From assembly GCF_004293625.1 (NCBI RefSeq), contig NZ_CP033040.1, forward strand, positions 1,116,001 through 1,180,000: 64,000 nt of DNA, read 5' to 3'. Below, piece by piece: positions 1 to 64,000 of this stretch. Made by a program: the position numbers and the translations under genes. The notes below the pieces were generated by a model. It did no database searches and was not told where the DNA came from. It saw only the letters and a list, made by a program, of their open reading frames with translations. Each line of letters begins with the position of its first letter. Within the stretch, counting starts at the first letter, position 1. The DNA comes from Thiomicrorhabdus indica. GTDB lineage: Bacteria > Pseudomonadota > Gammaproteobacteria > Thiomicrospirales > Thiomicrospiraceae.

Positions 1-300
1 GCGCTTTCTGACTATCTTTTATTTGGCGCAGTGCTGTTTATGATCAGCATGGCCGGTATCTTCCTAAACCGTAAAAACGTTATTGTTCTATTGATGTCAA
101 TTGAGCTGTTGCTGTTAGCGGTGAATACTAACTTAGTGGCGTTTTCACATTATCTAAATGATGTGACTGGGCAGATTTTCGTATTTTTTATTTTGACGGT
201 TGCTGCAGCGGAAGCGGCAATTGGTTTAGCGATTATCGTATTGGTATTCCGAAATCGTAAGAGCATCAATGTTGATGATCTTGGTTCACTGAAGGGGTAA
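1..300 (+). CDS. nuoK: NADH-quinone oxidoreductase subunit K (5'-truncated by window edge)
   Basis: Small three-helix membrane subunit of respiratory complex I, part of the proton-pumping arm. The frame is open from base 1, and the residues before the first in-window GTG (31) already look like NuoK, so the true start lies outside the window. Visible family features are the [21 protein letters not shown] stretch with its membrane glutamate, the [10 protein letters not shown] helix with a second membrane glutamate, and the C-terminal [10 protein letters not shown]. It is followed 6 bp later by nuoL, as expected for a nuo operon. Identification is firm; only the N-terminus is missing. Confidence 0.95.
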
Positions 301-306
301 GACTGA

Positions 307-2280
307 ATGTTACATGAAATTTTAACAGTCCTTCTGCTTGCACCTTTAGTGGGTGCGATGATTGCAGGTCTGTTCGGTCGTCAAGTCGGCCGAGCAGGGG
401 CTCATTATTCGACAATTGCAGGGGTGGCGATTTCCACTCTAGCCGCTATTTATGTATTTTGGTTGTTCGTTTTCCAGGGGCACGCAGAATACAATGCATC
501 GCTATATACCTGGATGGTGGTTGACGGCGTGAAGTTTGAAATCGGCTTTATGATTGACAAATTGTCTGCCACGATGATGTTGGTAGTAACGTTCGTCTCT
601 TTGATGGTCCATATCTATACCATTGGTTATATGGATCATGACGAAGATTACGCCCATGATGACCCGTATTATCAACGTTTCTTTTCATATATCTCTTTGT
701 TTACCTTTTCAATGCTTTCATTGGTTATGGCAAACAACTTCCTACAACTGTTCTTTGGTTGGGAAGCGGTAGGACTAGTTTCTTACCTTTTGATCGGTTT
801 TTACATGAAGCGTGAGTCGGCGATTCAAGCAAACTTAAAAGCGTTTTTAGTGAATCGTGTGGGTGATTTTGGTTTCATTTTGGGTATTGCAGTCGTTTAT
901 GTGTATTTCAATACCATGGACTACAAAGAGTTCTTTAACCAGCTTGCAACCCAAAAAGACGTGATGATTGAAATCATTCCTGGTGTGGAATGGTCAATGA
1001 TCACCCTGATGTTGATCTTACTATTCGTTGGTGCTATGGGTAAATCGGCTCAGATGCCACTTCACGTTTGGCTACCAGAGTCAATGGAAGGTCCGACGCC
1101 AATTTCAGCGTTGATCCATGCGGCAACGATGGTAACCGCCGGTATATTTATGGTAGCTCGACTTTCACCAGCTTATGAATTATCTGAAGTTGCACTTTCG
1201 GTTGTATTGATTATTGGGGCGCTTACCGCATTCATGATGGGGCTTTTGGGGCTTATCCAGCAAGATATCAAACGTGTAGTTGCATACTCAACGCTTTCTC
1301 AGTTAGGTTATATGACTGCAGCGTTAGGTGCATCTGCTTATGCAGGTGCGATGTTCCATGTATTAACTCACGCATTCTTTAAAGCTTTGTTGTTCCTTGC
1401 TGCAGGTTCAGTCATTATTGCAATGCACCATATTCAAGACATTCGACAAATGGGTGGTTTGAAGAAATATATGCCGGTAACTTACTGGGCGATGTTGATA
1501 GGTTCTTTGGCCTTGATTGGTTTCCCTGGCTTCTCAGGATTCTTCTCAAAAGACTCAATTTTATTGAGTTTGGGCTATTCAGATCGCTTCGGTGCTGACT
1601 TTGCTTATGTGTTATTGCTAGCGGGGGTCTTTATCACTGCGTTCTACAGCTTCCGTATGTTCTTTATTGTATTCCACGGAGAAGAGTCAGAATATGTTCG
1701 TACGCACAAAATTAAAGAGTCGCCACTAGTTGTGACGATTCCTCTAATTTTGTTGGCGATTCCTGCTGTATTGATGGGAATTCCAATGTTCGAGCCTATG
1801 CTGAATGGTCAGTACTTCGCTGAAGCTATTCAGATTAAGCCTGAAAACGACACAATGATGATGGTCTATACTCAGTATTTTGAAGGTACCTTTAATCTGA
1901 TCTGGACATCGTTTGCTTCTCTACCAGTTATCTTAGCACTGTCAGGTGTAGCACTGGCTTGGTTCATGTATATCAAAAAACCTGATATGCCTGCAAAGCT
2001 TCAAAAGATGTGCCCACGAGGTTACTACATGCTAGATAACGCTTATGGCTTTGATCGCTTGAATGAGATTGTATTTGTGAATGGAACGCGCAAGTTAGGT
2101 GCTTTCCTCACTAAATGGGTGGACGTTAAGTTGATTGATACTGGTATGGTGACTAATGCCTTTATGGCGGTAGCGCATTCTGCACAGGGATTGCGTCGTA
2201 CGCAAACTGGTTTCATGTATCACTATGCATTTGTCATGATCTTCGGCCTACTAGGCATGCTGATCTGGGTCTTGTGGTAA
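307..2280 (+). CDS. nuoL: NADH-quinone oxidoreductase subunit L
   Basis: Antiporter-like proton-pumping subunit of complex I in the inner membrane, 657 aa, slightly longer than the E. coli protein (about 610). Nearly the whole length is hydrophobic helices. The antiporter core motif (GKSAQMPLHVWLPESMEGPT, about residues 240-260) with following LIHAATMVTAG is clear. The C-terminal part carries the lateral-helix region typical of NuoL. It lies 6 bp after nuoK and 33 bp before nuoM, so one transcript is likely. ATG start at 307. Confidence 0.97.
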   Translation: MLHEILTVLLLAPLVGAMIAGLFGRQVGRAGAHYSTIAGVAISTLAAIYVFWLFVFQGHAEYNASLYTWMVVDGVKFEIGFMIDKLSATMMLVVTFVSLMVHIYTIGYMDHDEDYAHDDPYYQRFFSYISLFTFSMLSLVMANNFLQLFFGWEAVGLVSYLLIGFYMKRESAIQANLKAFLVNRVGDFGFILGIAVVYVYFNTMDYKEFFNQLATQKDVMIEIIPGVEWSMITLMLILLFVGAMGKSAQMPLHVWLPESMEGPTPISALIHAATMVTAGIFMVARLSPAYELSEVALSVVLIIGALTAFMMGLLGLIQQDIKRVVAYSTLSQLGYMTAALGASAYAGAMFHVLTHAFFKALLFLAAGSVIIAMHHIQDIRQMGGLKKYMPVTYWAMLIGSLALIGFPGFSGFFSKDSILLSLGYSDRFGADFAYVLLLAGVFITAFYSFRMFFIVFHGEESEYVRTHKIKESPLVVTIPLILLAIPAVLMGIPMFEPMLNGQYFAEAIQIKPENDTMMMVYTQYFEGTFNLIWTSFASLPVILALSGVALAWFMYIKKPDMPAKLQKMCPRGYYMLDNAYGFDRLNEIVFVNGTRKLGAFLTKWVDVKLIDTGMVTNAFMAVAHSAQGLRRTQTGFMYHYAFVMIFGLLGMLIWVLW

Positions 2281-2313
2281 TTAGAAGAATAATAAGAAAA
2301 GGAAATAGAGTTT

Positions 2314-3825
2314 ATGCTTGATAGCTATATTCTTAGCACGCTGATTTGGCTACCTATTATCGGTGGTTTGATCGTGTTGTTTGCTGGGCGTAACAATGAC
2401 ACTGTTGCAAAATGGTTGTCCTTGTTCGTTGCGGTGCTGACATTTATTCTTTCAATTCCACTAGTGACTGGATTTGATTACAACACAGCACAAATGCAAT
2501 TTGTAGAACGTGTTCAATGGGTGCCAATGTTCAATGTTGAATACTTCCTCGGGGTAGATGGTTTATCTATGCCGTTAGTATTGTTGACCACTTTTACCCA
2601 AGTTTTAGTAATCGCTTCGGCTTGGGAGTGCATTAAGGAACGTGTTGAACAGTATCTAGGAGCCTTCCTTATTATGGGCGGGATTATGGTTGGTGTTTTC
2701 ACAGCATTAGACTCAATCTTGTTCTATATCTTCTGGGAAGCGTTGTTGATTCCGATGTTTATCGTCATCGGTAAATGGGGTGGACCACGTCGTGTTTATG
2801 CGACCATGAAGTTCTTCCTATATACCTTCTTTGGTTCGGTATTCATGCTGGTGTCATTCCTGTATATGTACTGGCAGATTGGCAGTTTCTCGATTTTGGA
2901 TTTCCATGAAATGCCTCTAGGCATGACTGCGCAAATCCTAATCTTCTTAGCGTTCTTGATTGCTTTTGCCGTAAAAATTCCAATGTTCCCTGTGCACACT
3001 TGGCTTCCGGACGCTCACGTTGAGGCTCCGACAGCAGGTTCGGTTGTGCTAGCAGCCATCATGTTGAAAATGGGGGGGTATGGATTCGTCCGTTTCTCAC
3101 TACCGATTACACCGGATGCCTCAATGCAGCTTGATTGGTTAGTTATTGCCCTATCACTGATTGCGATTGTTTATATTGGTGTCGTGGCATTGGTTCAGTC
3201 AGATATGAAAAAGCTGGTTGCTTATTCATCGATTTCACACATGGGCTTCGTAACACTTGGTATGTTCTTGGTGTATGACATTATGCAGAACCACGGAACT
3301 ATGGAGGGTGCGACCATGGGTATGGAAGGTGCGATGGTACAAATGATCTCGCATGGTTTCATCTCAGGAGCGATGTTCCTTGCGATTGGTGTTTTATATG
3401 ATCGTATGCATACTCGTGACATTACTGCTTATGGTGGTGTGGTTAATAAGATGCCATGGTTTGTCATGTTTGCTGTTCTATTTGCAATGGCCAACTCGGG
3501 TCTTCCAGGAACTTCAGGTTTCGTCGGTGAGTTCATGGTAATCATTGCCTCGTTTAAAGCGAATATCTGGTATGGAACGCTTGCAGCACTTACGCTAATT
3601 ATTGGTGCGGCTTATACCTTATGGATGGTGAAACGTGTCTTCTTCGGTGCAGTGACCAACGAAAATGTTGAAAAACTGCAAGATTTGAATTCACGCGAAT
3701 TTGCGATTATGGCAACACTTGCGATTGCAGTGATTGCATTAGGTGTGTACCCAGGTCCATTAATGGAAGTGATGCATACCTCTGTTGAAAACTTATTGGT
3801 GCAAGCCACCACGTCAAAACTTTAA
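2314..3825 (+). CDS. nuoM: NADH-quinone oxidoreductase subunit M
   Basis: Second antiporter-like proton channel subunit of complex I, 503 aa, a normal length. The core motif KIPMFPVHTWLPDAHVEAPT sits near residues 220-240, followed by the GSVVLAAIMLKMGGYG helix containing the conserved lysine. Its N-terminal region (SILIW-type helix, then GVDGLSMPLVLLTTF) is standard for NuoM. An AGGAAAT ribosome-binding site lies just before the ATG at 2314. It sits between nuoL and nuoN. Several small antisense ORFs overlap it and look like shadows. Confidence 0.97.
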   Translation: MLDSYILSTLIWLPIIGGLIVLFAGRNNDTVAKWLSLFVAVLTFILSIPLVTGFDYNTAQMQFVERVQWVPMFNVEYFLGVDGLSMPLVLLTTFTQVLVIASAWECIKERVEQYLGAFLIMGGIMVGVFTALDSILFYIFWEALLIPMFIVIGKWGGPRRVYATMKFFLYTFFGSVFMLVSFLYMYWQIGSFSILDFHEMPLGMTAQILIFLAFLIAFAVKIPMFPVHTWLPDAHVEAPTAGSVVLAAIMLKMGGYGFVRFSLPITPDASMQLDWLVIALSLIAIVYIGVVALVQSDMKKLVAYSSISHMGFVTLGMFLVYDIMQNHGTMEGATMGMEGAMVQMISHGFISGAMFLAIGVLYDRMHTRDITAYGGVVNKMPWFVMFAVLFAMANSGLPGTSGFVGEFMVIIASFKANIWYGTLAALTLIIGAAYTLWMVKRVFFGAVTNENVEKLQDLNSREFAIMATLAIAVIALGVYPGPLMEVMHTSVENLLVQATTSKL

Positions 3826-3846
3826 TAGGATGGGTGAGTTAATAGT

Positions 3847-5286
3847 ATGAATTTTGAAATTCCAGCATTTGCTCCTGCAGTCCCAGAAATGGTGCTTCTG
3901 GCGTTAGCATCGTTTATTCTGGTTGCAGATACCTTTTGGTCAAAGCGTTATCAATTCGCCACCTATTATGCAACCCAAGCATCACTGCTTGTGGTTGGCT
4001 ACTTAGTGATCAGCTCATTCAGCGTTGAAACGATTTACACCTTTAATGACAGCTTTGTTCGCGATGCATTTGCGGATGTCATGAAGCTATTCACTGTATT
4101 GGTTTCAATTGGTGTGTTCTTCTTTTCACGTGAATATTTGCTACAGCATAAGTTCTATAGTGGTGAATTCTTTGTTCTAGGGCTGTTCGGTGTACTAGGT
4201 ATGTTTGTCATGATTTCGGCAAACAACTTCATCACTATGTATCTAGGTTTGGAAATCATGTCATTGGCGATGTATGCCATGATTGCACTGCGTAAATACG
4301 ATGGCCAAGCGGTTGAAGCCGGTATGAAATATTTTGTACTGGGTGCGCTTGCAACGGGTATGTTGTTGTATGGTTTCTCAATGATTTATGGTGCAACTGG
4401 TACGATTACCTTCACTGAAATGAAACAAGTGATTGCTTCCGGTTCTGCAGATGGAATCGTTTTAGCGTTTGGTGTGGTATTTGTCGTGATTGGTCTGGCA
4501 TTCAAACTGGGTGCGGTTCCATTCCACATGTGGATGCCTGATGTTTATCACGGTTCGCCTTCTGCGGTAACGCTGTATCTTGCAACCGCACCTAAGATTG
4601 CCGGATTTGCGATGGTTTACCGTCTATTATTCGAAGGAATGCCGGGACTTGTTGATGATTGGCAGCAATTGATTATTATGCTGGCGATCTTGTCTCTAGC
4701 GGTGGGTGCGATTGTTGCGATTGCGCAAGACAACCTAAAACGTATGTTGGCTTACTCGGGTATCGGTCATATTGGTTTCTTGTTGTTAGGTGTTTTAGCG
4801 GCTACAGCGGATGGTTTCTCAGCCTCAATGTTCTATGTCATTATTTATGCTATTACTGGTGTGGCTGGTTTTGGAATGATTGTTGCGCTGTCAAAAACAG
4901 GTAATGAGTTTGACCGTGTTGCGGACTTTAAAGGTTTAAATGCGAAAAATCCATGGTTGGCGTTGATGATGTTAATCATCATGTTTTCTATGGCTGGTAT
5001 TCCTCCATTCATCGGTTTTTGGGCGAAAATTTTAGTCATTGAAGAGGTAGTTAAAGCAGGCTTTACTTGGATTGCTGTGATTGCAGTCATAACGGCTGTT
5101 ATCTCTGCCTTCTATTATCTACGTGTCGTTAAGGCCATGTACTTCGATAAGTCGGAATACAAAGAGGCGATTGAAATTTCAAGCCCAGTGGTGCATTGGG
5201 GGTTGAGTTTGGTTGCGATTTCACTGTTAGTTTTAGGTTTGATGCCAGCGGGTTTAATTGACTTGGCTTACAACAGTATTTCGTAA
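3847..5286 (+). CDS. nuoN: NADH-quinone oxidoreductase subunit N
   Basis: Third antiporter-like subunit of complex I, 479 aa, and the last gene of the nuo operon. The core motif KLGAVPFHMWMPDVYHGSPS is at about residues 220-240, and MLAYSGIGHIGFLLLG marks the second half. It is followed after 17 bp by a paired-palindrome hairpin and then by a strong intrinsic terminator at 5348-5383, which marks the probable operon end. The DUF2818 gene downstream would need readthrough or its own promoter. Confidence 0.97.
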   Translation: MNFEIPAFAPAVPEMVLLALASFILVADTFWSKRYQFATYYATQASLLVVGYLVISSFSVETIYTFNDSFVRDAFADVMKLFTVLVSIGVFFFSREYLLQHKFYSGEFFVLGLFGVLGMFVMISANNFITMYLGLEIMSLAMYAMIALRKYDGQAVEAGMKYFVLGALATGMLLYGFSMIYGATGTITFTEMKQVIASGSADGIVLAFGVVFVVIGLAFKLGAVPFHMWMPDVYHGSPSAVTLYLATAPKIAGFAMVYRLLFEGMPGLVDDWQQLIIMLAILSLAVGAIVAIAQDNLKRMLAYSGIGHIGFLLLGVLAATADGFSASMFYVIIYAITGVAGFGMIVALSKTGNEFDRVADFKGLNAKNPWLALMMLIIMFSMAGIPPFIGFWAKILVIEEVVKAGFTWIAVIAVITAVISAFYYLRVVKAMYFDKSEYKEAIEISSPVVHWGLSLVAISLLVLGLMPAGLIDLAYNSIS

Positions 5287-5302
5287 TGCTGACCTTTTGT
5301 TT

Positions 5303-5312
5303 ACCGGCCGGT
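5303..5312. repeat. Iterated palindrome ACCGGCCGGT, copy 1
   Basis: Exact copy in the nuoN 3' region. With copy 2 it forms a 12-bp perfect stem (5301-5312 with 5321-5332) around an 8-nt loop. Confidence 0.95.
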
Positions 5313-5320
5313 AACATTCC

Positions 5321-5330
5321 ACCGGCCGGT
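5321..5330. repeat. Iterated palindrome ACCGGCCGGT, copy 2
   Basis: Exact intergenic copy, 18 bp after copy 1. There is no T-run after the hairpin, so it is less terminator-like than the 12356/12377 pair. Confidence 0.95.
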
Positions 5331-5347
5331 AAAAAATGAGGTATTAT

Positions 5348-5383
5348 AAAGCCCGCACAAAAAATCGATGTGCGGGCTTTTTT
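5348..5383 (+). terminator. Rho-independent terminator after nuoN
   Basis: Perfect 11-bp stem AAAGCCCGCAC (5348-5358) with GTGCGGGCTTT (5370-5380), an A-rich loop and a run of T to 5383. It follows the nuo operon. Confidence 0.93.
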
Positions 5384-5420
5384 ATGAATTAAAGATATAG
5401 CAAGGACACGAGGGTTGATT

Positions 5421-5735
5421 ATGGATCAAAACAGCGCTGTATGGTTATTGTTAGTAACCGCACTCGTTTTAGCAAATTTACCTTTTATTATGGTAAATCG
5501 TCTGTTTTTGATGATTAAAGTTGAAAGTAAATCCTTTATCGTCAATATGATTGAATTTCTGACGTACTTTGGAATAACGGGAATTTTTGCCTATCTTCTT
5601 GAAAAAAAGGTGATGGGGCATGTTGCACCGCAAGGCTGGGAGTTTTACACCATTGTGTTCTTCATGTTTATGATTTTCGCTTTTCCTGGTTTTATTTATC
5701 GTTACAACCTTAGAAACTATCTTCATAAAGCTTAA
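5421..5735 (+). CDS. DUF2818 family inner-membrane protein
   Basis: About 104 aa with three predicted membrane segments (about residues 5-27, 38-60 and 75-95) and a short basic C-terminus (YRYNLRNYLHKA). The overall look and the place directly after nuoN match DUF2818, which is commonly found behind complex I operons. No biochemical role is known to me. The ATG at 5421 is preferred over the in-frame TTG at 5415 because CGAGGG lies at good spacing from the ATG and would abut the TTG. It is separated from nuoN by a strong terminator. Confidence 0.8.
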   Translation: MDQNSAVWLLLVTALVLANLPFIMVNRLFLMIKVESKSFIVNMIEFLTYFGITGIFAYLLEKKVMGHVAPQGWEFYTIVFFMFMIFAFPGFIYRYNLRNYLHKA

Positions 5736-5766
5736 TTTGACTTAAGCTTAGCCTATTACATACTTT

Positions 5767-5776
5767 ACCGGCCGGT
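5767..5776. repeat. Iterated palindrome ACCGGCCGGT, copy 3
   Basis: Exact intergenic copy between the DUF2818 gene and the MITE-like element that starts 9 bp further on. Confidence 0.95.
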
Positions 5777-5784
5777 ACAGGTTA

Positions 5785-6140
5785 TTAAGGAACCTCTGAT
5801 TAAATCAAATTGAAATTCTGCGAGACTTCTACCCCGATTGTTTTAGGCGTGGCACGCCGGCCATAGTCACTCTAAGGCCAAGGGACACAACAACAAAGAA
5901 TCGGGGTAGAAGCCTCGCCCATAGTCACTCTAAGGCCAAGGGACACAACAACAAAGAATCGGGGTAGAAGCCTCGCCCATAGGGGCTTAGCCAAATTTTT
6001 CATCTCTGCGTTGCGAAGTCTTGCAAGGTCTAGACATTCCTGCAACTTCACGCCTTGACCTGATAAATTTGGCGTTGCCAGAAACGAAGAACTCTGCGAA
6101 GAGCCGAGAAATTAATCTGATTCGATCAGAGGTTCCTTAA
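5785..6140. mobile_element. MITE-like structured repeat with 16-bp inverted ends
   Basis: A 356-bp non-coding element bounded by TTAAGGAACCTCTGAT (5785-5800) and its exact complement (6125-6140). Similarity between the ends continues inward with mismatches. Inside, a CTTCTACCCCGATT arm (5826-5839) is complementary to AATCGGGGTAGAAG, present twice (5899-5912 and 5957-5970). A second stem is formed by GCCAAATTT (5990-5998) and AAATTTGGC (6065-6073). A 58-bp unit is tandemly duplicated. No transposase is encoded. The same end sequence recurs as a bare hairpin at 27235 and a decayed copy at 62591. TA at both outer edges could be a target duplication. Confidence 0.75.
5862..5977. repeat. Two tandem copies of a 58-bp unit inside the MITE-like element
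   Basis: Copies at 5862-5919 and 5920-5977 appear identical. Each contains the AATCGGGGTAGAAG arm that can pair with 5826-5839, so the duplication gives the element two alternative partners for one stem. Confidence 0.9.
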
Positions 6141-6178
6141 CCTTGGGTTATGAATGACATTTATACCCAAGGTTTTTT
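6139..6178 (+). terminator. Intrinsic terminator between the MITE-like element and the helicase gene
   Basis: Stem AACCTTGGGT (6139-6148) with ACCCAAGGTT (6165-6174), followed by T to 6178. It probably once terminated the DUF2818 transcript, and the repeat element now sits between the two. Confidence 0.75.
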
Positions 6179-6191
6179 ATTTTAAAAATTT

Positions 6192-9182
6192 ATGCGTTTT
6201 TTTCAATCTCCATCTCTATTTCTAGACTTCTTTGACGAAGGTTTTTCGATTCAAAGCCAGTCACAATCCAGTACAGCTGAGCAAACAACGGTTTTGTTCT
6301 GTGAACTGCAAGATGTCAATTTGCAGCAAGGTTTACTGTTTGATGATTTTGTTATCAATACCCAAACTTTTCAAACTCGTATTCAAGGCATTCGTCATAC
6401 GCAAGCGTTAGAGTTTTTTGAGGCTATTCGTGGGGCATGTCATCAATGGCTTATTGGTAAAGCGGTTAAGGTTTCTATGGGTGGAGAAACCCTAGAAGAT
6501 GTAATTGAAAAGCTTTTTAGTCAGAACATTTATCTGTCACAGTCCGCCATTCGAGATTTTTTGCAAAAATATTCTGAATTGGGGCAAGTTTTATCCCATA
6601 TCTTTTTTGATGACACTTTGATTGAGAATTCCGAATTTACGAGTAAAACAGGAATTGATTCAAAAAGCTTAGATGTGTTTTTAAGCTTGTATGATCCGAA
6701 TTCCGAAAAGGTAAAACAACATAATGATGCGTTTGTGCAAGCTGAAATTGAGCGAGTTAAACCTTGGTTGGCGCATCTTGAAGCATATCCGCTAACGGAT
6801 GAGCAGCTGACTGCAGTGGTAACGGAAGAAGACCGCAACTTATTAATTGCATCGGCTGGTTCCGGTAAGTCTTCCACGTTAGTTGCGAAAGTGGTTTATC
6901 TGCTTAAAAATGAATTAGCACAGCCGAACGAAATTGCTTTATTGGCTTATAACGATGAAGCCAGCCAAAGTATTCGTAACCGATTAATGAATGTTCTAGG
7001 TGACGCAATCGCACAACAAATTCAAATTTCTACGTTTCATGCGTTTGGTTTGAATGTCATTTTTGAGAAGCAGGGATTCAAACCTCGGATTGTTGATTTT
7101 GCACAAGGCGGAAACCGTGCCTTAATCGAGTTTTTTGATGCGACCATTCGGCAGAAACTTGCCGAAGATGATGTGTTCAAACAAGACTGGTTCGAGTATT
7201 TGGCTCTATACAAAAAGCCTCGTCCACCATTGTTTAGCATTGATTCCATGCATAAATATTATGATTATTTACTGCAAATAGGTGCGACTTATCACCAGAG
7301 CAAAGTGGGTCGAAAGACTGTCCGGCGACCTGTATTCGAATGTTTGAATGGTCTATTGGTTACGTCTCTTGAAGCTCAGATGATTGCCAATTGGTTAATT
7401 CTTCACCAAATCGAGTTCCAATACCTTAAACCGGTTGAATTGCCTGGAGATCAAAAGGCGCTCCCGGCAGACTTCTATTATCCTACGATTGGTGTCTATC
7501 ATGATCATTTTGCGATAAATACGGAAGGGTACCGGCCAGTATTTCTTGAAAACTATGATGACTTTTTAACACGAAAACAAAATATCGTTAAAACTTATGA
7601 TATTGCCCATTTTGTCACCACGAGTGCTGACTTTGAAAGTGGTGAAATCTTTAATAAGTTAGACAATTTTTTTATTGATAAAGGTCTTGAACCCAAATGG
7701 ATGCCATTAGAGGCAATCGAGCCTAAACTTTATGCAAATTATTCGCCGTTTGACGATTTGACGATTTTTTGCAGTTTTTTGCAGCATTTCAAAGCCAATG
7801 GTGCCAGTTTAGCCGATTTAGATGCCAAGATAGAGTGGGTGGCCAGCTCCATTCATTCAGGGTTGTTTCCTGCAGAATCTTCTGCTGCCGAAATGGATAA
7901 AGAGCCGTTAGAACAAACGGAGTTTAACCCTGTCGCAGATTTTGATTTGTTGCGTACCAATGCTTTTTTAAAAATGTTCAAGCCCTTGTATGCCGCTTAT
8001 CAAGAAAATCTAAATCAACAGAACGCAATTGATTTTAACGACCAGATCAATCAAGCCTGTTTAGTTTTGGAGTCGAGAGAATGGCGTCATCAGTTTAAAT
8101 ACCTTTTAGTCGATGAATTTCAAGATATCTCTCAAGATCGGAAACGTTTATTAAAAGCATTATTGGATCAAAAACCTGAGTGTAGACTTTTTGCAGTCGG
8201 TGACGATTGGCAATCGATTTATCGCTTTTCGGGTGCAGATATTGACATTATGACGCATTTTGAACGTCATTTTGGTGTGACAAAAACGAATTATTTAACC
8301 CGAACATTTCGTTGTTATCAGGGAATTGCTGATGTCGCAGCTAACTTTGTTCAACGAAACCCTGAACAATTGACAAAAACAGTTCAGGCACATGCGAACA
8401 TTCAAGCCGATCAAGTTCATATTGAAGCTTATAGCAGTCAGTCTGAACACAATGAAAAATTATTAGCACTTTTAGACAAACTCAATGCACTTGCTTATAA
8501 GCATCAGCAGGTTTTGAGTGTCTATTTATTAGCGCGATATCATCGTCTGAAGCCAAATAATTTGTCGTACTTGCAACAGCGGTGTTTGGGGTTAAAGATT
8601 GACTTCAAAACCATTCATGCATCAAAAGGCTTGGAAGCGGATTATGTCATTATGTTGAACTTGGAGTCAGGCACTTATGGCTTCCCGAGCACCTTATCCG
8701 ATGACGCGATTTTGAATTTGGTCATTCCGAAAATTGAGCATTTTGAGCATGCTGAGGAGCGTCGCCTGTTTTATGTCGCCTTGACCCGTGCAAAACGCGG
8801 CGTATTTTTGCTTTCCAGTTCGGTGGATACGTCGAGTTTTGTGGCTGATATTATAGAAATGGAGGGGGTAAAATCCAGTGATTCTTTGCGCAAACTGGAT
8901 CAATGCCCCAAATGTGGTGAAGGGAAAATGTTAGAGCGATATGGTCAATATGGTATTTTCTGGGGATGTAATCTTTATCCGGCGTGTGATCATACCGAGA
9001 AATGCTTTTGTCCAGAGTGTGATGTGGGTACTTTGGTGGCAAAGGAATCTGAGCATGGAAAGTTTTATGGGTGTTCCACCTATCCCGAATGTGACTATAT
9101 TCATGAAAGGGGAAAGCAAAAGCTTAAATATTATTCAGCTGCAACATCACCGGCCGGTCGTCAATTTAAACGGATAAAATAG
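6192..9182 (+). CDS. HelD-like superfamily 1 DNA helicase with two C-terminal zinc ribbons
   Basis: A 996-aa UvrD/Rep-type helicase, closest in motif wording to DNA helicase IV. An N-terminal region of unknown fold precedes the Walker A motif ASAGSGKS (about residue 220). Between about residues 385 and 480 lies an inserted segment reading like a PD-(D/E)XK nuclease-type domain (SLEAQMIANWL, then PADFYYP). The Walker B motif LLVDEFQD is near residue 638, followed by GDDWQSIYRFSGAD and TIHASKGLEADYV. From residue 904 there are two topoisomerase-type four-cysteine zinc ribbons. Iterated-palindrome copy 4 encodes Ser-Pro-Ala-Gly near the end. No clear ribosome-binding site precedes the ATG. Likely a DNA repair or recombination translocase. 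Confidence 0.82.
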   Translation: MRFFQSPSLFLDFFDEGFSIQSQSQSSTAEQTTVLFCELQDVNLQQGLLFDDFVINTQTFQTRIQGIRHTQALEFFEAIRGACHQWLIGKAVKVSMGGETLEDVIEKLFSQNIYLSQSAIRDFLQKYSELGQVLSHIFFDDTLIENSEFTSKTGIDSKSLDVFLSLYDPNSEKVKQHNDAFVQAEIERVKPWLAHLEAYPLTDEQLTAVVTEEDRNLLIASAGSGKSSTLVAKVVYLLKNELAQPNEIALLAYNDEASQSIRNRLMNVLGDAIAQQIQISTFHAFGLNVIFEKQGFKPRIVDFAQGGNRALIEFFDATIRQKLAEDDVFKQDWFEYLALYKKPRPPLFSIDSMHKYYDYLLQIGATYHQSKVGRKTVRRPVFECLNGLLVTSLEAQMIANWLILHQIEFQYLKPVELPGDQKALPADFYYPTIGVYHDHFAINTEGYRPVFLENYDDFLTRKQNIVKTYDIAHFVTTSADFESGEIFNKLDNFFIDKGLEPKWMPLEAIEPKLYANYSPFDDLTIFCSFLQHFKANGASLADLDAKIEWVASSIHSGLFPAESSAAEMDKEPLEQTEFNPVADFDLLRTNAFLKMFKPLYAAYQENLNQQNAIDFNDQINQACLVLESREWRHQFKYLLVDEFQDISQDRKRLLKALLDQKPECRLFAVGDDWQSIYRFSGADIDIMTHFERHFGVTKTNYLTRTFRCYQGIADVAANFVQRNPEQLTKTVQAHANIQADQVHIEAYSSQSEHNEKLLALLDKLNALAYKHQQVLSVYLLARYHRLKPNNLSYLQQRCLGLKIDFKTIHASKGLEADYVIMLNLESGTYGFPSTLSDDAILNLVIPKIEHFEHAEERRLFYVALTRAKRGVFLLSSSVDTSSFVADIIEMEGVKSSDSLRKLDQCPKCGEGKMLERYGQYGIFWGCNLYPACDHTEKCFCPECDVGTLVAKESEHGKFYGCSTYPECDYIHERGKQKLKYYSAATSPAGRQFKRIK
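9149..9158. repeat. Iterated palindrome, copy 4 (in helicase C-terminus)
   Basis: Exact ACCGGCCGGT, read as Pro-Ala-Gly in the unconstrained tail after the zinc ribbons. Confidence 0.95.
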
Positions 9183-9265
9183 TCTTAGCGAAATCTTCGT
9201 CAAACAAGACTTTTTCAGGCTTTTCGCGTATGATTCTCTGACAAAATTTTAATCTACGAAACGCT

Positions 9266-10027
9266 ATGAACTTACAAAACTTTTACAACAGCGCTGTGAA
9301 TAAAGATGCTGCTCCAAACCAACTTGATGCACTTCACGGTATTCCAAACAAAATTTCAATTACTGCTAACCAAGGCAGCCGGTTTGCTAAAGAAATTGCT
9401 CAAGATTTTAATCCGTTGCATAACTCCGATTCAAAACGTTTTTGTGTACCGGGTGACTTGTTATTTTCGCTCGTATTAATGCGATTTGGAATTAGCCAAT
9501 CCATGGAGTTTGATTACCAAGGAATGGTTCCAGATGGTGCTGTCTTAACATTTAGTGAGCAAGCGAATAAATTTAGTGTTATCGATGATGCAGGAAAAGC
9601 GTTTCTGTGCGGACAAAAATCAGGACAGAGCCTTCAAAATGAGAAGGTTATTGCAGGATTTTGTGAGGCTTATGTCGCTTTTTCTGGTATGAGTTTTCCA
9701 CATATTTTGGTGCCGTTGATGAAGCAGCATGGGGTCATGATTAATCCGGCTCGTCCGATGGTAATTTACGAAAAAATGGCATTTGAATTCGAGCGACCAA
9801 TTATTAATTTGACGCAAATTCCAGAGTTGGTTTTAGAGGATGCACTGCTAACGGTAGAAGGCAAGCGTGGCAAGGTTAAGATTCCATTTTCTATTCAACT
9901 TAATGAACGTAAAATTGGTCAAGGTTTTAAGACAATGACGCTCAGTGGGTTAAAGCCTTATGATGAGGATGCTGTTGAAAAATTGATTGCAGATTACGAA
10001 GCGTCCAAACAACACTACAGAACATAA
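9266..10027 (+). CDS. DUF3581 family protein
   Basis: A 253-aa soluble protein with no signal peptide or membrane segment. The stretch RFAKEIAQDFNPLHNSDSKR followed by FCVPGDLLFSLVL is the hallmark I associate with DUF3581, which resembles hot-dog-fold (MaoC/thioesterase-like) proteins around the D-F-N-P-x-H core. A substrate cannot be named. It is a monocistronic gene on the plus strand, between the helicase gene and glnS. ATG start at 9266. Confidence 0.75.
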   Translation: MNLQNFYNSAVNKDAAPNQLDALHGIPNKISITANQGSRFAKEIAQDFNPLHNSDSKRFCVPGDLLFSLVLMRFGISQSMEFDYQGMVPDGAVLTFSEQANKFSVIDDAGKAFLCGQKSGQSLQNEKVIAGFCEAYVAFSGMSFPHILVPLMKQHGVMINPARPMVIYEKMAFEFERPIINLTQIPELVLEDALLTVEGKRGKVKIPFSIQLNERKIGQGFKTMTLSGLKPYDEDAVEKLIADYEASKQHYRT

Positions 10028-10116
10028 AAAAGATTCCCGTAAAACACGGGTGGTAACTTCCAAAATTCAGTGAGCATAGGCTCAAATAATTATTTAAATT
10101 TCACAGGTTAGGTTTG

Positions 10117-11799
10117 ATGAGTGATTCTATCAAAAAGGATGCGGTTGAGCGTCCAGTAAACTTTATTCGAAATATCATTAACGAAGATTTAGAAGCTCAA
10201 AAACATCAGATTATTCGCACCCGTTTCCCTCCTGAGCCAAATGGGTATTTGCATATTGGTCATGCCAAGTCGATTTGTTTAAACTTCGGTCTCGCTGTCG
10301 ATTATCAAGGCGAATGTAACCTGCGTTTTGATGACACAAATCCGGCCAAAGAGGATATGGAATTTGTCGAGTCGATTAAACAGGATGTCGAATGGTTAGG
10401 TTTTCATTGGGCAGGGGATGTCTGTTATTCATCTAATTACTTCGAACGATTTTATCAAGCAGCCGTTGAATTGATTCAAAAAGGTTTAGCTTATGTCTGT
10501 TTCTTGAGTAGTGAAGAAACTCGTGAGTATCGCGGGAGTTTGAAGGAACCGGGCAAAGATAGTCCATACCGCAATACTTCACCGGAAGAGAATCTAGCCT
10601 TATTTGAAAAAATGCGAGCAGGTGGTTTCAAAGAAGGCGAGTGCGTTCTTCGTGCCAAAATCGATATGGCTTCTAGTTTTATGTGTATGCGTGATCCGAC
10701 GTTGTTCAGAGTGCGTTTTGAACATCACCACCAAACCGGTGATGAATGGTGTATATATCCAATGTACGATTTCGCGCACTGTATTTCTGATGCGGTTGAA
10801 GGCGTGACACATTCGCTGTGTACACTTGAATTCCAAGACAACCGTCGTTTGTATGATTGGGTACTGGATAATTTAGATGAATTCAATAAACCAGACCGAC
10901 CACGTCAATATGAATTTTCACGTTTAAATTTAGAATACACGGTCATGTCAAAGCGAAAGTTGCATCAACTGGTTGCAGACAAGTTGGTTGAAGGTTGGGA
11001 TGATCCGCGTATGCCAACCATTTCAGGTATGCGTCGTCGAGGTTACACACCTGCATCTTTACGCGATTTTGCTGAACGTATCGGGATTTCGAAAGTCGAT
11101 TCTATGACGGAAATGGGGATTCTAGAGGCTGCAATTCGTGATGATTTGAATGTGGTAGCACCGCGTACCATGGCTGTTATTGACCCTATTAAGGTCATCA
11201 TTGAAAACTATCCAGAAGGACAAGTTGAATCAATTCAGGCTCCGGTTCATCCGCAAAATGAAACAATGGGTAAACGTGAGATCTTCTTTGGAAAAGAAAT
11301 CTATATTGACCGCGCAGACTTTCAACCCGAAGCGCCAAACCGTAAATTTATGCGTCTAGCGTTAGATAAAGAAGTTCGATTGAGAAATAGCTATATTATT
11401 AAAGGTGAACGTTTTGAAACGGATGCGGACGGTAATGTCACAACTGTTTATGCAACTTACGATCCTGAAACGCTGGGAAAAAATCCTGCGGATGGTCGTA
11501 AGGTAAAAGGCGTGATTCACTTTGTTGAGGCCAGTAAAGCCGTTCCTGCTGAAATTCGTATTTATGACCGACTTTTTACAGTGGCGAACCCAGCTAAAGA
11601 AGACGATTTTGAATCGGTGATTAACCCTGAATCTTTGGTTATTAAGCAAGGTTTGGTTGAGCCATCAATGGTTAATGCTAAACCAGAACTAGCATATCAA
11701 TTTGAGCGAGAAGGCTATTTCTGCCGAGATAATAAAATTACTGATAAGTTAGTCTTTAACAAAACGGTAGGCTTACGCGATGTTTGGGCAAAGAAGTAG
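10117..11799 (+). CDS. glnS: Glutaminyl-tRNA synthetase
   Basis: Class I aminoacyl-tRNA synthetase charging tRNA-Gln, 560 aa (E. coli about 554). The HIGH signature ([19 protein letters not shown] at 46-49) and the KMSKS equivalent (VMSKRKL) are both present, and the C-terminal anticodon-binding beta-barrels are complete. ATG 10117 is chosen over the adjacent in-frame TTG 10114; a CAGGTTAGG Shine-Dalgarno region precedes it. The DUF3010 gene starts 9 bp after the stop, so the two are probably cotranscribed. Confidence 0.96.
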
Positions 11800-11808
11800 G
11801 GACAAGAA

Positions 11809-12324
11809 ATGAGAATTTTAGGAATTGAATTAACAGGAAATGATGCAGTTGTTGCGCTTTTGGAACAAGACAACGGTATGTTTTACATCCCAGATTTTCG
11901 GGCAAGAAAAGTCAATTGTCGTAATCCGGATGATCAGGAGCAATTACAGTATTTTCAAAAAAGCTTTGCGCAATTAGTTCAAGATTACAAAGTCGATGAA
12001 ATTGTCATTCGTGGTCGCATGAAAAAAGGAAGATTTGCCGGCGGAGCGAACGGCTTTAAATTAGAAGGTGCGCTTCAGGTTTTACCCGGTGTTAAAGTGA
12101 CGGTTATGATTCCAGCAACCCAGTCTGCGATTTTAAAGCGTTTTCCAATGAGTATCCCGTTTGCGGAAACAGGCATGAAAAAGTTTCAGCAACAAGCATT
12201 TGAAGTGGCTTATGCTCAGTTGTCCGATCCAAAAGGGTTAGCTGAAGCCGCACGCCAAAAAGAGATTGCCAACCGTAAACAAAAGCGTGACGAGCGTGTG
12301 GAGCTTGAAGAACAAGAAGATTAG
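11809..12324 (+). CDS. DUF3010 family protein
   Basis: A 171-aa soluble protein beginning MRILGIELTGNDAVVALLE, a pattern resembling the N-terminal strand of RNase-H-like/ASKHA folds. The centre has IVIRGRMKKGRFAGGANGFK and the C-terminal third is a charged helix (ARQKEIANRKQKRDERVELE). I recognise it as DUF3010, of unknown function. It follows glnS by 9 bp and is followed by a terminator built from two iterated palindromes. Confidence 0.72.
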   Translation: MRILGIELTGNDAVVALLEQDNGMFYIPDFRARKVNCRNPDDQEQLQYFQKSFAQLVQDYKVDEIVIRGRMKKGRFAGGANGFKLEGALQVLPGVKVTVMIPATQSAILKRFPMSIPFAETGMKKFQQQAFEVAYAQLSDPKGLAEAARQKEIANRKQKRDERVELEEQED

Positions 12325-12355
12325 ACAGTTTTTATCTTCTCAAATCTTAAGTGAT

Positions 12356-12365
12356 ACCGGCCGGT
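12356..12365. repeat. Iterated palindrome ACCGGCCGGT, copy 5
   Basis: Exact copy forming the left arm of the terminator stem. Confidence 0.95.
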
Positions 12366-12376
12366 TGAAAGTTTTC

Positions 12377-12386
12377 ACCGGCCGGT
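12377..12386. repeat. Iterated palindrome ACCGGCCGGT, copy 6
   Basis: Exact copy forming the right arm of the terminator stem. Confidence 0.95.
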
Positions 12387-12590
12387 TTTCTTTTAATTAC
12401 CCCATCTAACGTTCTAAAATTTAATCCCAATCATTAATACTGAATGAAGCTTGACTAAGCATAAGACAATTCTCTTACTGTGCGTATAATAAGAAATTAC
12501 TCGTATAAACACCTTTCAGCTCTCTCTGGACTTGAGTATTCGACAGACCTTTGAGGTTTCAGATTAATTTTTATAGGTAAGACTGAGTTT

Positions 12591-15026
12591 ATGTGGTCAT
12601 TCTTTATCAAGAAACTTTCTGATTTCTTTCTCTTTATTGTCTCGCTGTTGTTACTGCTTGGAATTACTTATATATTTTGGCAGAACTACAATGCCAATAA
12701 AGCCATTGCCGAACAAGTTGCAATAGACGATGCAGGTCAGTTTGCAGAAGTTGCGATCAAGTTTCGTGATTTCTACACCTCGGAGCTTTTACCAAAACTG
12801 AATGAATCTGGTGTTCAAATCACCCATGAATTCAATGAGATTCCTGGTGCGATGCCATTGCCTGCCACTTTTGCTAAAGAGCTTGGAGATTACCTAAGCA
12901 CCCAACAAGAGCACTATAAAGTTAAGCTATACAGTGACTTACCTTTTCCATGGCGGAAGCAAACTCTTGATTCGTTTGAGCTAGATGCAATGGAAGCTTT
13001 GCGTAAAAACCCGGAACAAAAGTTTTGGAGAATAGAGAAAGAAAATGGCGAAATGTTGTTGCGTTATGCCATTGCGGATCGACTGAAACCTGCCTGTGTT
13101 GCCTGCCATAACTCTTATCCTGGAACGCCAAAAACTAATTGGAAAGTGGGAGATGTTCGGGGTGTATTCTCCGTGTCACGACCGATTAGTCAAAGTGTTA
13201 TTGATATCGAAAAAAATGCGTTGAGTTCATTTTTTTGGATTATTTCGTTGGTGTTAGCGTCTGTGATTTTTTTGAGTTTAATTTTTGGACGTCTTAAGAA
13301 GACTCTTAGCGAATCGAATCGTTTGATCGATCAGATGTCTGAAATGAATCAGGCGTTATCAATTGAAAAAAATAAAGCGGAAGACAGTGCCAAATTAAAA
13401 TCCGAGTTTCTTGCGAATATGAGTCACGAAATTCGTACACCGATGAATGGCATTATTGGTATGACGGATTTGTTGAAAGACACGCAATTGAATACTGAAC
13501 AGCAAGAAGTTTTATCTATGGTTTCCGGTAGTGCGAATTCTCTGCTTGGAATTATTAATGATATTTTAGACTTCTCAAAAATTGAGGCGGGAAAGCTCGA
13601 AATCACCCCAGATACGATGAATTTTATTCATATGTTAGAAAACTGTTTGGAGTTGGTTTCGGATAATGTCTACAAAAAACAGCTGAAACTAGTTTATTTC
13701 GTTGAACCGAGTATTCCCAAATATATCTGGGCGGACGAAACACGAATTCGACAGGTCGTATTAAATCTTTTAAGTAATGCGATTAAATTTACGTCAAACG
13801 GTTTGATTCGAGTGGTGGTGAATTGGACTGATGATTCCAAAACTATGATTAAAGTTGAGGTGAAAGACACGGGGATTGGCATTGCAGCCGATGCTCAAGC
13901 CAAACTGTTTGATTCGTTTTCACAAGCAGATGGCTCCACGACTCGTAAATATGGTGGGACTGGACTTGGGTTAAGCATCTCTAAACAGCTTGTTATTCTG
14001 ATGGGTGGGGATATCAATTTCGATAGTACTCTGGGTAAAGGAAGTCGTTTCTGGTTTACCCTACCTATTAAAGTACCGGTTAATAAACAGACTCAAGAAG
14101 GGTGTTTGCAAGTTTTTGAAGAGACTCACTTTTTAAATGTATTGAACAGAAATAGTGAAGTCATGCCGCTTATTACCCATCAATACATGAAATTGAATAT
14201 TCAGTTGTTAGCTAGTGAGACGATTGCAGATTGGATTGAAACACAAAAGAAAAACCCTCAAGCCGTTATGATTTTGGATCTCAATTCCTTGCTTGGTTTT
14301 GGGTTTGATTTGGATGATGTGAATGAAATTTTTGAAAAAGAATTTCATGGTCACTTCCCTAATGTCATTTTATTGTTGACGCCTCCTCAACAACACTCTG
14401 TAGAAGTGGTGCAAAAAGCAAAATTAATCGGAATGCTGACGGTTACTAAACCGATGGCACATTCGCGACTTTATGACTACTTTGCTGCTTTCGAATATCA
14501 ACTCGACAAACAGTTAAATTTTGATGGAATTTCGAAGGAACTGAATTCTGTAAAGCCGCCCGAAAATATATCGACGCCGGAGACAGAAGCACAAGAAAAA
14601 ACTGAAACATTCCAACTTGGAAGAGAGGGCGACGTAGAAAATAAAGTTAAAGTTTTATTGGTAGAAGATAATTTCGTTAATCAACGCTTGGCGATAGCGT
14701 TATTGGCAAAGCTTGGGATTGAAGTTGATTTAGCTCAAAATGGCGAAGAAGCGCTGGAAGCACTTCAATCCAATACCTATCCTTTAGTGTTAATGGACTG
14801 CCAAATGCCTGTCATGGATGGCTATGAGGCCACGGGTAAAATTCGTCAATTGCCTGGTGAAATAGCGAAAGTTCCAGTTCTTGCAATGACAGCAAATGCG
14901 ATGATGGGCGATAAAGAACGTTGTATGGCTGCTGGGATGGATGACTATATTTCCAAGCCGATTAACCCTAAGGTTTTAGAAGAAAAAATTCATTCTTGGT
15001 TGAATCACTCTAATGATGAAATTTAA
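12591..15026 (+). CDS. Hybrid sensor histidine kinase with Tll0287-like CxxCH sensor domain
   Basis: An 811-aa membrane kinase. Membrane helices at about 8-30 and 213-232 enclose a periplasmic domain of the DUF3365/Tll0287-like type carrying CVACH (169-173), a c-type heme attachment motif. Then come a HisKA domain ([11 protein letters not shown], His near 278) and an ATPase domain ([31 protein letters not shown]). A degenerate receiver-like stretch follows (about 500-640), then a true C-terminal receiver ([11 protein letters not shown], Asp near 738; K in ISKP). No output gene is adjacent. The CxxCH motif suggests heme-based redox or gas sensing, which is inference. Confidence 0.87.
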
Positions 15027-15073
15027 TGCAAAGAATCGGGATTTCTTTTGAGGATGAAATGAGCTTAAACTCA

Positions 15074-15577
15074 TTAATCATGGGTTTTTAAAATACTTTC
15101 CCTGGCAAGTTGATCAGCGAGTTGATTGCCAGAGTTTTTGAAGTGAGCTTTCACCCAATAAAAGTTTACCGGCCGGTGAAAGCTTAATTCGTGAAGCTTT
15201 TGCCAAAGTTCAGCATAGGCGACATCGTTTCCGTTTTTACTTTGCCAGTTATTTCCTTCCCACAAAGTATATTTATCAAATAGCCCTTCAAGCAGGATTT
15301 GTGCATCGGTAAACAGCTTGACCGCTTGTTTAGGATGATTTTTTTGAAACCATCTTAAAGCGTTAATAGCCGCAATAAGTTCCATTTCAAGGCTGGATTG
15401 CGACATTTGCACTCCATTTAAGGTTTTAACCAGTTTTTCTTTTTCGTAAACCGCCACACCCCAGCCACCTAAATGATGCTGTTTAAAATAGGCGCCATCT
15501 GTATAGATTTCAAAATTTGACTGTAGGTCGAATACAGGCTGGTGAAAAGAGTAGGCTAAGTGCTGTTTGACATTCAC
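15074..15577 (-). CDS. Ribonuclease HI family protein
   Basis: A 167-aa protein expected to cleave RNA in RNA-DNA hybrids. All four acidic active-site residues are visible: D27 in YTDGA, E66 in LEMELIAA, D91 in LFTDAQ and D155 in NQLADQLA. The general-base histidine is H145 in WVKAH. About 20 extra residues precede the RNase H core compared with E. coli RnhA, so it may be a paralogue. Iterated-palindrome copy 7 encodes Arg-Pro-Val (FHRPVNF). It is preceded by a GNAT gene on the same strand, 9 bp away. Confidence 0.85.
   Translation of the reverse strand: MNVKQHLAYSFHQPVFDLQSNFEIYTDGAYFKQHHLGGWGVAVYEKEKLVKTLNGVQMSQSSLEMELIAAINALRWFQKNHPKQAVKLFTDAQILLEGLFDKYTLWEGNNWQSKNGNDVAYAELWQKLHELSFHRPVNFYWVKAHFKNSGNQLADQLARESILKTHD
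15168..15177. repeat. Iterated palindrome, copy 7 (in RNase HI gene)
   Basis: Exact ACCGGCCGGT, read as Arg-Pro-Val before the WVKAH motif. Confidence 0.95.
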
Positions 15578-15586
15578 AATTACTCA

Positions 15587-16129
15587 TTACCAATAGTCAG
15601 GGTTTTGAAATGGGACGACGCATTTAGGTTTTGTATGAAGAGATTTTATGGGTGCAGTGGAATCCTTAAGAGACTGTGCAAGCCAACCTGGAGGCATGGA
15701 AAGTGGCATAGGGGCTTGAAGTGTTGCTTCTGTAATCGGTGAGAATCCAACTTTGCTGTAAAAGTTTGGATCTCCATAGGTTACCGCGATCTCAACCTTG
15801 AGATTTTTTAGGGCACTCAGTCCATATTTGATCAGAGCTTGCCCAATGCCTTGTGCTTGAAAATCTGGATGCACAGCGACTGGAGCAAGCATAAAAACGC
15901 TTTCTTCTGTTTGATAGTCGAGTTGGCTGAAGAAGATAATTCCTTGAATACTTTGTGCAGTAACCGCAGCAAAACAGTAAACTTCTTTTTGGTCGATTAA
16001 GTGTGCCAACTCCTTTGCAAGGTGGCCAATCAATTCACCTTCTTCTTGTCCTTCTGAATGGGTAAAAGTTTCAGTAAAAAGTCGCGTGATTTGAGGTTCA
16101 TCGTCACGGATTAATAGTTTGAAATTCAT
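15587..16129 (-). CDS. GNAT family N-acetyltransferase
   Basis: A 180-aa predicted acetyl-CoA-dependent acyltransferase of the YhbS-like branch. The acetyl-CoA pyrophosphate loop is seen in HPDFQAQGIGQALIKYGLSA, after the strand LAPVAVHP. The YGDPNFYSKVGF motif near the C-terminal third is typical of this subgroup. The substrate is unknown. It sits between the DUF1841 gene (3 bp upstream) and the RNase HI gene (9 bp downstream), so the three are probably one transcript. Confidence 0.85.
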   Translation of the reverse strand: MNFKLLIRDDEPQITRLFTETFTHSEGQEEGELIGHLAKELAHLIDQKEVYCFAAVTAQSIQGIIFFSQLDYQTEESVFMLAPVAVHPDFQAQGIGQALIKYGLSALKNLKVEIAVTYGDPNFYSKVGFSPITEATLQAPMPLSMPPGWLAQSLKDSTAPIKSLHTKPKCVVPFQNPDYW

Positions 16130-16132
16130 ATA

Positions 16133-16567
16133 TTATCCGTATTTTAAAAGCAGTGTTTTTAAACAGGCTAAATAGGCTTGTTCATCGGGTTCAGCCTGAT
16201 TTTTTTGTGCTTGCCACATCATTTCACCTAGGCAGTCCATCATGGCGTGTTCGGTTGCCATGACATCGCCGATTTTTTCACCCAGTTGTTGATAAATTAA
16301 TTTGATACCGGCCGGTCGATCCATCACCACTTGTTCTTGAAGCCCTAAATGCATTCCCATATGTAAAAACGGATTAGTCTCGCCGTCTTCTGGTTTGTAT
16401 TCATTTCCAAGCTTTTCGTTCTCAAGCATTTTGTGGTATTCGGGATGCATTTCAATGACGCGAGCCACCATTTGTTCCATCGGATCCATTGGCATATTCA
16501 TTCGGGCTTTTTGCCAACAATCGACATAAAACTGACGTAATTTATCTCTTTCAGAAGTATAAAGCAT
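16133..16567 (-). CDS. DUF1841 family protein
   Basis: A 144-aa soluble, methionine-rich helical protein (YTSERDKLRQFYVDCWQKAR near the start, then HPEYHKMLEN and NPFLHMGMHLGLQEQ). These stretches match DUF1841, a small proteobacterial family of unknown role. Iterated-palindrome copy 8 encodes Pro-Ala-Gly within DRPAGIK. The gene lies downstream of nth on the same strand with an 86-bp gap. Confidence 0.75.
   Translation of the reverse strand: MLYTSERDKLRQFYVDCWQKARMNMPMDPMEQMVARVIEMHPEYHKMLENEKLGNEYKPEDGETNPFLHMGMHLGLQEQVVMDRPAGIKLIYQQLGEKIGDVMATEHAMMDCLGEMMWQAQKNQAEPDEQAYLACLKTLLLKYG
16307..16316. repeat. Iterated palindrome, copy 8 (in DUF1841 gene)
   Basis: Exact ACCGGCCGGT, read as Pro-Ala-Gly. 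Confidence 0.95.
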
Positions 16568-16653
16568 AGTGTTTAATTCTCAGTTTTTTATATTTTCAGG
16601 GGCAAGACATTTTTAGATTTATGCAAAACTTGCAGCCTGTCCTAGTAGGGTTT

Positions 16654-17286
16654 TTACTCGGATTTGTCTTTATATTCGCAAAGATCATAAATACAACAGG
16701 CACCACATCGAGGTTTGCGTGCGGTACAAGTATAACGACCATGCAAAATGAGTAAATGATGTGCAGGAATTTGATACTCTTTAGGTACATGTTTGAGGAG
16801 TGCTTTTTCAACTTCTAAAACATTTTTTCCCGGAGCCAGCTTGGTACGGTTAGAAACGCGAAAAATATGAGTATCTACGGCCATGGTCGGATGACCAAAC
16901 GCAGTATTGAGCACGACATTTGCGGTTTTTCTTCCAACACCCGGAAGAGCCTCGAGTGCTTTACGATTTTCTGGCACTTCTGAGTTGTGTAAGTCGACAA
17001 GCATTTTGCAGGCTTTGATAATGTTTTCTGCTTTGGTGTTAAACAGCCCAATGGTTTTGATATATTCTTTCAGTCCGTCTACACCTAAATCATAAATTGC
17101 TTGTGGTGTATTAGCCACAGGAAACAGCTTGCGAGTCGCTATATTTACGCCTTTGTCTGTCGCTTGTGCTGAGAGAATGACCGCAATGAGTAATTCAAAT
17201 GTGCTGGAATATTCTAACTCTGTTTCTGGATTAGGAATCGCTTCACTTAAGCGTTGAAAGATTTCTAAACGTTTTTGCTTATTCAT
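16654..17286 (-). CDS. nth: Endonuclease III (DNA glycosylase/AP lyase)
   Basis: A 210-aa base-excision repair enzyme removing oxidised pyrimidines. The helix-hairpin-helix LPGVGRKTANVV carries catalytic Lys120, and the VDTH motif carries Asp138. The [4Fe-4S] cluster cysteines are 187, 194, 197 and 203 with C-x6-C-x2-C-x5-C spacing, matching the E. coli pattern. It follows rnfE by 12 bp as the last gene of the rnfABCDGE-nth cluster, a conserved gammaproteobacterial arrangement. Confidence 0.96.
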   Translation of the reverse strand: MNKQKRLEIFQRLSEAIPNPETELEYSSTFELLIAVILSAQATDKGVNIATRKLFPVANTPQAIYDLGVDGLKEYIKTIGLFNTKAENIIKACKMLVDLHNSEVPENRKALEALPGVGRKTANVVLNTAFGHPTMAVDTHIFRVSNRTKLAPGKNVLEVEKALLKHVPKEYQIPAHHLLILHGRYTCTARKPRCGACCIYDLCEYKDKSE

Positions 17287-17298
17287 GGAAGGAAATAC

Positions 17299-18051
17299 CT
17301 ATTTCACTGCGACTTTTATGCCCAATTGATTTTGTTGCTTCGATGCTTTTTTCTGGTCAATGGCGTTTTTCAAGGCAATGAGTAGCCCCAAACCAATAAA
17401 TGCACCAGGAGGCAGAATCGCCAATAAGACACCTTGATAGTCGCCACTAAAGACGATTTTCCAGTCGCGAGCCATGTCGCCAAACATTAGGTGAGCTTGG
17501 TCAAACAAAGTGCCGGCACCAATGATTTCTCGCAAAGCACCCAAAAGAACCAGAACAAATAAAAACCCCAGCCCCATAAAAAAACCATCCATTAAGGCTT
17601 TGTCCACGGTATTTTTGGAGGCATAGGCTTCTGCACGGCCTAGGATTGCACAGTTGGTGACAATCAATGGAATAAAAATCCCCAAAATTCCGTGTAAAGT
17701 GTGAAAGTATGCATTCATCAATAAATCAATAGCGGTCACTGCAGTCGCAATAATGGCAATGTAGACGGGAATACGGATTTCGCGTGAGACGTGGTTGCGA
17801 ATCAGCGATACCAGCACGTTGGAAATCATTAATACTGCCAAAGTGGCTAACCCAAGCCCTAGACCGTTGATCGTATTATTGGAAACTGCCAAAAGGGGAC
17901 ATAACCCCAGAAGCGCTACCAATGCTTGGTTATTAGTCCATAGACCATTTTTGAATATTGATTTATAGTCAGCTAGTTTCTGCTGCCAAACATTTTTTTC
18001 TGATGTCTCTAAGGCATCAGATGAAATGGTATTTTGACTGGCTTCACTCAT
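17299..18051 (-). CDS. rnfE: Rnf electron transport complex subunit E
   Basis: A 250-aa inner-membrane subunit of the ion-translocating ferredoxin:NAD+ oxidoreductase. It has six predicted helices. The [16 protein letters not shown] and [16 protein letters not shown] stretches, the latter with the membrane cysteine (NCAI) that pairs with NCAV in RnfA, identify it. An extra N-terminal soluble leader of about 25 aa precedes the usual start ([20 protein letters not shown]). It overlaps the rnfG stop by 8 bp, so coupled translation is likely. Confidence 0.94.
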
Positions 18052-18688
18052 ATAAGGTGTCTCCTAATTCATTGACCACTTCAAGAGTGTTTTTTACGGC
18101 ACTCACGACGGCTCTAGGTGTAATAGTTGCGCCTGTGAATTGGTCAAAATCACCACCATCTTTTTTGACTGCCCATGATTGTAGATTTTGCGAGGTTAAA
18201 TCTCGACCATTAAAATTTAGTATCCAATCATGTTTGGCAATTTCAATTTTGTCTCCCAAACCTGGGGTTTCAAGATGGTTAAGGGTGCGAACTCCTGAAA
18301 TTTTGCCATTTGGCAAGACCGCAACAAGTAGATAAATATTTCCGCTATAGCCGTTTGGGGCTACGACTTGCAAAATAATACCGGCCGGTAAATTGTCTTG
18401 GCGGGCGCGGTAAACAGTGACAGGCGTTTTACTACCAAGTTTTTGCAATTGCTTTTTGTCACTAATTTGAATTGTATCTTCTAGAGGTTGATTGTTATAA
18501 CGATCAGCTGGTAAAACTTCATTAAATGTCGCAATCAACGTCTCTTTTTGTGCTTGCGCGATTTTACCCTCTGTCAAGAACTTAACTGTTAGCAGTACTA
18601 CAATGCAAATTACGACAAATGCCGTTAATTTTGCAGCAGATCGGCTCATGGCCTTAAATAAGGTGTTGTTAAAAACAGGTTGGCTCAT
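18044..18688 (-). CDS. rnfG: Rnf electron transport complex subunit G
   Basis: A 214-aa flavoprotein subunit with one N-terminal membrane helix (about 15-37) and a periplasmic FMN-binding domain. The covalent FMN site is the threonine in [11 protein letters not shown] near residue 182. [14 protein letters not shown] and GFTLVPN-like elements fit the family. Iterated-palindrome copy 9 encodes Leu-Pro-Ala-Gly in a loop. It lies 44 bp after rnfD and overlaps rnfE. Confidence 0.94.
18380..18389. repeat. Iterated palindrome, copy 9 (in rnfG)
   Basis: Exact ACCGGCCGGT, read as Pro-Ala-Gly in NLPAGIIL. Confidence 0.95.
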
Positions 18689-18732
18689 ATTGAGTCTCTT
18701 TAAGTCGTTTTTTAGGACAGGTTTTTAATTGG

Positions 18733-19785
18733 TTACTTATGCCCAAATACTCGTGGTTGTGTGTACTGGTCAATTAATGGGACCGCCATGTTTAGTAATA
18801 AAATGGCAAAGGCAATTCCATCTGGGAAAGCACCCCAAGCGCGAATTACGTAGACCAAAATACCAATGCCGATAGCATAGATTAACCTGCCATTCGGGGT
18901 GGTGCTTGCTGATACTGGATCTGTAATAATAAAAAAAGCGGCTAGCATAACCCCTCCACTGAGCAATACAAACTCCACCGGTGGGTAAATATCTGGATTA
19001 ATGCTGTGAAAAATCCAAGCCATCAATGCAAGGCTGCCTAGAAAACCGATTGGAAATTGCCAGCGAATGGTTCGTTTCCAGAGTAAATAGATTCCGCCAA
19101 TTAAAAAGGAAAGATTAATCCAAGCCCAAGCGTTTAATCCGAGCCATAAGGTGTGAGTTTGCGTTGGTAAGGTTTGCAATACATCGGTTGTGGTGATTCC
19201 TTGAGAGATTGCGAGTCGGACTCCGTCAAGAGGTGTAGCACCAGTGAGCATATCGTAGCTGGCGGCTGCATAAGTTCCCGTGATAATAAGCTGTATCGCT
19301 TCCATGAAACCAAGGTAATGACCGCTAATATCCGCTGACATAATCCATTGGGTCATTGGGATTGGAAAAGAGATTAATAAAAATGCATAACCAAGCATTG
19401 CTGGGTTGAATGGGTTGTAACCTAAGCCGCCGTATAGGTGCTTGCCGAAGATTAGTGCAAAGGCCGAACCGGAAACTATGACCCACCAAGGCGCGGTAGG
19501 TGGAATACAAAAAACCAAGCCTGTGACGGTGATCATACCGCTTAAATCGGTAATAAAAGGCATGATTGGACGGCCACGAAGCTTAAGCATGGTGTACTCG
19601 ACAATCAGTAGGGTGGCAATTGCCAGCAGCCATTGGACAACAATTCCAAAACCGAATAGGTAGATGTGCATTGCCAGTGCTGGCATAGCCGCAATTTGTA
19701 CCTGCAACATGACTTTGCGCACAGTCTGGTCGTTGTGCGCATGAGGTGAAGAGTTTGCCAGAGGGTTCATTGGTGATGAGCTCAT
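18733..19785 (-). CDS. rnfD: Rnf electron transport complex subunit D
   Basis: A 350-aa polytopic membrane flavoprotein of the Rnf complex. The covalent FMN attachment motif SGATPLDG-like is present as TGATPLDGVR near residue 185. The helices FGKHLYGGLGYNPFNPAMLG and FFIITDPVSASTTPNGRL are strongly family-specific. The start ATG at 19785 overlaps the rnfC stop by 4 bp. Confidence 0.95.
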   Translation of the reverse strand: MSSSPMNPLANSSPHAHNDQTVRKVMLQVQIAAMPALAMHIYLFGFGIVVQWLLAIATLLIVEYTMLKLRGRPIMPFITDLSGMITVTGLVFCIPPTAPWWVIVSGSAFALIFGKHLYGGLGYNPFNPAMLGYAFLLISFPIPMTQWIMSADISGHYLGFMEAIQLIITGTYAAASYDMLTGATPLDGVRLAISQGITTTDVLQTLPTQTHTLWLGLNAWAWINLSFLIGGIYLLWKRTIRWQFPIGFLGSLALMAWIFHSINPDIYPPVEFVLLSGGVMLAAFFIITDPVSASTTPNGRLIYAIGIGILVYVIRAWGAFPDGIAFAILLLNMAVPLIDQYTQPRVFGHK

Positions 19786-22181
19786 TCGTTATTCTCTTTT
19801 TTAGCCGCAGCACGCTTCGCGGCAGCTCGTTTTGCGGCTTGCATAGCGGCTTTTTTTGCGGCGGCCTTTTTATCAAGCGGCGAATCTAGTGGTATTGCTT
19901 CTGCGGTTTCAGAAGATTCCGATGTTTTTGTAGGGGGAGAATCTTGATCGGTTTTAACCGGTGTGTTGTTCTGTTTTTGGTGTGTTTTTTTTCTGGCTAA
20001 GGCCGCTTCACGCGCTTTTTGCATTGCAGCTTTACGCGCCAATTCTTTTTCTAAAGCAGGCGAGGTCTCAGAACCATTCGCGGATAAATCAGTCGTTAGT
20101 TCCGCGGTTTGTTGTGAAGCGTTTAGCGTTGGACTTTTATTCTCATCATTCCCCTTTTTATTATTATTTTCCTCAAGATCGGATGAACTTTTCACGGCCG
20201 GATCTTCCGTTTTTGAGCTTTGTGCTGCTTTTTTACGCGCTGCGGCAATCGCCTTTTCACGTGCAGAGTTTTCAGGTTGGGCTTTTTGCTTGGCAGCTGA
20301 AGTTGCTTTGGCTTTGGCGGCAGCCATAGCTGCACGTTTTTTTGCCGCTTCTGTCGCTGCTTGGCGATCACTTTTTGACCCGAGACTTTGACCTTTGGTT
20401 TTAAAGTCCTTATCTGATTGGCCCTGTTTATTGGCAGCGGCTTTTTGAGCGGCCAAAATTGCTTTTTCTCTGGCGCTTAGCGGTTTGTCGGTTTGTGTTT
20501 GTTCACTTGAAGTGTCACTGTTGGCTTTTTTACGCGCAGCGGCTTTGGCTGCCGCCGCTCGAGCCGCTGCTGCACTCGCGACTGATTTAGAGGCGCCAGA
20601 CGTGGCTGATTTTTCTGACTCTTGAGGTGTATTGGTGTTCTGAGCCGCTTGTTTTTTAACGGCTTCTTTTTTGGCTTTCAGTCTGGCTTCGCGCTCAGCT
20701 TTTTCACGCTCAATTCGTGCTAATTTGAATTCATGACGCTGCTTGGCCAATTCAGTAGCTTGTTTTTCAGCGTTCAGCACTTTGATTTCGGATTTTGCAT
20801 GGCGGTAATATTGCACTAAAGGAATGTGGCTTGGACAGACATAACTGCAGCAACCACATTCAATACAATCTTTGATATTGAGCTTTTCCACTTTTTCATA
20901 TTCATGCCCTTGTGCATGCCAATACATTTGTTGCGGTAAGAGGTTTACCGGGCAGGCATCCATGCATTCACCACAACGAATACAGGGCATTTGCATCTGT
21001 CTTGGCTCTGGAGGATTCGCTAAAACACAATTCGTGGTTTTCAAAATCGGCACATGATTTTGGGGCATTTGTACACCCATCATTGGGCCACCCATAATCA
21101 ATGGATAATCAATGTCACCTTTAGGCTTGGCAAGCTCCGCTAGTTCATTGAAGGGAGTACCAATAAAGGCTTCAATGTTAAAGCCTTCAGTCACACCTTC
21201 ACCACTGACTGTCACCAGTCGAGAAGTCAGTGGTTCTCCTAATGTGACTGCGCGATAAATCGCTTTCAGCGTGGCGACATTCATCATCAAAATGCCTTGA
21301 TCGATGGCATGATGACCGGATTGAAGTTCTACGCCTGTCATTTCATAAACCAACTGCTTTTGTCCACCCATTGGGTAAACTGTTGCAACTTCCTGAATTT
21401 TCATTGCAGCAAGGTGGATAACTGATGCATTTGATGGCATTTGTAGATTTTTCGCTGCGCTTTGCATTTTTTCAATGGCTTGGGGTTTATTGGTTTCAAT
21501 GCCACAAAGAATTTCTTGGCAATTGAGTGCATGCGCTACGATTTGTGCCCCCAGCCAGATTTGCTCGGCATCTGTCTGCATTAGAAGGTCGTCACAACTG
21601 ATAAAAGGTTCACACTCTGCGCCGTTAATGATGAGATGTTTGACTTTGCCTTGTTTACTTGGCAATTTGGCATAGGTTGGAAAACCTGCACCCCCCATGC
21701 CGATAATGCCAGATTGTGCAATGAGGTCTTTTAATGGTTGAGCATCTTCTGGCCAAGTGCCGGTTGTCTGCAAAACATTTTCAATGGCTTTGTTTTTTCC
21801 ATCCGGCTTTAAGATGATGCACAGTTCTTGTAATCCTGAAGCATGAGGAAGGGCGCGCGCTTCAATAGCGATAATCTCACCAGAAGTCGGCGCATGGATT
21901 GGAACCACAAGTTTTTGATTTGCATCCGCTTGAGATTGTGCGATTAATTGGTTTTTCAGAACATGATCGCCTACTTTGACCAGTGATTTAGCCATTTCAC
22001 CAACGGTTTGCGGCAATGGCAAAATGAGTTCGGTTGGATAATAGAGTGCTCTAATTGGGTTTCGCGCACTCAATGACTTGTTGTATTGCGGAAATACGCC
22101 ACCGTGAAATTTATATAACAATCGTTTGGCCAATGGATAAATAGGCGCGAGTGTGGAAGCAAAAGCTTGTAGCAAACGCAT
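19782..22181 (-). CDS. rnfC: Rnf electron transport complex subunit C with long Ala/Lys-rich tail
   Basis: A 799-aa peripheral NADH-dehydrogenase-like subunit. An N-terminal barrel region and the NADH/FMN-binding core (GMGGAGFPTYAKL, INGAECEPF) precede two [4Fe-4S] motifs, CIRCGECMDACP (near residue 397) and CIECGCCSYVCP (near 440). From about residue 475 a 320-aa low-complexity tail rich in Ala, Lys, Glu and Ser repeats AREKAIAAARKKAA-type segments, as in enterobacterial RnfC. Its antisense ORFs are artefacts of that biased composition. It abuts rnfB (shared base 22181). Confidence 0.95.
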   Translation of the reverse strand: MRLLQAFASTLAPIYPLAKRLLYKFHGGVFPQYNKSLSARNPIRALYYPTELILPLPQTVGEMAKSLVKVGDHVLKNQLIAQSQADANQKLVVPIHAPTSGEIIAIEARALPHASGLQELCIILKPDGKNKAIENVLQTTGTWPEDAQPLKDLIAQSGIIGMGGAGFPTYAKLPSKQGKVKHLIINGAECEPFISCDDLLMQTDAEQIWLGAQIVAHALNCQEILCGIETNKPQAIEKMQSAAKNLQMPSNASVIHLAAMKIQEVATVYPMGGQKQLVYEMTGVELQSGHHAIDQGILMMNVATLKAIYRAVTLGEPLTSRLVTVSGEGVTEGFNIEAFIGTPFNELAELAKPKGDIDYPLIMGGPMMGVQMPQNHVPILKTTNCVLANPPEPRQMQMPCIRCGECMDACPVNLLPQQMYWHAQGHEYEKVEKLNIKDCIECGCCSYVCPSHIPLVQYYRHAKSEIKVLNAEKQATELAKQRHEFKLARIEREKAEREARLKAKKEAVKKQAAQNTNTPQESEKSATSGASKSVASAAAARAAAAKAAARKKANSDTSSEQTQTDKPLSAREKAILAAQKAAANKQGQSDKDFKTKGQSLGSKSDRQAATEAAKKRAAMAAAKAKATSAAKQKAQPENSAREKAIAAARKKAAQSSKTEDPAVKSSSDLEENNNKKGNDENKSPTLNASQQTAELTTDLSANGSETSPALEKELARKAAMQKAREAALARKKTHQKQNNTPVKTDQDSPPTKTSESSETAEAIPLDSPLDKKAAAKKAAMQAAKRAAAKRAAAKKENNE

Positions 22182-22807
22182 TAGGCACGCTCCGCGAGTT
22201 CAGCGAGTGGCTTTTGAGTTGAATTTTGACCGGCCGGTTGAAAACTATCGAGTTGTGGTTCTGGCCACTGCCAATTTTTGAGTGTGGTTTGTTCGGGTTT
22301 CATTTCAATGCAATCAACAGGGCAAACAGGGACGCACTTTTCGCAGCCTGTACACTCTTTTTGAATGACTGTGTGCATCATTTTGGTCGCACCTAGAATC
22401 GCATCCACAGGGCATTCTTTAATGCACAGTACACAACCAATGCAGAGGTCTTCATCGATGAAAGCAGTAATTTTTTGGGTTTCTTCATTTCCTGTTTCTT
22501 CCATCGGTTTTTGTTCCCGGCCGGTAATTTCGGAAATTTTTATCATGACTTCTGTTCCGCCGGGGACGCACAAATTTACCTCGGATTCGCCATTTGCTAA
22601 GGCTTCAGCATAAGGTTTGCATCCCGCAAAGCCACACTGACCACATTGTGTTTGTGGAAGTTCACGGTCGATTTGCTCGGCCATAGGGTTACCTTCAACC
22701 TTAAAGCGAACAGCAGCGTAACCTAAGGCTAATCCAAAGGCTAAAGCTAAGCCGATAAAAATGATAACGGCTTCAAATGATTGCAACCAATCCCATCCGT
22801 TTGTCAT
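22181..22807 (-). CDS. rnfB: Rnf electron transport complex subunit B
   Basis: A 208-aa ferredoxin-like subunit. It has an N-terminal membrane anchor (about 12-32), a CGQCGFAGC-type iron-sulfur motif (about residues 54-62), and two ferredoxin motifs, [12 protein letters not shown] and [12 protein letters not shown]. Iterated-palindrome copy 10 lies in the C-terminal tail as Gln-Pro-Ala-Gly. A one-mismatch near-copy at 22516 is read Thr-Gly-Arg. It shares single-base junctions with rnfA and rnfC. Confidence 0.95.
22229..22238. repeat. Iterated palindrome, copy 10 (in rnfB tail)
   Basis: Exact ACCGGCCGGT, read as Pro-Ala-Gly after the last iron-sulfur motif. Confidence 0.95.
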
Positions 22808-23382
22808 TAAGCCAAACCTCCAAAGCCCATAAAGGCCATTGACATTAAGCCTGCAGTAATTAGAGCAATTGGTGCGCCTTTGAATGGACTAGGAACATCC
22901 GCCACTTCCAAGCGTTCGCGAATCGAGGCAAACATCACCATAACCAGAGTAAAGCCGATTGCTGCTCCAAGTCCATAAAATGCCGACTCTATAAAAGTGT
23001 TTTGTTCAGTGATATTCAGTAGTGCCACACCTAAAACAGCACAGTTAGTTGTAATTAAAGGTAGGTAAATTCCAAGCACTTGATACAACACGGGAGATGT
23101 TTTATGAATTGCCATCTCGGTAAAGCCGACGACAGCTGCTATGGCGAGGATAAAGGCAATGGTTTGCAGGAATTCCAGCCCAAAAGGGGCTAGAAGATAG
23201 GTGTAAATCAGATAGCTAAGTACCGAAGACAAGGTAAGTACAAACGCGGTTGCCAAGCCCATGCCTAGTGCAGCATCGGTTTTTTTGGAAACCCCCATAA
23301 ATGGACACAAGCCAAGGAACTTCACCAAAACGAAGTTATTGACTAAGACAGTGCTAATTAAGATTAGTACGTAATTTTCCAT
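22807..23382 (-). CDS. rnfA: Rnf electron transport complex subunit A
   Basis: About 191 aa, six-helix membrane subunit and first gene of the rnf operon. [20 protein letters not shown] at the start and [16 protein letters not shown] with the membrane cysteine are diagnostic. The frame is open to an upstream ATG at 23427, but the family normally begins a few residues before [11 protein letters not shown], which favours the ATG at 23382. Neither start has a strong ribosome-binding site, so the choice rests on family length. Confidence 0.92.
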
Positions 23383-23531
23383 TTTAGCCGCTGTGAACCT
23401 CAATCTATGCGTTGCTTCTTCGCCCATTTATAACTAAATTATAAACTTTGCTCAAAGCGTCTTGATCTTGAGGTTTTCGAAGGCTAAAAATATGTAGCTT
23501 TAGAATTCCTCAAGAGAAATTTTTATCTATA

Positions 23532-25607
23532 TTATTTAACGCGCATTCCTGGTTGTGCGCCATCGTCTGGGTTGAGGATATACAAATCCGAACCACCTGG
23601 ACCTGCAGCCAATACCATTCCCTCTGACATCCCAAATCGCATTTTACGTGGGGCAAGATTGGCAACCATGACGGTAAGTTTACCAACTAAGTCTTCAGGG
23701 TTGTATGCGGCTTTGATTCCTGCAAACACTTGACGCTGTTCAGTTCCGATATCGAGTGTGAGTTTGATTAACTTATCTGCTTCAGCTACATGTTCAGCAT
23801 TAATGATTTTTGCGATTCGCAAATCGATTTTCATAAAGTCTTCGATGCCAATGGTGTCAGCAATTTGATTGTTATCACTCATTTTTTTCTCTTTCTTCAC
23901 TTTTTTCGGCTTGCTATCTTCTTTTTTGCCGTCTGGTGCAGATTTATTGCCCAAGGACTTGGCAGATGCTTCCACCATTTTTTCAATCTGTGGCATTTCA
24001 AGGCGGGTCATTAAAGCCTTGAATTTATTGATTTCGTGTCCAAGAAGTGGCGTTTTGATATCATTCCAACCACAGTTTTCTAAGTTCAAAAATGCCCACG
24101 AATCTTCTGCCGTTTTTGGGATGACGGGCGCTAAATAGCTCATTAGTACACGGAATAAATTAATTCCCATGGTTGCCACTTCATGGAGTTCGGCTTCCTT
24201 GCCTTCTTCTTTGGCAAGAACCCAAGGGGCGGTTTCTGCGATGTATTCATTCGCTTTATCAGCCAATGCCATGATTTCTCGCATGGCATGGCCGTATTCA
24301 CGTTGTTCATAAAGTTTCGCAATGTCTTCGGATTTCTCGCTAAACTCGGAGTAGAGTGCTTGAGCGTCCGCGGATAAGTCTGTAGCCAGCTTGCCATCGA
24401 ATTTCTTTTTGATAAAGCCGGCGGTTCGACTGGCGATATTGACCACTTTCCCCACCAAATCAGAATTAACACGTTGTGCGAAGTCTTCTAAATTCAAGTC
24501 GATGTCATCAATTCGGCTCGTCAGTTTTGCCGCAAAGTAATAACGCAGGTACTCAGGGTTTAAGTGCTCAAGGTAGGTTTTGGCCATAATAAAAGTACCG
24601 CGAGACTTAGACATTTTCTGTCCATCGACTGTCAAGAAGCCATGGGCATAAACGGCATCAGGTGTTCGGAAATCTGCGCCTGATAGCATTGCCGGCCAAA
24701 ACAAGGCGTGGAAGTTGATAATGTCTTTACCGATAAAGTGATAAAGCTCAGCTTTTGAATCTTTTTGCCAATACGCATCGAAATCCAAGCCTGATTTTTC
24801 GCAATAGGCTTTGAAACTCGACATATAGCCAATCGGTGCGTCCAACCAGACATAAAAGAATTTGTCTTTTTCACCTGGAATTTCGAAACCAAAATAAGGA
24901 GCATCACGAGAAATATCCCATCCTCGTAAACCGGATTCTAACCATTCATCAATTTTGTTAGCAATTTGAGTTTGCAGGTGACCGCCTCGGGTCCACTCTT
25001 TAAGCATGTCGGCAAATTGACTTAGCTCAAAGAATAGATGATCGGAGTCTTTCTCAATTGGCGTTGCACCTGAAACCGCTGATTTTGGATTAATCAACTC
25101 AGTTGGTGAGTAGGTAGCACCGCATGATTCGCAGTTATCACCGTATTGGTCTTCAGCACCGCACTTAGGACAAGTCCCCTTGACAAAACGGTCAGGTAAG
25201 AACATCTCTTTTTCAGGGTCGTAGTATTGTGAAATCGACTTGCGTGAAATATAACCTTTGTCTTTCAGTCGGTTATAGATGAGTTCAGCAAAATATCTAT
25301 TTTCATCAGAATGCGTGCTGTGATAATGGTCAAAGGCAATATTAAAACCGGCAAAATCCGCCTGATGTTCTGCAGATGATTTGGCAATAAGCTGTTCTGG
25401 CGTAATACCTTCGGCTTCGGCACGCAACATGATTGGCGTGCCGTGTGCGTCGTCTGCGCAAACGTAAGTACATTCATTGCCTCGCATTTTTTGAAAACGC
25501 GACCAGATATCGGTTTGGATATATTCCACCAGATGTCCCAAATGGATTGGGCCATTGGCATAAGGTAGGGCGCTAGTTATCAAAATTTTGCGTGGCGAAT
25601 TTGACAT
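23532..25607 (-). CDS. metG: Methionyl-tRNA synthetase
   Basis: A 691-aa class I synthetase charging tRNA-Met. The HIGH element ([16 protein letters not shown]), a zinc knuckle with CPKCGA and CESC near residues 146-165, and the KMSKS motif ([10 protein letters not shown], near 330) are present. The C-terminal portion from about residue 575 is a tRNA-binding OB domain ([17 protein letters not shown]) after a lysine-rich linker. It stands alone on the minus strand between rnfA and nfeD-like genes. Confidence 0.96.
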
Positions 25608-25777
25608 TGAATGTAATCCTTCGTTCTTCAGGCATCGGCATAAAAAGAGCCCGCTATTATAGACCTTTTTGTCCGAAGTTTTAACCCAAAGTCGTATTGT
25701 CTGAGAGGCAGGAAAAATACAGTGGAAATCAAGCTGTTAAAGTCAGTCGGAAAGGTCAACTAGCCTTTCCAAAAAAG

Positions 25778-26221
25778 CTAGTGAATTTGGATATGCGCTT
25801 TGTTGTTTTTTAATTCTACAACGGTCACGTGCATTCCTTCTTCAAAAGAGTAGTCTTGCGGATTGGCGATTGCCCATGTTGTGCCTTTGTAGGCTACTCG
25901 AAAGTCTCCGTCTGGCGTCAGAATTACTTCCCCATTTTCTCCTGTTGTCAATGTTTCCATTTCGAGTTCTTTGGAATGGTAAATGCGTTGTTGAAGAGTT
26001 TTTCGAAGCAGTAATGTCAGGAGGATGCCTGCTGTAAATGCGGTGATTAATTGGGTTTCACCCGATGAAAAATCAACAAAAAAACCTGTAATGCCTGTCA
26101 GTATGAATGCTGCACCAAACAGTGCTAAAACAAAGCTCATGGTGAGCATTTCAGCGGCCATGAGTAAAATGCCAATGGTCATCATAATCCAAAAAGGAAT
26201 AACGGGAATCATTTGCTCCAT
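25778..26221 (-). CDS. NfeD-like membrane protein
   Basis: A 147-aa protein with two or three N-terminal membrane helices (about 8-75) and a C-terminal small OB-fold domain (TLTTGENGEVILTPDGDFRV to the end), the short NfeD-type architecture. It starts 3 bp after the SPFH-domain gene stop. NfeD proteins are the classical partners of stomatin/SPFH proteins, probably acting together in membrane microdomain quality control. That role is inferred from family pairing. Confidence 0.85.
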   Translation of the reverse strand: MEQMIPVIPFWIMMTIGILLMAAEMLTMSFVLALFGAAFILTGITGFFVDFSSGETQLITAFTAGILLTLLLRKTLQQRIYHSKELEMETLTTGENGEVILTPDGDFRVAYKGTTWAIANPQDYSFEEGMHVTVVELKNNKAHIQIH

Positions 26222-26224
26222 GGT

Positions 26225-27148
26225 CTAATCCTTTTTGTTGATGGGGGATGAGGAGGAGTTTAATACTGAGGCAATTGCTGAGAGTGAACCGATCAGTTCA
26301 CCGGTTTCGATAGGGACGACCACTTTATTTGCAGAATCACTGGCGGCAATTCCTGAAAAGGCTGCAATTCGATCCTTGGAGAGGAGGAATTCGGCTGCAT
26401 TCGGGTTCTTATTCATCGCTTCATTAATCAAATCAATCGCCTTTTGATCCCCCGTTGCTAGTTGTTCTTTTTCAAAACGTTTGGCTTCTGCGGTACGCTC
26501 CAAGGCTTCAGCCTCCAAAAAGGCTTTTTGTCGTTCACCTTCTGCCACTCGAATGGTGGCATTTTTCTGACCCTGTGCTTCGGTTTCGACGGCACGACGT
26601 TTACGCTCAGCTTCAAGCATAAGCTCCATTGAATCTTGCACCTTTTGCGGAACAATAATGTCGGCGACCTCGACGCGGCTGACTTTGGCTCCCCAAGTGC
26701 CGGAAGCCTCATCCAAAGCCTTCAAGAGTGCGGCATTTAAATCGGTTCGTGAGCTCAGAGTTTCGTCCAACTCAAGACGACCGATTTCAGAGCGCAGTGT
26801 GGTTTGTGCTAGCTGGCTGACGGAATCCTTCAAATCAAGGATTTCGTAAGTAGCTTTTTGCGCATCATAGATGCGCATGAAAACCACTGCATCTATACCA
26901 ATGGACACATTGTCTTTGGTAATGACTTGTTGTTCTGGAATGTCGATGATTTGTTCTTGGGTATTGAATTGTGAGCGCTTTTGGTCAACAAAAGGAATAA
27001 TGAAATTAATTCCGCCTTTTAAAGTTTTGTGATATCGCCCCAGACGTTCAATGACCCACTGTTCCGCTTGTGGAACAATCTTGACCGAGAGTGAGAGAAA
27101 AATGATTATTAAAAGAATAATCGAGCCGGTAAATCCAAGAAACTCCAT
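26225..27148 (-). CDS. SPFH/band 7 (stomatin, QmcA-like) membrane protein
   Basis: A 307-aa protein with one N-terminal membrane helix (about 3-22), the band 7 domain (VPQAEQWVIERLGRYHKTLKGG then PFVDQKRSQFNTQEQIIDIP) and a charged coiled coil (AEGERQKAFLEAEALERTAEAKR). It belongs to the QmcA/paraslipin type. It is upstream of the NfeD gene by 3 bp, forming the usual two-gene operon. A 13-bp hairpin related to the MITE ends lies upstream at 27235. Confidence 0.9.
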   Translation of the reverse strand: MEFLGFTGSIILLIIIFLSLSVKIVPQAEQWVIERLGRYHKTLKGGINFIIPFVDQKRSQFNTQEQIIDIPEQQVITKDNVSIGIDAVVFMRIYDAQKATYEILDLKDSVSQLAQTTLRSEIGRLELDETLSSRTDLNAALLKALDEASGTWGAKVSRVEVADIIVPQKVQDSMELMLEAERKRRAVETEAQGQKNATIRVAEGERQKAFLEAEALERTAEAKRFEKEQLATGDQKAIDLINEAMNKNPNAAEFLLSKDRIAAFSGIAASDSANKVVVPIETGELIGSLSAIASVLNSSSSPINKKD

Positions 27149-27234
27149 GAGATACTCCTGTCCAGGTTAATGCTTCATCCAATCTGTATTGGGCATAGTA
27201 GCACCAAACCGACAGGCGTTAGATGACTTAAGTT

Positions 27235-27265
27235 AAGGAACCTCTGATTCAGTCAGAGGTTCCTT
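27235..27265. repeat. Bare hairpin made of the MITE end sequence
   Basis: AAGGAACCTCTGA (27235-27247) and its exact complement (27253-27265) enclose five bases. It uses the same 13 bases as the ends of the 356-bp element at 5785-6140 but lacks the interior. It lies between the Mrp-like gene stop and the SPFH gene start. Either an internal-deletion derivative or a terminator-like hairpin; no T-run follows on either strand. Confidence 0.8.
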
Positions 27266-27285
27266 GAGTCACCGTCTTGATAGAT

Positions 27286-28410
27286 TTAGTTGTTGACGAT
27301 TTCGATTTTGGGGAAGAGGTTTGCATAGCTGCGCTTTTTGTTAGCGATGTCAGCGCTGATCTGCAGAGCAATTGCACGATACTTATTGGCTAACTCACTG
27401 GTTGGTTCGGCGGTGACCGTTGGCATGCCTTTGTCAGCCTCTTCACGAATACGTTTTTCAAGCGGCATGGCTCCAAGGAATTTAACGCCATATTGTTCGG
27501 CCATAGTTTGTCCGCCATTTGCACCGAATATTGCCTCTTCATGTCCGCAGTTGGAGCAGATATGGGTGCTCATGTTTTCAATAATTCCTAAAATCGGGAT
27601 TTCGACTTTTTCAAACATTTTCAATCCTTTACGTGCATCAATTAATGATACTTCCTGTGGAGTGGTGACAATGACGGCACCGGTGACAGGAATGTTTTGC
27701 GCAAGGGTTAGTTGAACATCACCTGTTCCTGGGGGAAGGTCAATGAGTAAATAATCCAATTCATCCCAGTTGGTTTCATTCAATAACTGTTGCAAAGTCT
27801 GAGTCACAATTGGACCTCGCCAAATCATTGGAGAGTCTGGGTCGATGAGTGCTCCAATCGACATGGCTTGCAGGCCATAGGCATGCAAGGGTTGCATGGA
27901 TTTTCCGTCCACAGTTTGTGGCTTGTCGGTAATATTTAACATGGTCGGAATACTTGGGCCATAAATGTCGGCATCCAAAATTCCAACGCGAGCACCTTCT
28001 TGTTGAAGAGCTAAGGCTAAATTGACAGTGGTGGTCGATTTTCCAACGCCACCTTTACCTGAAGCCACTGCAATAATGTTTTTCACATTTTCTAGAGGTT
28101 TTACCCCTTTTTGCACATCATGGGCAACAACCGTAGTTGAGAAGTCACATTCGACTTTATTGATTTCTTCAAGGTCTTGCATGACGTGGGTGATTTGTTG
28201 TTCAAGTGCCGGCCATAGACTTTTGCAAGGGTAAGGCAGTTGTATAGACAACTTAAGTGTGCTTTTTTTGAGTTCCGCAGCTTGCAAAGCATTCAAAGAC
28301 ATCAAGTCATTTTGGGTTTGACTCTCAATCACCGTTTTTAATTGGTTTTCAATTTGGGTTTGTAATGGTGCAGAAATTCCATTGCCAAATAACTTGTTCA
28401 AAAATCCCAT
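27286..28410 (-). CDS. Mrp/ApbC-type iron-sulfur carrier ATPase
   Basis: A 374-aa cytosolic P-loop ATPase thought to bind and deliver [4Fe-4S] clusters. A short MIP18-like N-terminal domain (about 1-90) precedes the deviant Walker A motif GKGGVGKSTTTVNLA (near residue 117). DADIYGPS and LLIDLPPGTGD follow, and the cluster-ligand CxxC is in CSNCGHEE (near 281). It is a single gene on the minus strand, divergent from mutL with a 163-bp shared upstream region that contains an iterated palindrome. Confidence 0.93.
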   Translation of the reverse strand: MGFLNKLFGNGISAPLQTQIENQLKTVIESQTQNDLMSLNALQAAELKKSTLKLSIQLPYPCKSLWPALEQQITHVMQDLEEINKVECDFSTTVVAHDVQKGVKPLENVKNIIAVASGKGGVGKSTTTVNLALALQQEGARVGILDADIYGPSIPTMLNITDKPQTVDGKSMQPLHAYGLQAMSIGALIDPDSPMIWRGPIVTQTLQQLLNETNWDELDYLLIDLPPGTGDVQLTLAQNIPVTGAVIVTTPQEVSLIDARKGLKMFEKVEIPILGIIENMSTHICSNCGHEEAIFGANGGQTMAEQYGVKFLGAMPLEKRIREEADKGMPTVTAEPTSELANKYRAIALQISADIANKKRSYANLFPKIEIVNN

Positions 28411-28553
28411 TGCAGGCGTCCTTAAGAATTGAAATATGCCGCGTAGTTTAGCAGAAAACTCCTGTTGATAGCACTCGCCAAAATGATTAATGCAAGCCTC
28501 AAGAGTCCTTCGAAGCTATGAGAATTGGGTGTTATAATCCGTTACTTATTTTA

Positions 28554-28563
28554 ACCGGCCGGT
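28554..28563. repeat. Iterated palindrome, copy 11 (mutL upstream region)
   Basis: Exact ACCGGCCGGT ending 10 bp before the mutL GTG start, so it would sit in or next to the ribosome-binding region. Confidence 0.95.
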
Positions 28564-28573
28564 AGAGAAACTC

Positions 28574-30565
28574 GTGAGCGAACAAACCCAAATGTCTCTT
28601 GGAAATTCTAAAGCGTTGCAACGAACCAAAATTGAAGTGTTACCCGCACATTTGGCGGACCAAATTGCCGCAGGGGAAGTAGTGGAACGCCCAGCCTCTG
28701 TGGTTAAAGAGTTATTGGAGAATGCCATCGATTCGGGGGCGACAGAAATATTGGTCGAAGTCGAACAAGGGGGGATTGAATTAATCAAAGTGACTGATAA
28801 TGGTTCTGGAATCCCCAAAGAAGAGTTGGTTTTAGCGGTCAGCCGGCATGCTACCAGTAAAATCAAATCGCGAGAAGACTTAACGGCTGTAGCGACTTTG
28901 GGGTTTCGTGGAGAGGCTTTAGCGAGTATTAGTTCGGTGTCGCGTTTTTCCATTGTTTCGCGTCAGCAAAATGAGCGTGCCGGATGGAAATTGTTTTCTA
29001 ATGGTGATGGACGTTGGAATGAACCTGAACCATCAGCCGCTCCTGCCGGCACGATGGTTGAAGTGCGTGAACTGTTTTTCAACACACCCGCGCGAAAAAA
29101 GTTTTTGAAAACTCAGCGTACCGAGTTTATGCAGATTGAGCAGTTAGTCAAACGTTTGATGCTCAGCCGCTCAGAACTAGCGATTAAGCTTATTCACAAT
29201 GGCAAGGTGGTGCGAAATGTCTTACCAGTTATTGATACCAAAACTCAATTACAACGTTTAACGCATTTGTTGGGTGCTGAGTTTGTGGAACATTCTCTGA
29301 AAATTGAATTTGAAGGGCAGGATGTCAAGGTGTTTGGTTGGTGTGGTTTGCCTACCTTCAATCGTGCGCATACCGATATGCAGTATCTGTTCGTGAATGG
29401 TCGTATGGTTAAGGATCGTCTACTCAGTTATGCCGTTAAGCAAGGTTATGCTGATGTACTTTATGGTGGACGACATCCTGCTTACTTGCTGTTTATCGAA
29501 GTGACACCGAACTTGGTGGATGTGAATGTGCATCCTGCCAAACATGAAGTCCGCTTTGCAAATGGTCGATGGGTCTATGATTTTCTTCGTCGTTCTGTCA
29601 GGGATTCTGTGGCAACGCCACTTGCAAAATCACAGGTTGACTCCGAGACGGGTGAGATTTTAGAGAATATTTCTGATCTTGTTGGGTCTGGTCATGTTGG
29701 GGAAAATTCTGTTCGGAATTCACCGGCCGGTAAACTATCTGAGGCTTCAATTACGAGAGGGACTGAGTACCCATTCGGGTTGCAATCCAATCAGTCGCAA
29801 GTGGATTTTCAAAAAGCTCTTGAGTTTCAGCAGCCTATTTCTTCAAAGTCAGGCGATTCGTTGAATTCAAACTCTGAATTAGGGAAGTGGGTTGAATCAC
29901 GTAGACGTGGCGAAGTTCAGGAATCGCCCAGTGATTATCTAAGTCAAAAGGACTCAAAAGATGAGCACCTATCCGCAGAGTTTCCTAAGCTTGGTTTTGC
30001 TAAAGCACAAATTCATGGTGTATTTATTTTGGCAGAAAACCAACATGGTTTGGTTTTGGTGGATATGCATGCGGCTCATGAGCGAGTGACTTATGAGCGC
30101 TTTAAGCAACAATGGAAAACTCAAAAGTTAATCGCTCAGCCTTTATTGGTGCCAATTGCGATGACCCTAGATGTTTCAGAAATGTTAGTCTGGGAAGCCT
30201 ATCAAGAACAATTCGAGAACCTTGGTTTTCAAATGTCGCAGATTGGCCCTGAGCAGTTAAAAGTTACCGAAGTTCCAAGTTTGGTGGCTAAGAAAAATGT
30301 GGTGGCTTTAATTCGAGAAATGTTGTCAGATTTTTCGGAAATGGGGGAAACCACTCGTCTTGAAGATAAGATTAATCATATTCTCTCGACGATGGCATGT
30401 CATGGTTCGGTGCGTGCCAATCGCCAGTTGACGATCGATGAGATGAATGCGCTTTTGCGTGATATGGAGCGGACAGATCGGATAGATCAGTGCAATCATG
30501 GACGTCCAACCTGGGTGCAGTTGAGTATGGAGCAGCTTGATAAACTCTTTATGCGTGGCCAATAG
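28574..30565 (+). CDS. mutL: DNA mismatch repair protein MutL
   Basis: A 663-aa GHKL ATPase coordinating mismatch repair. ATP-site motifs: ELLENAIDSGATEI, DNGSGI and TLGFRGEALASI. After the conserved N-terminal half (to about 340) comes a variable linker, where iterated-palindrome copy 12 encodes Ser-Pro-Ala-Gly. The C-terminal dimerisation domain starts near 470 (GVFILAENQHGLVLVDMHAA; ACHGSVRANR). The GTG at 28574 is the longest start; the ATG at 28592 is an alternative. First gene of the mutL-miaA-hfq-hflX superoperon. Confidence 0.95.
   Translation: MSEQTQMSLGNSKALQRTKIEVLPAHLADQIAAGEVVERPASVVKELLENAIDSGATEILVEVEQGGIELIKVTDNGSGIPKEELVLAVSRHATSKIKSREDLTAVATLGFRGEALASISSVSRFSIVSRQQNERAGWKLFSNGDGRWNEPEPSAAPAGTMVEVRELFFNTPARKKFLKTQRTEFMQIEQLVKRLMLSRSELAIKLIHNGKVVRNVLPVIDTKTQLQRLTHLLGAEFVEHSLKIEFEGQDVKVFGWCGLPTFNRAHTDMQYLFVNGRMVKDRLLSYAVKQGYADVLYGGRHPAYLLFIEVTPNLVDVNVHPAKHEVRFANGRWVYDFLRRSVRDSVATPLAKSQVDSETGEILENISDLVGSGHVGENSVRNSPAGKLSEASITRGTEYPFGLQSNQSQVDFQKALEFQQPISSKSGDSLNSNSELGKWVESRRRGEVQESPSDYLSQKDSKDEHLSAEFPKLGFAKAQIHGVFILAENQHGLVLVDMHAAHERVTYERFKQQWKTQKLIAQPLLVPIAMTLDVSEMLVWEAYQEQFENLGFQMSQIGPEQLKVTEVPSLVAKKNVVALIREMLSDFSEMGETTRLEDKINHILSTMACHGSVRANRQLTIDEMNALLRDMERTDRIDQCNHGRPTWVQLSMEQLDKLFMRGQ
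29722..29731. repeat. Iterated palindrome, copy 12 (in mutL linker)
   Basis: Exact ACCGGCCGGT, read as Pro-Ala-Gly in the disordered linker of MutL, not in either folded domain. Confidence 0.95.
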
Positions 30566-30677
30566 GTTTTGTTACATTTCTCGAGAAAAAACTCTCGCAA
30601 TTGCCTAAAGAGTTTTAGAGTTGAGCAACAAAGTTAGAAGTGTTGGGGCAAGATATGCCTATAGCCTGAGATAAAAA

Positions 30678-31655
30678 ATGAAATATATAGAATTAGTACA
30701 AAAATTAATTGTCCAGAAAAAAGTTTTAGCGATTATGGGCCCGACCGCTTCTGGGAAAAGTGCTTTGTCGATGGCATTGGCGGAAGTTTTGCCAATGGAA
30801 ATTGTTAGTGTCGATTCAGCTTTAATTTATCGTCAATTGGATATTGGTTCAGCCAAGCCAACCGAAGATGAAATTGTAAAAGTGCCACACCATTTAATTA
30901 ATACACATAACCCCGATGAGAGTTATTCTGCCAGTGAATTTGTCGAAGACGTGCATCGCCTGGTTAAAGAAATTTTTGCGCGAGGAAATTTACCGGTATT
31001 AGTTGGTGGCACGATGATGTATTTCAATGCGTTACAGCAGGGGTTGAATGACTTACCGGCTGCTGACGAAAGGGTTCGCGAAAGATTGCAACTTCAGTGG
31101 AAAGATAACCCTCAAGCTCTACATGAACGGCTTTCTGAAGTGGATCCAGAATCGGCTGCAAGAATTCATCCGAATGATCCACAGCGCGTAATGCGTGCTT
31201 TGGAGGTGTATGAAATTTCAGGAAAAACCTTAACTGAGCATCGTGCAGAACAAAAAAATACCTTAAGTGAATTTAGCTTAGTCAAAATTGGTTTACTGAC
31301 AGAGGATCGTAAAGCATTGCATGAACAAATTGGTAAGCGGTTTGATCAAATGTTAGCGGAAGGTTTTTTGGAGGAAGTGAAAGCTTTGTATGCTCAACCG
31401 AATTTACACGGTGAAATGAATGCAATGCGCTCAGTCGGTTACAGGCAAGCGTGGGAATATTTGGATGGTGTGTGGGATTATGAAACGTTTGTTGAGAAAG
31501 GTAAGACGGCCACTCGACAATTAGCGAAGCGCCAGTTTACTTGGCTTAGAAAAGAGCCTGATTTAATTAAAATTGACCCTTTTAACACGAGTTTGCAGCA
31601 GCGTCTTAGGCAGACGATTTCAGCTTTGGAAACCTCGGTTGATACTTCGCTCTGA
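30678..31655 (+). CDS. miaA: tRNA dimethylallyltransferase
   Basis: A 325-aa enzyme adding a dimethylallyl group to A37 of tRNAs reading UNN codons. The P-loop is GPTASGKSAL (about 20-29), followed by SVDSALIYRQLDIGSAKPT and VPHHLI. MRSVGYRQAWEYL and RQLAKRQFTWLR close the family signature. It lies 112 bp after mutL and upstream of hfq, the standard gammaproteobacterial order. ATG start at 30678. Confidence 0.96.
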   Translation: MKYIELVQKLIVQKKVLAIMGPTASGKSALSMALAEVLPMEIVSVDSALIYRQLDIGSAKPTEDEIVKVPHHLINTHNPDESYSASEFVEDVHRLVKEIFARGNLPVLVGGTMMYFNALQQGLNDLPAADERVRERLQLQWKDNPQALHERLSEVDPESAARIHPNDPQRVMRALEVYEISGKTLTEHRAEQKNTLSEFSLVKIGLLTEDRKALHEQIGKRFDQMLAEGFLEEVKALYAQPNLHGEMNAMRSVGYRQAWEYLDGVWDYETFVEKGKTATRQLAKRQFTWLRKEPDLIKIDPFNTSLQQRLRQTISALETSVDTSL

Positions 31656-31965
31656 AGGAAAACTCCCCATATAATTTAATGGGGTGAGGACGAAAAAAGT
31701 CTTATTTCATTCGATATTTTCTCACTGACAATCTGGCCTATAGACATTACGAGTGACTGTGGTATGCTTTTGCAATCTTACACATTGAGTTTTGTCAGCG
31801 GAATTTTGTTTTGTAGCGATTTGCTTGAAATTCTGAGGGTCAGACTTTTGAAAGTTTGAAAATATGAGTGGCATAAAGTTCAAATAAAAACACTCGATAA
31901 TAAAAAGCATTTAATTGCTTATCCGATAAAAAAATACACAAAAATAAAAATCATTAGGATTCAGT
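31656..31965 (+). other. miaA-hfq intergenic region
   Basis: A 310-bp gap. A short inverted repeat, CCCCAT and ATGGGG (about 31667-31684), follows miaA without a T-run. The rest is AT-rich and probably holds the hfq promoter, but I cannot pick the -35/-10 with confidence. A 62-codon antisense ORF here has no supportable features. Confidence 0.5.
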
Positions 31966-32232
31966 ATGGAGAATAATAAAGTGGCAAAAGCATTACCAAT
32001 CCAAGACCCTTATCTAAATGCGCTACGTAAAGAGCGTATTAGCGTGTCGATTTATTTGGTAAACGGTGTCAAATTGCAAGGTAAGGTTGATTCTTTTGAC
32101 CAGTTTGTAGTGTTGTTGCGGTCCAATGTAACGCAGATGGTTTATAAGCATGCAATTTCGACGATTGTCCCAATGCGAGATCCTAAACCGTACGAATTTG
32201 GTCAAGACAATACTGCTTCTGATAGCGAATAG
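31966..32232 (+). CDS. hfq: RNA chaperone Hfq
   Basis: An 88-aa hexameric Sm-like protein that pairs small RNAs with mRNAs. Sm1 is visible in [23 protein letters not shown] and Sm2 in [12 protein letters not shown]. The N-terminus is a few residues longer than in E. coli ([11 protein letters not shown]), and the C-terminal tail is short. An AGGATTC ribosome-binding site precedes the ATG. The gene lies between miaA and hflX. Confidence 0.97.
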
Positions 32233-32328
32233 AAGTCGTTCGTCTTTTTGACTGCCTATGCAAGATACAGCAACCGTTTTCTGTTTAATGCCTTCCCAAT
32301 CTAAACTATCTTTTTAACAGCGGTTGCT

Positions 32329-33642
32329 ATGGAATTATTTGATCGTCTCGAACGACAAGAGTTAGAACGTGCAGTTCTGGTTCATGTTGATTTTCACAAT
32401 GAATCTGACCGTGAAGAGTTAGATGAATTCTACGAACTTGTTGACTCTGCCGGTGCTCAAATTTGTGAGCTTCTCACAACGAAGCGCCAAAAGGCAGACC
32501 CCAAATACTTTATCGGTAAAGGGAAAGCAGAAGAGGTGCAGTTGGCCGTTGAAATGCACGAAGCCAACGTAGTGATTGTGAATCATGCACTTTCTCCTGC
32601 TCAAGAACGTAACCTTTCCGAATTATTGGATTGCCAGGTCTTAGACCGTGTTGGTTTGATTTTGGATATCTTTGCCCAACGTGCACGATCGCATGAAGGG
32701 AAGTTACAGGTTGAGCTTGCTCAACTCAAGCGAATGTCAACGCGTTTGGTAAAAGGTTGGTCACACTTGGACCGTCAGGGTGGAATTGGAGCCCGTGGTC
32801 CGGGTGAGACTCAGCTAGAGACGGACCGGCGTCTTGTACAGGGACGTATTAAGCAACTTGAAACCAAAATCGAAAAGGTTCGCAAACAGCGTGATTTAGG
32901 GCGACGTTCACGTAAGCGTTCTGAGCTTCCCACAATCACAATTGTAGGGTACACCAATGCTGGGAAATCGACCTTATTTAATACCATGACTTCAGCGGGA
33001 GTCTATGCCGAAGACCGCTTGTTTGCGACACTGGATTCAACGCTTCGTCGTGTACACTTGCCAGGGGCAGGGCCGGTAATTTTTGCTGATACAGTCGGTT
33101 TTATTCGACATATTCCACACGATTTAGTGACAGCGTTTCGTTCAACGCTTGAGGAAACTTCTGAAGCGAGCCTGTTGATTCATCTAGTGGATGCGTCGGA
33201 TGCTTTACGCGAGGAAAAAATTCAAGATGTGCTTGACGTTATTTCTGAGGTGGGTGCGGACGAAGTGCCACAGTTGTTGGTAATGAATAAAATTGATGCT
33301 ATTCAACCGGCCGGTGATAAAAAGATTGAACCTAAAATCGATTTAAATGAAGAAGGTGTTCCCGAACGAGTTTGGATTTCTGCTAAGAAGAACTTGGGTA
33401 TCGATTTGTTAATGGATGCTGTGGGCTCGTTTTTTAAAGGGCAGTATTACAAAGTTCAGCTTACGCTGCATGTGTCTGCCGGTAAGAAACGGGCTCAACT
33501 CTACCAGCTAGGTACGATTTTAGAAGAAGGATTTGATGAGCAGGGCAACAGCCTGTTTACGATGTTGCTGACTGAGCAGGAGTGGCAACATATTGAACAA
33601 TGGTCGGAGTTATTATCTAAAACCGTGATTGAAGGGAAATAA
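32329..33642 (+). CDS. hflX: GTPase HflX
   Basis: A 437-aa ribosome-associated GTPase that splits stalled ribosomes. An N-terminal HflX domain with the glycine-rich RQGGIGARGPGETQLETDRR precedes the G domain: G1 VGYTNAGKST (near 205), G3 DTVGFIRHIPHDL, G4 NKID. Iterated-palindrome copy 13 encodes Gln-Pro-Ala-Gly just after the NKID motif, in a variable loop. It follows hfq by 96 bp. Confidence 0.95.
   Translation: MELFDRLERQELERAVLVHVDFHNESDREELDEFYELVDSAGAQICELLTTKRQKADPKYFIGKGKAEEVQLAVEMHEANVVIVNHALSPAQERNLSELLDCQVLDRVGLILDIFAQRARSHEGKLQVELAQLKRMSTRLVKGWSHLDRQGGIGARGPGETQLETDRRLVQGRIKQLETKIEKVRKQRDLGRRSRKRSELPTITIVGYTNAGKSTLFNTMTSAGVYAEDRLFATLDSTLRRVHLPGAGPVIFADTVGFIRHIPHDLVTAFRSTLEETSEASLLIHLVDASDALREEKIQDVLDVISEVGADEVPQLLVMNKIDAIQPAGDKKIEPKIDLNEEGVPERVWISAKKNLGIDLLMDAVGSFFKGQYYKVQLTLHVSAGKKRAQLYQLGTILEEGFDEQGNSLFTMLLTEQEWQHIEQWSELLSKTVIEGK
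33306..33315. repeat. Iterated palindrome, copy 13 (in hflX)
   Basis: Exact ACCGGCCGGT, read as Pro-Ala-Gly in IQPAGDK. Confidence 0.95.
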
Positions 33643-33649
33643 AATCGTT

Positions 33650-33659
33650 ACCGGCCGGT
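33650..33659. repeat. Iterated palindrome, copy 14 (after hflX)
   Basis: Exact copy 7 bp after the hflX stop, extended to a 14-bp palindrome TTACCGGCCGGTAA (33648-33661). Confidence 0.95.
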
Positions 33660-33785
33660 AAGGTTTTAAATTTACGATATTTGGATTTGACGAGCCGAAA
33701 CCTTGAATAAAGTTCGAACACTGCAATATAAAAAATCTTAATGGGATGACATTTTTCGATGAAGTCTCTACAATACGGAACTCTT

Positions 33786-33816
33786 GTCTCAAAAAACGTT
33801 TTGTAAACGTTGAGAC
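33786..33816 (+). promoter_or_regulatory. Inverted repeat upstream of hflK
   Basis: GTCTCA (33786) pairs with TGAGAC (ending 33816), and an inner AACGTT occurs on each side. It ends 32 bp before the hflK ATG. It may be an operator or a leader hairpin; no regulator can be named. Confidence 0.45.
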
Positions 33817-33848
33817 ACTAAATAGACAAACACATGGAGATGGTTTGA

Positions 33849-35066
33849 ATGGCTTGGAATGAACCGGGTAAACCAGGGCAAGACCCTTGGGGGAATTCTG
33901 GAAATTCAGGAAACAACGGTGGAGATAAACGACCACCAAATAAAAATGGCAATGGCGACCTTGATGAGCTTCTAAAAAAAGTTCAAGGTGTGTTTGGAAA
34001 TGGTGGCGGCTCTTCCTCAGGTGGAGGAATTGGCGGTATTCTGATTTTCAGTGTCATTGTAATTGTTTGGTTGCTTTCTGGTATTTACATCGTTGATCCT
34101 GCGGAACGTGGTGTTGTCACGCGTTTTGGTGCTTTTGTTGATGAAACCAAAGCCGGTCCTCATTGGCATATGCCTTATCCGATTGAGAATGTCCGCATTG
34201 TTAACGTTGACCAAATCCGTACTGCAGAAATTGGTTATCGTTCTGATGCTCGTAACCGTGCAGGAAATGTACCAATGGAATCGCTCATGCTGACGCGAGA
34301 TGAAAACATTGTCGACATCAAAATTGCCGTTCAATACCAAATCCAAAGTGCGAACGAATATCTATTCTCTACATCAGATCCTGATCAAACGCTGCGTGCA
34401 GTTACTGAATCAGCGCTTCGTGAAGTGGTCGGTCAAAGCCGAATGGACTTTGTGTTAACAGAAGGCCGTAACGAAGTGGTTGAACGTGTTAAAGAGCTTG
34501 CCCAAGAACGTTTGAGTGGTTACGTCACCGGTCTAATGATTACTTCTGTGAACTTACAGGATGCTCAGCCACCGGAACAAGTTCAAGCAGCATTTGCGGA
34601 TGTGGTGAAGGCACGTGAGGACCGTGAACGTCTAATCAATGAAGCCGAAGCTTACGCAAATGAAATTCTTCCTATTGCACGAGGTAAGGCGGCGCGTGAA
34701 TTAGAAGAGGCCAGCGCATACCATGATCAAGTTATCGCCCGTGCAGAAGGTGAGGCGGCGCGTTTTGATAGTATCGTTACCGAATATCAAAAAGCGCCGG
34801 AAGTGACTCGTAATCGTCTATACATTGATGCGGTTGCTAATGTGTTAGGCAAAACGAGTAAAGTGTTTGTCGGCTCTGAGAGCTCAAATAATTTACTCTA
34901 CCTTCCATTGGATAAAATGGTTGGAAGTCAAACACAGGTGCCTTTTAAGTTGAATGATCCAACAGCAACTAATGTTGCCGTTCCGAGCGATGCACCTAAA
35001 AATAATCAAGCGGTAAAAAATACCCAAAATATTCGTGATTACTTGAAGAATAGGGAGTTACGTTAA
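33849..35066 (+). CDS. hflK: HflK, SPFH-domain modulator of FtsH protease
   Basis: A 405-aa inner-membrane protein that forms the HflKC cage around the FtsH protease. A glycine/asparagine-rich cytoplasmic N-terminus (GKPGQDPWGNSGNSG) precedes one membrane helix (about 58-80). The band 7 domain (GVVTRFGAFVDETKAGPHWH) and a long coiled coil (AEAYANEILPIARGKAAREL) follow. It abuts hflC directly. GGAG lies upstream of the ATG at 33849. Confidence 0.95.
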   Translation: MAWNEPGKPGQDPWGNSGNSGNNGGDKRPPNKNGNGDLDELLKKVQGVFGNGGGSSSGGGIGGILIFSVIVIVWLLSGIYIVDPAERGVVTRFGAFVDETKAGPHWHMPYPIENVRIVNVDQIRTAEIGYRSDARNRAGNVPMESLMLTRDENIVDIKIAVQYQIQSANEYLFSTSDPDQTLRAVTESALREVVGQSRMDFVLTEGRNEVVERVKELAQERLSGYVTGLMITSVNLQDAQPPEQVQAAFADVVKAREDRERLINEAEAYANEILPIARGKAARELEEASAYHDQVIARAEGEAARFDSIVTEYQKAPEVTRNRLYIDAVANVLGKTSKVFVGSESSNNLLYLPLDKMVGSQTQVPFKLNDPTATNVAVPSDAPKNNQAVKNTQNIRDYLKNRELR

Positions 35067-35930
35067 ATGAAAACAGTTTTATCGATTCTTATTGGTGCCA
35101 TTCTGTTTATCGGTAGTAACTCCGTTTATACAGTGAACGAGTGGGAAACCGGTGTTGTGCTTCGTCTAGGGGAAATCGTCGAATCGGATGTTCAACCTGG
35201 TTTGCATTTCAAAACGCCATTTGTAAACAACGTACGTAAGTTTGATTCACGTTTGCAAACGCTTGATTCAGCGCCTGAGCGTTTCCTGACGAGCGAAAAG
35301 AAAAATCTTATGGTGGATACGTTTGTTAAGTGGCGTATTCAAGATGTGGATAAATTCTACACAACGATGAACGGTGACAATCGTTTGGCAGGGATGCGTC
35401 TTGGTCAAATTGTAAAAGATGGTCTTCGTGCAGAGTTCGGTAATCGTACTGTAAAAGAGGTTATCTCTGCTGAACGTGTCGAAATTGCGCAAAAAATTAC
35501 GGAAGCGACAGCGTTGGCTGCATCTTCATTCGGTATTAAAATTGAAGATGTTCGCATTAAACGTATAGACCTTGCTCAAGATATTTCCGATTCGGTTTAT
35601 CGCCGTATGGAAGCAGAGCGTACTCGTGTTGCCAAAGACCTTCGTTCAAAAGGGGCGGAAGCTGCGGAAAAAATTCGCGCGGATGCTGATCGCCAGCGAG
35701 TGGTTATCTTAGCTGATGCGTATTCACAAGCAGAAATGATTCGCGGTCGAGGTGATGCGAAAGCGACTGAGATTTACGCAAATGCTTATCAGAAAGATTC
35801 AGAGTTTTATTCTTTCTATCACAGTTTGAATGCTTACCAGAGTTCATTTAAAGATAAGTCAGATGTGATGGTGGTTGACCCGAATTCTGATTTCTTTAAA
35901 TACTTCAATCAAAGAAGTCAACAACAATAG
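35067..35930 (+). CDS. hflC: HflC, SPFH-domain modulator of FtsH protease
   Basis: A 287-aa partner of HflK. An N-terminal membrane anchor (about 3-20) precedes the band 7 domain (NEWETGVVLRLGEIVESDVQ) and a coiled coil containing RTRVAKDLRSKGAEAAEKIR-type repeats. It starts immediately after the hflK stop, indicating coupled expression. A strong intrinsic terminator follows at 35937. Confidence 0.95.
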   Translation: MKTVLSILIGAILFIGSNSVYTVNEWETGVVLRLGEIVESDVQPGLHFKTPFVNNVRKFDSRLQTLDSAPERFLTSEKKNLMVDTFVKWRIQDVDKFYTTMNGDNRLAGMRLGQIVKDGLRAEFGNRTVKEVISAERVEIAQKITEATALAASSFGIKIEDVRIKRIDLAQDISDSVYRRMEAERTRVAKDLRSKGAEAAEKIRADADRQRVVILADAYSQAEMIRGRGDAKATEIYANAYQKDSEFYSFYHSLNAYQSSFKDKSDVMVVDPNSDFFKYFNQRSQQQ

Positions 35931-35936
35931 TTGAAT

Positions 35937-35964
35937 AAAAAAGGTGGGGTAACCCACCTTTTTT
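35937..35964 (+). terminator. Rho-independent terminator after hflC
   Basis: AAGGTGGG (35941-35948) pairs with CCCACCTT (35953-35960), with flanking A and T runs that extend the stem and serve as tail. Confidence 0.9.
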
Positions 35965-35972
35965 ATGCGTTT

Positions 35973-36000
35973 AAGAGAGCTTTGGGTGCAAAGCTCTCTT
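35973..36000 (+). promoter_or_regulatory. Second hairpin between hflC and the DUF2065 gene
   Basis: Perfect 11-bp stem AAGAGAGCTTT (35973-35983) with AAAGCTCTCTT (35990-36000), 13 bp before the DUF2065 ATG. No T-run follows, so it is not a classical terminator. It may protect or regulate the downstream transcript. Confidence 0.6.
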
Positions 36001-36013
36001 CTAATAGGTATTT

Positions 36014-36208
36014 ATGACAGAAGTTCTGATCGCAGCCATTGCGTTGTTATTTATTTTTGAAGGCTTATTGCCTTTTGTGGCACCTAGTCTATGGCAAAAA
36101 GTCATGCGGGAAGCTTCAGAAATGCCCGAAAATAGTTTACGAATAATGGGGTTTGCCTCAATAGTGATTGGTTTGGTTTTGCTACTATTTTTTAGTGAAT
36201 CTAACTGA
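36014..36208 (+). CDS. DUF2065 family small membrane protein
   Basis: A 64-aa protein with two membrane helices (about 3-22 and 42-60) around a short hydrophilic turn (SLWQKVMREASEMPENSLR). The length and this turn match DUF2065 (YjeT in enterobacteria), which sits between hflC and purA as here. Function unknown. Terminator-like hairpins precede it, so it may be expressed from its own promoter with hisZ. Confidence 0.85.
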   Translation: MTEVLIAAIALLFIFEGLLPFVAPSLWQKVMREASEMPENSLRIMGFASIVIGLVLLLFFSESN

Positions 36209-36262
36209 TTTCGATTACAATACCTCACCTGAAAAATTTAACGATTACAAAGAAGTTTAAAG

Positions 36263-37429
36263 ATGCAGCAATCCACTTGGTTCACTCCGGAAGGTTTAGA
36301 AGATCTTTTGCCAGAAGAAGCGCAAAAGTTAGAATTTTATCGTCGTAAGTTAGTCGATGGTTTTCATCTTTCAGGTTATAGCCTAGTTCTCCCGCCCATT
36401 GCGGAATTTACCGATTCACTCCTAACGGGTACGGCTCGCCATATGGCGGTAGATACTTGCCGTTTTACTGACCAAGAGAGCGGAAAAATGATGGGAGTTC
36501 GTGCAGATATGACCCCTCAAGTTGCGCGTATCGTCAGTAATCGTCTAAAGGCTTCAGATAGAATTTCACGACTTTGTTATGTCGGTGAAGTGTTAAAAAC
36601 ACGAAACAACAAAGCGAAAGGGTCTCGCAGCCCTATTCAAGTCGGTGCTGAGATATTTGGTCACAAGGGTGTGCAAAGTGATATTGAGATTGTTGAGTTA
36701 ATGCTTGATAGCATGAAGAACTTAAATCTTGACGTCAAACTTAGTCTTGGGCATGTTGGAATTGTTGATGAATTGATGTCTAAAGCTGGTTTAACAAGCC
36801 AACAAAGTTCTCTGCTTATCGATATTCTCGAACGAAAAGCAATTCCTGAATATGAAGTCTTTGTCAGTGGATTGAACCTTGATAGTGCACTTCAAGATGT
36901 TTTTACGGTTCTACCCCATCTTTGTGGTGATGCTAAATCAGTCATTGAGAAAGCAAAAACGTTAATCAGTCCTTTATCTGAAACTTGTTCTTCTGATGTT
37001 AATCAGTTGGAAGACATGATTAAGCATCTCTCTGAGCTTTATCCTGTACACATCCATTTGGACTTGTCTGACATTCGTGGTTATCAGTATCACACAGGTT
37101 TGATCTTTGCTGTTTATAGCACATGTGGTTACCTGCTTCCTATTGCCAAAGGTGGGCGTTATGACAACATCGGTTCGGACTTTGGGCTGGCGATTCCTGC
37201 AACTGGGTTTAGTTTGGATTTGCGTGCAACATTGGATTTGTTACCGAATGTCACCAATAGTAATGCTCAAACGGTTTATGCACCAGCGAAAACCTCAAAA
37301 GCGTTACAGGATAAAGTGGAGCAATTGAAGTCAAAGCGCATTCAAGTGATTAAAGTCTACAGTGACCAAGAGATACCGGCCGGTAGCCAAAGACTGATTG
37401 AAGACTCAGGTCATTGGAAGCTTGTTTAA
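36263..37429 (+). CDS. hisZ: ATP phosphoribosyltransferase regulatory subunit HisZ
   Basis: A 388-aa catalytically inert paralogue of histidyl-tRNA synthetase that activates short-form HisG in histidine synthesis. It has the class II synthetase-like core (FTDQESGKMMGVRADMTPQV, then KGGRYD and GLAIPATGFSLDL) and lacks the anticodon-binding domain. Iterated-palindrome copy 15 encodes Ile-Pro-Ala-Gly near the C-terminus. It sits between DUF2065 and purA, a frequent position outside enterobacteria. hisG is not in the window. Confidence 0.92.
   Translation: MQQSTWFTPEGLEDLLPEEAQKLEFYRRKLVDGFHLSGYSLVLPPIAEFTDSLLTGTARHMAVDTCRFTDQESGKMMGVRADMTPQVARIVSNRLKASDRISRLCYVGEVLKTRNNKAKGSRSPIQVGAEIFGHKGVQSDIEIVELMLDSMKNLNLDVKLSLGHVGIVDELMSKAGLTSQQSSLLIDILERKAIPEYEVFVSGLNLDSALQDVFTVLPHLCGDAKSVIEKAKTLISPLSETCSSDVNQLEDMIKHLSELYPVHIHLDLSDIRGYQYHTGLIFAVYSTCGYLLPIAKGGRYDNIGSDFGLAIPATGFSLDLRATLDLLPNVTNSNAQTVYAPAKTSKALQDKVEQLKSKRIQVIKVYSDQEIPAGSQRLIEDSGHWKLV
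37375..37384. repeat. Iterated palindrome, copy 15 (in hisZ C-terminus)
   Basis: Exact ACCGGCCGGT, read as Pro-Ala-Gly. Confidence 0.95.
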
Positions 37430-37478
37430 TTCGGTGAAAACCGTTAAACAGATACAGAATTTATAAGTAAAAGTTTAA

Positions 37479-38810
<1,332 letters not shown>

Positions 38811-38840
38811 AATTTAGACGCTACTTGGTTTGATAAACAA

Positions 38841-38875
38841 AAAAGGCTGAGAATTTAATTCTCAGCCTTTTTTGT
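38841..38875. terminator. Bidirectional terminator between purA and the CheY-like gene
   Basis: AAAAGGCTGAGAA (38841-38853) pairs with TTCTCAGCCTTTT (38859-38871), with T-rich and A-rich flanks on both sides. It serves convergent genes. Confidence 0.92.
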
Positions 38876-38897
38876 TTTAATGGTAGATGTTTGTTCT

Positions 38898-38907
38898 ACC
38901 GGCCGGT
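38898..38907. repeat. Iterated palindrome, copy 16 (purA / cheY-like intergenic)
   Basis: Exact ACCGGCCGGT within the longer palindrome TACCGGCCGGTA. Confidence 0.95.
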
Positions 38908-38923
38908 AACAAATAGCTAAACG

Positions 38924-39283
38924 CTAAGAACAGGCTCGTTCAATTAAACCACTAAGTTTTTCAGGATCAAATGGTTTAACAATCCAACCTGTTGCTCCAA
39001 GATCTCGGCCTTGTTGTTTCATTTCTGGACTGGCTTCGGTTGTCATCATTAGAATCGGCGTGAACTGATTTTCAGGCATAGCACGAAATTTTTCTAGAAA
39101 CTCTAAGCCATTCATTACAGGCATATTGATGTCAGAAATAACGGCATCAAACTTTTGTTGAGTTGCTTCTTGTAAAGCTTCTGCTCCATTCTCAACAATG
39201 GTTAAATCGTAAGTTTTTCCCAATACCAACCCCACTAATTTGCGCATTGACGCAGCATCATCCACATAAAGGATTTTTTTCAT
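38924..39283 (-). CDS. CheY-like single-domain response regulator
   Basis: A 119-aa receiver domain without an output domain. The acidic pocket is DD in YVDDAAS, the phosphoacceptor is the Asp in ISDINMPVMNG (near 51), and K in VKPF is present (near 101). The wording (SMRKLVGLVL, DLGATGWIVKPFDPEKL) resembles chemotaxis-associated regulators. No che genes are adjacent, though a chemoreceptor gene lies 3.5 kb away. It is convergent with purA and divergent from ppiD. Confidence 0.88.
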   Translation of the reverse strand: MKKILYVDDAASMRKLVGLVLGKTYDLTIVENGAEALQEATQQKFDAVISDINMPVMNGLEFLEKFRAMPENQFTPILMMTTEASPEMKQQGRDLGATGWIVKPFDPEKLSGLIERACS

Positions 39284-39492
39284 AGTATCTATCCAGTTTT
39301 CAATCGTTCAGCGTTGCTTATTTACTGAAATCGTTTATAAATTTTGACTTTATTATAAATAAAATCGTTGAAGTAATTTGTTTTTAAACGTTTGATGAAA
39401 TTGCGATAAAAAGCGGTAAAGTTGGTGAAACCCGTGTCGAGGCTTGGTATCATAAGTCCCATTTTGTTATTCACGGGATTAAAGGGAAAACC

Positions 39493-41406
39493 ATGTTGCA
39501 ATCAATACGTGATCATGCTCAAGGATGGATCGCTTGGGTGATCGTCGGGTTAATTATTTTGACATTTGCTCTATTTGGAATTGAGCAATATGCGCAAGGT
39601 GATAAAAACGTTGCGGTCGCAGAAGTAAACGGTGAGGAAGTCGGGGCGAATGAGTTTATGAGCCTTTATAACCGTCAGAAACTTCGACTTCAGCAACAGT
39701 TTGGCGATATGTATGATTCTGTTGTCAAAGATGAGCAGCTTCGTGAACAAGTTTTGGATGCGTTGATTGAAAGTGAACTCATTCGTCAGTGGTCTGAAGA
39801 AAACAAAATGTTAATTTCTGATCCTCAGTTAGCAGCCTCTATACAGTCAGCACAAATTTTTCAAAAAGATGGAAAGTTTGATGAAGCGACTTACAACGAA
39901 GTTTTGTCAAGAAATGGATTAAATGTTGCGCGTTTTGAATATGAACAGCGTCAATTTTTGATTGAATCTCAATTTTCAAATCTCACACAAGCGTCAGCTT
40001 TCACAACTGATTGGGAAGTCGAACAATTAGCAAAGTTACAAGGTCAAGAACGCCAAGTAAATTATTTACGAATTGATCAACGCCCATTTTTGAAAACGGC
40101 AGTTGTATCGGATGATGAAATTAAAGCTTTCTATGAAGAGAATTCGACTGCTTATATTATTCCAGAAAAAGTCAAAATTGATTATGTTGAACTGTCTCAA
40201 GCAGAGTTAGCGAAGAAAATTGCCTATACGGATGATGATTTACAATCTTTTTACGATAAGAATAAAGGTTTGTTTTCAACTCCTGAAAAGCGTCAAGCAC
40301 GTCACATTTTGATTCGTGTGGATGCTGCAGCCGGTGAAACACTAGAGCAGGCTGAGAAAACGATTAAAGAAATTCAAGATAAGTTAGCAGCGGGTGAAGA
40401 GTTTGCAGAGTTAGCAAAAGCTTATTCGCAAGACCCAGGCTCAGCAGCTACTGGTGGTGATTTAGGAAGTTTTGAACAAGGGATGATGGTCACAGAATTT
40501 GACGATGCTGTTTTCTCTATGAAAGAAGGTCAAACCAGTGAGCCGGTAAAGACAGACTTTGGTCTTCACCTAATCAAGCTTGAAAAAATTATCCCACTTA
40601 GTGTTAAGCCTTTAGCTGAGGTTAAGGCTGATGTCATAACCCAGTTCCAAAATCAAGAAGCTGAAAAAGAGTATTTTGAACTGTTAGAACAGATGAATAC
40701 TTTAGTATATGAACAAGGTGACTCGTTGGCTCCAGTGGCTGAGGCCTTAGGTCTAAAAGTTTCAACGACTGAATTCTTTGGAAGAGAAGGTGGTTTAGGT
40801 TCATCAGATAAAGTCACGTCGAATGGCAAAGTTATTAAAGCGGCATTCTCAGATTTAGTTCTCAAAGATGGTCTGAATAGTGAAGCGATTGAAATGAGTC
40901 CAAAAGATTCTGTTGCAATTCGTTTAAATGAGTATCAACCAGAACGTCAGCAAGCATTGTCGGAAGTTTCAGAAGATATTAAAGCTGAACTGACACGTGA
41001 AAAAGCAGTGAATGAAGCTAAAGCTTTGGCGGAATCGATTTTGGTTAAACTCCAAGAAGGTGAGTTGCCAGAGTCCGTTGCGCAAGATGGTATTGAGTGG
41101 CACCAAGTAGGATGGATTGATCGCAATTCTCAGCAGTTATTACCTCAAATGGTTCAAGCCTTCTTCAGCGTGAAGAAACCGGTTGAAGGTCAGGCAGAGT
41201 GGAAGTTATTTCAGCTTTCAACAGGCGATACAACCTTGTTACAAGTCACTGGTGTGAAGAGTAATGAAATGGCTGAAGAGGCAAAAGCGCCATTAATGGA
41301 AGCGTTCAATGAGCTTAATGCTAACTCAGAATTAAATGCGCGTTTGCAGATGATGAAAGCGAATGCTGAAATTCGTAAACTGGATAATTATTTAACGATT
41401 AAATAA
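39493..41406 (+). CDS. ppiD: PpiD-type periplasmic folding chaperone (SurA_N/parvulin)
   Basis: A 637-aa inner-membrane-anchored chaperone acting on proteins leaving the Sec translocon. An N-terminal membrane helix (about 14-36) precedes a SurA-like N domain (VNGEEVGANEFMSLYNRQKL) and one parvulin domain near 260-360 (ARHILIRVDA, GGDLGSFEQGMM, TDFGLHLIKL). A long C-terminal chaperone part follows. An IS3-type insertion sits 11 bp after its stop and separates it from its probable terminator at 42743. Confidence 0.92.
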   Translation: MLQSIRDHAQGWIAWVIVGLIILTFALFGIEQYAQGDKNVAVAEVNGEEVGANEFMSLYNRQKLRLQQQFGDMYDSVVKDEQLREQVLDALIESELIRQWSEENKMLISDPQLAASIQSAQIFQKDGKFDEATYNEVLSRNGLNVARFEYEQRQFLIESQFSNLTQASAFTTDWEVEQLAKLQGQERQVNYLRIDQRPFLKTAVVSDDEIKAFYEENSTAYIIPEKVKIDYVELSQAELAKKIAYTDDDLQSFYDKNKGLFSTPEKRQARHILIRVDAAAGETLEQAEKTIKEIQDKLAAGEEFAELAKAYSQDPGSAATGGDLGSFEQGMMVTEFDDAVFSMKEGQTSEPVKTDFGLHLIKLEKIIPLSVKPLAEVKADVITQFQNQEAEKEYFELLEQMNTLVYEQGDSLAPVAEALGLKVSTTEFFGREGGLGSSDKVTSNGKVIKAAFSDLVLKDGLNSEAIEMSPKDSVAIRLNEYQPERQQALSEVSEDIKAELTREKAVNEAKALAESILVKLQEGELPESVAQDGIEWHQVGWIDRNSQQLLPQMVQAFFSVKKPVEGQAEWKLFQLSTGDTTLLQVTGVKSNEMAEEAKAPLMEAFNELNANSELNARLQMMKANAEIRKLDNYLTIK

Positions 41407-41448
41407 TCTGAAATCTATGTCCCGTCCTGAAATAAGTTGACACTTTTT

Positions 41449-42332
41449 TCAGGTAAAAAACGCTCGATGAACTTCATCGGGCGTTTTGTATTTTAACGCC
41501 AAGTGTGGACGTTGAGTATTGTAGATTTCAATCGACTCTTTCACCATTTGTCGAGCCTGATCAACATCCTTTGGCTTGGTTAATAAAAACTCATTCTTCA
41601 GAATCCCGTTCACTCTCTCCGCCAAAGCGTTTTGATAGCAATCATAACCATCCGTCATCGAACAGATAATGCCATGTTTTTCATGGAACACTTGATAAGG
41701 TTTTGAACAGTACTGAATCCCTCTATCCGAGTGATGAATGAGTGCCCCTTTTCCTAATCTATTTTTCACTGCGTTCTTTAATGCCTGAAGGACTGGTTGA
41801 GCATGCAAAGTGTCGTGCACATGGTAGCCAACGATCTTACGAGAACAGGCATCGGTGACTAAGCTGAGATAGGCCTGGCCGTGTTGTACTGGTAAATAGG
41901 TAATGTCTGCAACCCAGAGTTTCTCTGGCGCTTTGGCTAAACGCCTTTGCCCCTGCTCTTTGATGAGATTGGGGTGCTTATAAAACCGATGATGACTGTG
42001 CGTGGTTTTATGATAGGCTCGCTTATTAGGCACTAATAAACGCTGCCAACGTAACAAGTCAAACAACTTGTCTCGTCCAATCTTCAATCCTTCTTGGGCT
42101 TTAGCTAATAGCAAGTTGTGTAGCTTTCGGGTACCAATCCGCGGCTGGCTGATACGTATCGCTTGTACAAAATCCAGAATCATCCGGTATTGCTTTTCTT
42201 TGAGCCGCTGCCTTTGTAATCCTTGGTAGTAAGCCTGACGGCTTATCTGTAAGAATCGACAAGCATTGCTTATGTTGAGCCCTTGGATCTGTTTTTGATC
42301 GATAACTCGGCTAACCGCTTTTTTGTCAAGCT
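41449..42332 (-). CDS. IS3-family transposase OrfB (DDE domain)
   Basis: Catalytic part of the transposase, expected to be made as an OrfAB fusion. The first ATG in frame is at 42183, but the frame is open upstream through LQISRQAYYQ-type sequence to the slippery site near 42320. The DDE triad is seen in WVADITYLPV (D), LIHHSDRGIQY (D) and DCYQNALAERVNGILKNE (E), with the spacing of the IS3 family rve domain. The HTH_21-like region (RIGTRKLHNLL) precedes it. It appears intact, so the element may be active. Confidence 0.88.
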
Positions 42333-42680
42333 AACTCCAAAGTCCTCTTTCATGACTTTGACGACGCCTTCAAAGAATTGGGCTTTGAGTTTTTCTTCGG
42401 CGAGTTCTTGTTCAAGCTCTTTAATGCGCTGCTCTGGCGTCTTTTCAGCTTTAGTCGTCGGCATAATGATTCCTCGAAGATGTCGGTTAATGGCGTTGGC
42501 GTCAGACCAATTTAACTTACCATGCTTTCTAAGCCAAACTAAAACGGTAGATCGTCCTTGGATACCATAATGTGCTTGCGCTTGTTTATAAGTCATTTCG
42601 CCTTTTTCGACTTGGTCTACAACGGACAATTTAAAAGCGAGGGAATAATCGCGCTGTGTGCGCTTAGTGTTTGAAGACAT
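42270..42680 (-). CDS. IS3-family transposase OrfA (helix-turn-helix)
   Basis: A 136-aa DNA-binding part of the transposase. The helix-turn-helix is in LAFKLSVVDQVEKGEMTYKQ and AQAHYGIQGRSTVLVWLRKH, followed by a leucine-zipper-like coiled coil (EQRIKELEQELAEEKLKAQF). A -1 slip near its end joins it to OrfB. Confidence 0.9.
   Translation of the reverse strand: MSSNTKRTQRDYSLAFKLSVVDQVEKGEMTYKQAQAHYGIQGRSTVLVWLRKHGKLNWSDANAINRHLRGIIMPTTKAEKTPEQRIKELEQELAEEKLKAQFFEGVVKVMKEDFGVSLTKKRLAELSIKNRSKGST
42318..42324 (-). promoter_or_regulatory. Programmed -1 frameshift site A-AAA-AAG in the IS element
   Basis: On the minus strand the heptamer AAAAAAG falls in OrfA codons ACA AAA AAG CGG. A -1 shift gives Lys-Lys-Ala-Val in the OrfB frame, which continues without stop into the DDE domain. 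This is the classic slippery sequence of IS3-family elements. Confidence 0.85.
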
Positions 42681-42742
42681 TACTTTTTCCTTTTCGGTTC
42701 AGAAAAAGTGTCAATCTTATTTAGGACGGGTCACTAATCTGC

Positions 42743-42785
42743 AAAAAGGCCTTAAAGTTTTAAACTTTAAGGCCTTTTTTATTTT
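42743..42785. terminator. Bidirectional terminator displaced from ppiD by the IS element
   Basis: An 18-bp perfect stem, AAAAAGGCCTTAAAGTTT (42743-42760) with its complement (42762-42779), then T-rich sequence. It lies just outside the right IS end, so it was probably the ppiD terminator before insertion, and it also ends the chemoreceptor gene on the minus strand. Confidence 0.9.
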
Positions 42786-42824
42786 AAGAGTTAAGAACGT
42801 GAATGAGCTATAAGTCGGTGACTT

Positions 42825-44036
42825 TTAGTGTGTTTTAAATTGGCTGATTAATTTGTGCAGCTCTTCTGCATGAGCACTGACATTTTGACAGGCATGAGCC
42901 GTGTGATCAGCCCCTTGGGTCACATTTCCTCCAACCTCATGAATATCTTGCATATTATGTAGGACAACTTCATTATGGGATTTTTGAGATTGTGCAGCTT
43001 GCTCAATTTGAAGATTCATCTCGGTGATGGTTTTCACGGCTTGAGCAATAGACAACAATGCTTCGCCTGCTTGGTTTGCATGATCAACACCTTCGTAGGC
43101 TTTATCTTGCCCATTTTTCATCACTTTTACGGCTTTACCTGCAACCGATTGAAATTGACTCACCATCGATTCGATTTGAATCGCGGACTCCTGCGTTTTG
43201 GCGGCAAGTCCGCGAACTTCATCTGCAACGACAGCAAACCCTCGTCCATGTTCTCCGGCCCGTGCCGCTTCAATTGCTGCATTCAATGCCAATAAATTTG
43301 TCTGTTCGGAAATATCTTTAATGACTGAAAGTACTGTTGAAATGTTTTGAGTATCTTGTTTGAGGTTTTGGATGACACCAGCGGTTTTTTCAACTTCTTC
43401 AGCAAGCGAATGAATGGTATGAATTGTCGACTGAACAATTTCGGTTCCATTAGCCGTGGCATTTTCTGCCTCTTTTGCGGCATTGCTTGCCGATAGGGTA
43501 CTTTCTGACATAGCAATAGCATTGGCATTCATGGTGTTAATTGATTCAGTAATTTTTTCAGTGCGTGATTTTTGGGTGGTAACACTTTGGTGGGTATTCT
43601 GTGAAACATCGAGCATCCCTGAGGAGGCGGTTTTAAGCTCTTCAGTCATGTGGGCAATACGATTGACCATAAACCGAAGGTTCTCCCCCATTCGGTTAAA
43701 GCTTTGTGCCATTTCCCCAATAAAGTCATGACTTTCCATTGTGCAGGTATGCGAGATATCGTTTTTACTGATGGCATTGGCAACTTCACCAATTCTCATG
43801 AGACGGGTTAGTAACATTTTTTTGAGTAGCCAATAGTTAAAGAAGCCAATAGAAATACCCGCAAGAATACATGCAATGACAAACCATAAAAGCATGCCGG
43901 GTTTGTAAGTCACAAAAATACTTGCGAAAACTGGGAAAACCACTCCCATTGCAAGTCCTGCTCCAACAAATGTTAAGAGCATATTTCGTAAAATACTTGG
44001 TTTTTTGTAATCTAATAACACCACTACACCCCTCAA
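42825..44036 (-). CDS. Methyl-accepting chemotaxis protein
   Basis: A 403-aa chemoreceptor. Two N-terminal membrane helices (about 15-38 and 45-68) enclose almost no periplasmic domain, so it has no classical ligand-binding domain and probably senses within the membrane or cytoplasm. A HAMP-like region ([16 protein letters not shown]) precedes the signalling hairpin, with the tip [20 protein letters not shown] followed by [15 protein letters not shown]. No obvious CheR/CheB docking pentapeptide is seen at the C-terminus. Confidence 0.9.
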
Positions 44037-44212
44037 AAATTATTCTATTTTGAGGTGAAAAGCATGGCTTGTGCCAAAATAGAATATACAGGTTTGGTGG
44101 TGTTGTGCGTAACTGAATGTAACGTCAAATACTTGTAGACTAAGTCAGGTGACTTTTGATAACTTGAATTGTTAAGAAGTCCCAATTCAAGCTTTATTGA
44201 AAGAGTGAATGT

Positions 44213-44494
44213 TCAAAAAAATTGATAGTGTTTTTTTACGTCTTTATGAATATGCCAATGGCAGTTCATACCGGCCGGAAAAGTTACTAAATCACCTTTG
44301 CCAAATGTCACTGGATCACCATTTTCAGGGGTGAAGGTTACTTGGCCTTCTAATAAATAACAGACTTCTTTTTGATCGTAATGCCACGGAAATTCTGAGG
44401 CTTCTTTTTCCCAAATGGACCAATCTAAAACACCAAGTTGTTTGAGTTGCTCCGGTTGTTTTGGATTATCAGCATGAATGATTTCAATGGTCAT
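44213..44494 (-). CDS. Small cupin-domain protein
   Basis: A 93-aa single cupin barrel of the EutQ/DUF861-like type (WHYDQKEVCYLLEGQVTF, then FGKGDLVTFPAGMNCHWHIH). The metal-binding histidines and glutamate are partly present. The ATG at 44494 is chosen because AAGGA lies 7 bp upstream; the ATG at 44503 in the same frame is too close to it. It overlaps the end of hflD by 11 bp, so the two are translationally linked. Substrate unknown. A one-mismatch palindrome (44270) is read Pro-Ala-Gly. Confidence 0.85.
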   Translation of the reverse strand: MTIEIIHADNPKQPEQLKQLGVLDWSIWEKEASEFPWHYDQKEVCYLLEGQVTFTPENGDPVTFGKGDLVTFPAGMNCHWHIHKDVKKHYQFF

Positions 44495-45425
44495 TTTTTT
44501 CATCCTTATTTTTATCTTTGGTAGAACCGCTTTCTAATGGAATAACATTCGAATCATTTGTAGGTGATTTTGAAGTTTCTGGTTTTTTGTCGACTTCAGC
44601 CGTCTTGTCGGCATCTTTAAAAATCGATTGATAGCTTGAGTTTTCGGATTCAGAATCCGGTTTGTTCTCTATTTCTTTAGTATTTTCTGGCTGAGAGGTT
44701 TCACTTTCACCTTCACCTTTATACCACCCACCCACATTCGATTGACTCTCTTGCTTGGTTTGGTCCTCTTGCAACCGGTTTTGTAAATAGTTGTAATTCG
44801 GACGATAAAAAGCCTGAGCAGTTTGTAAATATTTTTTGCGAGACCAAATTAAACCCCAGCGTGAACCGCCAACTTGATACCACAAAACAGCGGAACGTAA
44901 TCCCGCTAGAAGAAGGGCACGAATCTTATTGGCAATGCGTTGGTTATTTAAATGTCCATGATGACCGTTAACCATAATTCTTGGGTGAAGTGTGCTGACA
45001 TTCTCACTGTAGGCACGAGCAACGGTTGCGATGACATTTTCATGTAAATCCCCAAAGTGTTCTTGTTGCGCTTTGGCTGTTTCAAGCACATTAGAGATTT
45101 TTTGTAATCCGTCGGTCTGTTTTAGTTTTTTCTGCAAAATCATTAAGCTTAAAACATATCGAGTGATTTCAATATTGCGAGTTTGCTTTGCTTGGTCCGA
45201 TTTCATTTGCGCCGTCAGTGTGTGAATTCCAAGCTGAATGTCATTGACTGAATCACCATAAACTTCGAGTGTGCTGCTTGGATTTTCTACAAACAGGCTG
45301 TGCAGTGAAGCTTTAAAGGCTTGTTCATCTGTTTTGCCGGTTGTTGCAAGTTCATAAACCATTTGAGCGGCTTGATAAATACCAGCTAAAGCTAGGGTTT
45401 TATCGTTTTGTGTATAGTCAGTCAT
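44484..45425 (-). CDS. hflD: HflD-like protein with acidic C-terminal extension
   Basis: A 313-aa protein. The first 205 residues match HflD, a peripheral membrane protein (QTLALAGIYQAAQMVYELA-like start; MVNGHHGHLNNQRIANKIRA; LLAGLRSAVLWYQVGGSRW). E. coli HflD ends near that point. Here about 100 further residues are acidic and Ser/Glu/Lys-rich (SESENSSYQSIFKDADKTAE), likely disordered. It lies 17 bp after mnmA on the same strand, the standard mnmA-hflD order, and overlaps a cupin gene downstream. Confidence 0.88.
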   Translation of the reverse strand: MTDYTQNDKTLALAGIYQAAQMVYELATTGKTDEQAFKASLHSLFVENPSSTLEVYGDSVNDIQLGIHTLTAQMKSDQAKQTRNIEITRYVLSLMILQKKLKQTDGLQKISNVLETAKAQQEHFGDLHENVIATVARAYSENVSTLHPRIMVNGHHGHLNNQRIANKIRALLLAGLRSAVLWYQVGGSRWGLIWSRKKYLQTAQAFYRPNYNYLQNRLQEDQTKQESQSNVGGWYKGEGESETSQPENTKEIENKPDSESENSSYQSIFKDADKTAEVDKKPETSKSPTNDSNVIPLESGSTKDKNKDEKNDH

Positions 45426-45442
45426 AGTTCAAAACGTCTCTT

Positions 45443-46618
45443 TTAGAAGTTTTCAGGCATTTGGTGAAGGCGTTGGGTGATGACACCACCGCCAAGACAT
45501 TTTTCACCGTCATAAAATACGACCGATTGTCCAGGGGCAATTGCGGTTTGATTATCATTAAATTTCACAATAATTTTTCCGTCTTTTTGTTGCACGATTT
45601 GGCACAACTCTTCTGCTTGACGATAACGAATTTTCGCTTTAAGTGATGTGTTTAATGTTGGCATTTCGCCGGAAACCCAGTCAAGAGTATCAGCAATTAA
45701 AAACTGATGCTGTAATAAAGGGTGTTGCTTGCCTTGTACCGCGATTAATTGGTTGTTTTCAAGGTCTTTGTCTGCAGCATACCAAGGTTCATTGCCTGTG
45801 CCGTGACCTCCACCGATGCCAAGACCTTTACGCTGACCCAGTGTGTGATACATGAGGCCATCATGTTTTCCAATGACATTTCCTTGATCATCCACAATCT
45901 CACCGGGTTTTGCCGGTAGGAATCTTTGCAAGAAATCTTTGAATTTACGCTCACCAATAAAGCAAATACCCGTGCTGTCTTTTTTATCGTGCGTAATCAG
46001 CTCAGCCATTTCTGCGAGTTGTCGCACAACAGGTTTTTCCAGTTCTCCCACCGGGAACATCGATTTTTGCAATTGATGTTGTTGGAGAGTGTATAGGAAA
46101 TAAGTCTGATCTTTGTTGTTATCTAAACCTTTGAGCAGAAAGCATTCGTTATTCTCATTACGTGCAATGCGAGCATAATGGCCGGTGGCAATGAAGTCAG
46201 CCCCTAATTCAAGAGCATGCTGTAGAAATGCTTTAAATTTAACTTCTTTATTGCATAAAATATCTGGGTTTGGCGTGCGTCCAGCGCCGTATTCAGCCAG
46301 AAAGTGCTCAAAGACCCGATCCCAGTAATCACCGGAAAAATTTTCGATATGAACCGGAATGTCGAGAACTTCTGCAACCGCCATGACATCTTTAAGGTCT
46401 TCGGCAGCGGGGCAGTAGTCTTCAGTGTCATCGCCTTCCCAGTTTTTCATAAACAGTCCTTCAACTTCGTAACCTTGGTGTTTTAAGACCAAGGCAGAGA
46501 CTGAAGAGTCAACTCCGCCTGAGAGTCCAACGATAACTTTCGTTGTCGAGTTTTGAGCACGAGTTTCGGCTGTGACGCTAGGGAAAAGCGTTTGTAATAA
46601 TTCAGTGACGTTTGACAT
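45443..46618 (-). CDS. mnmA: tRNA-specific 2-thiouridylase MnmA
   Basis: A 391-aa ATP-dependent enzyme thiolating U34 of tRNA-Lys, -Glu and -Gln. The PP-loop is [15 protein letters not shown] (near 31). The catalytic cysteines are in [12 protein letters not shown] and [12 protein letters not shown]. The C-terminal [18 protein letters not shown] closes the beta-barrel domain. The N-terminus is about 20 residues longer than usual; the PP-loop comes late. It is upstream of hflD. Confidence 0.94.
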
Positions 46619-46667
46619 GAAATTCCGTTTGTTCGCAAAAAATTGAATGTTGCGTATTTTATCAGTT

Positions 46668-47363
46668 TTATTGTTTTTTTGGCATTTGCCGTGATTTTCC
46701 AGATTTGACCGGCCGGTTATTTTTTGGGCGTTTCTTTGTAGGTGGATTACGTGTTTTAGCGCCTTTTTTTGGAGTTTTGAAAATTTGACCGGCCGGTAAA
46801 TTTTCTAGATTAACCTCAAGTAAAAGACTTTCACCTTGAGAGAGTTTTCCAAGCTTCCAATCACCGATTTGAATACGAATTAATCGTAAAGTCGGGAAGC
46901 CGACTGCGGCTGTCATTCTACGAACTTGTCGGTTCTTTCCTTCGGAAATTGTTAGCTCTAACCAAGACGTTGGAATATTTTTGCGCTCGCGAACGGGAGG
47001 ATTCCTCGGCCATAGCCATTTGGGTTCATTGACGGTTTTTGCTTTGGCAGGACGTGTCAGACCGTCTTTGAGTTGAACTCCTTGAGTGAGCTTTTGCAAA
47101 GCTTTTGAATCAATTTCGCCTTCAACTTGAACTAAATAGGTCTTTGGTAGTTTAAAGTTGGGATCACTGATTTTTTGTTGTAATTTACCGTCATTGGTCA
47201 GCAACAATAAACCTTCAGAATCGCGATCCAATCGGCCGGCAGCATAAAACTCTGGTAAATCAATAAAATCTGCAAGCGTCTGCCTCTGGTCTTTAAATTC
47301 AGGATCGTCGGTAAATTGGCAAAGGACATTAAAAGGTTTATTGAATAACAGTAGATTTGACAT
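46668..47363 (-). CDS. RluE-type 23S rRNA pseudouridine synthase with basic tail
   Basis: A 231-aa RsuA/RluB/RluE-family pseudouridine synthase. The N-terminal S4 domain is absent. The start [13 protein letters not shown] and the catalytic [19 protein letters not shown] (catalytic Asp in RLDRDS) are clear, as is [21 protein letters not shown] 40-aa lysine/arginine/proline-rich tail follows the catalytic domain, and two iterated palindromes (46708 and 46798) flank or lie within it. It lies just upstream of mnmA on the opposite side of a 49-bp gap, same strand. Confidence 0.87.
46708..46717. repeat. Iterated palindrome, copy 17 (pseudouridine synthase tail)
   Basis: Exact ACCGGCCGGT, read as Arg-Pro-Val in the basic tail. 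Confidence 0.95.
46798..46807. repeat. Iterated palindrome, copy 18 (pseudouridine synthase)
   Basis: Exact ACCGGCCGGT, read as Leu-Pro-Ala-Gly at the junction of catalytic domain and tail. It lies 90 bp from copy 17, and both are preceded by ATTTG. Confidence 0.95.
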
Positions 47364-47530
47364 TAACCACCAACTATTTGAATTTTAAGATAAAAAATCT
47401 ATTTCTCATTCAGAGAGAATGACGTTTTTACTGCGTATTCTAACGAAATTAAGAGTCGAGTTTGTTGCGGATTTGGTATGCTTTAACGGCTTAACGACTC
47501 CGTGCTATTGATTTCATGCAGTTGAGACGC

Positions 47531-47797
47531 AGGGTTTGTTGACAATTCATAATTAGGCTCTGCTCAAACCATTTTTCGTTCCAGCAAGGCAGAAAGAGCG
47601 TGGAATAGTTATTCTATTTGAGCGAATTTCTAACACTGCTGGGGTAAAAATGGCTTGAGCCCTACGGGTTGCGCTTAAAAATGTAGTACTCTTTGTTGCC
47701 CATCGCTTATTTGGAATAACCAAACTGCGCTCTGAGCGTCGCGATTGCTGCATTTTTAAGCAGCAATAGAGTCAAGTCTGAAATGTCAACAGACCCT
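47531..47797. mobile_element. MITE-like element with 18-bp imperfect inverted ends
   Basis: A 267-bp non-coding element. Left end AGGGTTTGTTGACAATTC (47531-47548); right end read inward AGGGTCTGTTGACATTTC (47797-47780), with two mismatches. No transposase is present; a 66-codon minus-strand ORF inside has no recognisable features. It is unrelated in sequence to the element at 5785. The 167 bp between the pseudouridine synthase start and its left end hold no recognised feature. It abuts the transporter gene start, so it may affect that promoter. Confidence 0.7.
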
Positions 47798-47811
47798 AGT
47801 AAAAATTGACA

Positions 47812-48807
47812 ATGGCACGCCATTCTAACGATTTGAAGGGTGGTATTCTGTTGACAGGAACTTTAAAACTTATGCAAAAAATGACACTACTTTTTCCTCT
47901 TTGGGCGTTACTGGCAAGTTTGTTGGCTTGGTATTATCCAGCTCCTTTTGTAAACATGCAGGGCATTATTGTTCCTTTGTTAATGATCGTTATGCTTGCC
48001 ATGGGAATGACTTTAAATGTGAGAGACTTTCAGCAAGTTTGGGGAATTCGAAAAGTGGTGATTATTGGGGTGAGTTTGCAATTCATTCTCATGCCGTTGG
48101 CGGCATTTGTCATTTCAAGACTGTTGCAACTGTCTCTGGAGCTGACCGTTGGCATGATGTTGGTTGGAGTGACGGCTGGCGGAACAGCCTCGAATGTGAT
48201 GACGTATTTAGCCAAGGGCAATTTAGCGCTTTCCGTCTCGATGACATTGGTTTCAACCCTATTTGCCATTGTTTTAATGCCCTTGTTAACTGAACTTTAT
48301 TTAGGGCAGAGTATTCATGTGCCGACCACCGAAATGCTGGCATCATTGGTCAAAATTGTATTACTGCCTATTTTGATTGGCTTGGTTTTGAATCATTTTT
48401 TAAGTAAATCCATTGAACAACTACAGAATTTTTTAACGCAATTTGCCTCATTTTCGATTGTGCTAATCATTGCAATTGTCGTCGCATTAAATAATGAGCA
48501 ATTACATTTGGTCTCAGTTGCGCTTTTGGCAGCGGTGGTTCTGCATAATCTGACGGGACTTTTTGCAGGCTATCAATTAACTCGTTGGCTGGGCTATGAT
48601 TCTGTGACCGCACGAACGGTTGCGATAGAAGTGTCGATGCAAAATTCTGGACTAAGTGTTGCTATGGCAATGAGTTACTTTTCGGCGCTTTCAGCGTTAC
48701 CCGCAGCACTATTTAGTATTTGGCATAACCTTGCCGGGGCCTTGTTTGCCAGTTTTTGGCGAAACAAATCTCAACAGTCACTTCAGGATGAAGACACGAC
48801 AAAATAA
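47812..48807 (+). CDS. Bile acid:sodium symporter family transporter
   Basis: About 330 aa with nine or ten predicted membrane helices. The stretches MLAMGMTLNVRDF, GGTASNVMTYLAKGNLALSV and TVAIEVSMQNSGLSVAMA are characteristic of the BASS family (bacterial YocS/PanS-like members). The substrate cannot be read from sequence; organic anions or pantoate-like acids are family candidates. The start is uncertain: ATG 47812, TTG 47851 (with GAAGGGTGG upstream) and ATG 47872 are all in frame, and the first is close to a mobile-element end. Confidence 0.85.
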   Translation: MARHSNDLKGGILLTGTLKLMQKMTLLFPLWALLASLLAWYYPAPFVNMQGIIVPLLMIVMLAMGMTLNVRDFQQVWGIRKVVIIGVSLQFILMPLAAFVISRLLQLSLELTVGMMLVGVTAGGTASNVMTYLAKGNLALSVSMTLVSTLFAIVLMPLLTELYLGQSIHVPTTEMLASLVKIVLLPILIGLVLNHFLSKSIEQLQNFLTQFASFSIVLIIAIVVALNNEQLHLVSVALLAAVVLHNLTGLFAGYQLTRWLGYDSVTARTVAIEVSMQNSGLSVAMAMSYFSALSALPAALFSIWHNLAGALFASFWRNKSQQSLQDEDTTK

Positions 48808-48836
48808 ATAACCTTTATCGTGCAAAAGGATAGAGT

Positions 48837-49358
48837 ATGAAACGAATAAACCTTTCTAAAACATTTACCGGCCGGTTGATGTTTTCTCAGCAAGAAAAAT
48901 CATTGAATCATCGCATTGTGTTTGCGTGGGTTTTTCTGGTTGTTTTGTGTTTGCCTTTTACGGTTCAATCTGCCGATGACTATCAAAAACTTGAAGATGA
49001 AGCCTTGCATAGTCGATTGGTGAATGTTGCATTGGAATTGGATTGGTTGAATCAAAAATGTCGAGGTTTGAGTATTCAGCGAAATTTTAAACAAGTGAAT
49101 CGTTTGTTTATTAATAAATATAGCTTGAGTGCCAATAATTACATTGAGGGCTTTTTCGCTAGAGAAATTCGAGATTATAAAGCTGATAAATCACGGGAAA
49201 TGATTCGTTTACTTGCTCAGAAAAAGGGCTGTAAACAGGCTTTGAAAGAAGATTGGGATAGAGATTTAAAAAAAGAATTTAATACGCTGCTGCGGAAAGT
49301 TGAAGAGTCGAGTTGGTTTCCGGTTGTTGATCGTTTAATTCCTGCGGACTTGGAGTGA
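48837..49358 (+). CDS. Predicted exported protein of unknown function
   Basis: A 173-aa protein that I do not recognise. A hydrophobic segment (about 27-44, VFAWVFLVVLCLPF) ending TVQSADD looks like a signal peptide with a long N-region. The mature part is helical, charged and carries two cysteines (NQKCRGL and KKGCKQ). AAAGGATAG gives the ATG 48837 a good ribosome-binding site. Iterated-palindrome copy 19 is read Thr-Gly-Arg in the N-region and ends 2 bp before an alternative in-frame ATG (48879). It lies 6 bp upstream of greB. Confidence 0.7.
   Translation: MKRINLSKTFTGRLMFSQQEKSLNHRIVFAWVFLVVLCLPFTVQSADDYQKLEDEALHSRLVNVALELDWLNQKCRGLSIQRNFKQVNRLFINKYSLSANNYIEGFFAREIRDYKADKSREMIRLLAQKKGCKQALKEDWDRDLKKEFNTLLRKVEESSWFPVVDRLIPADLE
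48867..48876. repeat. Iterated palindrome, copy 19 (N-region of exported protein)
   Basis: Exact ACCGGCCGGT and the only exact copy read as Thr-Gly-Arg. Confidence 0.95.
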
Positions 49359-49364
49359 TTAGTC

Positions 49365-49856
49365 TTGGCAAATCCGAATAATTTGATTACACCTGAAGGT
49401 CGTCAAGCAATGGAAAAAGAGCTTGATTATTTATGGCGAGTGGAGCGAAGACAAACCACTCAAGCGGTAACAGAAGCCGCCGCACACGGCGATCGCAGTG
49501 AAAATGCGGAATACAAAGAAGGGAAACGGCGCTTACGAGAAATCGACCGTCGTTTACGATTTTTGCGCAAGCGGTTGGAGCAGTTGCAAGTGGTGCATTA
49601 TTCGCCACAACAAGAAGGTAAGGTCTTTTTTGGTGCTTGGGTGGAAATAGAAAATGAAACCGGTGAAACCAAGCAACTTCGCATTGTGGGTGGCGATGAA
49701 TTTGACCCTTCCAAAGGTTATATTTCTGTGCGTTCCCCAATGGCGAGAGCCTTGATTGGCCATGAAGTGGATGATGAAATTACCGTACAAACCCCAGAAG
49801 GAAAGGGCGTTTGGTTTATTAATAGCATTCAATATAAGAGTTTTGAAAGTAATTAG
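49365..49856 (+). CDS. greB: Transcription elongation factor GreB
   Basis: A 163-aa factor that rescues backtracked RNA polymerase by stimulating transcript cleavage. The N-terminal coiled coil carries the acidic tip (AAAHGDRSENAEYKEGKRRL), and the C-terminal FKBP-like domain contains GDEFDPSKGYISVRSPMARA-type sequence (GreB rather than GreA). The start is TTG 49365, with GGAG at good spacing inside the previous gene's end. A 9-bp tandem repeat overlaps its stop codon. Confidence 0.93.
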   Translation: MANPNNLITPEGRQAMEKELDYLWRVERRQTTQAVTEAAAHGDRSENAEYKEGKRRLREIDRRLRFLRKRLEQLQVVHYSPQQEGKVFFGAWVEIENETGETKQLRIVGGDEFDPSKGYISVRSPMARALIGHEVDDEITVQTPEGKGVWFINSIQYKSFESN

Positions 49857-49878
49857 CTGAATTAGCTGAATTAGCTGA
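49852..49878. repeat. Three tandem copies of the 9-mer ATTAGCTGA
   Basis: Perfect triplicate spanning the greB TAG stop. It lies just before the convergent hsdR end, at the edge of the restriction island. Confidence 0.9.
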
Positions 49879-49904
49879 TCCAGCTAGAAATGGTGGGCAG
49901 GATA

Positions 49905-52775
49905 TTACTCCGGCGCACCATCAATAAAGGTCTTGATATAGCCAAGCACCTTGTCTAAAACTCGTTGTGAAACGGCTTTACGTTTGAGCAATTTCGGTTT
50001 TTCATTCATTGCATTCACCACATCATCACGGAATGGCAGGCGTTCGGTAAACAGATAGCTGGAGATCATTTTGGTGACTTTATCGGCATCCAAATTTTCT
50101 TCACTGCAAATCTTTTCAATCTCGGCTTTGCCTTGTGCATCCCAGAACTTTTTAAACTCGGCTTCTACGTCATTCCCTGATTGCACTTTAGGCAGATGTT
50201 CTTCAATAAATTTCTCGATAAGCTGTTTCTTGGAGCGCAGTTTCGGGTCGTTTGAAATCGTATTAAAGATGCTTTCTTTTTTAGCCTTGTGGTCTTCTTC
50301 GGTTTCCGTGTCTTTGAGTTGTCCAAGCAGTTTAAGAATGTAGGCGACATTGATTTCATCACGGTGAATCAGTTCCAGTTCAAAATCCACGTCGTTCAAA
50401 ATCGAGACTTTTTCTGTGGCTTGATTACTGCGTACTTTGTCATGTAAGTCTTGGTATTTACTGCTGTAATCCACATATTCTTGTTCTTCGATATTCAGAT
50501 CGGCAAACTCAAAATCGGTAAAGGTGTTGAGCACATTAAAAGTTCGCATCAATTCACGATAAGCCTTAATGAAGGCAAACTCTTCCTCTTCGCCCTGAAG
50601 CTGGTTCACGCTATCAACGGTTGGCGCAATCGCTTTAAGTTTTTCTAGGGCTTCATTAAAGCGCTGAACATACACCTCGTAGGGCTCAAGGAGAATAGTG
50701 TCTTTGGCGTTTTTATTCGAGAACAGACTGATCGCATCATCGGTGGCTTGTTTCAAATTACGGAAACTGACAATATTACCTTGTGACTTTTTCTCGCCCA
50801 TGGTTCGGTTAGTACGAGAGAAGGCTTGAATCAGTCCGTGATATTTGAGGTTCTTATCAACATAGAACGTGTTCAACGGCTTGGAATCAAACCCTGTCAG
50901 GAACATATTCACCACCAGCAGAATATCGACTTCGCGCTCGCGCACTCGTCTGGCCAGTTCATTGTAGTAGTTGTAGAAAGATTGGCTGTCTTTGGTGGTG
51001 TATTTGGTGCCAAACATTGCATTGTAATCACCAATGTAAGATTCCAACTTATCACGGCTATGCTGATTGACCTTTTTGCCCGTCATATCGGTGGTTTCTT
51101 CAGCAATCAGATCATTCGCATCTTTATCTTCTTTATTCGCGGCATAGCTAAAAATGGTGGCGACTTTAAGATTATGATCGCCATTGTCTTTTTTCTGCTT
51201 AAACAAATCGTAGTAAGCCGTCAGCACTTCCACCGAACTCACGCAAAACATAGCGGTAAACTCTTTGGCGTGAGTTTTCCGGTCATGGTTAGCAATGATG
51301 TAATCAACAATCGCTTCAAGGCGCTGTGGAGCTTCTAACACTTCTTTGGTGTTAATCGCTTCCACTTCAAGGTCTTTAATTTGCTCTTGCTGTTTAAAAG
51401 TCTGGATATACTCAACCGCAAACTTCAAAACATTCTCGTCACGAATCGCATCGGTAATCACATATTTGTGCAGACACTCGCCAAACAGGTCTTTGGTGGT
51501 GCGTTTACCGTGTTGATTACCAGAGACGTTTTCGGCAAAGATCGGTGTACCCGTAAAGCCAAACATTTGATAGCGGTTGAAATACTCGGTAATGCGCTTG
51601 TGGGTGTCTCCAAACTGGCTGCGGTGACATTCATCAAAAATAAAGATGATGTGCTTGTCTTTCAGTGGTTCCATCGCCGACTGATAACGCTCTTTCATAA
51701 TCGCGGTATTCAGCTTTTGCAGTGTGGTGACAATCAACTTGGTGTCATCGCCTAACTGTTTCACCAGTTTTTGGGTGTTGTCGGTACTATCGACACTGCT
51801 TTCACTAAACGCATTAAACTCTTTAGAAGTCTGATAATCGAGGTCTTTACGATCCACACAGAACACGACCTTATCGACTTTGGGTAAGTTGGTGAGAATT
51901 TGCGCGGCTTTGAAAGAGGTCAGTGTTTTCCCCGAACCCGTGGTGTGCCAAATATAACCGTTATGTACTGAATTCATGACCTTGTCGATAATCGACTCTA
52001 CCGCGTAATATTGATAGGGTCTAAGCACCATTAGAATCTTATCGGTCTGATTTAAGACAATATATTTGGTAATCATCTTCGAGAGGTGACACTTCTCTAA
52101 AAAGGTCTTGGTGAACTGCTCAAGCTGAGTAATTTGATTATTCTCTCTGTCCGACCAGAAGAACGTCTGTTTAAACGACTGTTTGCGGTTATTGGCGTAA
52201 TACTTAGTGTTCACACCGTTACTGATGACAAACAACTGAATGTATTGGAATAGCCCCGAACCTGCACCGTAAGAATGGCGCTGATAGCGATTGGTTTGAT
52301 TAAAGGCTTCTTTAAGCTCCAAACCACGGCGTTTTAACTCAATTTGAACCAACGGCAAACCATTAATCAAAATTGTCACGTCATAGCGGTTTTTGTAGCT
52401 TCCTTCCATCGTAACTTGATGGGTCACTTGGTATTGGTTTTGACACCACTCGATTTGGTCAATGAACTCAATGTAAAAGGTGGTTTCATCATCCCGTTGC
52501 AGATTGAACTTATCGCGCAAAGTCTCCGCACGCTCAAACACACTGCCTTTATTCAGGTGGTTCACAATCTTGGCAAACTCATTCTCTGAAAAAGTCGTCT
52601 TATTGTGCTTTTCCAACTGAATTTTTAGGTTCGCCAACAACGCGGTTTCGTCATTAATCCGGACAGGCGCAAAGCCTTGATCAATAAGCTGTTGGATTAG
52701 ATTGTTTTCTAATTGCGCTTCGGACTGTAATTTAGGGACAGCATAGACACCGCTTTGATCTTCAACTTGGCTCAT
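49905..52775 (-). CDS. hsdR: Type I restriction enzyme endonuclease/translocase subunit
   Basis: A 956-aa motor and nuclease subunit that translocates and cuts unmethylated DNA with HsdM and HsdS. The N-terminal PD-(D/E)XK nuclease region includes YDVTILINGLPLVQIELKRR. The superfamily 2 helicase core has HTTGSGKTLTSFKAAQIL (Walker A), IFDECHRSQFGD (Walker B) and FGFTGTPIF. A helical C-terminal part contacts HsdM. It is separated from hsdM and hsdS by about 2.5 kb of cargo genes and has its own upstream terminator-bounded region. It appears intact. Confidence 0.94.
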   Translation of the reverse strand: MSQVEDQSGVYAVPKLQSEAQLENNLIQQLIDQGFAPVRINDETALLANLKIQLEKHNKTTFSENEFAKIVNHLNKGSVFERAETLRDKFNLQRDDETTFYIEFIDQIEWCQNQYQVTHQVTMEGSYKNRYDVTILINGLPLVQIELKRRGLELKEAFNQTNRYQRHSYGAGSGLFQYIQLFVISNGVNTKYYANNRKQSFKQTFFWSDRENNQITQLEQFTKTFLEKCHLSKMITKYIVLNQTDKILMVLRPYQYYAVESIIDKVMNSVHNGYIWHTTGSGKTLTSFKAAQILTNLPKVDKVVFCVDRKDLDYQTSKEFNAFSESSVDSTDNTQKLVKQLGDDTKLIVTTLQKLNTAIMKERYQSAMEPLKDKHIIFIFDECHRSQFGDTHKRITEYFNRYQMFGFTGTPIFAENVSGNQHGKRTTKDLFGECLHKYVITDAIRDENVLKFAVEYIQTFKQQEQIKDLEVEAINTKEVLEAPQRLEAIVDYIIANHDRKTHAKEFTAMFCVSSVEVLTAYYDLFKQKKDNGDHNLKVATIFSYAANKEDKDANDLIAEETTDMTGKKVNQHSRDKLESYIGDYNAMFGTKYTTKDSQSFYNYYNELARRVREREVDILLVVNMFLTGFDSKPLNTFYVDKNLKYHGLIQAFSRTNRTMGEKKSQGNIVSFRNLKQATDDAISLFSNKNAKDTILLEPYEVYVQRFNEALEKLKAIAPTVDSVNQLQGEEEEFAFIKAYRELMRTFNVLNTFTDFEFADLNIEEQEYVDYSSKYQDLHDKVRSNQATEKVSILNDVDFELELIHRDEINVAYILKLLGQLKDTETEEDHKAKKESIFNTISNDPKLRSKKQLIEKFIEEHLPKVQSGNDVEAEFKKFWDAQGKAEIEKICSEENLDADKVTKMISSYLFTERLPFRDDVVNAMNEKPKLLKRKAVSQRVLDKVLGYIKTFIDGAPE

Positions 52776-52819
52776 AAAGGTTTATTTTTTGTAAATTGAA
52801 TTTTGAAATTTTGGCAAAG

Positions 52820-52843
52820 AAAAAGCACCTGAATCGGTGCTTT
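52820..52843 (-). terminator. Intrinsic terminator after the DUF3037 gene
   Basis: Stem AAAGCACC (52822-52829) with GGTGCTTT (52836-52843). On the minus strand it is followed by a T-rich run, so it would stop the HipA-like/DUF3037 transcript before hsdR. Confidence 0.75.
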
Positions 52844-52845
52844 GA

Positions 52846-53679
52846 TTATGATTCGACTTGTTCTAAAAACCTGCCAATCGTTTGGGTGTCTTGGCTGTTT
52901 GCAACGGTGACATTCAATCTTTCAAATTGATCCAGTGCAAAATTCAGTGCTGTTTTTAGTTCTGGCTTTGCACTCTCTTCATAAACAATTAGGTGTTTTT
53001 GTGGTTCAAGCAATTGAGCACTCATCAAACCATTTAAATGTGCTATCCAATTCAACGCGTGCTCTGTCACTTTATTAGCCTGATCATAACCGGCAAAACT
53101 CAATGGTTTGATACTGGTTAAATGTTCATTTTCATAAAACGGCAAGGTCGCTTTTACGCCGAATTCTTTCTGCTCTAAACGTTTTTCTTTGTAAATTTTA
53201 TCTAGGTGACGAGCAGCAAGTACCGTTGTCTTAAAATTTCTCGCTAGTTCTGCATCATGATTTTGGCTTTTGTACTTTTCACTTTCGAAGTTCACCAAGT
53301 CTTGATTAAGCGTTTCTAATGCCTGTTGTATGGTTTGCCCGTCAGCTAAAAATTTCACTCGTACTGTTGAATACTGCAACAAACCATCTTTAGGCTTTAC
53401 CACCTCATTAAACAAGGCTTGTTTATTGTTTGATTGCGGCATAAATTCTTGAACACGCAACAATTCATCTTCAGCCAATCTCAGCACATCTTTAAACAGT
53501 TCTTTGCCTTTCAGAGTTGGGAAAAAAGCATGAACTCTTTTTGTTTTTCGCACATCATTTAACACAAACGCCAACTCACCGGTTTGCACGCACTGACCTA
53601 CCACCCCGATATTGACAAACTCTTCACGGCGAGCATAAGGAATAAAGCGAATTAAACTGTATTTAAGCGTTTTTTTCAT
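52846..53679 (-). CDS. DUF3037 family protein
   Basis: About 277 aa. The start MKKTLKYSLIRFIPYARREE with NIGVVGQCVQTGELAF is typical of DUF3037, commonly encoded next to HipA-like kinases. The ATG 53679 is chosen over an upstream in-frame start because it overlaps the stop of the HipA-like gene as ATGA, indicating translational coupling. The rest is helical and charged without a recognised catalytic motif. A damaged second copy of its 5' end lies at 55063-55175. Confidence 0.75.
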   Translation of the reverse strand: MKKTLKYSLIRFIPYARREEFVNIGVVGQCVQTGELAFVLNDVRKTKRVHAFFPTLKGKELFKDVLRLAEDELLRVQEFMPQSNNKQALFNEVVKPKDGLLQYSTVRVKFLADGQTIQQALETLNQDLVNFESEKYKSQNHDAELARNFKTTVLAARHLDKIYKEKRLEQKEFGVKATLPFYENEHLTSIKPLSFAGYDQANKVTEHALNWIAHLNGLMSAQLLEPQKHLIVYEESAKPELKTALNFALDQFERLNVTVANSQDTQTIGRFLEQVES

Positions 53680-54386
53680 GACATTTGACTCCACAAAGCA
53701 CCATTCGCTCTGTCTAACAAGCCGCGACGAATTTGATCCAAGTTTAACGAAAACGTTTCTGCTTCTAACCACTCATTTGGGATAGAAGACACAATATCAT
53801 CCCACTTTTGCATCACATTTAAAAGCCGAGATTGATAGCCATCTCTCAGCAAGCCATCCTGATAAACAACTTCACCGGCCGGTCGAAAAACATGATGATC
53901 AGCAAAACCGAACTCTGGCTGACAAATAAGGTTATGGTCAATCACATATAAACCTTGTGACAAGGACCAAAGCAAGTTCACATTGCCACCTTGCTCAGTC
54001 AAATTGCGGTCATGATTCTGCACCCACAAATCAAAAACAAACAGATCACGTTTAACCTCTTCATCCACAAGACTTTCATTCGTCAAAGAATATTCCGAGC
54101 AATCAGCCACCAAACGCGATGCAAAGGCAAACTCTTCTTTTGGCTTAGACTATGCAAATGGATAAGGTGAACTTAACGCTTGATCCAAAAAAGCAACATC
54201 AAAAGCAGGCACATTTAAACCAAATTCTTTTGCCAAGCAAGCGCCCAGCAACTCTTTAACCAACTCGTCAAACGTCATGCCACCATCAAACTTCACCACA
54301 TACTCAACACCATTACCATCCAGACAACGCAGCGGCTTAGTGGCTCCTTGGTGCATTTGAGAAACGATTTCTTCAATAAAAATCAA
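53676..54386 (-). pseudogene. HipA-like kinase gene interrupted by one amber codon
   Basis: One continuous frame from TTG 54386 (AGAGGT ribosome-binding site) to the TGA at 53676, broken only by TAG at 54150-54152. Upstream part (78 codons): ATKPLRCLDGNGVEYVVKF, resembling a kinase ATP-binding lobe. Downstream part: FVFDLWVQNHDRNL and LYVIDHNL, the catalytic loop and metal-binding DH of the HipA-like family that pairs with DUF3037. About 12 codons between TAG and the next in-frame ATG/GTG keep good sequence, so the lesion looks recent. Readthrough or a suppressor tRNA are alternatives. Palindrome copy 20 is read Arg-Pro-Ala-Gly. Confidence 0.82.
53874..53883. repeat. Iterated palindrome, copy 20 (in HipA-like pseudogene)
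   Basis: Exact ACCGGCCGGT, read as Pro-Ala-Gly. It is the only exact copy within the restriction island. Confidence 0.95.
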
Positions 54387-54469
54387 TAGTGACCTCTGTT
54401 ATTTCAATTGAATGGTGAAAGATTAATTTTACTCTGACACTTTTATTCACTTTTATTCGAAACCTAATA

Positions 54470-54733
54470 TTATTCACCGTAATGTGTTTTCGCTCGAACG
54501 ACTAACACAACACATCTATCATTTTCTATTCGATAGACAATGCGGTCTTGGAAGCTGAGGCGAACAGAATAATAGCCTTTTAAATCTCCAATTAAGGGTT
54601 TACCTGTTTCCGGTGAAACCGAAATTTTATTTCGTAAAATGTCTTTGAGTTTGTTTTTTAACTTAGGTGTCAGCTTGGCGACATCTTTCTGTGCTTGTTT
54701 TGTGAACTCAATCCGGTAGTAATCGCAGTTCAC
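54470..54733 (-). CDS. RelE/YoeB-type toxin
   Basis: An 87-aa RelE/ParE-superfamily protein (FTKQAQKDVAKLTPKLKNKL; GDLKGYYSVRLSFQDRIVYR; VVLVVRAKTHYGE), most likely a ribosome-dependent mRNA endonuclease. The GTG start overlaps the antitoxin stop as GTGA, a four-base overlap. Its antitoxin is Phd/YefM-like, a common partner. It lies inside the type I restriction locus between hsdS and hsdR. Confidence 0.88.
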   Translation of the reverse strand: MNCDYYRIEFTKQAQKDVAKLTPKLKNKLKDILRNKISVSPETGKPLIGDLKGYYSVRLSFQDRIVYRIENDRCVVLVVRAKTHYGE

Positions 54734-54990
54734 AAAGGCTCTCCAAACACCTCTTCAAAACTCGCCACATCCCCAGAATCCGCTTCAATAACAGACTGAT
54801 TAAATTTTTGTTTAAAATCAGGTTGCGATAAAAGATGTAACGTCTCTTGCAGACTTTCATAATCAGCCTCAGACATAATGACGGCATTGCCAGATTTATG
54901 CTGTACCTGAAAAATTTCATGTTGTTGATTGGTTTGCTTAATGATTTCAAAAAATGACTTTCTTGCTTCTGTTGCTGTCATCGTAGCCAT
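54730..54990 (-). CDS. Phd/YefM-type antitoxin
   Basis: An 86-aa DNA-binding antitoxin. The N-terminal Phd/YefM fold shows TATEARKSFFEIIKQ and GNAVIMSEADYESLQETLHL. The acidic C-terminal tail (VIEADSGDVASFEEVFGEPL) would wrap the toxin. Both ATG 54990 and ATG 54981 are possible starts; GGA upstream favours neither strongly. Operator-like GTGTACC repeats lie just upstream. Translationally coupled to the toxin. Confidence 0.87.
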   Translation of the reverse strand: MATMTATEARKSFFEIIKQTNQQHEIFQVQHKSGNAVIMSEADYESLQETLHLLSQPDFKQKFNQSVIEADSGDVASFEEVFGEPL

Positions 54991-55012
54991 AATTCTAATT
55001 CCATTCTTTATT

Positions 55013-55036
55013 GTGTACCGAATAGTGTACCACTAT
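55013..55036 (-). promoter_or_regulatory. Probable antitoxin operator
   Basis: GTGTACC occurs twice 12 bp apart (55013-55019 and 55025-55031), and the second lies in the inverted repeat ATAGTG-TAC-CACTAT (55022-55036). Paired GTAC-centred boxes near the promoter are usual for Phd/YefM autoregulation. It is 23 bp upstream of the antitoxin ATG. Confidence 0.6.
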
Positions 55037-55062
55037 TTTGCAAAGGACCCAATTAACATAAA

Positions 55063-55175
55063 GCCAATTCACCGGTTTGCACGCACTGGCCTACCACCGA
55101 TATTGACAACTCTTCACGGCGAACATGAGGAATAAAGCGAATTAAGCTGTATTTAAGCGTTTTTTCATGACATTT
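55063..55175 (-). pseudogene. Decayed fragment of a second DUF3037 gene (5' end)
   Basis: About 113 bp matching 53571-53688, the first 36 codons of the intact DUF3037 gene including the CATGACATTT start region. It has several substitutions and at least three small deletions that break the frame. It has the same orientation as the intact gene. The two copies form a direct repeat flanking the HipA-like gene and the toxin-antitoxin pair. Confidence 0.85.
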
Positions 55176-55278
55176 TCTCGCTCCTACATCTTGTTTAAGA
55201 GCGGAACTTGTCACACTGCAAGTTTGCATTCCCAGGTAGAACGTGGGAACGAGTTAAATAAATTGTTAACTCATTTAT

Positions 55279-56550
55279 CTAAACAAACATCTTCTGCAAT
55301 AAGCCTTTTTTAAAGGCTTGGGTTTGGTTTAGAGTGGTTTGGGTTTGTTGGATTTTTTGGTCAATTGCGGTTAGGAAATCGGCGATTTTTTGTTGTTCTT
55401 CTATACAAGGTAGTTTTATTTTAATCTCACCAACTTGTTGAAGGTTTAAGTTGGGCTGTGCTCCAACAGATAAAACTTGGCGAATATATTTTGATATTTC
55501 AGATAAATTTAATGATAGATGAATGAAAGGAACATGGCGTTTATCGGCAAGTCGAATTATCGCGATAGCTTGATTAGTGTTAGCTGGTAAGTCATTAGAA
55601 GTAATAATCGCAGTTCGACCTAAAGTCCCTGCAATCGAAAACACAATATCATTTTCCATCAACCTTGAACGCTTCATAGCGTCATCACATTTGGCTGAAA
55701 TCTTTGCTGTTTTACTATTATCAACTCTGTGATTAGCCAAACTTTCAGCTTTAATAAAATTAATTCCCTCAACTTGAAAGATATGCCCAATACTTGTCGG
55801 TGTTGTTCCTTTGGTAATTAAAGACGTCACTGAATTTAGCTTTACAAAACCCCACTCAGGGTAGTCGTTGCCTTGGTCGTCTTTGAAGCGGGTTTGCTGG
55901 GTGAAGAGTTGTTGCATGACGCCTTTTTTGTAGTCGGTGAGCAGACGGTGTTTTTCGGTGAGCTGTTCGATTTTTTGATCGACCGAAGAAAGGAAGTCCG
56001 CGATTTTTTGTTGTTCTTCAATTTTTGGTATAAAGACGGGCAAGGACTTTACTGTATACAGCGATAAGTTTTTAATAGTTGAACCAGTTAGTTGTCCATT
56101 AAAAAACTTTCTTACATGAGTAGTTTGAATGTAGTTTGAAACAAATCTTTTTTCTGATTTTTCAGGGTCAACATTTATATAACAAGCACTTTTGCCGAGG
56201 ACAATTTTTTCACCTCTAAAAAACGCCATATTTCCAATAGTGCCGTTTATTGACAGCAATATCGTATTGTTATGTAACTCTCTTTGATGCTTTTGGAACT
56301 CGGCCTCGTTTACCCTTTTAGTTTTTTCATCAATTGCAATTCTGCCATTAATTAGATTATTTCCATTCACAAAAAAATAATCACCCTGTTCATCATAAAT
56401 GGGGGTACTGTGAATACCATCGCTGATCTTAGTCGTTAACAAACCTAGCTTAACTCTTTGCAAAGAGTCATTAAACTCAGGAAATCTCAGTTCTGGCTCC
56501 GCTACGCTACGCGCAGTCTTCGATTCAGGCACACATTTCAAATCACTCAT
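55279..56550 (-). CDS. hsdS: Type I restriction-modification specificity subunit
   Basis: A 423-aa DNA-recognition subunit with two target recognition domains. The central conserved helix (EEQQKIADFLSSVDQKIEQL, then YKKGVMQQLF) and the C-terminal one (EEQQKIADFLTAIDQKIQQT, then FKKGLLQKMF) are near-duplicates, as expected for the two-fold architecture. The halves before each define the bipartite target, which cannot be read from sequence. The start overlaps the hsdM stop by one base (TAATG). Confidence 0.94.
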   Translation of the reverse strand: MSDLKCVPESKTARSVAEPELRFPEFNDSLQRVKLGLLTTKISDGIHSTPIYDEQGDYFFVNGNNLINGRIAIDEKTKRVNEAEFQKHQRELHNNTILLSINGTIGNMAFFRGEKIVLGKSACYINVDPEKSEKRFVSNYIQTTHVRKFFNGQLTGSTIKNLSLYTVKSLPVFIPKIEEQQKIADFLSSVDQKIEQLTEKHRLLTDYKKGVMQQLFTQQTRFKDDQGNDYPEWGFVKLNSVTSLITKGTTPTSIGHIFQVEGINFIKAESLANHRVDNSKTAKISAKCDDAMKRSRLMENDIVFSIAGTLGRTAIITSNDLPANTNQAIAIIRLADKRHVPFIHLSLNLSEISKYIRQVLSVGAQPNLNLQQVGEIKIKLPCIEEQQKIADFLTAIDQKIQQTQTTLNQTQAFKKGLLQKMFV

Positions 56551-58118
56551 TAAAACGGCTCCTGAATGCCTAATTGTTGGCAGAAGTCAGCAATAACGGC
56601 ATCGGTTTGTTTCATTTCTAAATCAATGGTTTTGATTTGCTCGGTGACGGCTTGCAGGTCAATCGGTTCTTCTTCCTCAAAGGTATCGACATAGCGCGGA
56701 ATATTCAGGTTCCAGTCGTTTTCTTTGACTTCGCTTAGTGGTGCGACATGACTGTATTTTTCGATTTCCTCGCGCTTGGAGTAGGTGTTGATAATCTTGT
56801 CGATATGCTCTGGCAAAAGGCGGTTTTGGTTTTTGCCTTTTTCAAAGTCATTCGAGGCATCAATAAACAGTATGTCATCAGGATTCGTACGGCATTTTTT
56901 AAACACCAATACGCAGGTTGGAATAGAGGTGCCATAAAAGATATTGGCAGGCAAACCAATGACTGCATCGAGATAGTTGCGGTCTTCAATCAGGTATTGG
57001 CGAATATGGCCTTCTGCGGCACCACGGAATAAGACGCCGTGCGGCAGTACAACAGCCATGACGCCGTTATCGTCCAAGTGGTGAACCATGTGCTGTACAA
57101 ACGCAAAATCCGCTTTGGTTTTTGGTGCCAGTTTGCCGTATTGCGAAAAACGGTCATCGCTTAAAAACAGTGGATTGGCTGACCAGTGAGCAGAAAATGG
57201 TGGATTGGCGACGATGGCTTCAAAACGTTTATCGGAGTGTTGTGGATGCTCCAAGGTATCGTCTTGCTTAATGTCGAACTGTTTGTAGTTCACATTATGC
57301 AGAATCATATTCATACGAGCCAAGTTGTAGGTGGTACGGTTCAGCTCTTGACCATAGAAATGCCCGACTTCTTTGACTTCTTTCGCCACGCGCAACAGCA
57401 AGGAACCCGAACCACAGGTTGGATCGTAAACGGATTTTAGGTGCGTTTTGCCTTCGGTAACAATACGGCTCAAGATGGTCGCGGCTTGAGCGGGGGTATA
57501 AAATTCGCCGGCTTTTTTACCGGCCCCTGATGCAAATTGTGCAATCAGATATTCGTAAGAATCGCCCAATACATCGGCATCACGGTCCTCTAACATGAAA
57601 TCAATTTTATTCAAACGCGATAGGATTTTGGCAACCAGTTCATTCTTTTGCTTTTCGGTTTTACCCAGCTTGGTCGAGTTGAGATCAAGGTCTTCAAACA
57701 GGTGATCAAAATCGTCTTCGGATTCCGTGCCCATGGTGGAGTGTTCAATATTACGCAGAATGGTTTGCAGATCACCCAAGATAAAGTTATCGGCGGTTTC
57801 GCCTTCTTTGGATGAACCTTTTCTGGCAATGGTCGAAAAGAGTTCTGACGGTTTAAGCATATAACCGAGTTTTTCAATCGCTTCTTCAGCCACCGCTTCA
57901 ACCACTTCTTGGCCTTCTTCAGTGGTTTCATCCACCGATGCATAATCCAAATCTTCATCCAGACTATTCGCGTAGAGGCAGAGCTTCTCAGAAAGGTATT
58001 TGTAGAAGATAAACCCAAGAATGTAATCACGGAACTCATCGGCATTCATTTTGCCGCGTAGATCGTTGGCAATTCCCCATAGCTGCTGTTCTAACAGCTT
58101 CTTCATTTCTTCTGACAT
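56550..58118 (-). CDS. hsdM: Type I restriction-modification methyltransferase subunit
   Basis: A 522-aa N6-adenine methyltransferase. An N-terminal helical HsdM_N domain (LWGIANDLRGKMNADEFRDY) precedes the SAM-binding DPTCGSGSLLLRV and the catalytic NPPF motif (AIVANPPFSAHW). A C-terminal helical region (IDLEMKQTDAVIADFCQQLG) follows. It is first of the hsdM-hsdS pair and appears intact. Confidence 0.95.
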   Translation of the reverse strand: MSEEMKKLLEQQLWGIANDLRGKMNADEFRDYILGFIFYKYLSEKLCLYANSLDEDLDYASVDETTEEGQEVVEAVAEEAIEKLGYMLKPSELFSTIARKGSSKEGETADNFILGDLQTILRNIEHSTMGTESEDDFDHLFEDLDLNSTKLGKTEKQKNELVAKILSRLNKIDFMLEDRDADVLGDSYEYLIAQFASGAGKKAGEFYTPAQAATILSRIVTEGKTHLKSVYDPTCGSGSLLLRVAKEVKEVGHFYGQELNRTTYNLARMNMILHNVNYKQFDIKQDDTLEHPQHSDKRFEAIVANPPFSAHWSANPLFLSDDRFSQYGKLAPKTKADFAFVQHMVHHLDDNGVMAVVLPHGVLFRGAAEGHIRQYLIEDRNYLDAVIGLPANIFYGTSIPTCVLVFKKCRTNPDDILFIDASNDFEKGKNQNRLLPEHIDKIINTYSKREEIEKYSHVAPLSEVKENDWNLNIPRYVDTFEEEEPIDLQAVTEQIKTIDLEMKQTDAVIADFCQQLGIQEPF

Positions 58119-58426
58119 TCTTGAAAACTTTCTCTAGCATAGATAATTAAGCGCGAAATATTAGCATAATAAAGCGTTTGAGAGGCGGTTTTGACGATCT
58201 TAAGCCGGTGGTTAGCAGGTGGAGATTGAATGGATATTGGATGGATATTGGATGGATAGCGAATAGACAAAATATAGAATTCTGTATTGATTTTTTAGGT
58301 TTTTGGTTCTGGTTTTGTGTGCGAACTTGCATCAGTCGTAGTCGTGCAAATTACTTGAATTAATAAAAGTGAGTTGCTGTTCGCGACTGTTGTTTGTCAG
58401 TGTGACTCTAATTCAATTTAATCACT
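58119..58426 (-). other. Intergenic region with short tandem repeat upstream of hsdM
   Basis: A 308-bp gap between divergent neighbours. An 11-mer ATGGATATTGG occurs at 58230-58240 and 58241-58251, with a partial third copy. It probably holds the hsdM promoter, which I cannot place. Small ORFs here are on both strands and overlap each other, so none is supported. Confidence 0.6.
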
Positions 58427-59065
58427 TTAATCAATCGCTCCAAAGTCTTTCATTTTTTCTGCAAGTGTTTGTGCGAGCAGTCTGTAGCCGTTTTCGTTAA
58501 AGTGCACATAGTCGGATTTCATGGATGGGCGTAGAAGGAGGCTTGGAATAATTTCATCTTCCAGTGGAATTTTGAATTCGTCGGCAAGTGTGTCGAAAAT
58601 TTCATGTGAACCGGCAAAGAGTTTTTTGGGTGGCACACCAACCAAGAGCACGTCAATATTTCTGCTTTTGGCTTCTAATATCATTAATCTGAGGTTTTCA
58701 AGAGTTTTACCGGCCGGTATATTTCGTAAAAAGTCGTTACCACCTTCCATGAGGATGACTAATTTGGGCGAGTGTTCATTTAATACTTCTGCAAATCGTT
58801 GTAAGCCTTCAGCGGTTGTTTCTCCTGAAATGCCTGCATTGATGACCGGCCGGTTAAGTATTTGACTTAAAACTGCAGGATAGCTGTGTGTTTTCTTAAC
58901 ACCGTAACCAGCGGTTAGACTGTCACCAAAGGCAAGAATTTTGTCGTCAGCTTCCAAAGGTTGGAGTTCAGGGTTGCTACAGGCGCTCAGTAATAAACCC
59001 AGCACTAAAACTAAGACTAGATAGCTTTTGTGCTGCAAACTTTTTATGTTTTGAAAATATGACAT
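58427..59065 (-). CDS. GDSL-type esterase/lysophospholipase lipoprotein (TesA-like)
   Basis: A 212-aa SGNH hydrolase. A signal segment with lipobox LLSAC (Cys29) suggests a lipoprotein. Block I is AFGDSLTAGYGV with Ser49, GGND marks block III, and the catalytic Asp185/His188 are in SDYVHFN. The family hydrolyses acyl-CoA, lysophospholipids or aryl esters. Two iterated palindromes are read as Arg-Pro-Val (72-74) and Pro-Ala-Gly (117-119). It is a single gene. Confidence 0.88.
   Translation of the reverse strand: MSYFQNIKSLQHKSYLVLVLVLGLLLSACSNPELQPLEADDKILAFGDSLTAGYGVKKTHSYPAVLSQILNRPVINAGISGETTAEGLQRFAEVLNEHSPKLVILMEGGNDFLRNIPAGKTLENLRLMILEAKSRNIDVLLVGVPPKKLFAGSHEIFDTLADEFKIPLEDEIIPSLLLRPSMKSDYVHFNENGYRLLAQTLAEKMKDFGAID
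58709..58718. repeat. Iterated palindrome, copy 21 (in esterase gene)
   Basis: Exact ACCGGCCGGT, read as Pro-Ala-Gly in NIPAGKT. Confidence 0.95.
58845..58854. repeat. Iterated palindrome, copy 22 (in esterase gene)
   Basis: Exact ACCGGCCGGT, read as Arg-Pro-Val in LNRPVIN, 136 bp from copy 21. Confidence 0.95.
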
Positions 59066-59252
59066 AAATTCTCCTTAAGTTTCAGAAGTCTAGCCGATAA
59101 ATGTATTGTTGAATAGAGTTAATAGGTGTGTAAAGCACTGATACAAATTGACCGTCAACCGACTCCACAAGGGAAACGTTTAAGTGATCAATGCTTGAAC
59201 ATGTGGTGGAGAAGGCAAGCAATAAGCATTAGCCTGTAAAATATAATACCCA

Positions 59253-59277
59253 TCACTCCCGTTTTTCTAAGGAGTGA
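59253..59277 (+). promoter_or_regulatory. Hairpin enclosing the ribosome-binding site of the 59281 gene
   Basis: TCACTCC (59253-59259) is complementary to GGAGTGA (59271-59277), which is the Shine-Dalgarno sequence 3 bp before the ATG. When folded it would hide the site, so translational control is possible. Confidence 0.55.
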
Positions 59278-59280
59278 ATT

Positions 59281-60498
59281 ATGAAAATTTTAGACCAGAA
59301 TTTACAATTGAGCTCTCAAACTCAATTTCATCAACGCAGTGAGCTTTCCCAAGGTTCTGAAAAATATTTGGGAGGTCAGCTTGTATCCCGACAAGGCGAA
59401 CACGCTTTAACGCAAACGTCAAACGTGCAAACCCATTCTGTTGGTGCCAATGGTTCAAGAGACTTTCAATCCAGTCATCAATCCAAACTTGCCGATAAGT
59501 TTGCCGAATCCTATTCACCCACTCAAAATTCAAACCGAGTTGTTTGGTTTTCAAATTCATTAGAGGGGGCTTGGAATCGGTTTGTTGCGCCAAATTTACA
59601 AACCCAAAATGTTGATCAGCAAACCACGCCAATGCCAGAACATTTACTGAAAATGGTCGAAGTGATTGAGAATATGATGGAACGTTTGACAGGACAGTCT
59701 TATCGTTTGCAAATTTATGGATATGAGCGTGGAGAACCGGAACAATCAAGAGGAGAGTCTTCTTTTCGGACTTTTGATGGTAGGAGTTTGTTTGTTCAAA
59801 CAGGAAAGGTTGGGCAAGCGAATTTTGAAGGTGTCGACGGCGAACGCATTTATCGGAATAGCCAGTATTTAGAACAAGAAAAGATGAATTTTGCTGCCAG
59901 CGGCCAAGTTTCCACAGAAGATGGACGGCAGATTTCATTTGATTTTTCTTCCAGCGTGAGCCGAGAGTTTCAGACTCAAGCAAGCTTTGAAATGTCAAAA
60001 GGGTTGGTTGTGACAGATCCGCTTGTGGTGAATTTTGGTGGTCAGAATGCACAACTGACTTTAGATAAAATCGATTTTGATTTGGACTCTGATGGTGAGA
60101 AAGATTCGATTAACTTTGTTAAAGAAGGTTCGGGTTTTCTTGCGCTAGACAAAAATGGCAATGGAATAATTGATAATGGGTCTGAATTGTTTGGCCCAGA
60201 ATCAGGCAATGGTTTTCAGGACTTAGCCGCTTATGATGAAGACGGTAACGGTTGGATTGATGAAAATGATTCGGTCTTTGCGCAATTAAAGTTATGGCAC
60301 CAAGATAGTAATGGCTTGCAACATTTAGACGGGTTGTTGGAATTAAATGTTGGGGCAATAGCGTTACAGAATGTTGAGAGTGAGTTTACTTATAAAGATG
60401 ATCAAAATAACGCGCAGGCTCAGATACGAGCGTCTTCGGTATTTTTGAAAGAGGATGGCGGAGTGGGTTCTGTTCAACAAATTGACTTGGTGATTTAA
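59281..60498 (+). CDS. Acidic protein with EF-hand-like calcium loops, unknown function
   Basis: A 405-aa protein not recognised as a named family. The N-terminal 150 residues are Gln/Ser-rich and look disordered (QTSNVQTHSVGANGS). The C-terminal part carries Dx(D/N)xDG-type loops (DFDLDSDGEKD, DKNGNGIIDNGSELFG, DEDGNGWIDEND and HQDSNGLQHLDG), which resemble calcium-binding EF-hand-like repeats of secreted adhesins. There is no signal peptide, so either it is cytosolic or it uses a signal-less route. Start ATG 59281 with AAGGAG. It is followed by a bidirectional terminator. Confidence 0.75.
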   Translation: MKILDQNLQLSSQTQFHQRSELSQGSEKYLGGQLVSRQGEHALTQTSNVQTHSVGANGSRDFQSSHQSKLADKFAESYSPTQNSNRVVWFSNSLEGAWNRFVAPNLQTQNVDQQTTPMPEHLLKMVEVIENMMERLTGQSYRLQIYGYERGEPEQSRGESSFRTFDGRSLFVQTGKVGQANFEGVDGERIYRNSQYLEQEKMNFAASGQVSTEDGRQISFDFSSSVSREFQTQASFEMSKGLVVTDPLVVNFGGQNAQLTLDKIDFDLDSDGEKDSINFVKEGSGFLALDKNGNGIIDNGSELFGPESGNGFQDLAAYDEDGNGWIDENDSVFAQLKLWHQDSNGLQHLDGLLELNVGAIALQNVESEFTYKDDQNNAQAQIRASSVFLKEDGGVGSVQQIDLVI

Positions 60499-60565
60499 GG
60501 TAATTGTCAGAAAGTTTCATTCGAACATTAATCTAGATCAGATTTCTAGATTAGGTTGAGAGGTG

Positions 60566-60600
60566 AAAAAGGGTTTGCTTTAAGGTTGCAAACCCTTTTT
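60566..60600. terminator. Bidirectional terminator
   Basis: AAAAAGGGTTTGC (60566-60578) pairs with GCAAACCCTTTTT (60588-60600). It serves the convergent 59281 and 60624 genes. Confidence 0.9.
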
Positions 60601-60623
60601 GATTTGAAACTTCCTGCTATAAA

Positions 60624-61067
60624 TTAGTAGCTTAGGTTTTGGAAGTTTTTATTCAGAAGTCCTGCGGCGACATTTGCAGGTTTAGCAACCTGAATACCAT
60701 CAATTAGATCTTCAGGTGTTTTCCCCGCGTTTGGCAGATAAAGTGGACAAACTTCCACTTTTGCGCCCATTCCCATGATTTTTTTCAACATCATGCTTGG
60801 AGAGACATTTTTTGGCTTCAATTTTGGTGTTTCAGTTGTTTTTAGCGCTAAATCACCGGCCGGTCCACATAGAGTCATGTGAACTTTCTTACCATGCTTT
60901 TTCAGTGTTTGTGTTGAAAGTACCATTGCCATTAGCTGTGTTTGGTGGCTGTCAGAAGTCACCACAACGTTTAATCCTTCAGCCATATTGTCTGCATAAG
61001 CTTGATTCATTCCCAATGCACCAACCAACATAGAACCCAAAACTGCTTTTTTCAAAATTGCTTTCAT
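60624..61067 (-). CDS. Secreted DsrE-like protein
   Basis: A 147-aa protein with an N-terminal signal peptide (MKAILKKAVLGSMLVGALG; cleavage after AYA near residue 25). The mature part follows the DsrE/DsrF fold (LNVVVTSDSHQTQLMAMVLS; GMGAKVEVCPLYLPNAG). It has two cysteines (LCGPAG and EVCPLY). DsrE-like proteins handle sulfur in sulfur oxidisers, and the SQR-like gene upstream supports that. Iterated-palindrome copy 23 is read Gly-Pro-Ala-Gly. Confidence 0.78.
   Translation of the reverse strand: MKAILKKAVLGSMLVGALGMNQAYADNMAEGLNVVVTSDSHQTQLMAMVLSTQTLKKHGKKVHMTLCGPAGDLALKTTETPKLKPKNVSPSMMLKKIMGMGAKVEVCPLYLPNAGKTPEDLIDGIQVAKPANVAAGLLNKNFQNLSY
60855..60864. repeat. Iterated palindrome, copy 23 (in DsrE-like gene)
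   Basis: Exact ACCGGCCGGT, read as Pro-Ala-Gly next to a cysteine (CGPAGD). Confidence 0.95.
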
Positions 61068-61333
61068 TTTAATTCCTTACAAATAATATTGTATTAAAGT
61101 GTTTATTTAAGTGACGAATAATACTCTATAAGAAAAAGTTATGAATGTAGAGGGTAATTTTATTATGAGAATGGATAAATAAAATTTATACCCTGTGGTG
61201 AAGGTATGTTTGGGATGATTTTAATAAGATGAAAATGTTGGTGTGTTGCACAATGCCGATGACTTAAGAATAAAGATTGCCACTAAGTGAATCGCATTGT
61301 GCAATGGCTGGCTTTGACTGTTTTGGGAGGGTG

Positions 61334-62470
61334 CTAGCGATATTGACGAAGATACCAGCCTTCAAAAAAACGTTTTGCATAATGCAATAAACGACAAGGA
61401 GGCAAGAGGGTGGTACTTTTTTCTGTTCGTTTAATTAGAATTCCATGCTTAAGCGTGTCCACAATACAAATTAATTCATGGAAAATTTCTTCTAATTCAG
61501 AGTCCTGCGCACTTGGATTTTTTAACAATCGAACCGCATTAATGGCAGCGACTTTGGCTTGAATATCTGCGGCATGTGCTTGTTTTGCTTGCCAGTCAGG
61601 GCCAGGAAATGAGCCTGCATCGCCTGCAACATAGACGTGTTCAAATCCTTCGACTCTACCTTGTAAATCGGCTTTAATCATGCCGCCTTCAGAAATCGGG
61701 AACTCTGTATTTGGCAACCATGCTGGCCCTGTCATTCCCGGCATAAATAGCGTTAGGTCGGATTGAAATTCTTCGCCTTCGGTTATTACTGAGTTTTCAG
61801 TAAATCCTTTCATTTTATGGCCGAGTTTGGTTTGGATTCCCTTTTTAGTCATCATTTCAGTTAGTTTTTCAGGAACTTTTGCTCCCAAACGTTTTCCCGG
61901 TTCTGGTGCAGGGTTGAAGAATACTAAATCGAATTTATTACGACGGCCTTGTTTACGTAGCAAGTTATCGATACCAAACAGAAATTCAAACATAGGGCCA
62001 CCACGCATGGCAGAAGGCTCTTTTGGATTACCGCCAAAGCCGATGGCAATGGTTCCACCGTCCATGGATTGCAATTTTTCTCGAATTTTTTCACCGGCGG
62101 CAATCCCTTCACAAGGCGTGATGATGTGCTCAATACCTGGTAATTTTTTAATAAAACGGCCTCCACTGGCAATGATTAAGGCATCATTTTCAACCATACC
62201 GGAGGAGGTTTGAACTTTACGACCTCCATCGCTGACGCCTTCAACTTGTCCAGCAATGAAATTGACTTTCATTTTTTTAAAGAAATTCTTCAGGTCGACG
62301 CGTAAATCATCTGCTTTACGGAGACCCGAAGGGAGCCAAATCAAACTCGGTAGATAGACAAGCTCATCTTTGGGCGCAATCACAGTGATTTCAACACTAT
62401 GCGATTCTTTACGAAGGTTTTTTATGGCGGTCAACGCTGCAAACCCAGCGCCTAGAACAGTGACTTTCAT
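61334..62470 (-). CDS. SQR-like FAD-dependent oxidoreductase
   Basis: A 378-aa two-dinucleotide-fold flavoprotein. FAD-binding GAGFAALTAIKNLRKES at the N-terminus, a second GFGGNPKEPS and VYVAGDAGSFPGP near 290 match the NDH-2/sulfide:quinone oxidoreductase superfamily. The three cysteines (about 120, 333 and 357) include one in CIVDTLKHG, an SQR-like motif. The C-terminal HYAKRFFEGWYLRQYR is amphipathic and probably membrane-associating. It likely oxidises a sulfur species and reduces quinone; the exact SQR type is not certain. Confidence 0.8.
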   Translation of the reverse strand: MKVTVLGAGFAALTAIKNLRKESHSVEITVIAPKDELVYLPSLIWLPSGLRKADDLRVDLKNFFKKMKVNFIAGQVEGVSDGGRKVQTSSGMVENDALIIASGGRFIKKLPGIEHIITPCEGIAAGEKIREKLQSMDGGTIAIGFGGNPKEPSAMRGGPMFEFLFGIDNLLRKQGRRNKFDLVFFNPAPEPGKRLGAKVPEKLTEMMTKKGIQTKLGHKMKGFTENSVITEGEEFQSDLTLFMPGMTGPAWLPNTEFPISEGGMIKADLQGRVEGFEHVYVAGDAGSFPGPDWQAKQAHAADIQAKVAAINAVRLLKNPSAQDSELEEIFHELICIVDTLKHGILIKRTEKSTTLLPPCRLLHYAKRFFEGWYLRQYR

Positions 62471-62903
62471 GATGAATCCTTTTATAAAAGTTAGTGATGC
62501 AAGTATAAGTGTTATCTATTTAAAAGCCAGCTTAGCACCCACAAACTTGCAATGAAGTTTTTTATTGCGGCAGATAAAATTGTCTTTAGTTTAGGGAACC
62601 TATTATTGAATCAGAGGTTTCTTACAGAGGTTTTTTAGGTTTTGAATGACCTTGAAGCTTTGGACTCTCAAAATTCATGCGTGACATTGTCAGCAATTTT
62701 TCGGATGCATGTCTTAACTGTAATTAACTTCCTAGGCCTTTTTATTGAGCTTTCAATTGTTTATTGGTTTTTTAGTGGCATTGCTGCAAATTGCCTATGA
62801 AGCCGTCTAGAATAATGCAGATTCTGCTTTTCTAGTTATTCAGAATCGACTAGTTAGGCGATGAAGAGTAATTTTGCCAAAAAGTTATGATTAAGAGGGC
62901 GCG
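62471..62903. other. Intergenic region between SQR-like gene and cobU
   Basis: A 433-bp gap between divergent genes. It holds a decayed MITE end (62591-62624). A two-stem inverted repeat, CTAGAA (62807-62812) with TTCTAG (62830-62835) around GCAG/CTGC, is also present. I looked for a cobalamin riboswitch before cobU and saw no B12-box consensus. No gene is supported here. Confidence 0.6.
62591..62624. repeat. Decayed copy of the MITE end hairpin
   Basis: TTAGGGAACCT followed by a short loop and AATCAGAGGTTTCTTA. It matches the bare hairpin at 27235 with several substitutions, so it is an older relic. Confidence 0.6.
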
Positions 62904-63524
62904 TTGGTCAAAGTGGTTACACAAATAAGAGATATTCAATTGCAGGCTGAGATGAAACACTTAGTTCTAGGCGGTGCTCGTTCTGGAAAAAGTGCATTTG
63001 CAGAGTCAATGTTGTTAGATTGGCAAAAAATTTCAGGTGGTCGTGTTGTTTATATTGCGACCTCCAATCATAGAAATGATGCTGAGATGTTAAAGCGTGT
63101 CGAGCATCATAAATCTTACCGGCCGGTGGATTGGGAAACGATTGAAGAGCCTATTTATTTGGCGGAAGCGTTAAAAAGTGTCTGCGTAGACCTCTCGCAA
63201 GAACAAATGATACATAACGAATCTATTTTGGATGCTCCTGTTGCGGTCATTGTCGATTGTTTAACCTTATGGATGCTCAATATCATTGAAGCCGATTGTC
63301 GAAAACAGCAAACAGAGCAGTTGTTGCAAACATTAAAACACTTGAGATGCCCTGTGGTTTTGGTGAGTAATGAAGTGGGATTGGGCGTTGTGCCAATGGG
63401 AAAACTCAGTCGTGAATTTGTCGATGAGATTGGACGGCTTCATCAAGCGATTGCAGCGCAAGTGGAGGCTGTAACTTTCGTGACAGCGGGTTTACCGATG
63501 TCTTTAAAATCCCCTTTGAAGTAA
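62904..63524 (+). CDS. cobU: Bifunctional adenosylcobinamide kinase/guanylyltransferase
   Basis: About 190-206 aa enzyme phosphorylating adenosylcobinamide and attaching GMP in cobalamin nucleotide-loop assembly. The P-loop is GGARSGKSAFAE, and DCLTLWMLN and VSNEVGLGVVPMGKLSREF are family-specific. The TTG at 62904 has GAGGG upstream, but the ATG at 62952 matches the usual N-terminus (MKHLVLGGARSGKS) and may be the real start. Palindrome copy 24 is read Arg-Pro-Val (SYRPVDW). It precedes cobT by 14 bp. Confidence 0.92.
   Translation: MVKVVTQIRDIQLQAEMKHLVLGGARSGKSAFAESMLLDWQKISGGRVVYIATSNHRNDAEMLKRVEHHKSYRPVDWETIEEPIYLAEALKSVCVDLSQEQMIHNESILDAPVAVIVDCLTLWMLNIIEADCRKQQTEQLLQTLKHLRCPVVLVSNEVGLGVVPMGKLSREFVDEIGRLHQAIAAQVEAVTFVTAGLPMSLKSPLK
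63118..63127. repeat. Iterated palindrome, copy 24 (in cobU)
   Basis: Exact ACCGGCCGGT, read as Arg-Pro-Val. Confidence 0.95.
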
Positions 63525-63538
63525 AAAAAGGAATTTGA

Positions 63539-64000
63539 GTGAATAGTTCATTGAAGATAGAAGCATTATTTTGCGCGAATCAGGCGTTAGATGAAGAGGC
63601 GTTAAGCGCGGCCTATTTGCATCAACAGCAACTGACGAAACCAGAAAGGGCATTAGGTCGGCTGGAAGAGATGGCATTGCGACTGGCGAGTTGCCAAAAA
63701 ACTGCGCACCCAGACATAAAAAAACCTTGGGTCTCGGTGTTTGCCGCTGATCATGGCATTGCTGTTGAAGGCGTGTCAGCGTATCCACAAGTTGTGACTC
63801 AGGAAATGGTGAAAAATTTCAGTCGAGGTGGTGCGGCGGTGAGTGTGTTAGCGAATTTTTCTCATGCAAAATTCGAAGTGATTGATGTAGGGGTGCTCGA
63901 AGATTTAGCGCCACTTGAGCATATGGTGTCTGCTCGAGTTGCTTCAGGTACGCAAAACTTTTTACACCATCCTGCTATGACATCTGAGCAATGTTTGGAG
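63539..64000 (+). CDS. cobT: Nicotinate-nucleotide-dimethylbenzimidazole phosphoribosyltransferase (3'-truncated by window edge)
   Basis: An open frame from GTG 63539 to the window end (154 codons). AAAAAGGAA gives a good ribosome-binding site 5-6 bp upstream. The sequence FAADHGIAVEGVSAYPQVVT and MVKNFSRGGAAVSVLA is the CobT signature. The enzyme makes alpha-ribazole phosphate for the lower ligand of cobalamin. The gene directly follows cobU, the usual order. Confidence 0.92.
   Translation, partial: MNSSLKIEALFCANQALDEEALSAAYLHQQQLTKPERALGRLEEMALRLASCQKTAHPDIKKPWVSVFAADHGIAVEGVSAYPQVVTQEMVKNFSRGGAAVSVLANFSHAKFEVIDVGVLEDLAPLEHMVSARVASGTQNFLHHPAMTSEQCLE

Follow-up and report, generated by a model that had tools for sequence, protein, structure and literature searches.

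Copies of the palindrome in the window

The window, which is the whole 64-kb stretch of DNA analysed here, contains 24 exact copies of ACCGGCCGGT, a perfect 10-bp palindrome, as located by exact search. Two of them form a close pair 18 bp apart (5303..5312 and 5321..5330), 3' of an ORF ending at 5286, and a third (5767..5776) lies between ORFs 5415-5735 and 6192-9182. The latter is a helicase-IV-like gene, with a copy in its last codons (9149..9158). Another close pair, 21 bp apart and followed by a T-rich run, is situated 3' of ORF 11809-12324 (12356..12365 and 12377..12386). Single copies are found within the RNase-H-domain gene 15074-15577 (15168..15177), the DUF1841 gene 16133-16567 (16307..16316) and gene 18044-18688 (18380..18389), and in the 3' part of the 4Fe-4S gene 22181-22807 (22229..22238), in a stretch that is gapped in aligned relatives.

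The mutL ORF (28574-30565) has one copy just 5' of it (28554..28563) and one inside (29722..29731). In hflX (32329-33642), a copy at 33306..33315 coincides with a region in which four relatives are about 12 bases shorter, and a further copy (33650..33659) is placed about 9 bp 3' of the gene. Copies are also present near the 3' end of the tRNA-synt_His gene 36263-37429 (37375..37384) and 3' of the adenylosuccinate synthetase gene 37491-38810 (38898..38907), the latter site being gapped in genome G013. The pseudouridine-synthase gene 46668-47363 contains two (46708..46717 and 46788..46797), as does the GDSL-lipase-like gene 58427-59065 (58709..58718 and 58845..58854). Two ORFs without a Pfam match, 48837-49358 and 60624-61067, contain one each (48867..48876 and 60855..60864). 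The copy in the HipA-like ORF 53676-54113 (53874..53883) is the sole one between 49359 and 58426, and the last is within the CobU gene 62904-63524 (63118..63127).

The original prediction had also counted 24 copies, 23 of which start where it placed them; the one given at 46798 starts at 46788. Allowing up to one mismatch raises the number of places to 27, the additions being the three near-copies already listed there (7531, 22516 and 44270), with no others found.

Abundance and spread in the genome

Over 100 dinucleotide shuffles of the window, ACCGGCCGGT had a mean count of 0.02, and no shuffle had as many as 24 copies. In the whole genome (2,829,883 bp in one contig) there are 1025 exact copies, about one per 2.8 kb, against a single copy of the reversed, uncomplemented control; the genome-wide count, which had been suggested as a check, is therefore far above chance, and base composition is ruled out as the source by the shuffles and the control. 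With up to one mismatch, 1310 places are found, of which 285 are one-off copies, while the control has 51 such places, 50 of them one-off. Perfect copies thus outnumber one-off copies for the palindrome (1025 vs 285), the reverse of the control (1 vs 50). The copies are evenly spread, with 4-11 in every one of 20 evenly spaced 20-kb stretches (146 in 400 kb), which rules out an origin in a few repeated genes. The original proposal that the motif includes the outer A and T holds, but these are its loosest positions: in a 464-kb sample of the genome, 22 of 38 one-off copies vary at position 1 or 10.

Placement relative to genes and to each other

The density of copies is 0.98 per kb between genes and 0.25 per kb in coding sequence, with 100 of 170 sampled copies inside ORFs (called crudely, at least 90 amino acids). 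The coding copies show a strong frame bias, being read as xPAG (65), RPV (24) or TGR (11). Gaps of less than 60 bp between copies number 12, against 3.2 expected; eleven close pairs are spaced 18-34 bp, and two of these are inverted copies of one repeat.

For six of the 24 window sites an alignable relative was available. At 16307, the alignment with four relatives runs ungapped across the motif, so the difference consists of substitutions, and at 18380 it is ungapped at the motif with respect to G013 and G014. At some other sites, aligned relatives are shorter by 9-36 bases.

Flanks and symmetry

The palindrome lies at the centre of a weak, more extended consensus, roughly AAwnTTT-ACCGGCCGGT-AAAnwTT, in which the named base is present in 54-61% at flank positions; an A-then-T flank, AAAnwTT, is thus found on both sides of the core. 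The two arms are equal and independent. Their scores are uncorrelated (r = -0.001), and a one-sided flank was rejected for this genome on that basis. We also considered whether the palindrome is the apex of longer hairpins. This was rejected, the mean arm complementarity (3.74 of 12) not exceeding that of shuffled arms (3.91), yet at 19 sites at least three flanking pairs are perfectly symmetric, somewhat more than the 11.6 given by shuffled pairings.

Dialects and absences among relatives

In the other 61 of 62 family genomes, ACCGGCCGGT never exceeds 15 copies. A sister palindrome, CCAGGCCTGG, is present in 106-856 copies in 27 of the 62 and in none in the genome studied here, where the two counted palindromes are mutually exclusive. 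Outside the family, ACCAGGCCTGGT occurs at most five times per genome among 365 sampled genomes of the class. Further dialects were recognised in stretches of 12-140 kb per genome, rather than by whole-genome counts. Several are palindromic, like that of the host, but those of G021, G408, G409 and G413 are not. By k-mer analysis, the last three, of Hydrogenovibrio type, share the oriented dialect CCCA(A/G)CCTGGyAGATTTT, with 18 seed copies in G409, 21 in G408 and 17 in G413, and G021 has a second oriented dialect, AAAACTCAACAGGCCGGGT, in 35 copies. Oriented dialects have the A-then-T tail on one side, and their close neighbours are inverted in 14 of 14 pairs, a terminator-like arrangement. In three related species, long inverted repeats with A- and T-runs follow one and the same gene on its 3' side; their stems differ, and CCAGGCCTGG is at the centre of each.

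In the nearest group (G013, G014, G020, G024, G026, G031 and G011), 20-80 kb of each genome, in which a sparse motif could escape notice, revealed no convincing dialect; a G013 repeat, TCTGCGTTTCC, was rejected as a candidate, being part of a longer local repeat. Two of these seven genomes have 15 copies of ACCGGCCGGT, against 2-3 of the control, and these are perhaps relics. On a tree of one gene, metG (33 rows: 31 of the 32 genus genomes, one Hydrogenovibrio and one Methylophaga; G019, whose metG has stops, was left out), dialects and absences look patchy, where absence means no dialect in the stretch examined; G002 has 15 and G004 six copies of CCAGGCCTGG.

A putative DNA uptake sequence

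From the observed copies, their spread and consensus, the dialects, the mutual exclusion of the two palindromes in this genome and the family-limited distribution, we propose, with a probability of about 0.6, that ACCGGCCGGT is the species' own dialect of a self-recognition sequence for DNA uptake, in use throughout the Thiomicrorhabdus/Hydrogenovibrio family. The uptake, receptor, drive and loss that we infer would work as follows. The DNA receptor at the cell surface, probably a minor type IV pilin, would prefer double-stranded DNA with the core and an A-then-T flank, such that DNA of the same species is imported more often and then recombined. Biased gene conversion (molecular drive) may propagate a copy born by mutation, and the motif would accumulate wherever it is tolerated, namely in intergenic DNA, in pairs resembling hairpins and at coding spots able to encode xPAG, RPV or TGR. 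A shift in receptor specificity would lead a lineage to replace its dialect, for the most part at positions not used before, and upon loss of uptake the copies would fade. The original prediction had offered protein binding, methylation, DNA uptake or segregation as the selective force, with cyanobacterial HIP1 as its palindromic parallel; uptake fits best, and is favoured because perfect copies outnumber one-off copies, flanks run from A to T, copies are enriched between genes and evenly spread, close pairs are inverted, dialects are exclusive and absences sporadic. Methylation of the HIP1 type is left unsupported by the absence of PF00145 and PF01555 from the host genome and by the non-palindromic dialects of relatives, although a methylase of another family, such as the type I enzyme encoded in the window, may act on the motif.

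Of the 58 genomes searched for ComEC (PF03772), 14 are rich in one or other of the counted palindromes, and 13 of these have it; so do 18 of the 21 congeners rich in neither (five of these 21 carry other dialects). ComEC does not discriminate. ComP_DUS (PF16732) gave no match over the cut-off in the 24 same-genus genomes searched (of 32), the host's included. A pilin scan of the 464-kb sample and nine further loci of the host genome found two N_methyl proteins. No report of natural transformation in these genera was among the papers listed. The perfect palindrome, whose two arms are equal and independent, would serve a symmetric dimer just as well, which counts against uptake.

Such a dimer leads to the main rival, an unlikely one in our judgement, in which a chromosome-organising or nucleoid protein folds, packs or segregates the chromosome by binding the palindrome at intervals of about 3 kb, with selection keeping the sites. 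The symmetric A/T arms and the even spread agree with this, and co-evolution of reader and site could give the replacement or absence of the motif in relatives. However, oriented, non-palindromic dialects and inverted close pairs are unexpected for a dimer site, the stretches of the seven grouped relatives revealed no such motif, and ordinary protein sites have a relaxed consensus, in contrast to the predominance of perfect copies here (an argument taken from the cited passages of PMC1626085). We regard as improbable a highly iterated palindrome of the HIP1 type, which in Elhai's model depends on an orphan DNA methyltransferase and methyl-directed mismatch repair. Like HIP1, which according to the cited parts of PMC4390886 is swapped for alternate HIPs in single cyanobacteria, the motif is a GC-rich, genome-wide palindrome; a type I N6 methylase is encoded in the window, and six of the 11 palindrome-rich genus genomes have a PF00145 match, one of them below the cut-off. 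For HIP1, cognate methylases are reported in the same source, whereas profile searches of 32 genus genomes with two methylase families, PF00145 and PF01555, gave no match to either in the host genome, which speaks against a methylase-driven model for those families, nor in five of the 11 (G000, G010, G015, G022 and G027). The oriented dialects of relatives also speak against it, and show that palindromy is not the essence.

The close pairs, the inverted repeats around CCAGGCCTGG and the excess of symmetric flanking runs could indicate that the copies exist for their hairpins, as transcription terminators or RNA elements. This we consider very unlikely, since most of the sampled copies lie within ORFs, arm complementarity is not raised and a need for hairpins would not fix one 10-bp sequence. 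Least credible is the insertion of exact units, either as a very small mobile element or through faulty assembly: the exactness of the copies and the sites where relatives have fewer bases would suit it, but it is contradicted by the ungapped alignments at 16307 and 18380, the frame bias and the recurrence of dialects in many other genomes. A phage origin was rejected as well; 17 viral contigs with close ACCGGCCGGT pairs (GC 0.52-0.73, 2-4 copies in the stretch) and one with a CCAGGCCTGG pair (GC 0.68) are chance-like.

Comparison with known uptake sequences

The cited parts of the literature name uptake sequences for Pasteurellaceae and Neisseriaceae only. As described in the passages cited from PMC1626085, perfect copies outnumbering one-off copies are a hallmark of the sequences of both families (USS and DUS), their density is roughly one per kb, and the USS core is directly followed, on its 3' side, by an AT segment that starts with As and ends with 3-4 Ts; inverted USS pairs as terminators and subclade dialects are also mentioned (PMC1626085, PMC12616744). 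The Pasteurellaceae USS is thus comparable in its hundreds to thousands of near-perfect short copies, its A-start, T-end segment, inverted pairs and dialects. It differs in its core, and here the dialect is palindromic and two-armed, with uptake and receptor putative. For the DUS, the cited parts of PMC3630211 and PMC2397512 describe inverted pairs at terminators and, within one family, several dialects that keep the same inner part; one of them differs by an inserted base, and some genomes have none. The present family shares these features, its inverted pairs being terminator-like. The differences from the Neisseriaceae system, whose receptor is ComP, are the lack of a ComP_DUS match in the 24 same-genus genomes, the palindromic members and the patchy dialects on the MetG tree, USS and DUS dialects being said to follow phylogeny in the part cited of PMC12616744. 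Most DUS are said to be intergenic (PMC3630211, PMC2397512, as cited), in contrast to the ORF share of the sampled copies here. Both known sequences are non-palindromic, and the density in the host is about a third of theirs as cited. The lower density, the share of copies in ORFs, the patchy dialects and the lack of a dialect in the stretches of the seven grouped relatives all weigh against the uptake reading.

The known cores were rejected as the repeat found here. In each of 26 genome samples, the USS cores AAGTGCGGT and ACAAGCGGT occur 0-8 times and the DUS core GCCGTCTGAA 0-1 times, and are not iterated; the 464-kb sample of the host has eight copies of AAGTGCGGT and seven of ACAAGCGGT, with 2.6 expected.

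Why uptake sequences exist and how dialects change is an old question. On the uptake reading, we lean slightly towards a switching between palindromic, two-armed and oriented, one-armed dialects in a third, apparently unreported group of bacteria, with a pilin other than ComP as receptor. If true, the whole path of a changing self-recognition code would be readable across some 60 genomes. A third family with several dialects, some complete genomes, and one lineage whose dialect is private to it, with none seen among its neighbours, would provide a comparative system, in which the receptor may be sought by co-variation and dialects considered as species barriers. A HIP-like palindrome can, moreover, have non-palindromic counterparts within one set of dialects.

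The extended Hin-USS AAAGTGCGGTCAATTTT, as given in the cited part of PMC12616744, and the oriented dialect CCCAACCTGGyAGATTTT share, by eye, a GG(T/y)-n-A..TTTT outline. The overall pattern resembles the DNA watermarks that allow a few other bacteria to identify DNA from their own kind ahead of uptake; the host is described as a bacterium of the sulfur-oxidiser type.

Abundance and anatomy of the palindrome

An exact search recovered all 24 copies of the 10-bp palindrome ACCGGCCGGT that the original prediction had counted in the window, where shuffled sequence yields a mean of 0.02. The starts it listed are right for all but one copy, placed at 46798, which is wrong by ten and begins at 46788; allowing one mismatch adds three places, the number of near-copies it had given. 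Its suggestion of a highly iterated motif also held for the genome: the single contig of 2,829,883 bp, of which the window covers positions 1,116,001-1,180,000, contains 1025 copies versus one of the control (the motif reversed but not complemented), and these are evenly spread, with 4 to 11 in each of 20 evenly spaced 20-kb stretches (146 in sum). With up to one mismatch, 1310 places are found in total, 285 of them one-off copies, versus 51 for the control, 50 of them one-off. The repeat is real, genome-wide and species-specific, and is one dialect (a variant form of an iterated motif) within a family-wide set.

The 20 stretches and the window together form a 464-kb sample with 170 copies. 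After symmetrising, the consensus on either side of the core, going outward, is A A A n w T T, with 54–61% at the named positions, and the full element spans about 24 bp, AAwnTTT-ACCGGCCGGT-AAAnwTT. The scores of the two arms are uncorrelated (r = -0.001); being independent, they indicate an element that is symmetric on average, not one-armed. Of 38 one-off copies, 22 have their mismatch at an outer position. According to a crude ORF call, 100 of the 170 copies lie inside ORFs, at a density of 0.25 per kb versus 0.98 per kb in intergenic sequence, and the favoured reading frame of the coding copies gives xPAG (65), followed by RPV (24) and TGR (11). Gaps of less than 60 bp between neighbours number 12 versus 3.2 expected. 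Eleven close pairs are spaced at 18–34 bp, two of which, in stretches L095 and L103, are inverted copies of one repeat.

A sister palindrome and other dialects

MetG encoded in the window shares 91% identity with the Thiomicrorhabdus marina protein and 77% with a Hydrogenovibrio one. We compared a genus set, the genome containing the window plus 31 congeners, and a family set of 62 genomes; none of the congeners and no other genome of the family set has more than 15 copies of ACCGGCCGGT. Two relatives, G013 and G024, have 15 each, versus three and two for the control; these copies may be relics of the dialect or its first seeds. The leading palindrome in stretches of several congeners is CCAGGCCTGG, in the context TTACCAGGCCTGGTAA, such that the sister form ACC-A-GGCC-T-GGT replaces the form ACC-GGCC-GGT. 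Whole-genome counts give 106–856 copies of it in 27 of the 62 family genomes, with a next highest count of 44 and controls of 0–2. It is abundant in 10 of the 32 genomes of the genus, in 7 of 11, 9 of 9 and 1 of 1 genomes of three other genera, and in none of the nine from the remaining three; the genome containing the window has no copy. The inner words of the sister dialect, CCAGG and CCTGG, occur there at half expectation (123 v. 246 and 131 v. 247 in the 464-kb sample). An even draw of 369 genomes of the class included four family members; ACCAGGCCTGGT was abundant in one of them, G035 (181 copies), and reached at most five copies in the 365 genomes from outside the family.

Further dialects were sought in fetched stretches of genomes poor in both counted palindromes. 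G008 uses AGCAGGCCTGCT and three others (G005, G018 and G025) use (A/G)CAGGCCTG(T/C), while G035 has a mixed form, AsCAGGCCTGsT, alongside 263 copies of CCAGGCCTGG. Four genomes carry oriented dialects: AAAACTCAACAGGCCGGGT in G021 (35 seed copies in 134 kb versus 1.2 expected), CCCAGCCTGGyAGATTTT in G408 (21 seed copies in 140 kb versus 0.4) and CCCAACCTGGyAGATTTT in G409 (18 in 140 kb versus 0.8) and G413 (17 in 120 kb versus 0.6). In each of them the tail of As and then Ts is one-sided. All 14 pairs of neighbours less than 80 bp apart in these four genomes are inverted.

A MetG tree of 33 rows places the genome containing the window in a group of eight with 100/100 support; hidden motifs were sought in 20–80 kb of each of the other seven members, and no motif was seen. 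Elsewhere on the tree the dialects are patchy. A repeat around TCTGCGTTTCC in G013 (L142–L144, five to seven copies) was rejected as an uptake-type motif, as it belongs to a longer local repeat, possibly integron-like. GGGCAACCACAGG, with about six copies in 12 kb of G028 (L178), may form a CRISPR-like or tandem array. Eight-base runs of G or C are overrepresented in stretches of small genomes of the genus (L167, L168, L173 and L179, from G012, G017, G023 and G029, respectively). In G019, which has 856 copies of CCAGGCCTGG, the metG match (C1:1252044-1254154) is split with internal stops and is either a pseudogene or a sequencing error.

Origin of the copies

Alignment to four relatives was attempted and succeeded for only six of the 24 window copies. 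Substitutions separate the genome from the four relatives at copy 16307 and, with no gap, from G013 and G014 at copy 18380. Copies 22229, 33306 and 38898 fall in places where the aligned relatives lack 9–36 bases, and copy 33650 aligns poorly. No coding residue is shared between window copies and those in the stretch sets of seven genomes; within the stretches shared, the copies are therefore for the most part not converted older ones. Downstream of the ORF at 11809-12324, the pair of window copies at 33 and 54 bp and a G008 copy at 26 bp lie close, as judged by eye. Four of the seven genomes have the sister palindrome at residue 257 of the IPP transferase gene. In three CCAGGCCTGG genomes (G009, G030 and G022) a long inverted repeat flanked by runs of A and T is centred on it; the gene upstream, peptidylprolyl-isomerase-like, is the same in all three, but the stems differ.

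Uptake sequence, methylation or chromosome organisation

Known uptake sequences have a strong consensus, with perfect copies outnumbering one-off ones, and in the Pasteurellaceae uptake signal sequence (USS) the core is followed by an AT segment that starts with As and ends with Ts, according to PMC1626085. Inverted pairs are described as terminators (PMC12616744, PMC2397512), dialects as keeping a constant inner part, one of them having arisen by an inserted base, and some family members as having none (PMC3630211, PMC2397512). The present family shows these hallmarks wherever they were tested. It differs from USS and the Neisseriaceae DNA uptake sequence (DUS) in that most dialects are palindromic, the density is lower and the dialects seem to be distributed patchily instead of following clades. 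In 26 genome samples, none of the USS and DUS cores is iterated. We consider an uptake sequence the best reading of ACCGGCCGGT and its dialects, with a probability of about 0.6.

If the motif were a highly iterated palindrome of the HIP1 type, a cognate methylase would be required, but neither PF00145 nor PF01555 has a match in the genome containing the window. Within the genus these profiles match 16 and 9 of 32 genomes; six of the 11 palindrome-rich ones match PF00145, one of them under the cut-off, while the other five (this genome, G010, G015, G022 and G027) lack both. An adenine mark may still come from the type I restriction-modification system, since the window carries hsdR (49905-52775), hsdS (55279-56550) and hsdM (56550-58118). 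A DUF3037 ORF and a HipA-like ORF lie between these genes, and 49359-58426 holds only one copy of the motif. The main rival is a chromosome-organising site, ranked so because this genome's dialect is symmetric; for the interpretation of the motif we regard the oriented dialects as decisive.

Regarding the uptake machinery, ComEC is present in 50 of 58 genomes searched and in 13 of the 14 rich in either counted palindrome, the exception being G006, 82% complete. It allows uptake without singling it out, because it also occurs in 18 of the remaining 21 congeners (five of those 21 carry other dialects). The 99%-complete genome G031 has no ComEC match, and no motif was seen in its 20-kb stretch. 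ComP_DUS gave no match above the cut-off in 24 same-genus genomes. Among the matches listed, open-licence papers do not link Thiomicrorhabdus or Hydrogenovibrio to uptake sequences; as text, ACCGGCCGGT occurs there in one paper, on metallo-base pairs, and CCAGGCCTGG in work on other subjects (best 20 of 49 matches), both judged by title. Two proteins of the genome containing the window have type IV pilin N-termini (stretch L105, 13202-13741 and 19024-19827) and would be candidates for a pilus or receptor set.
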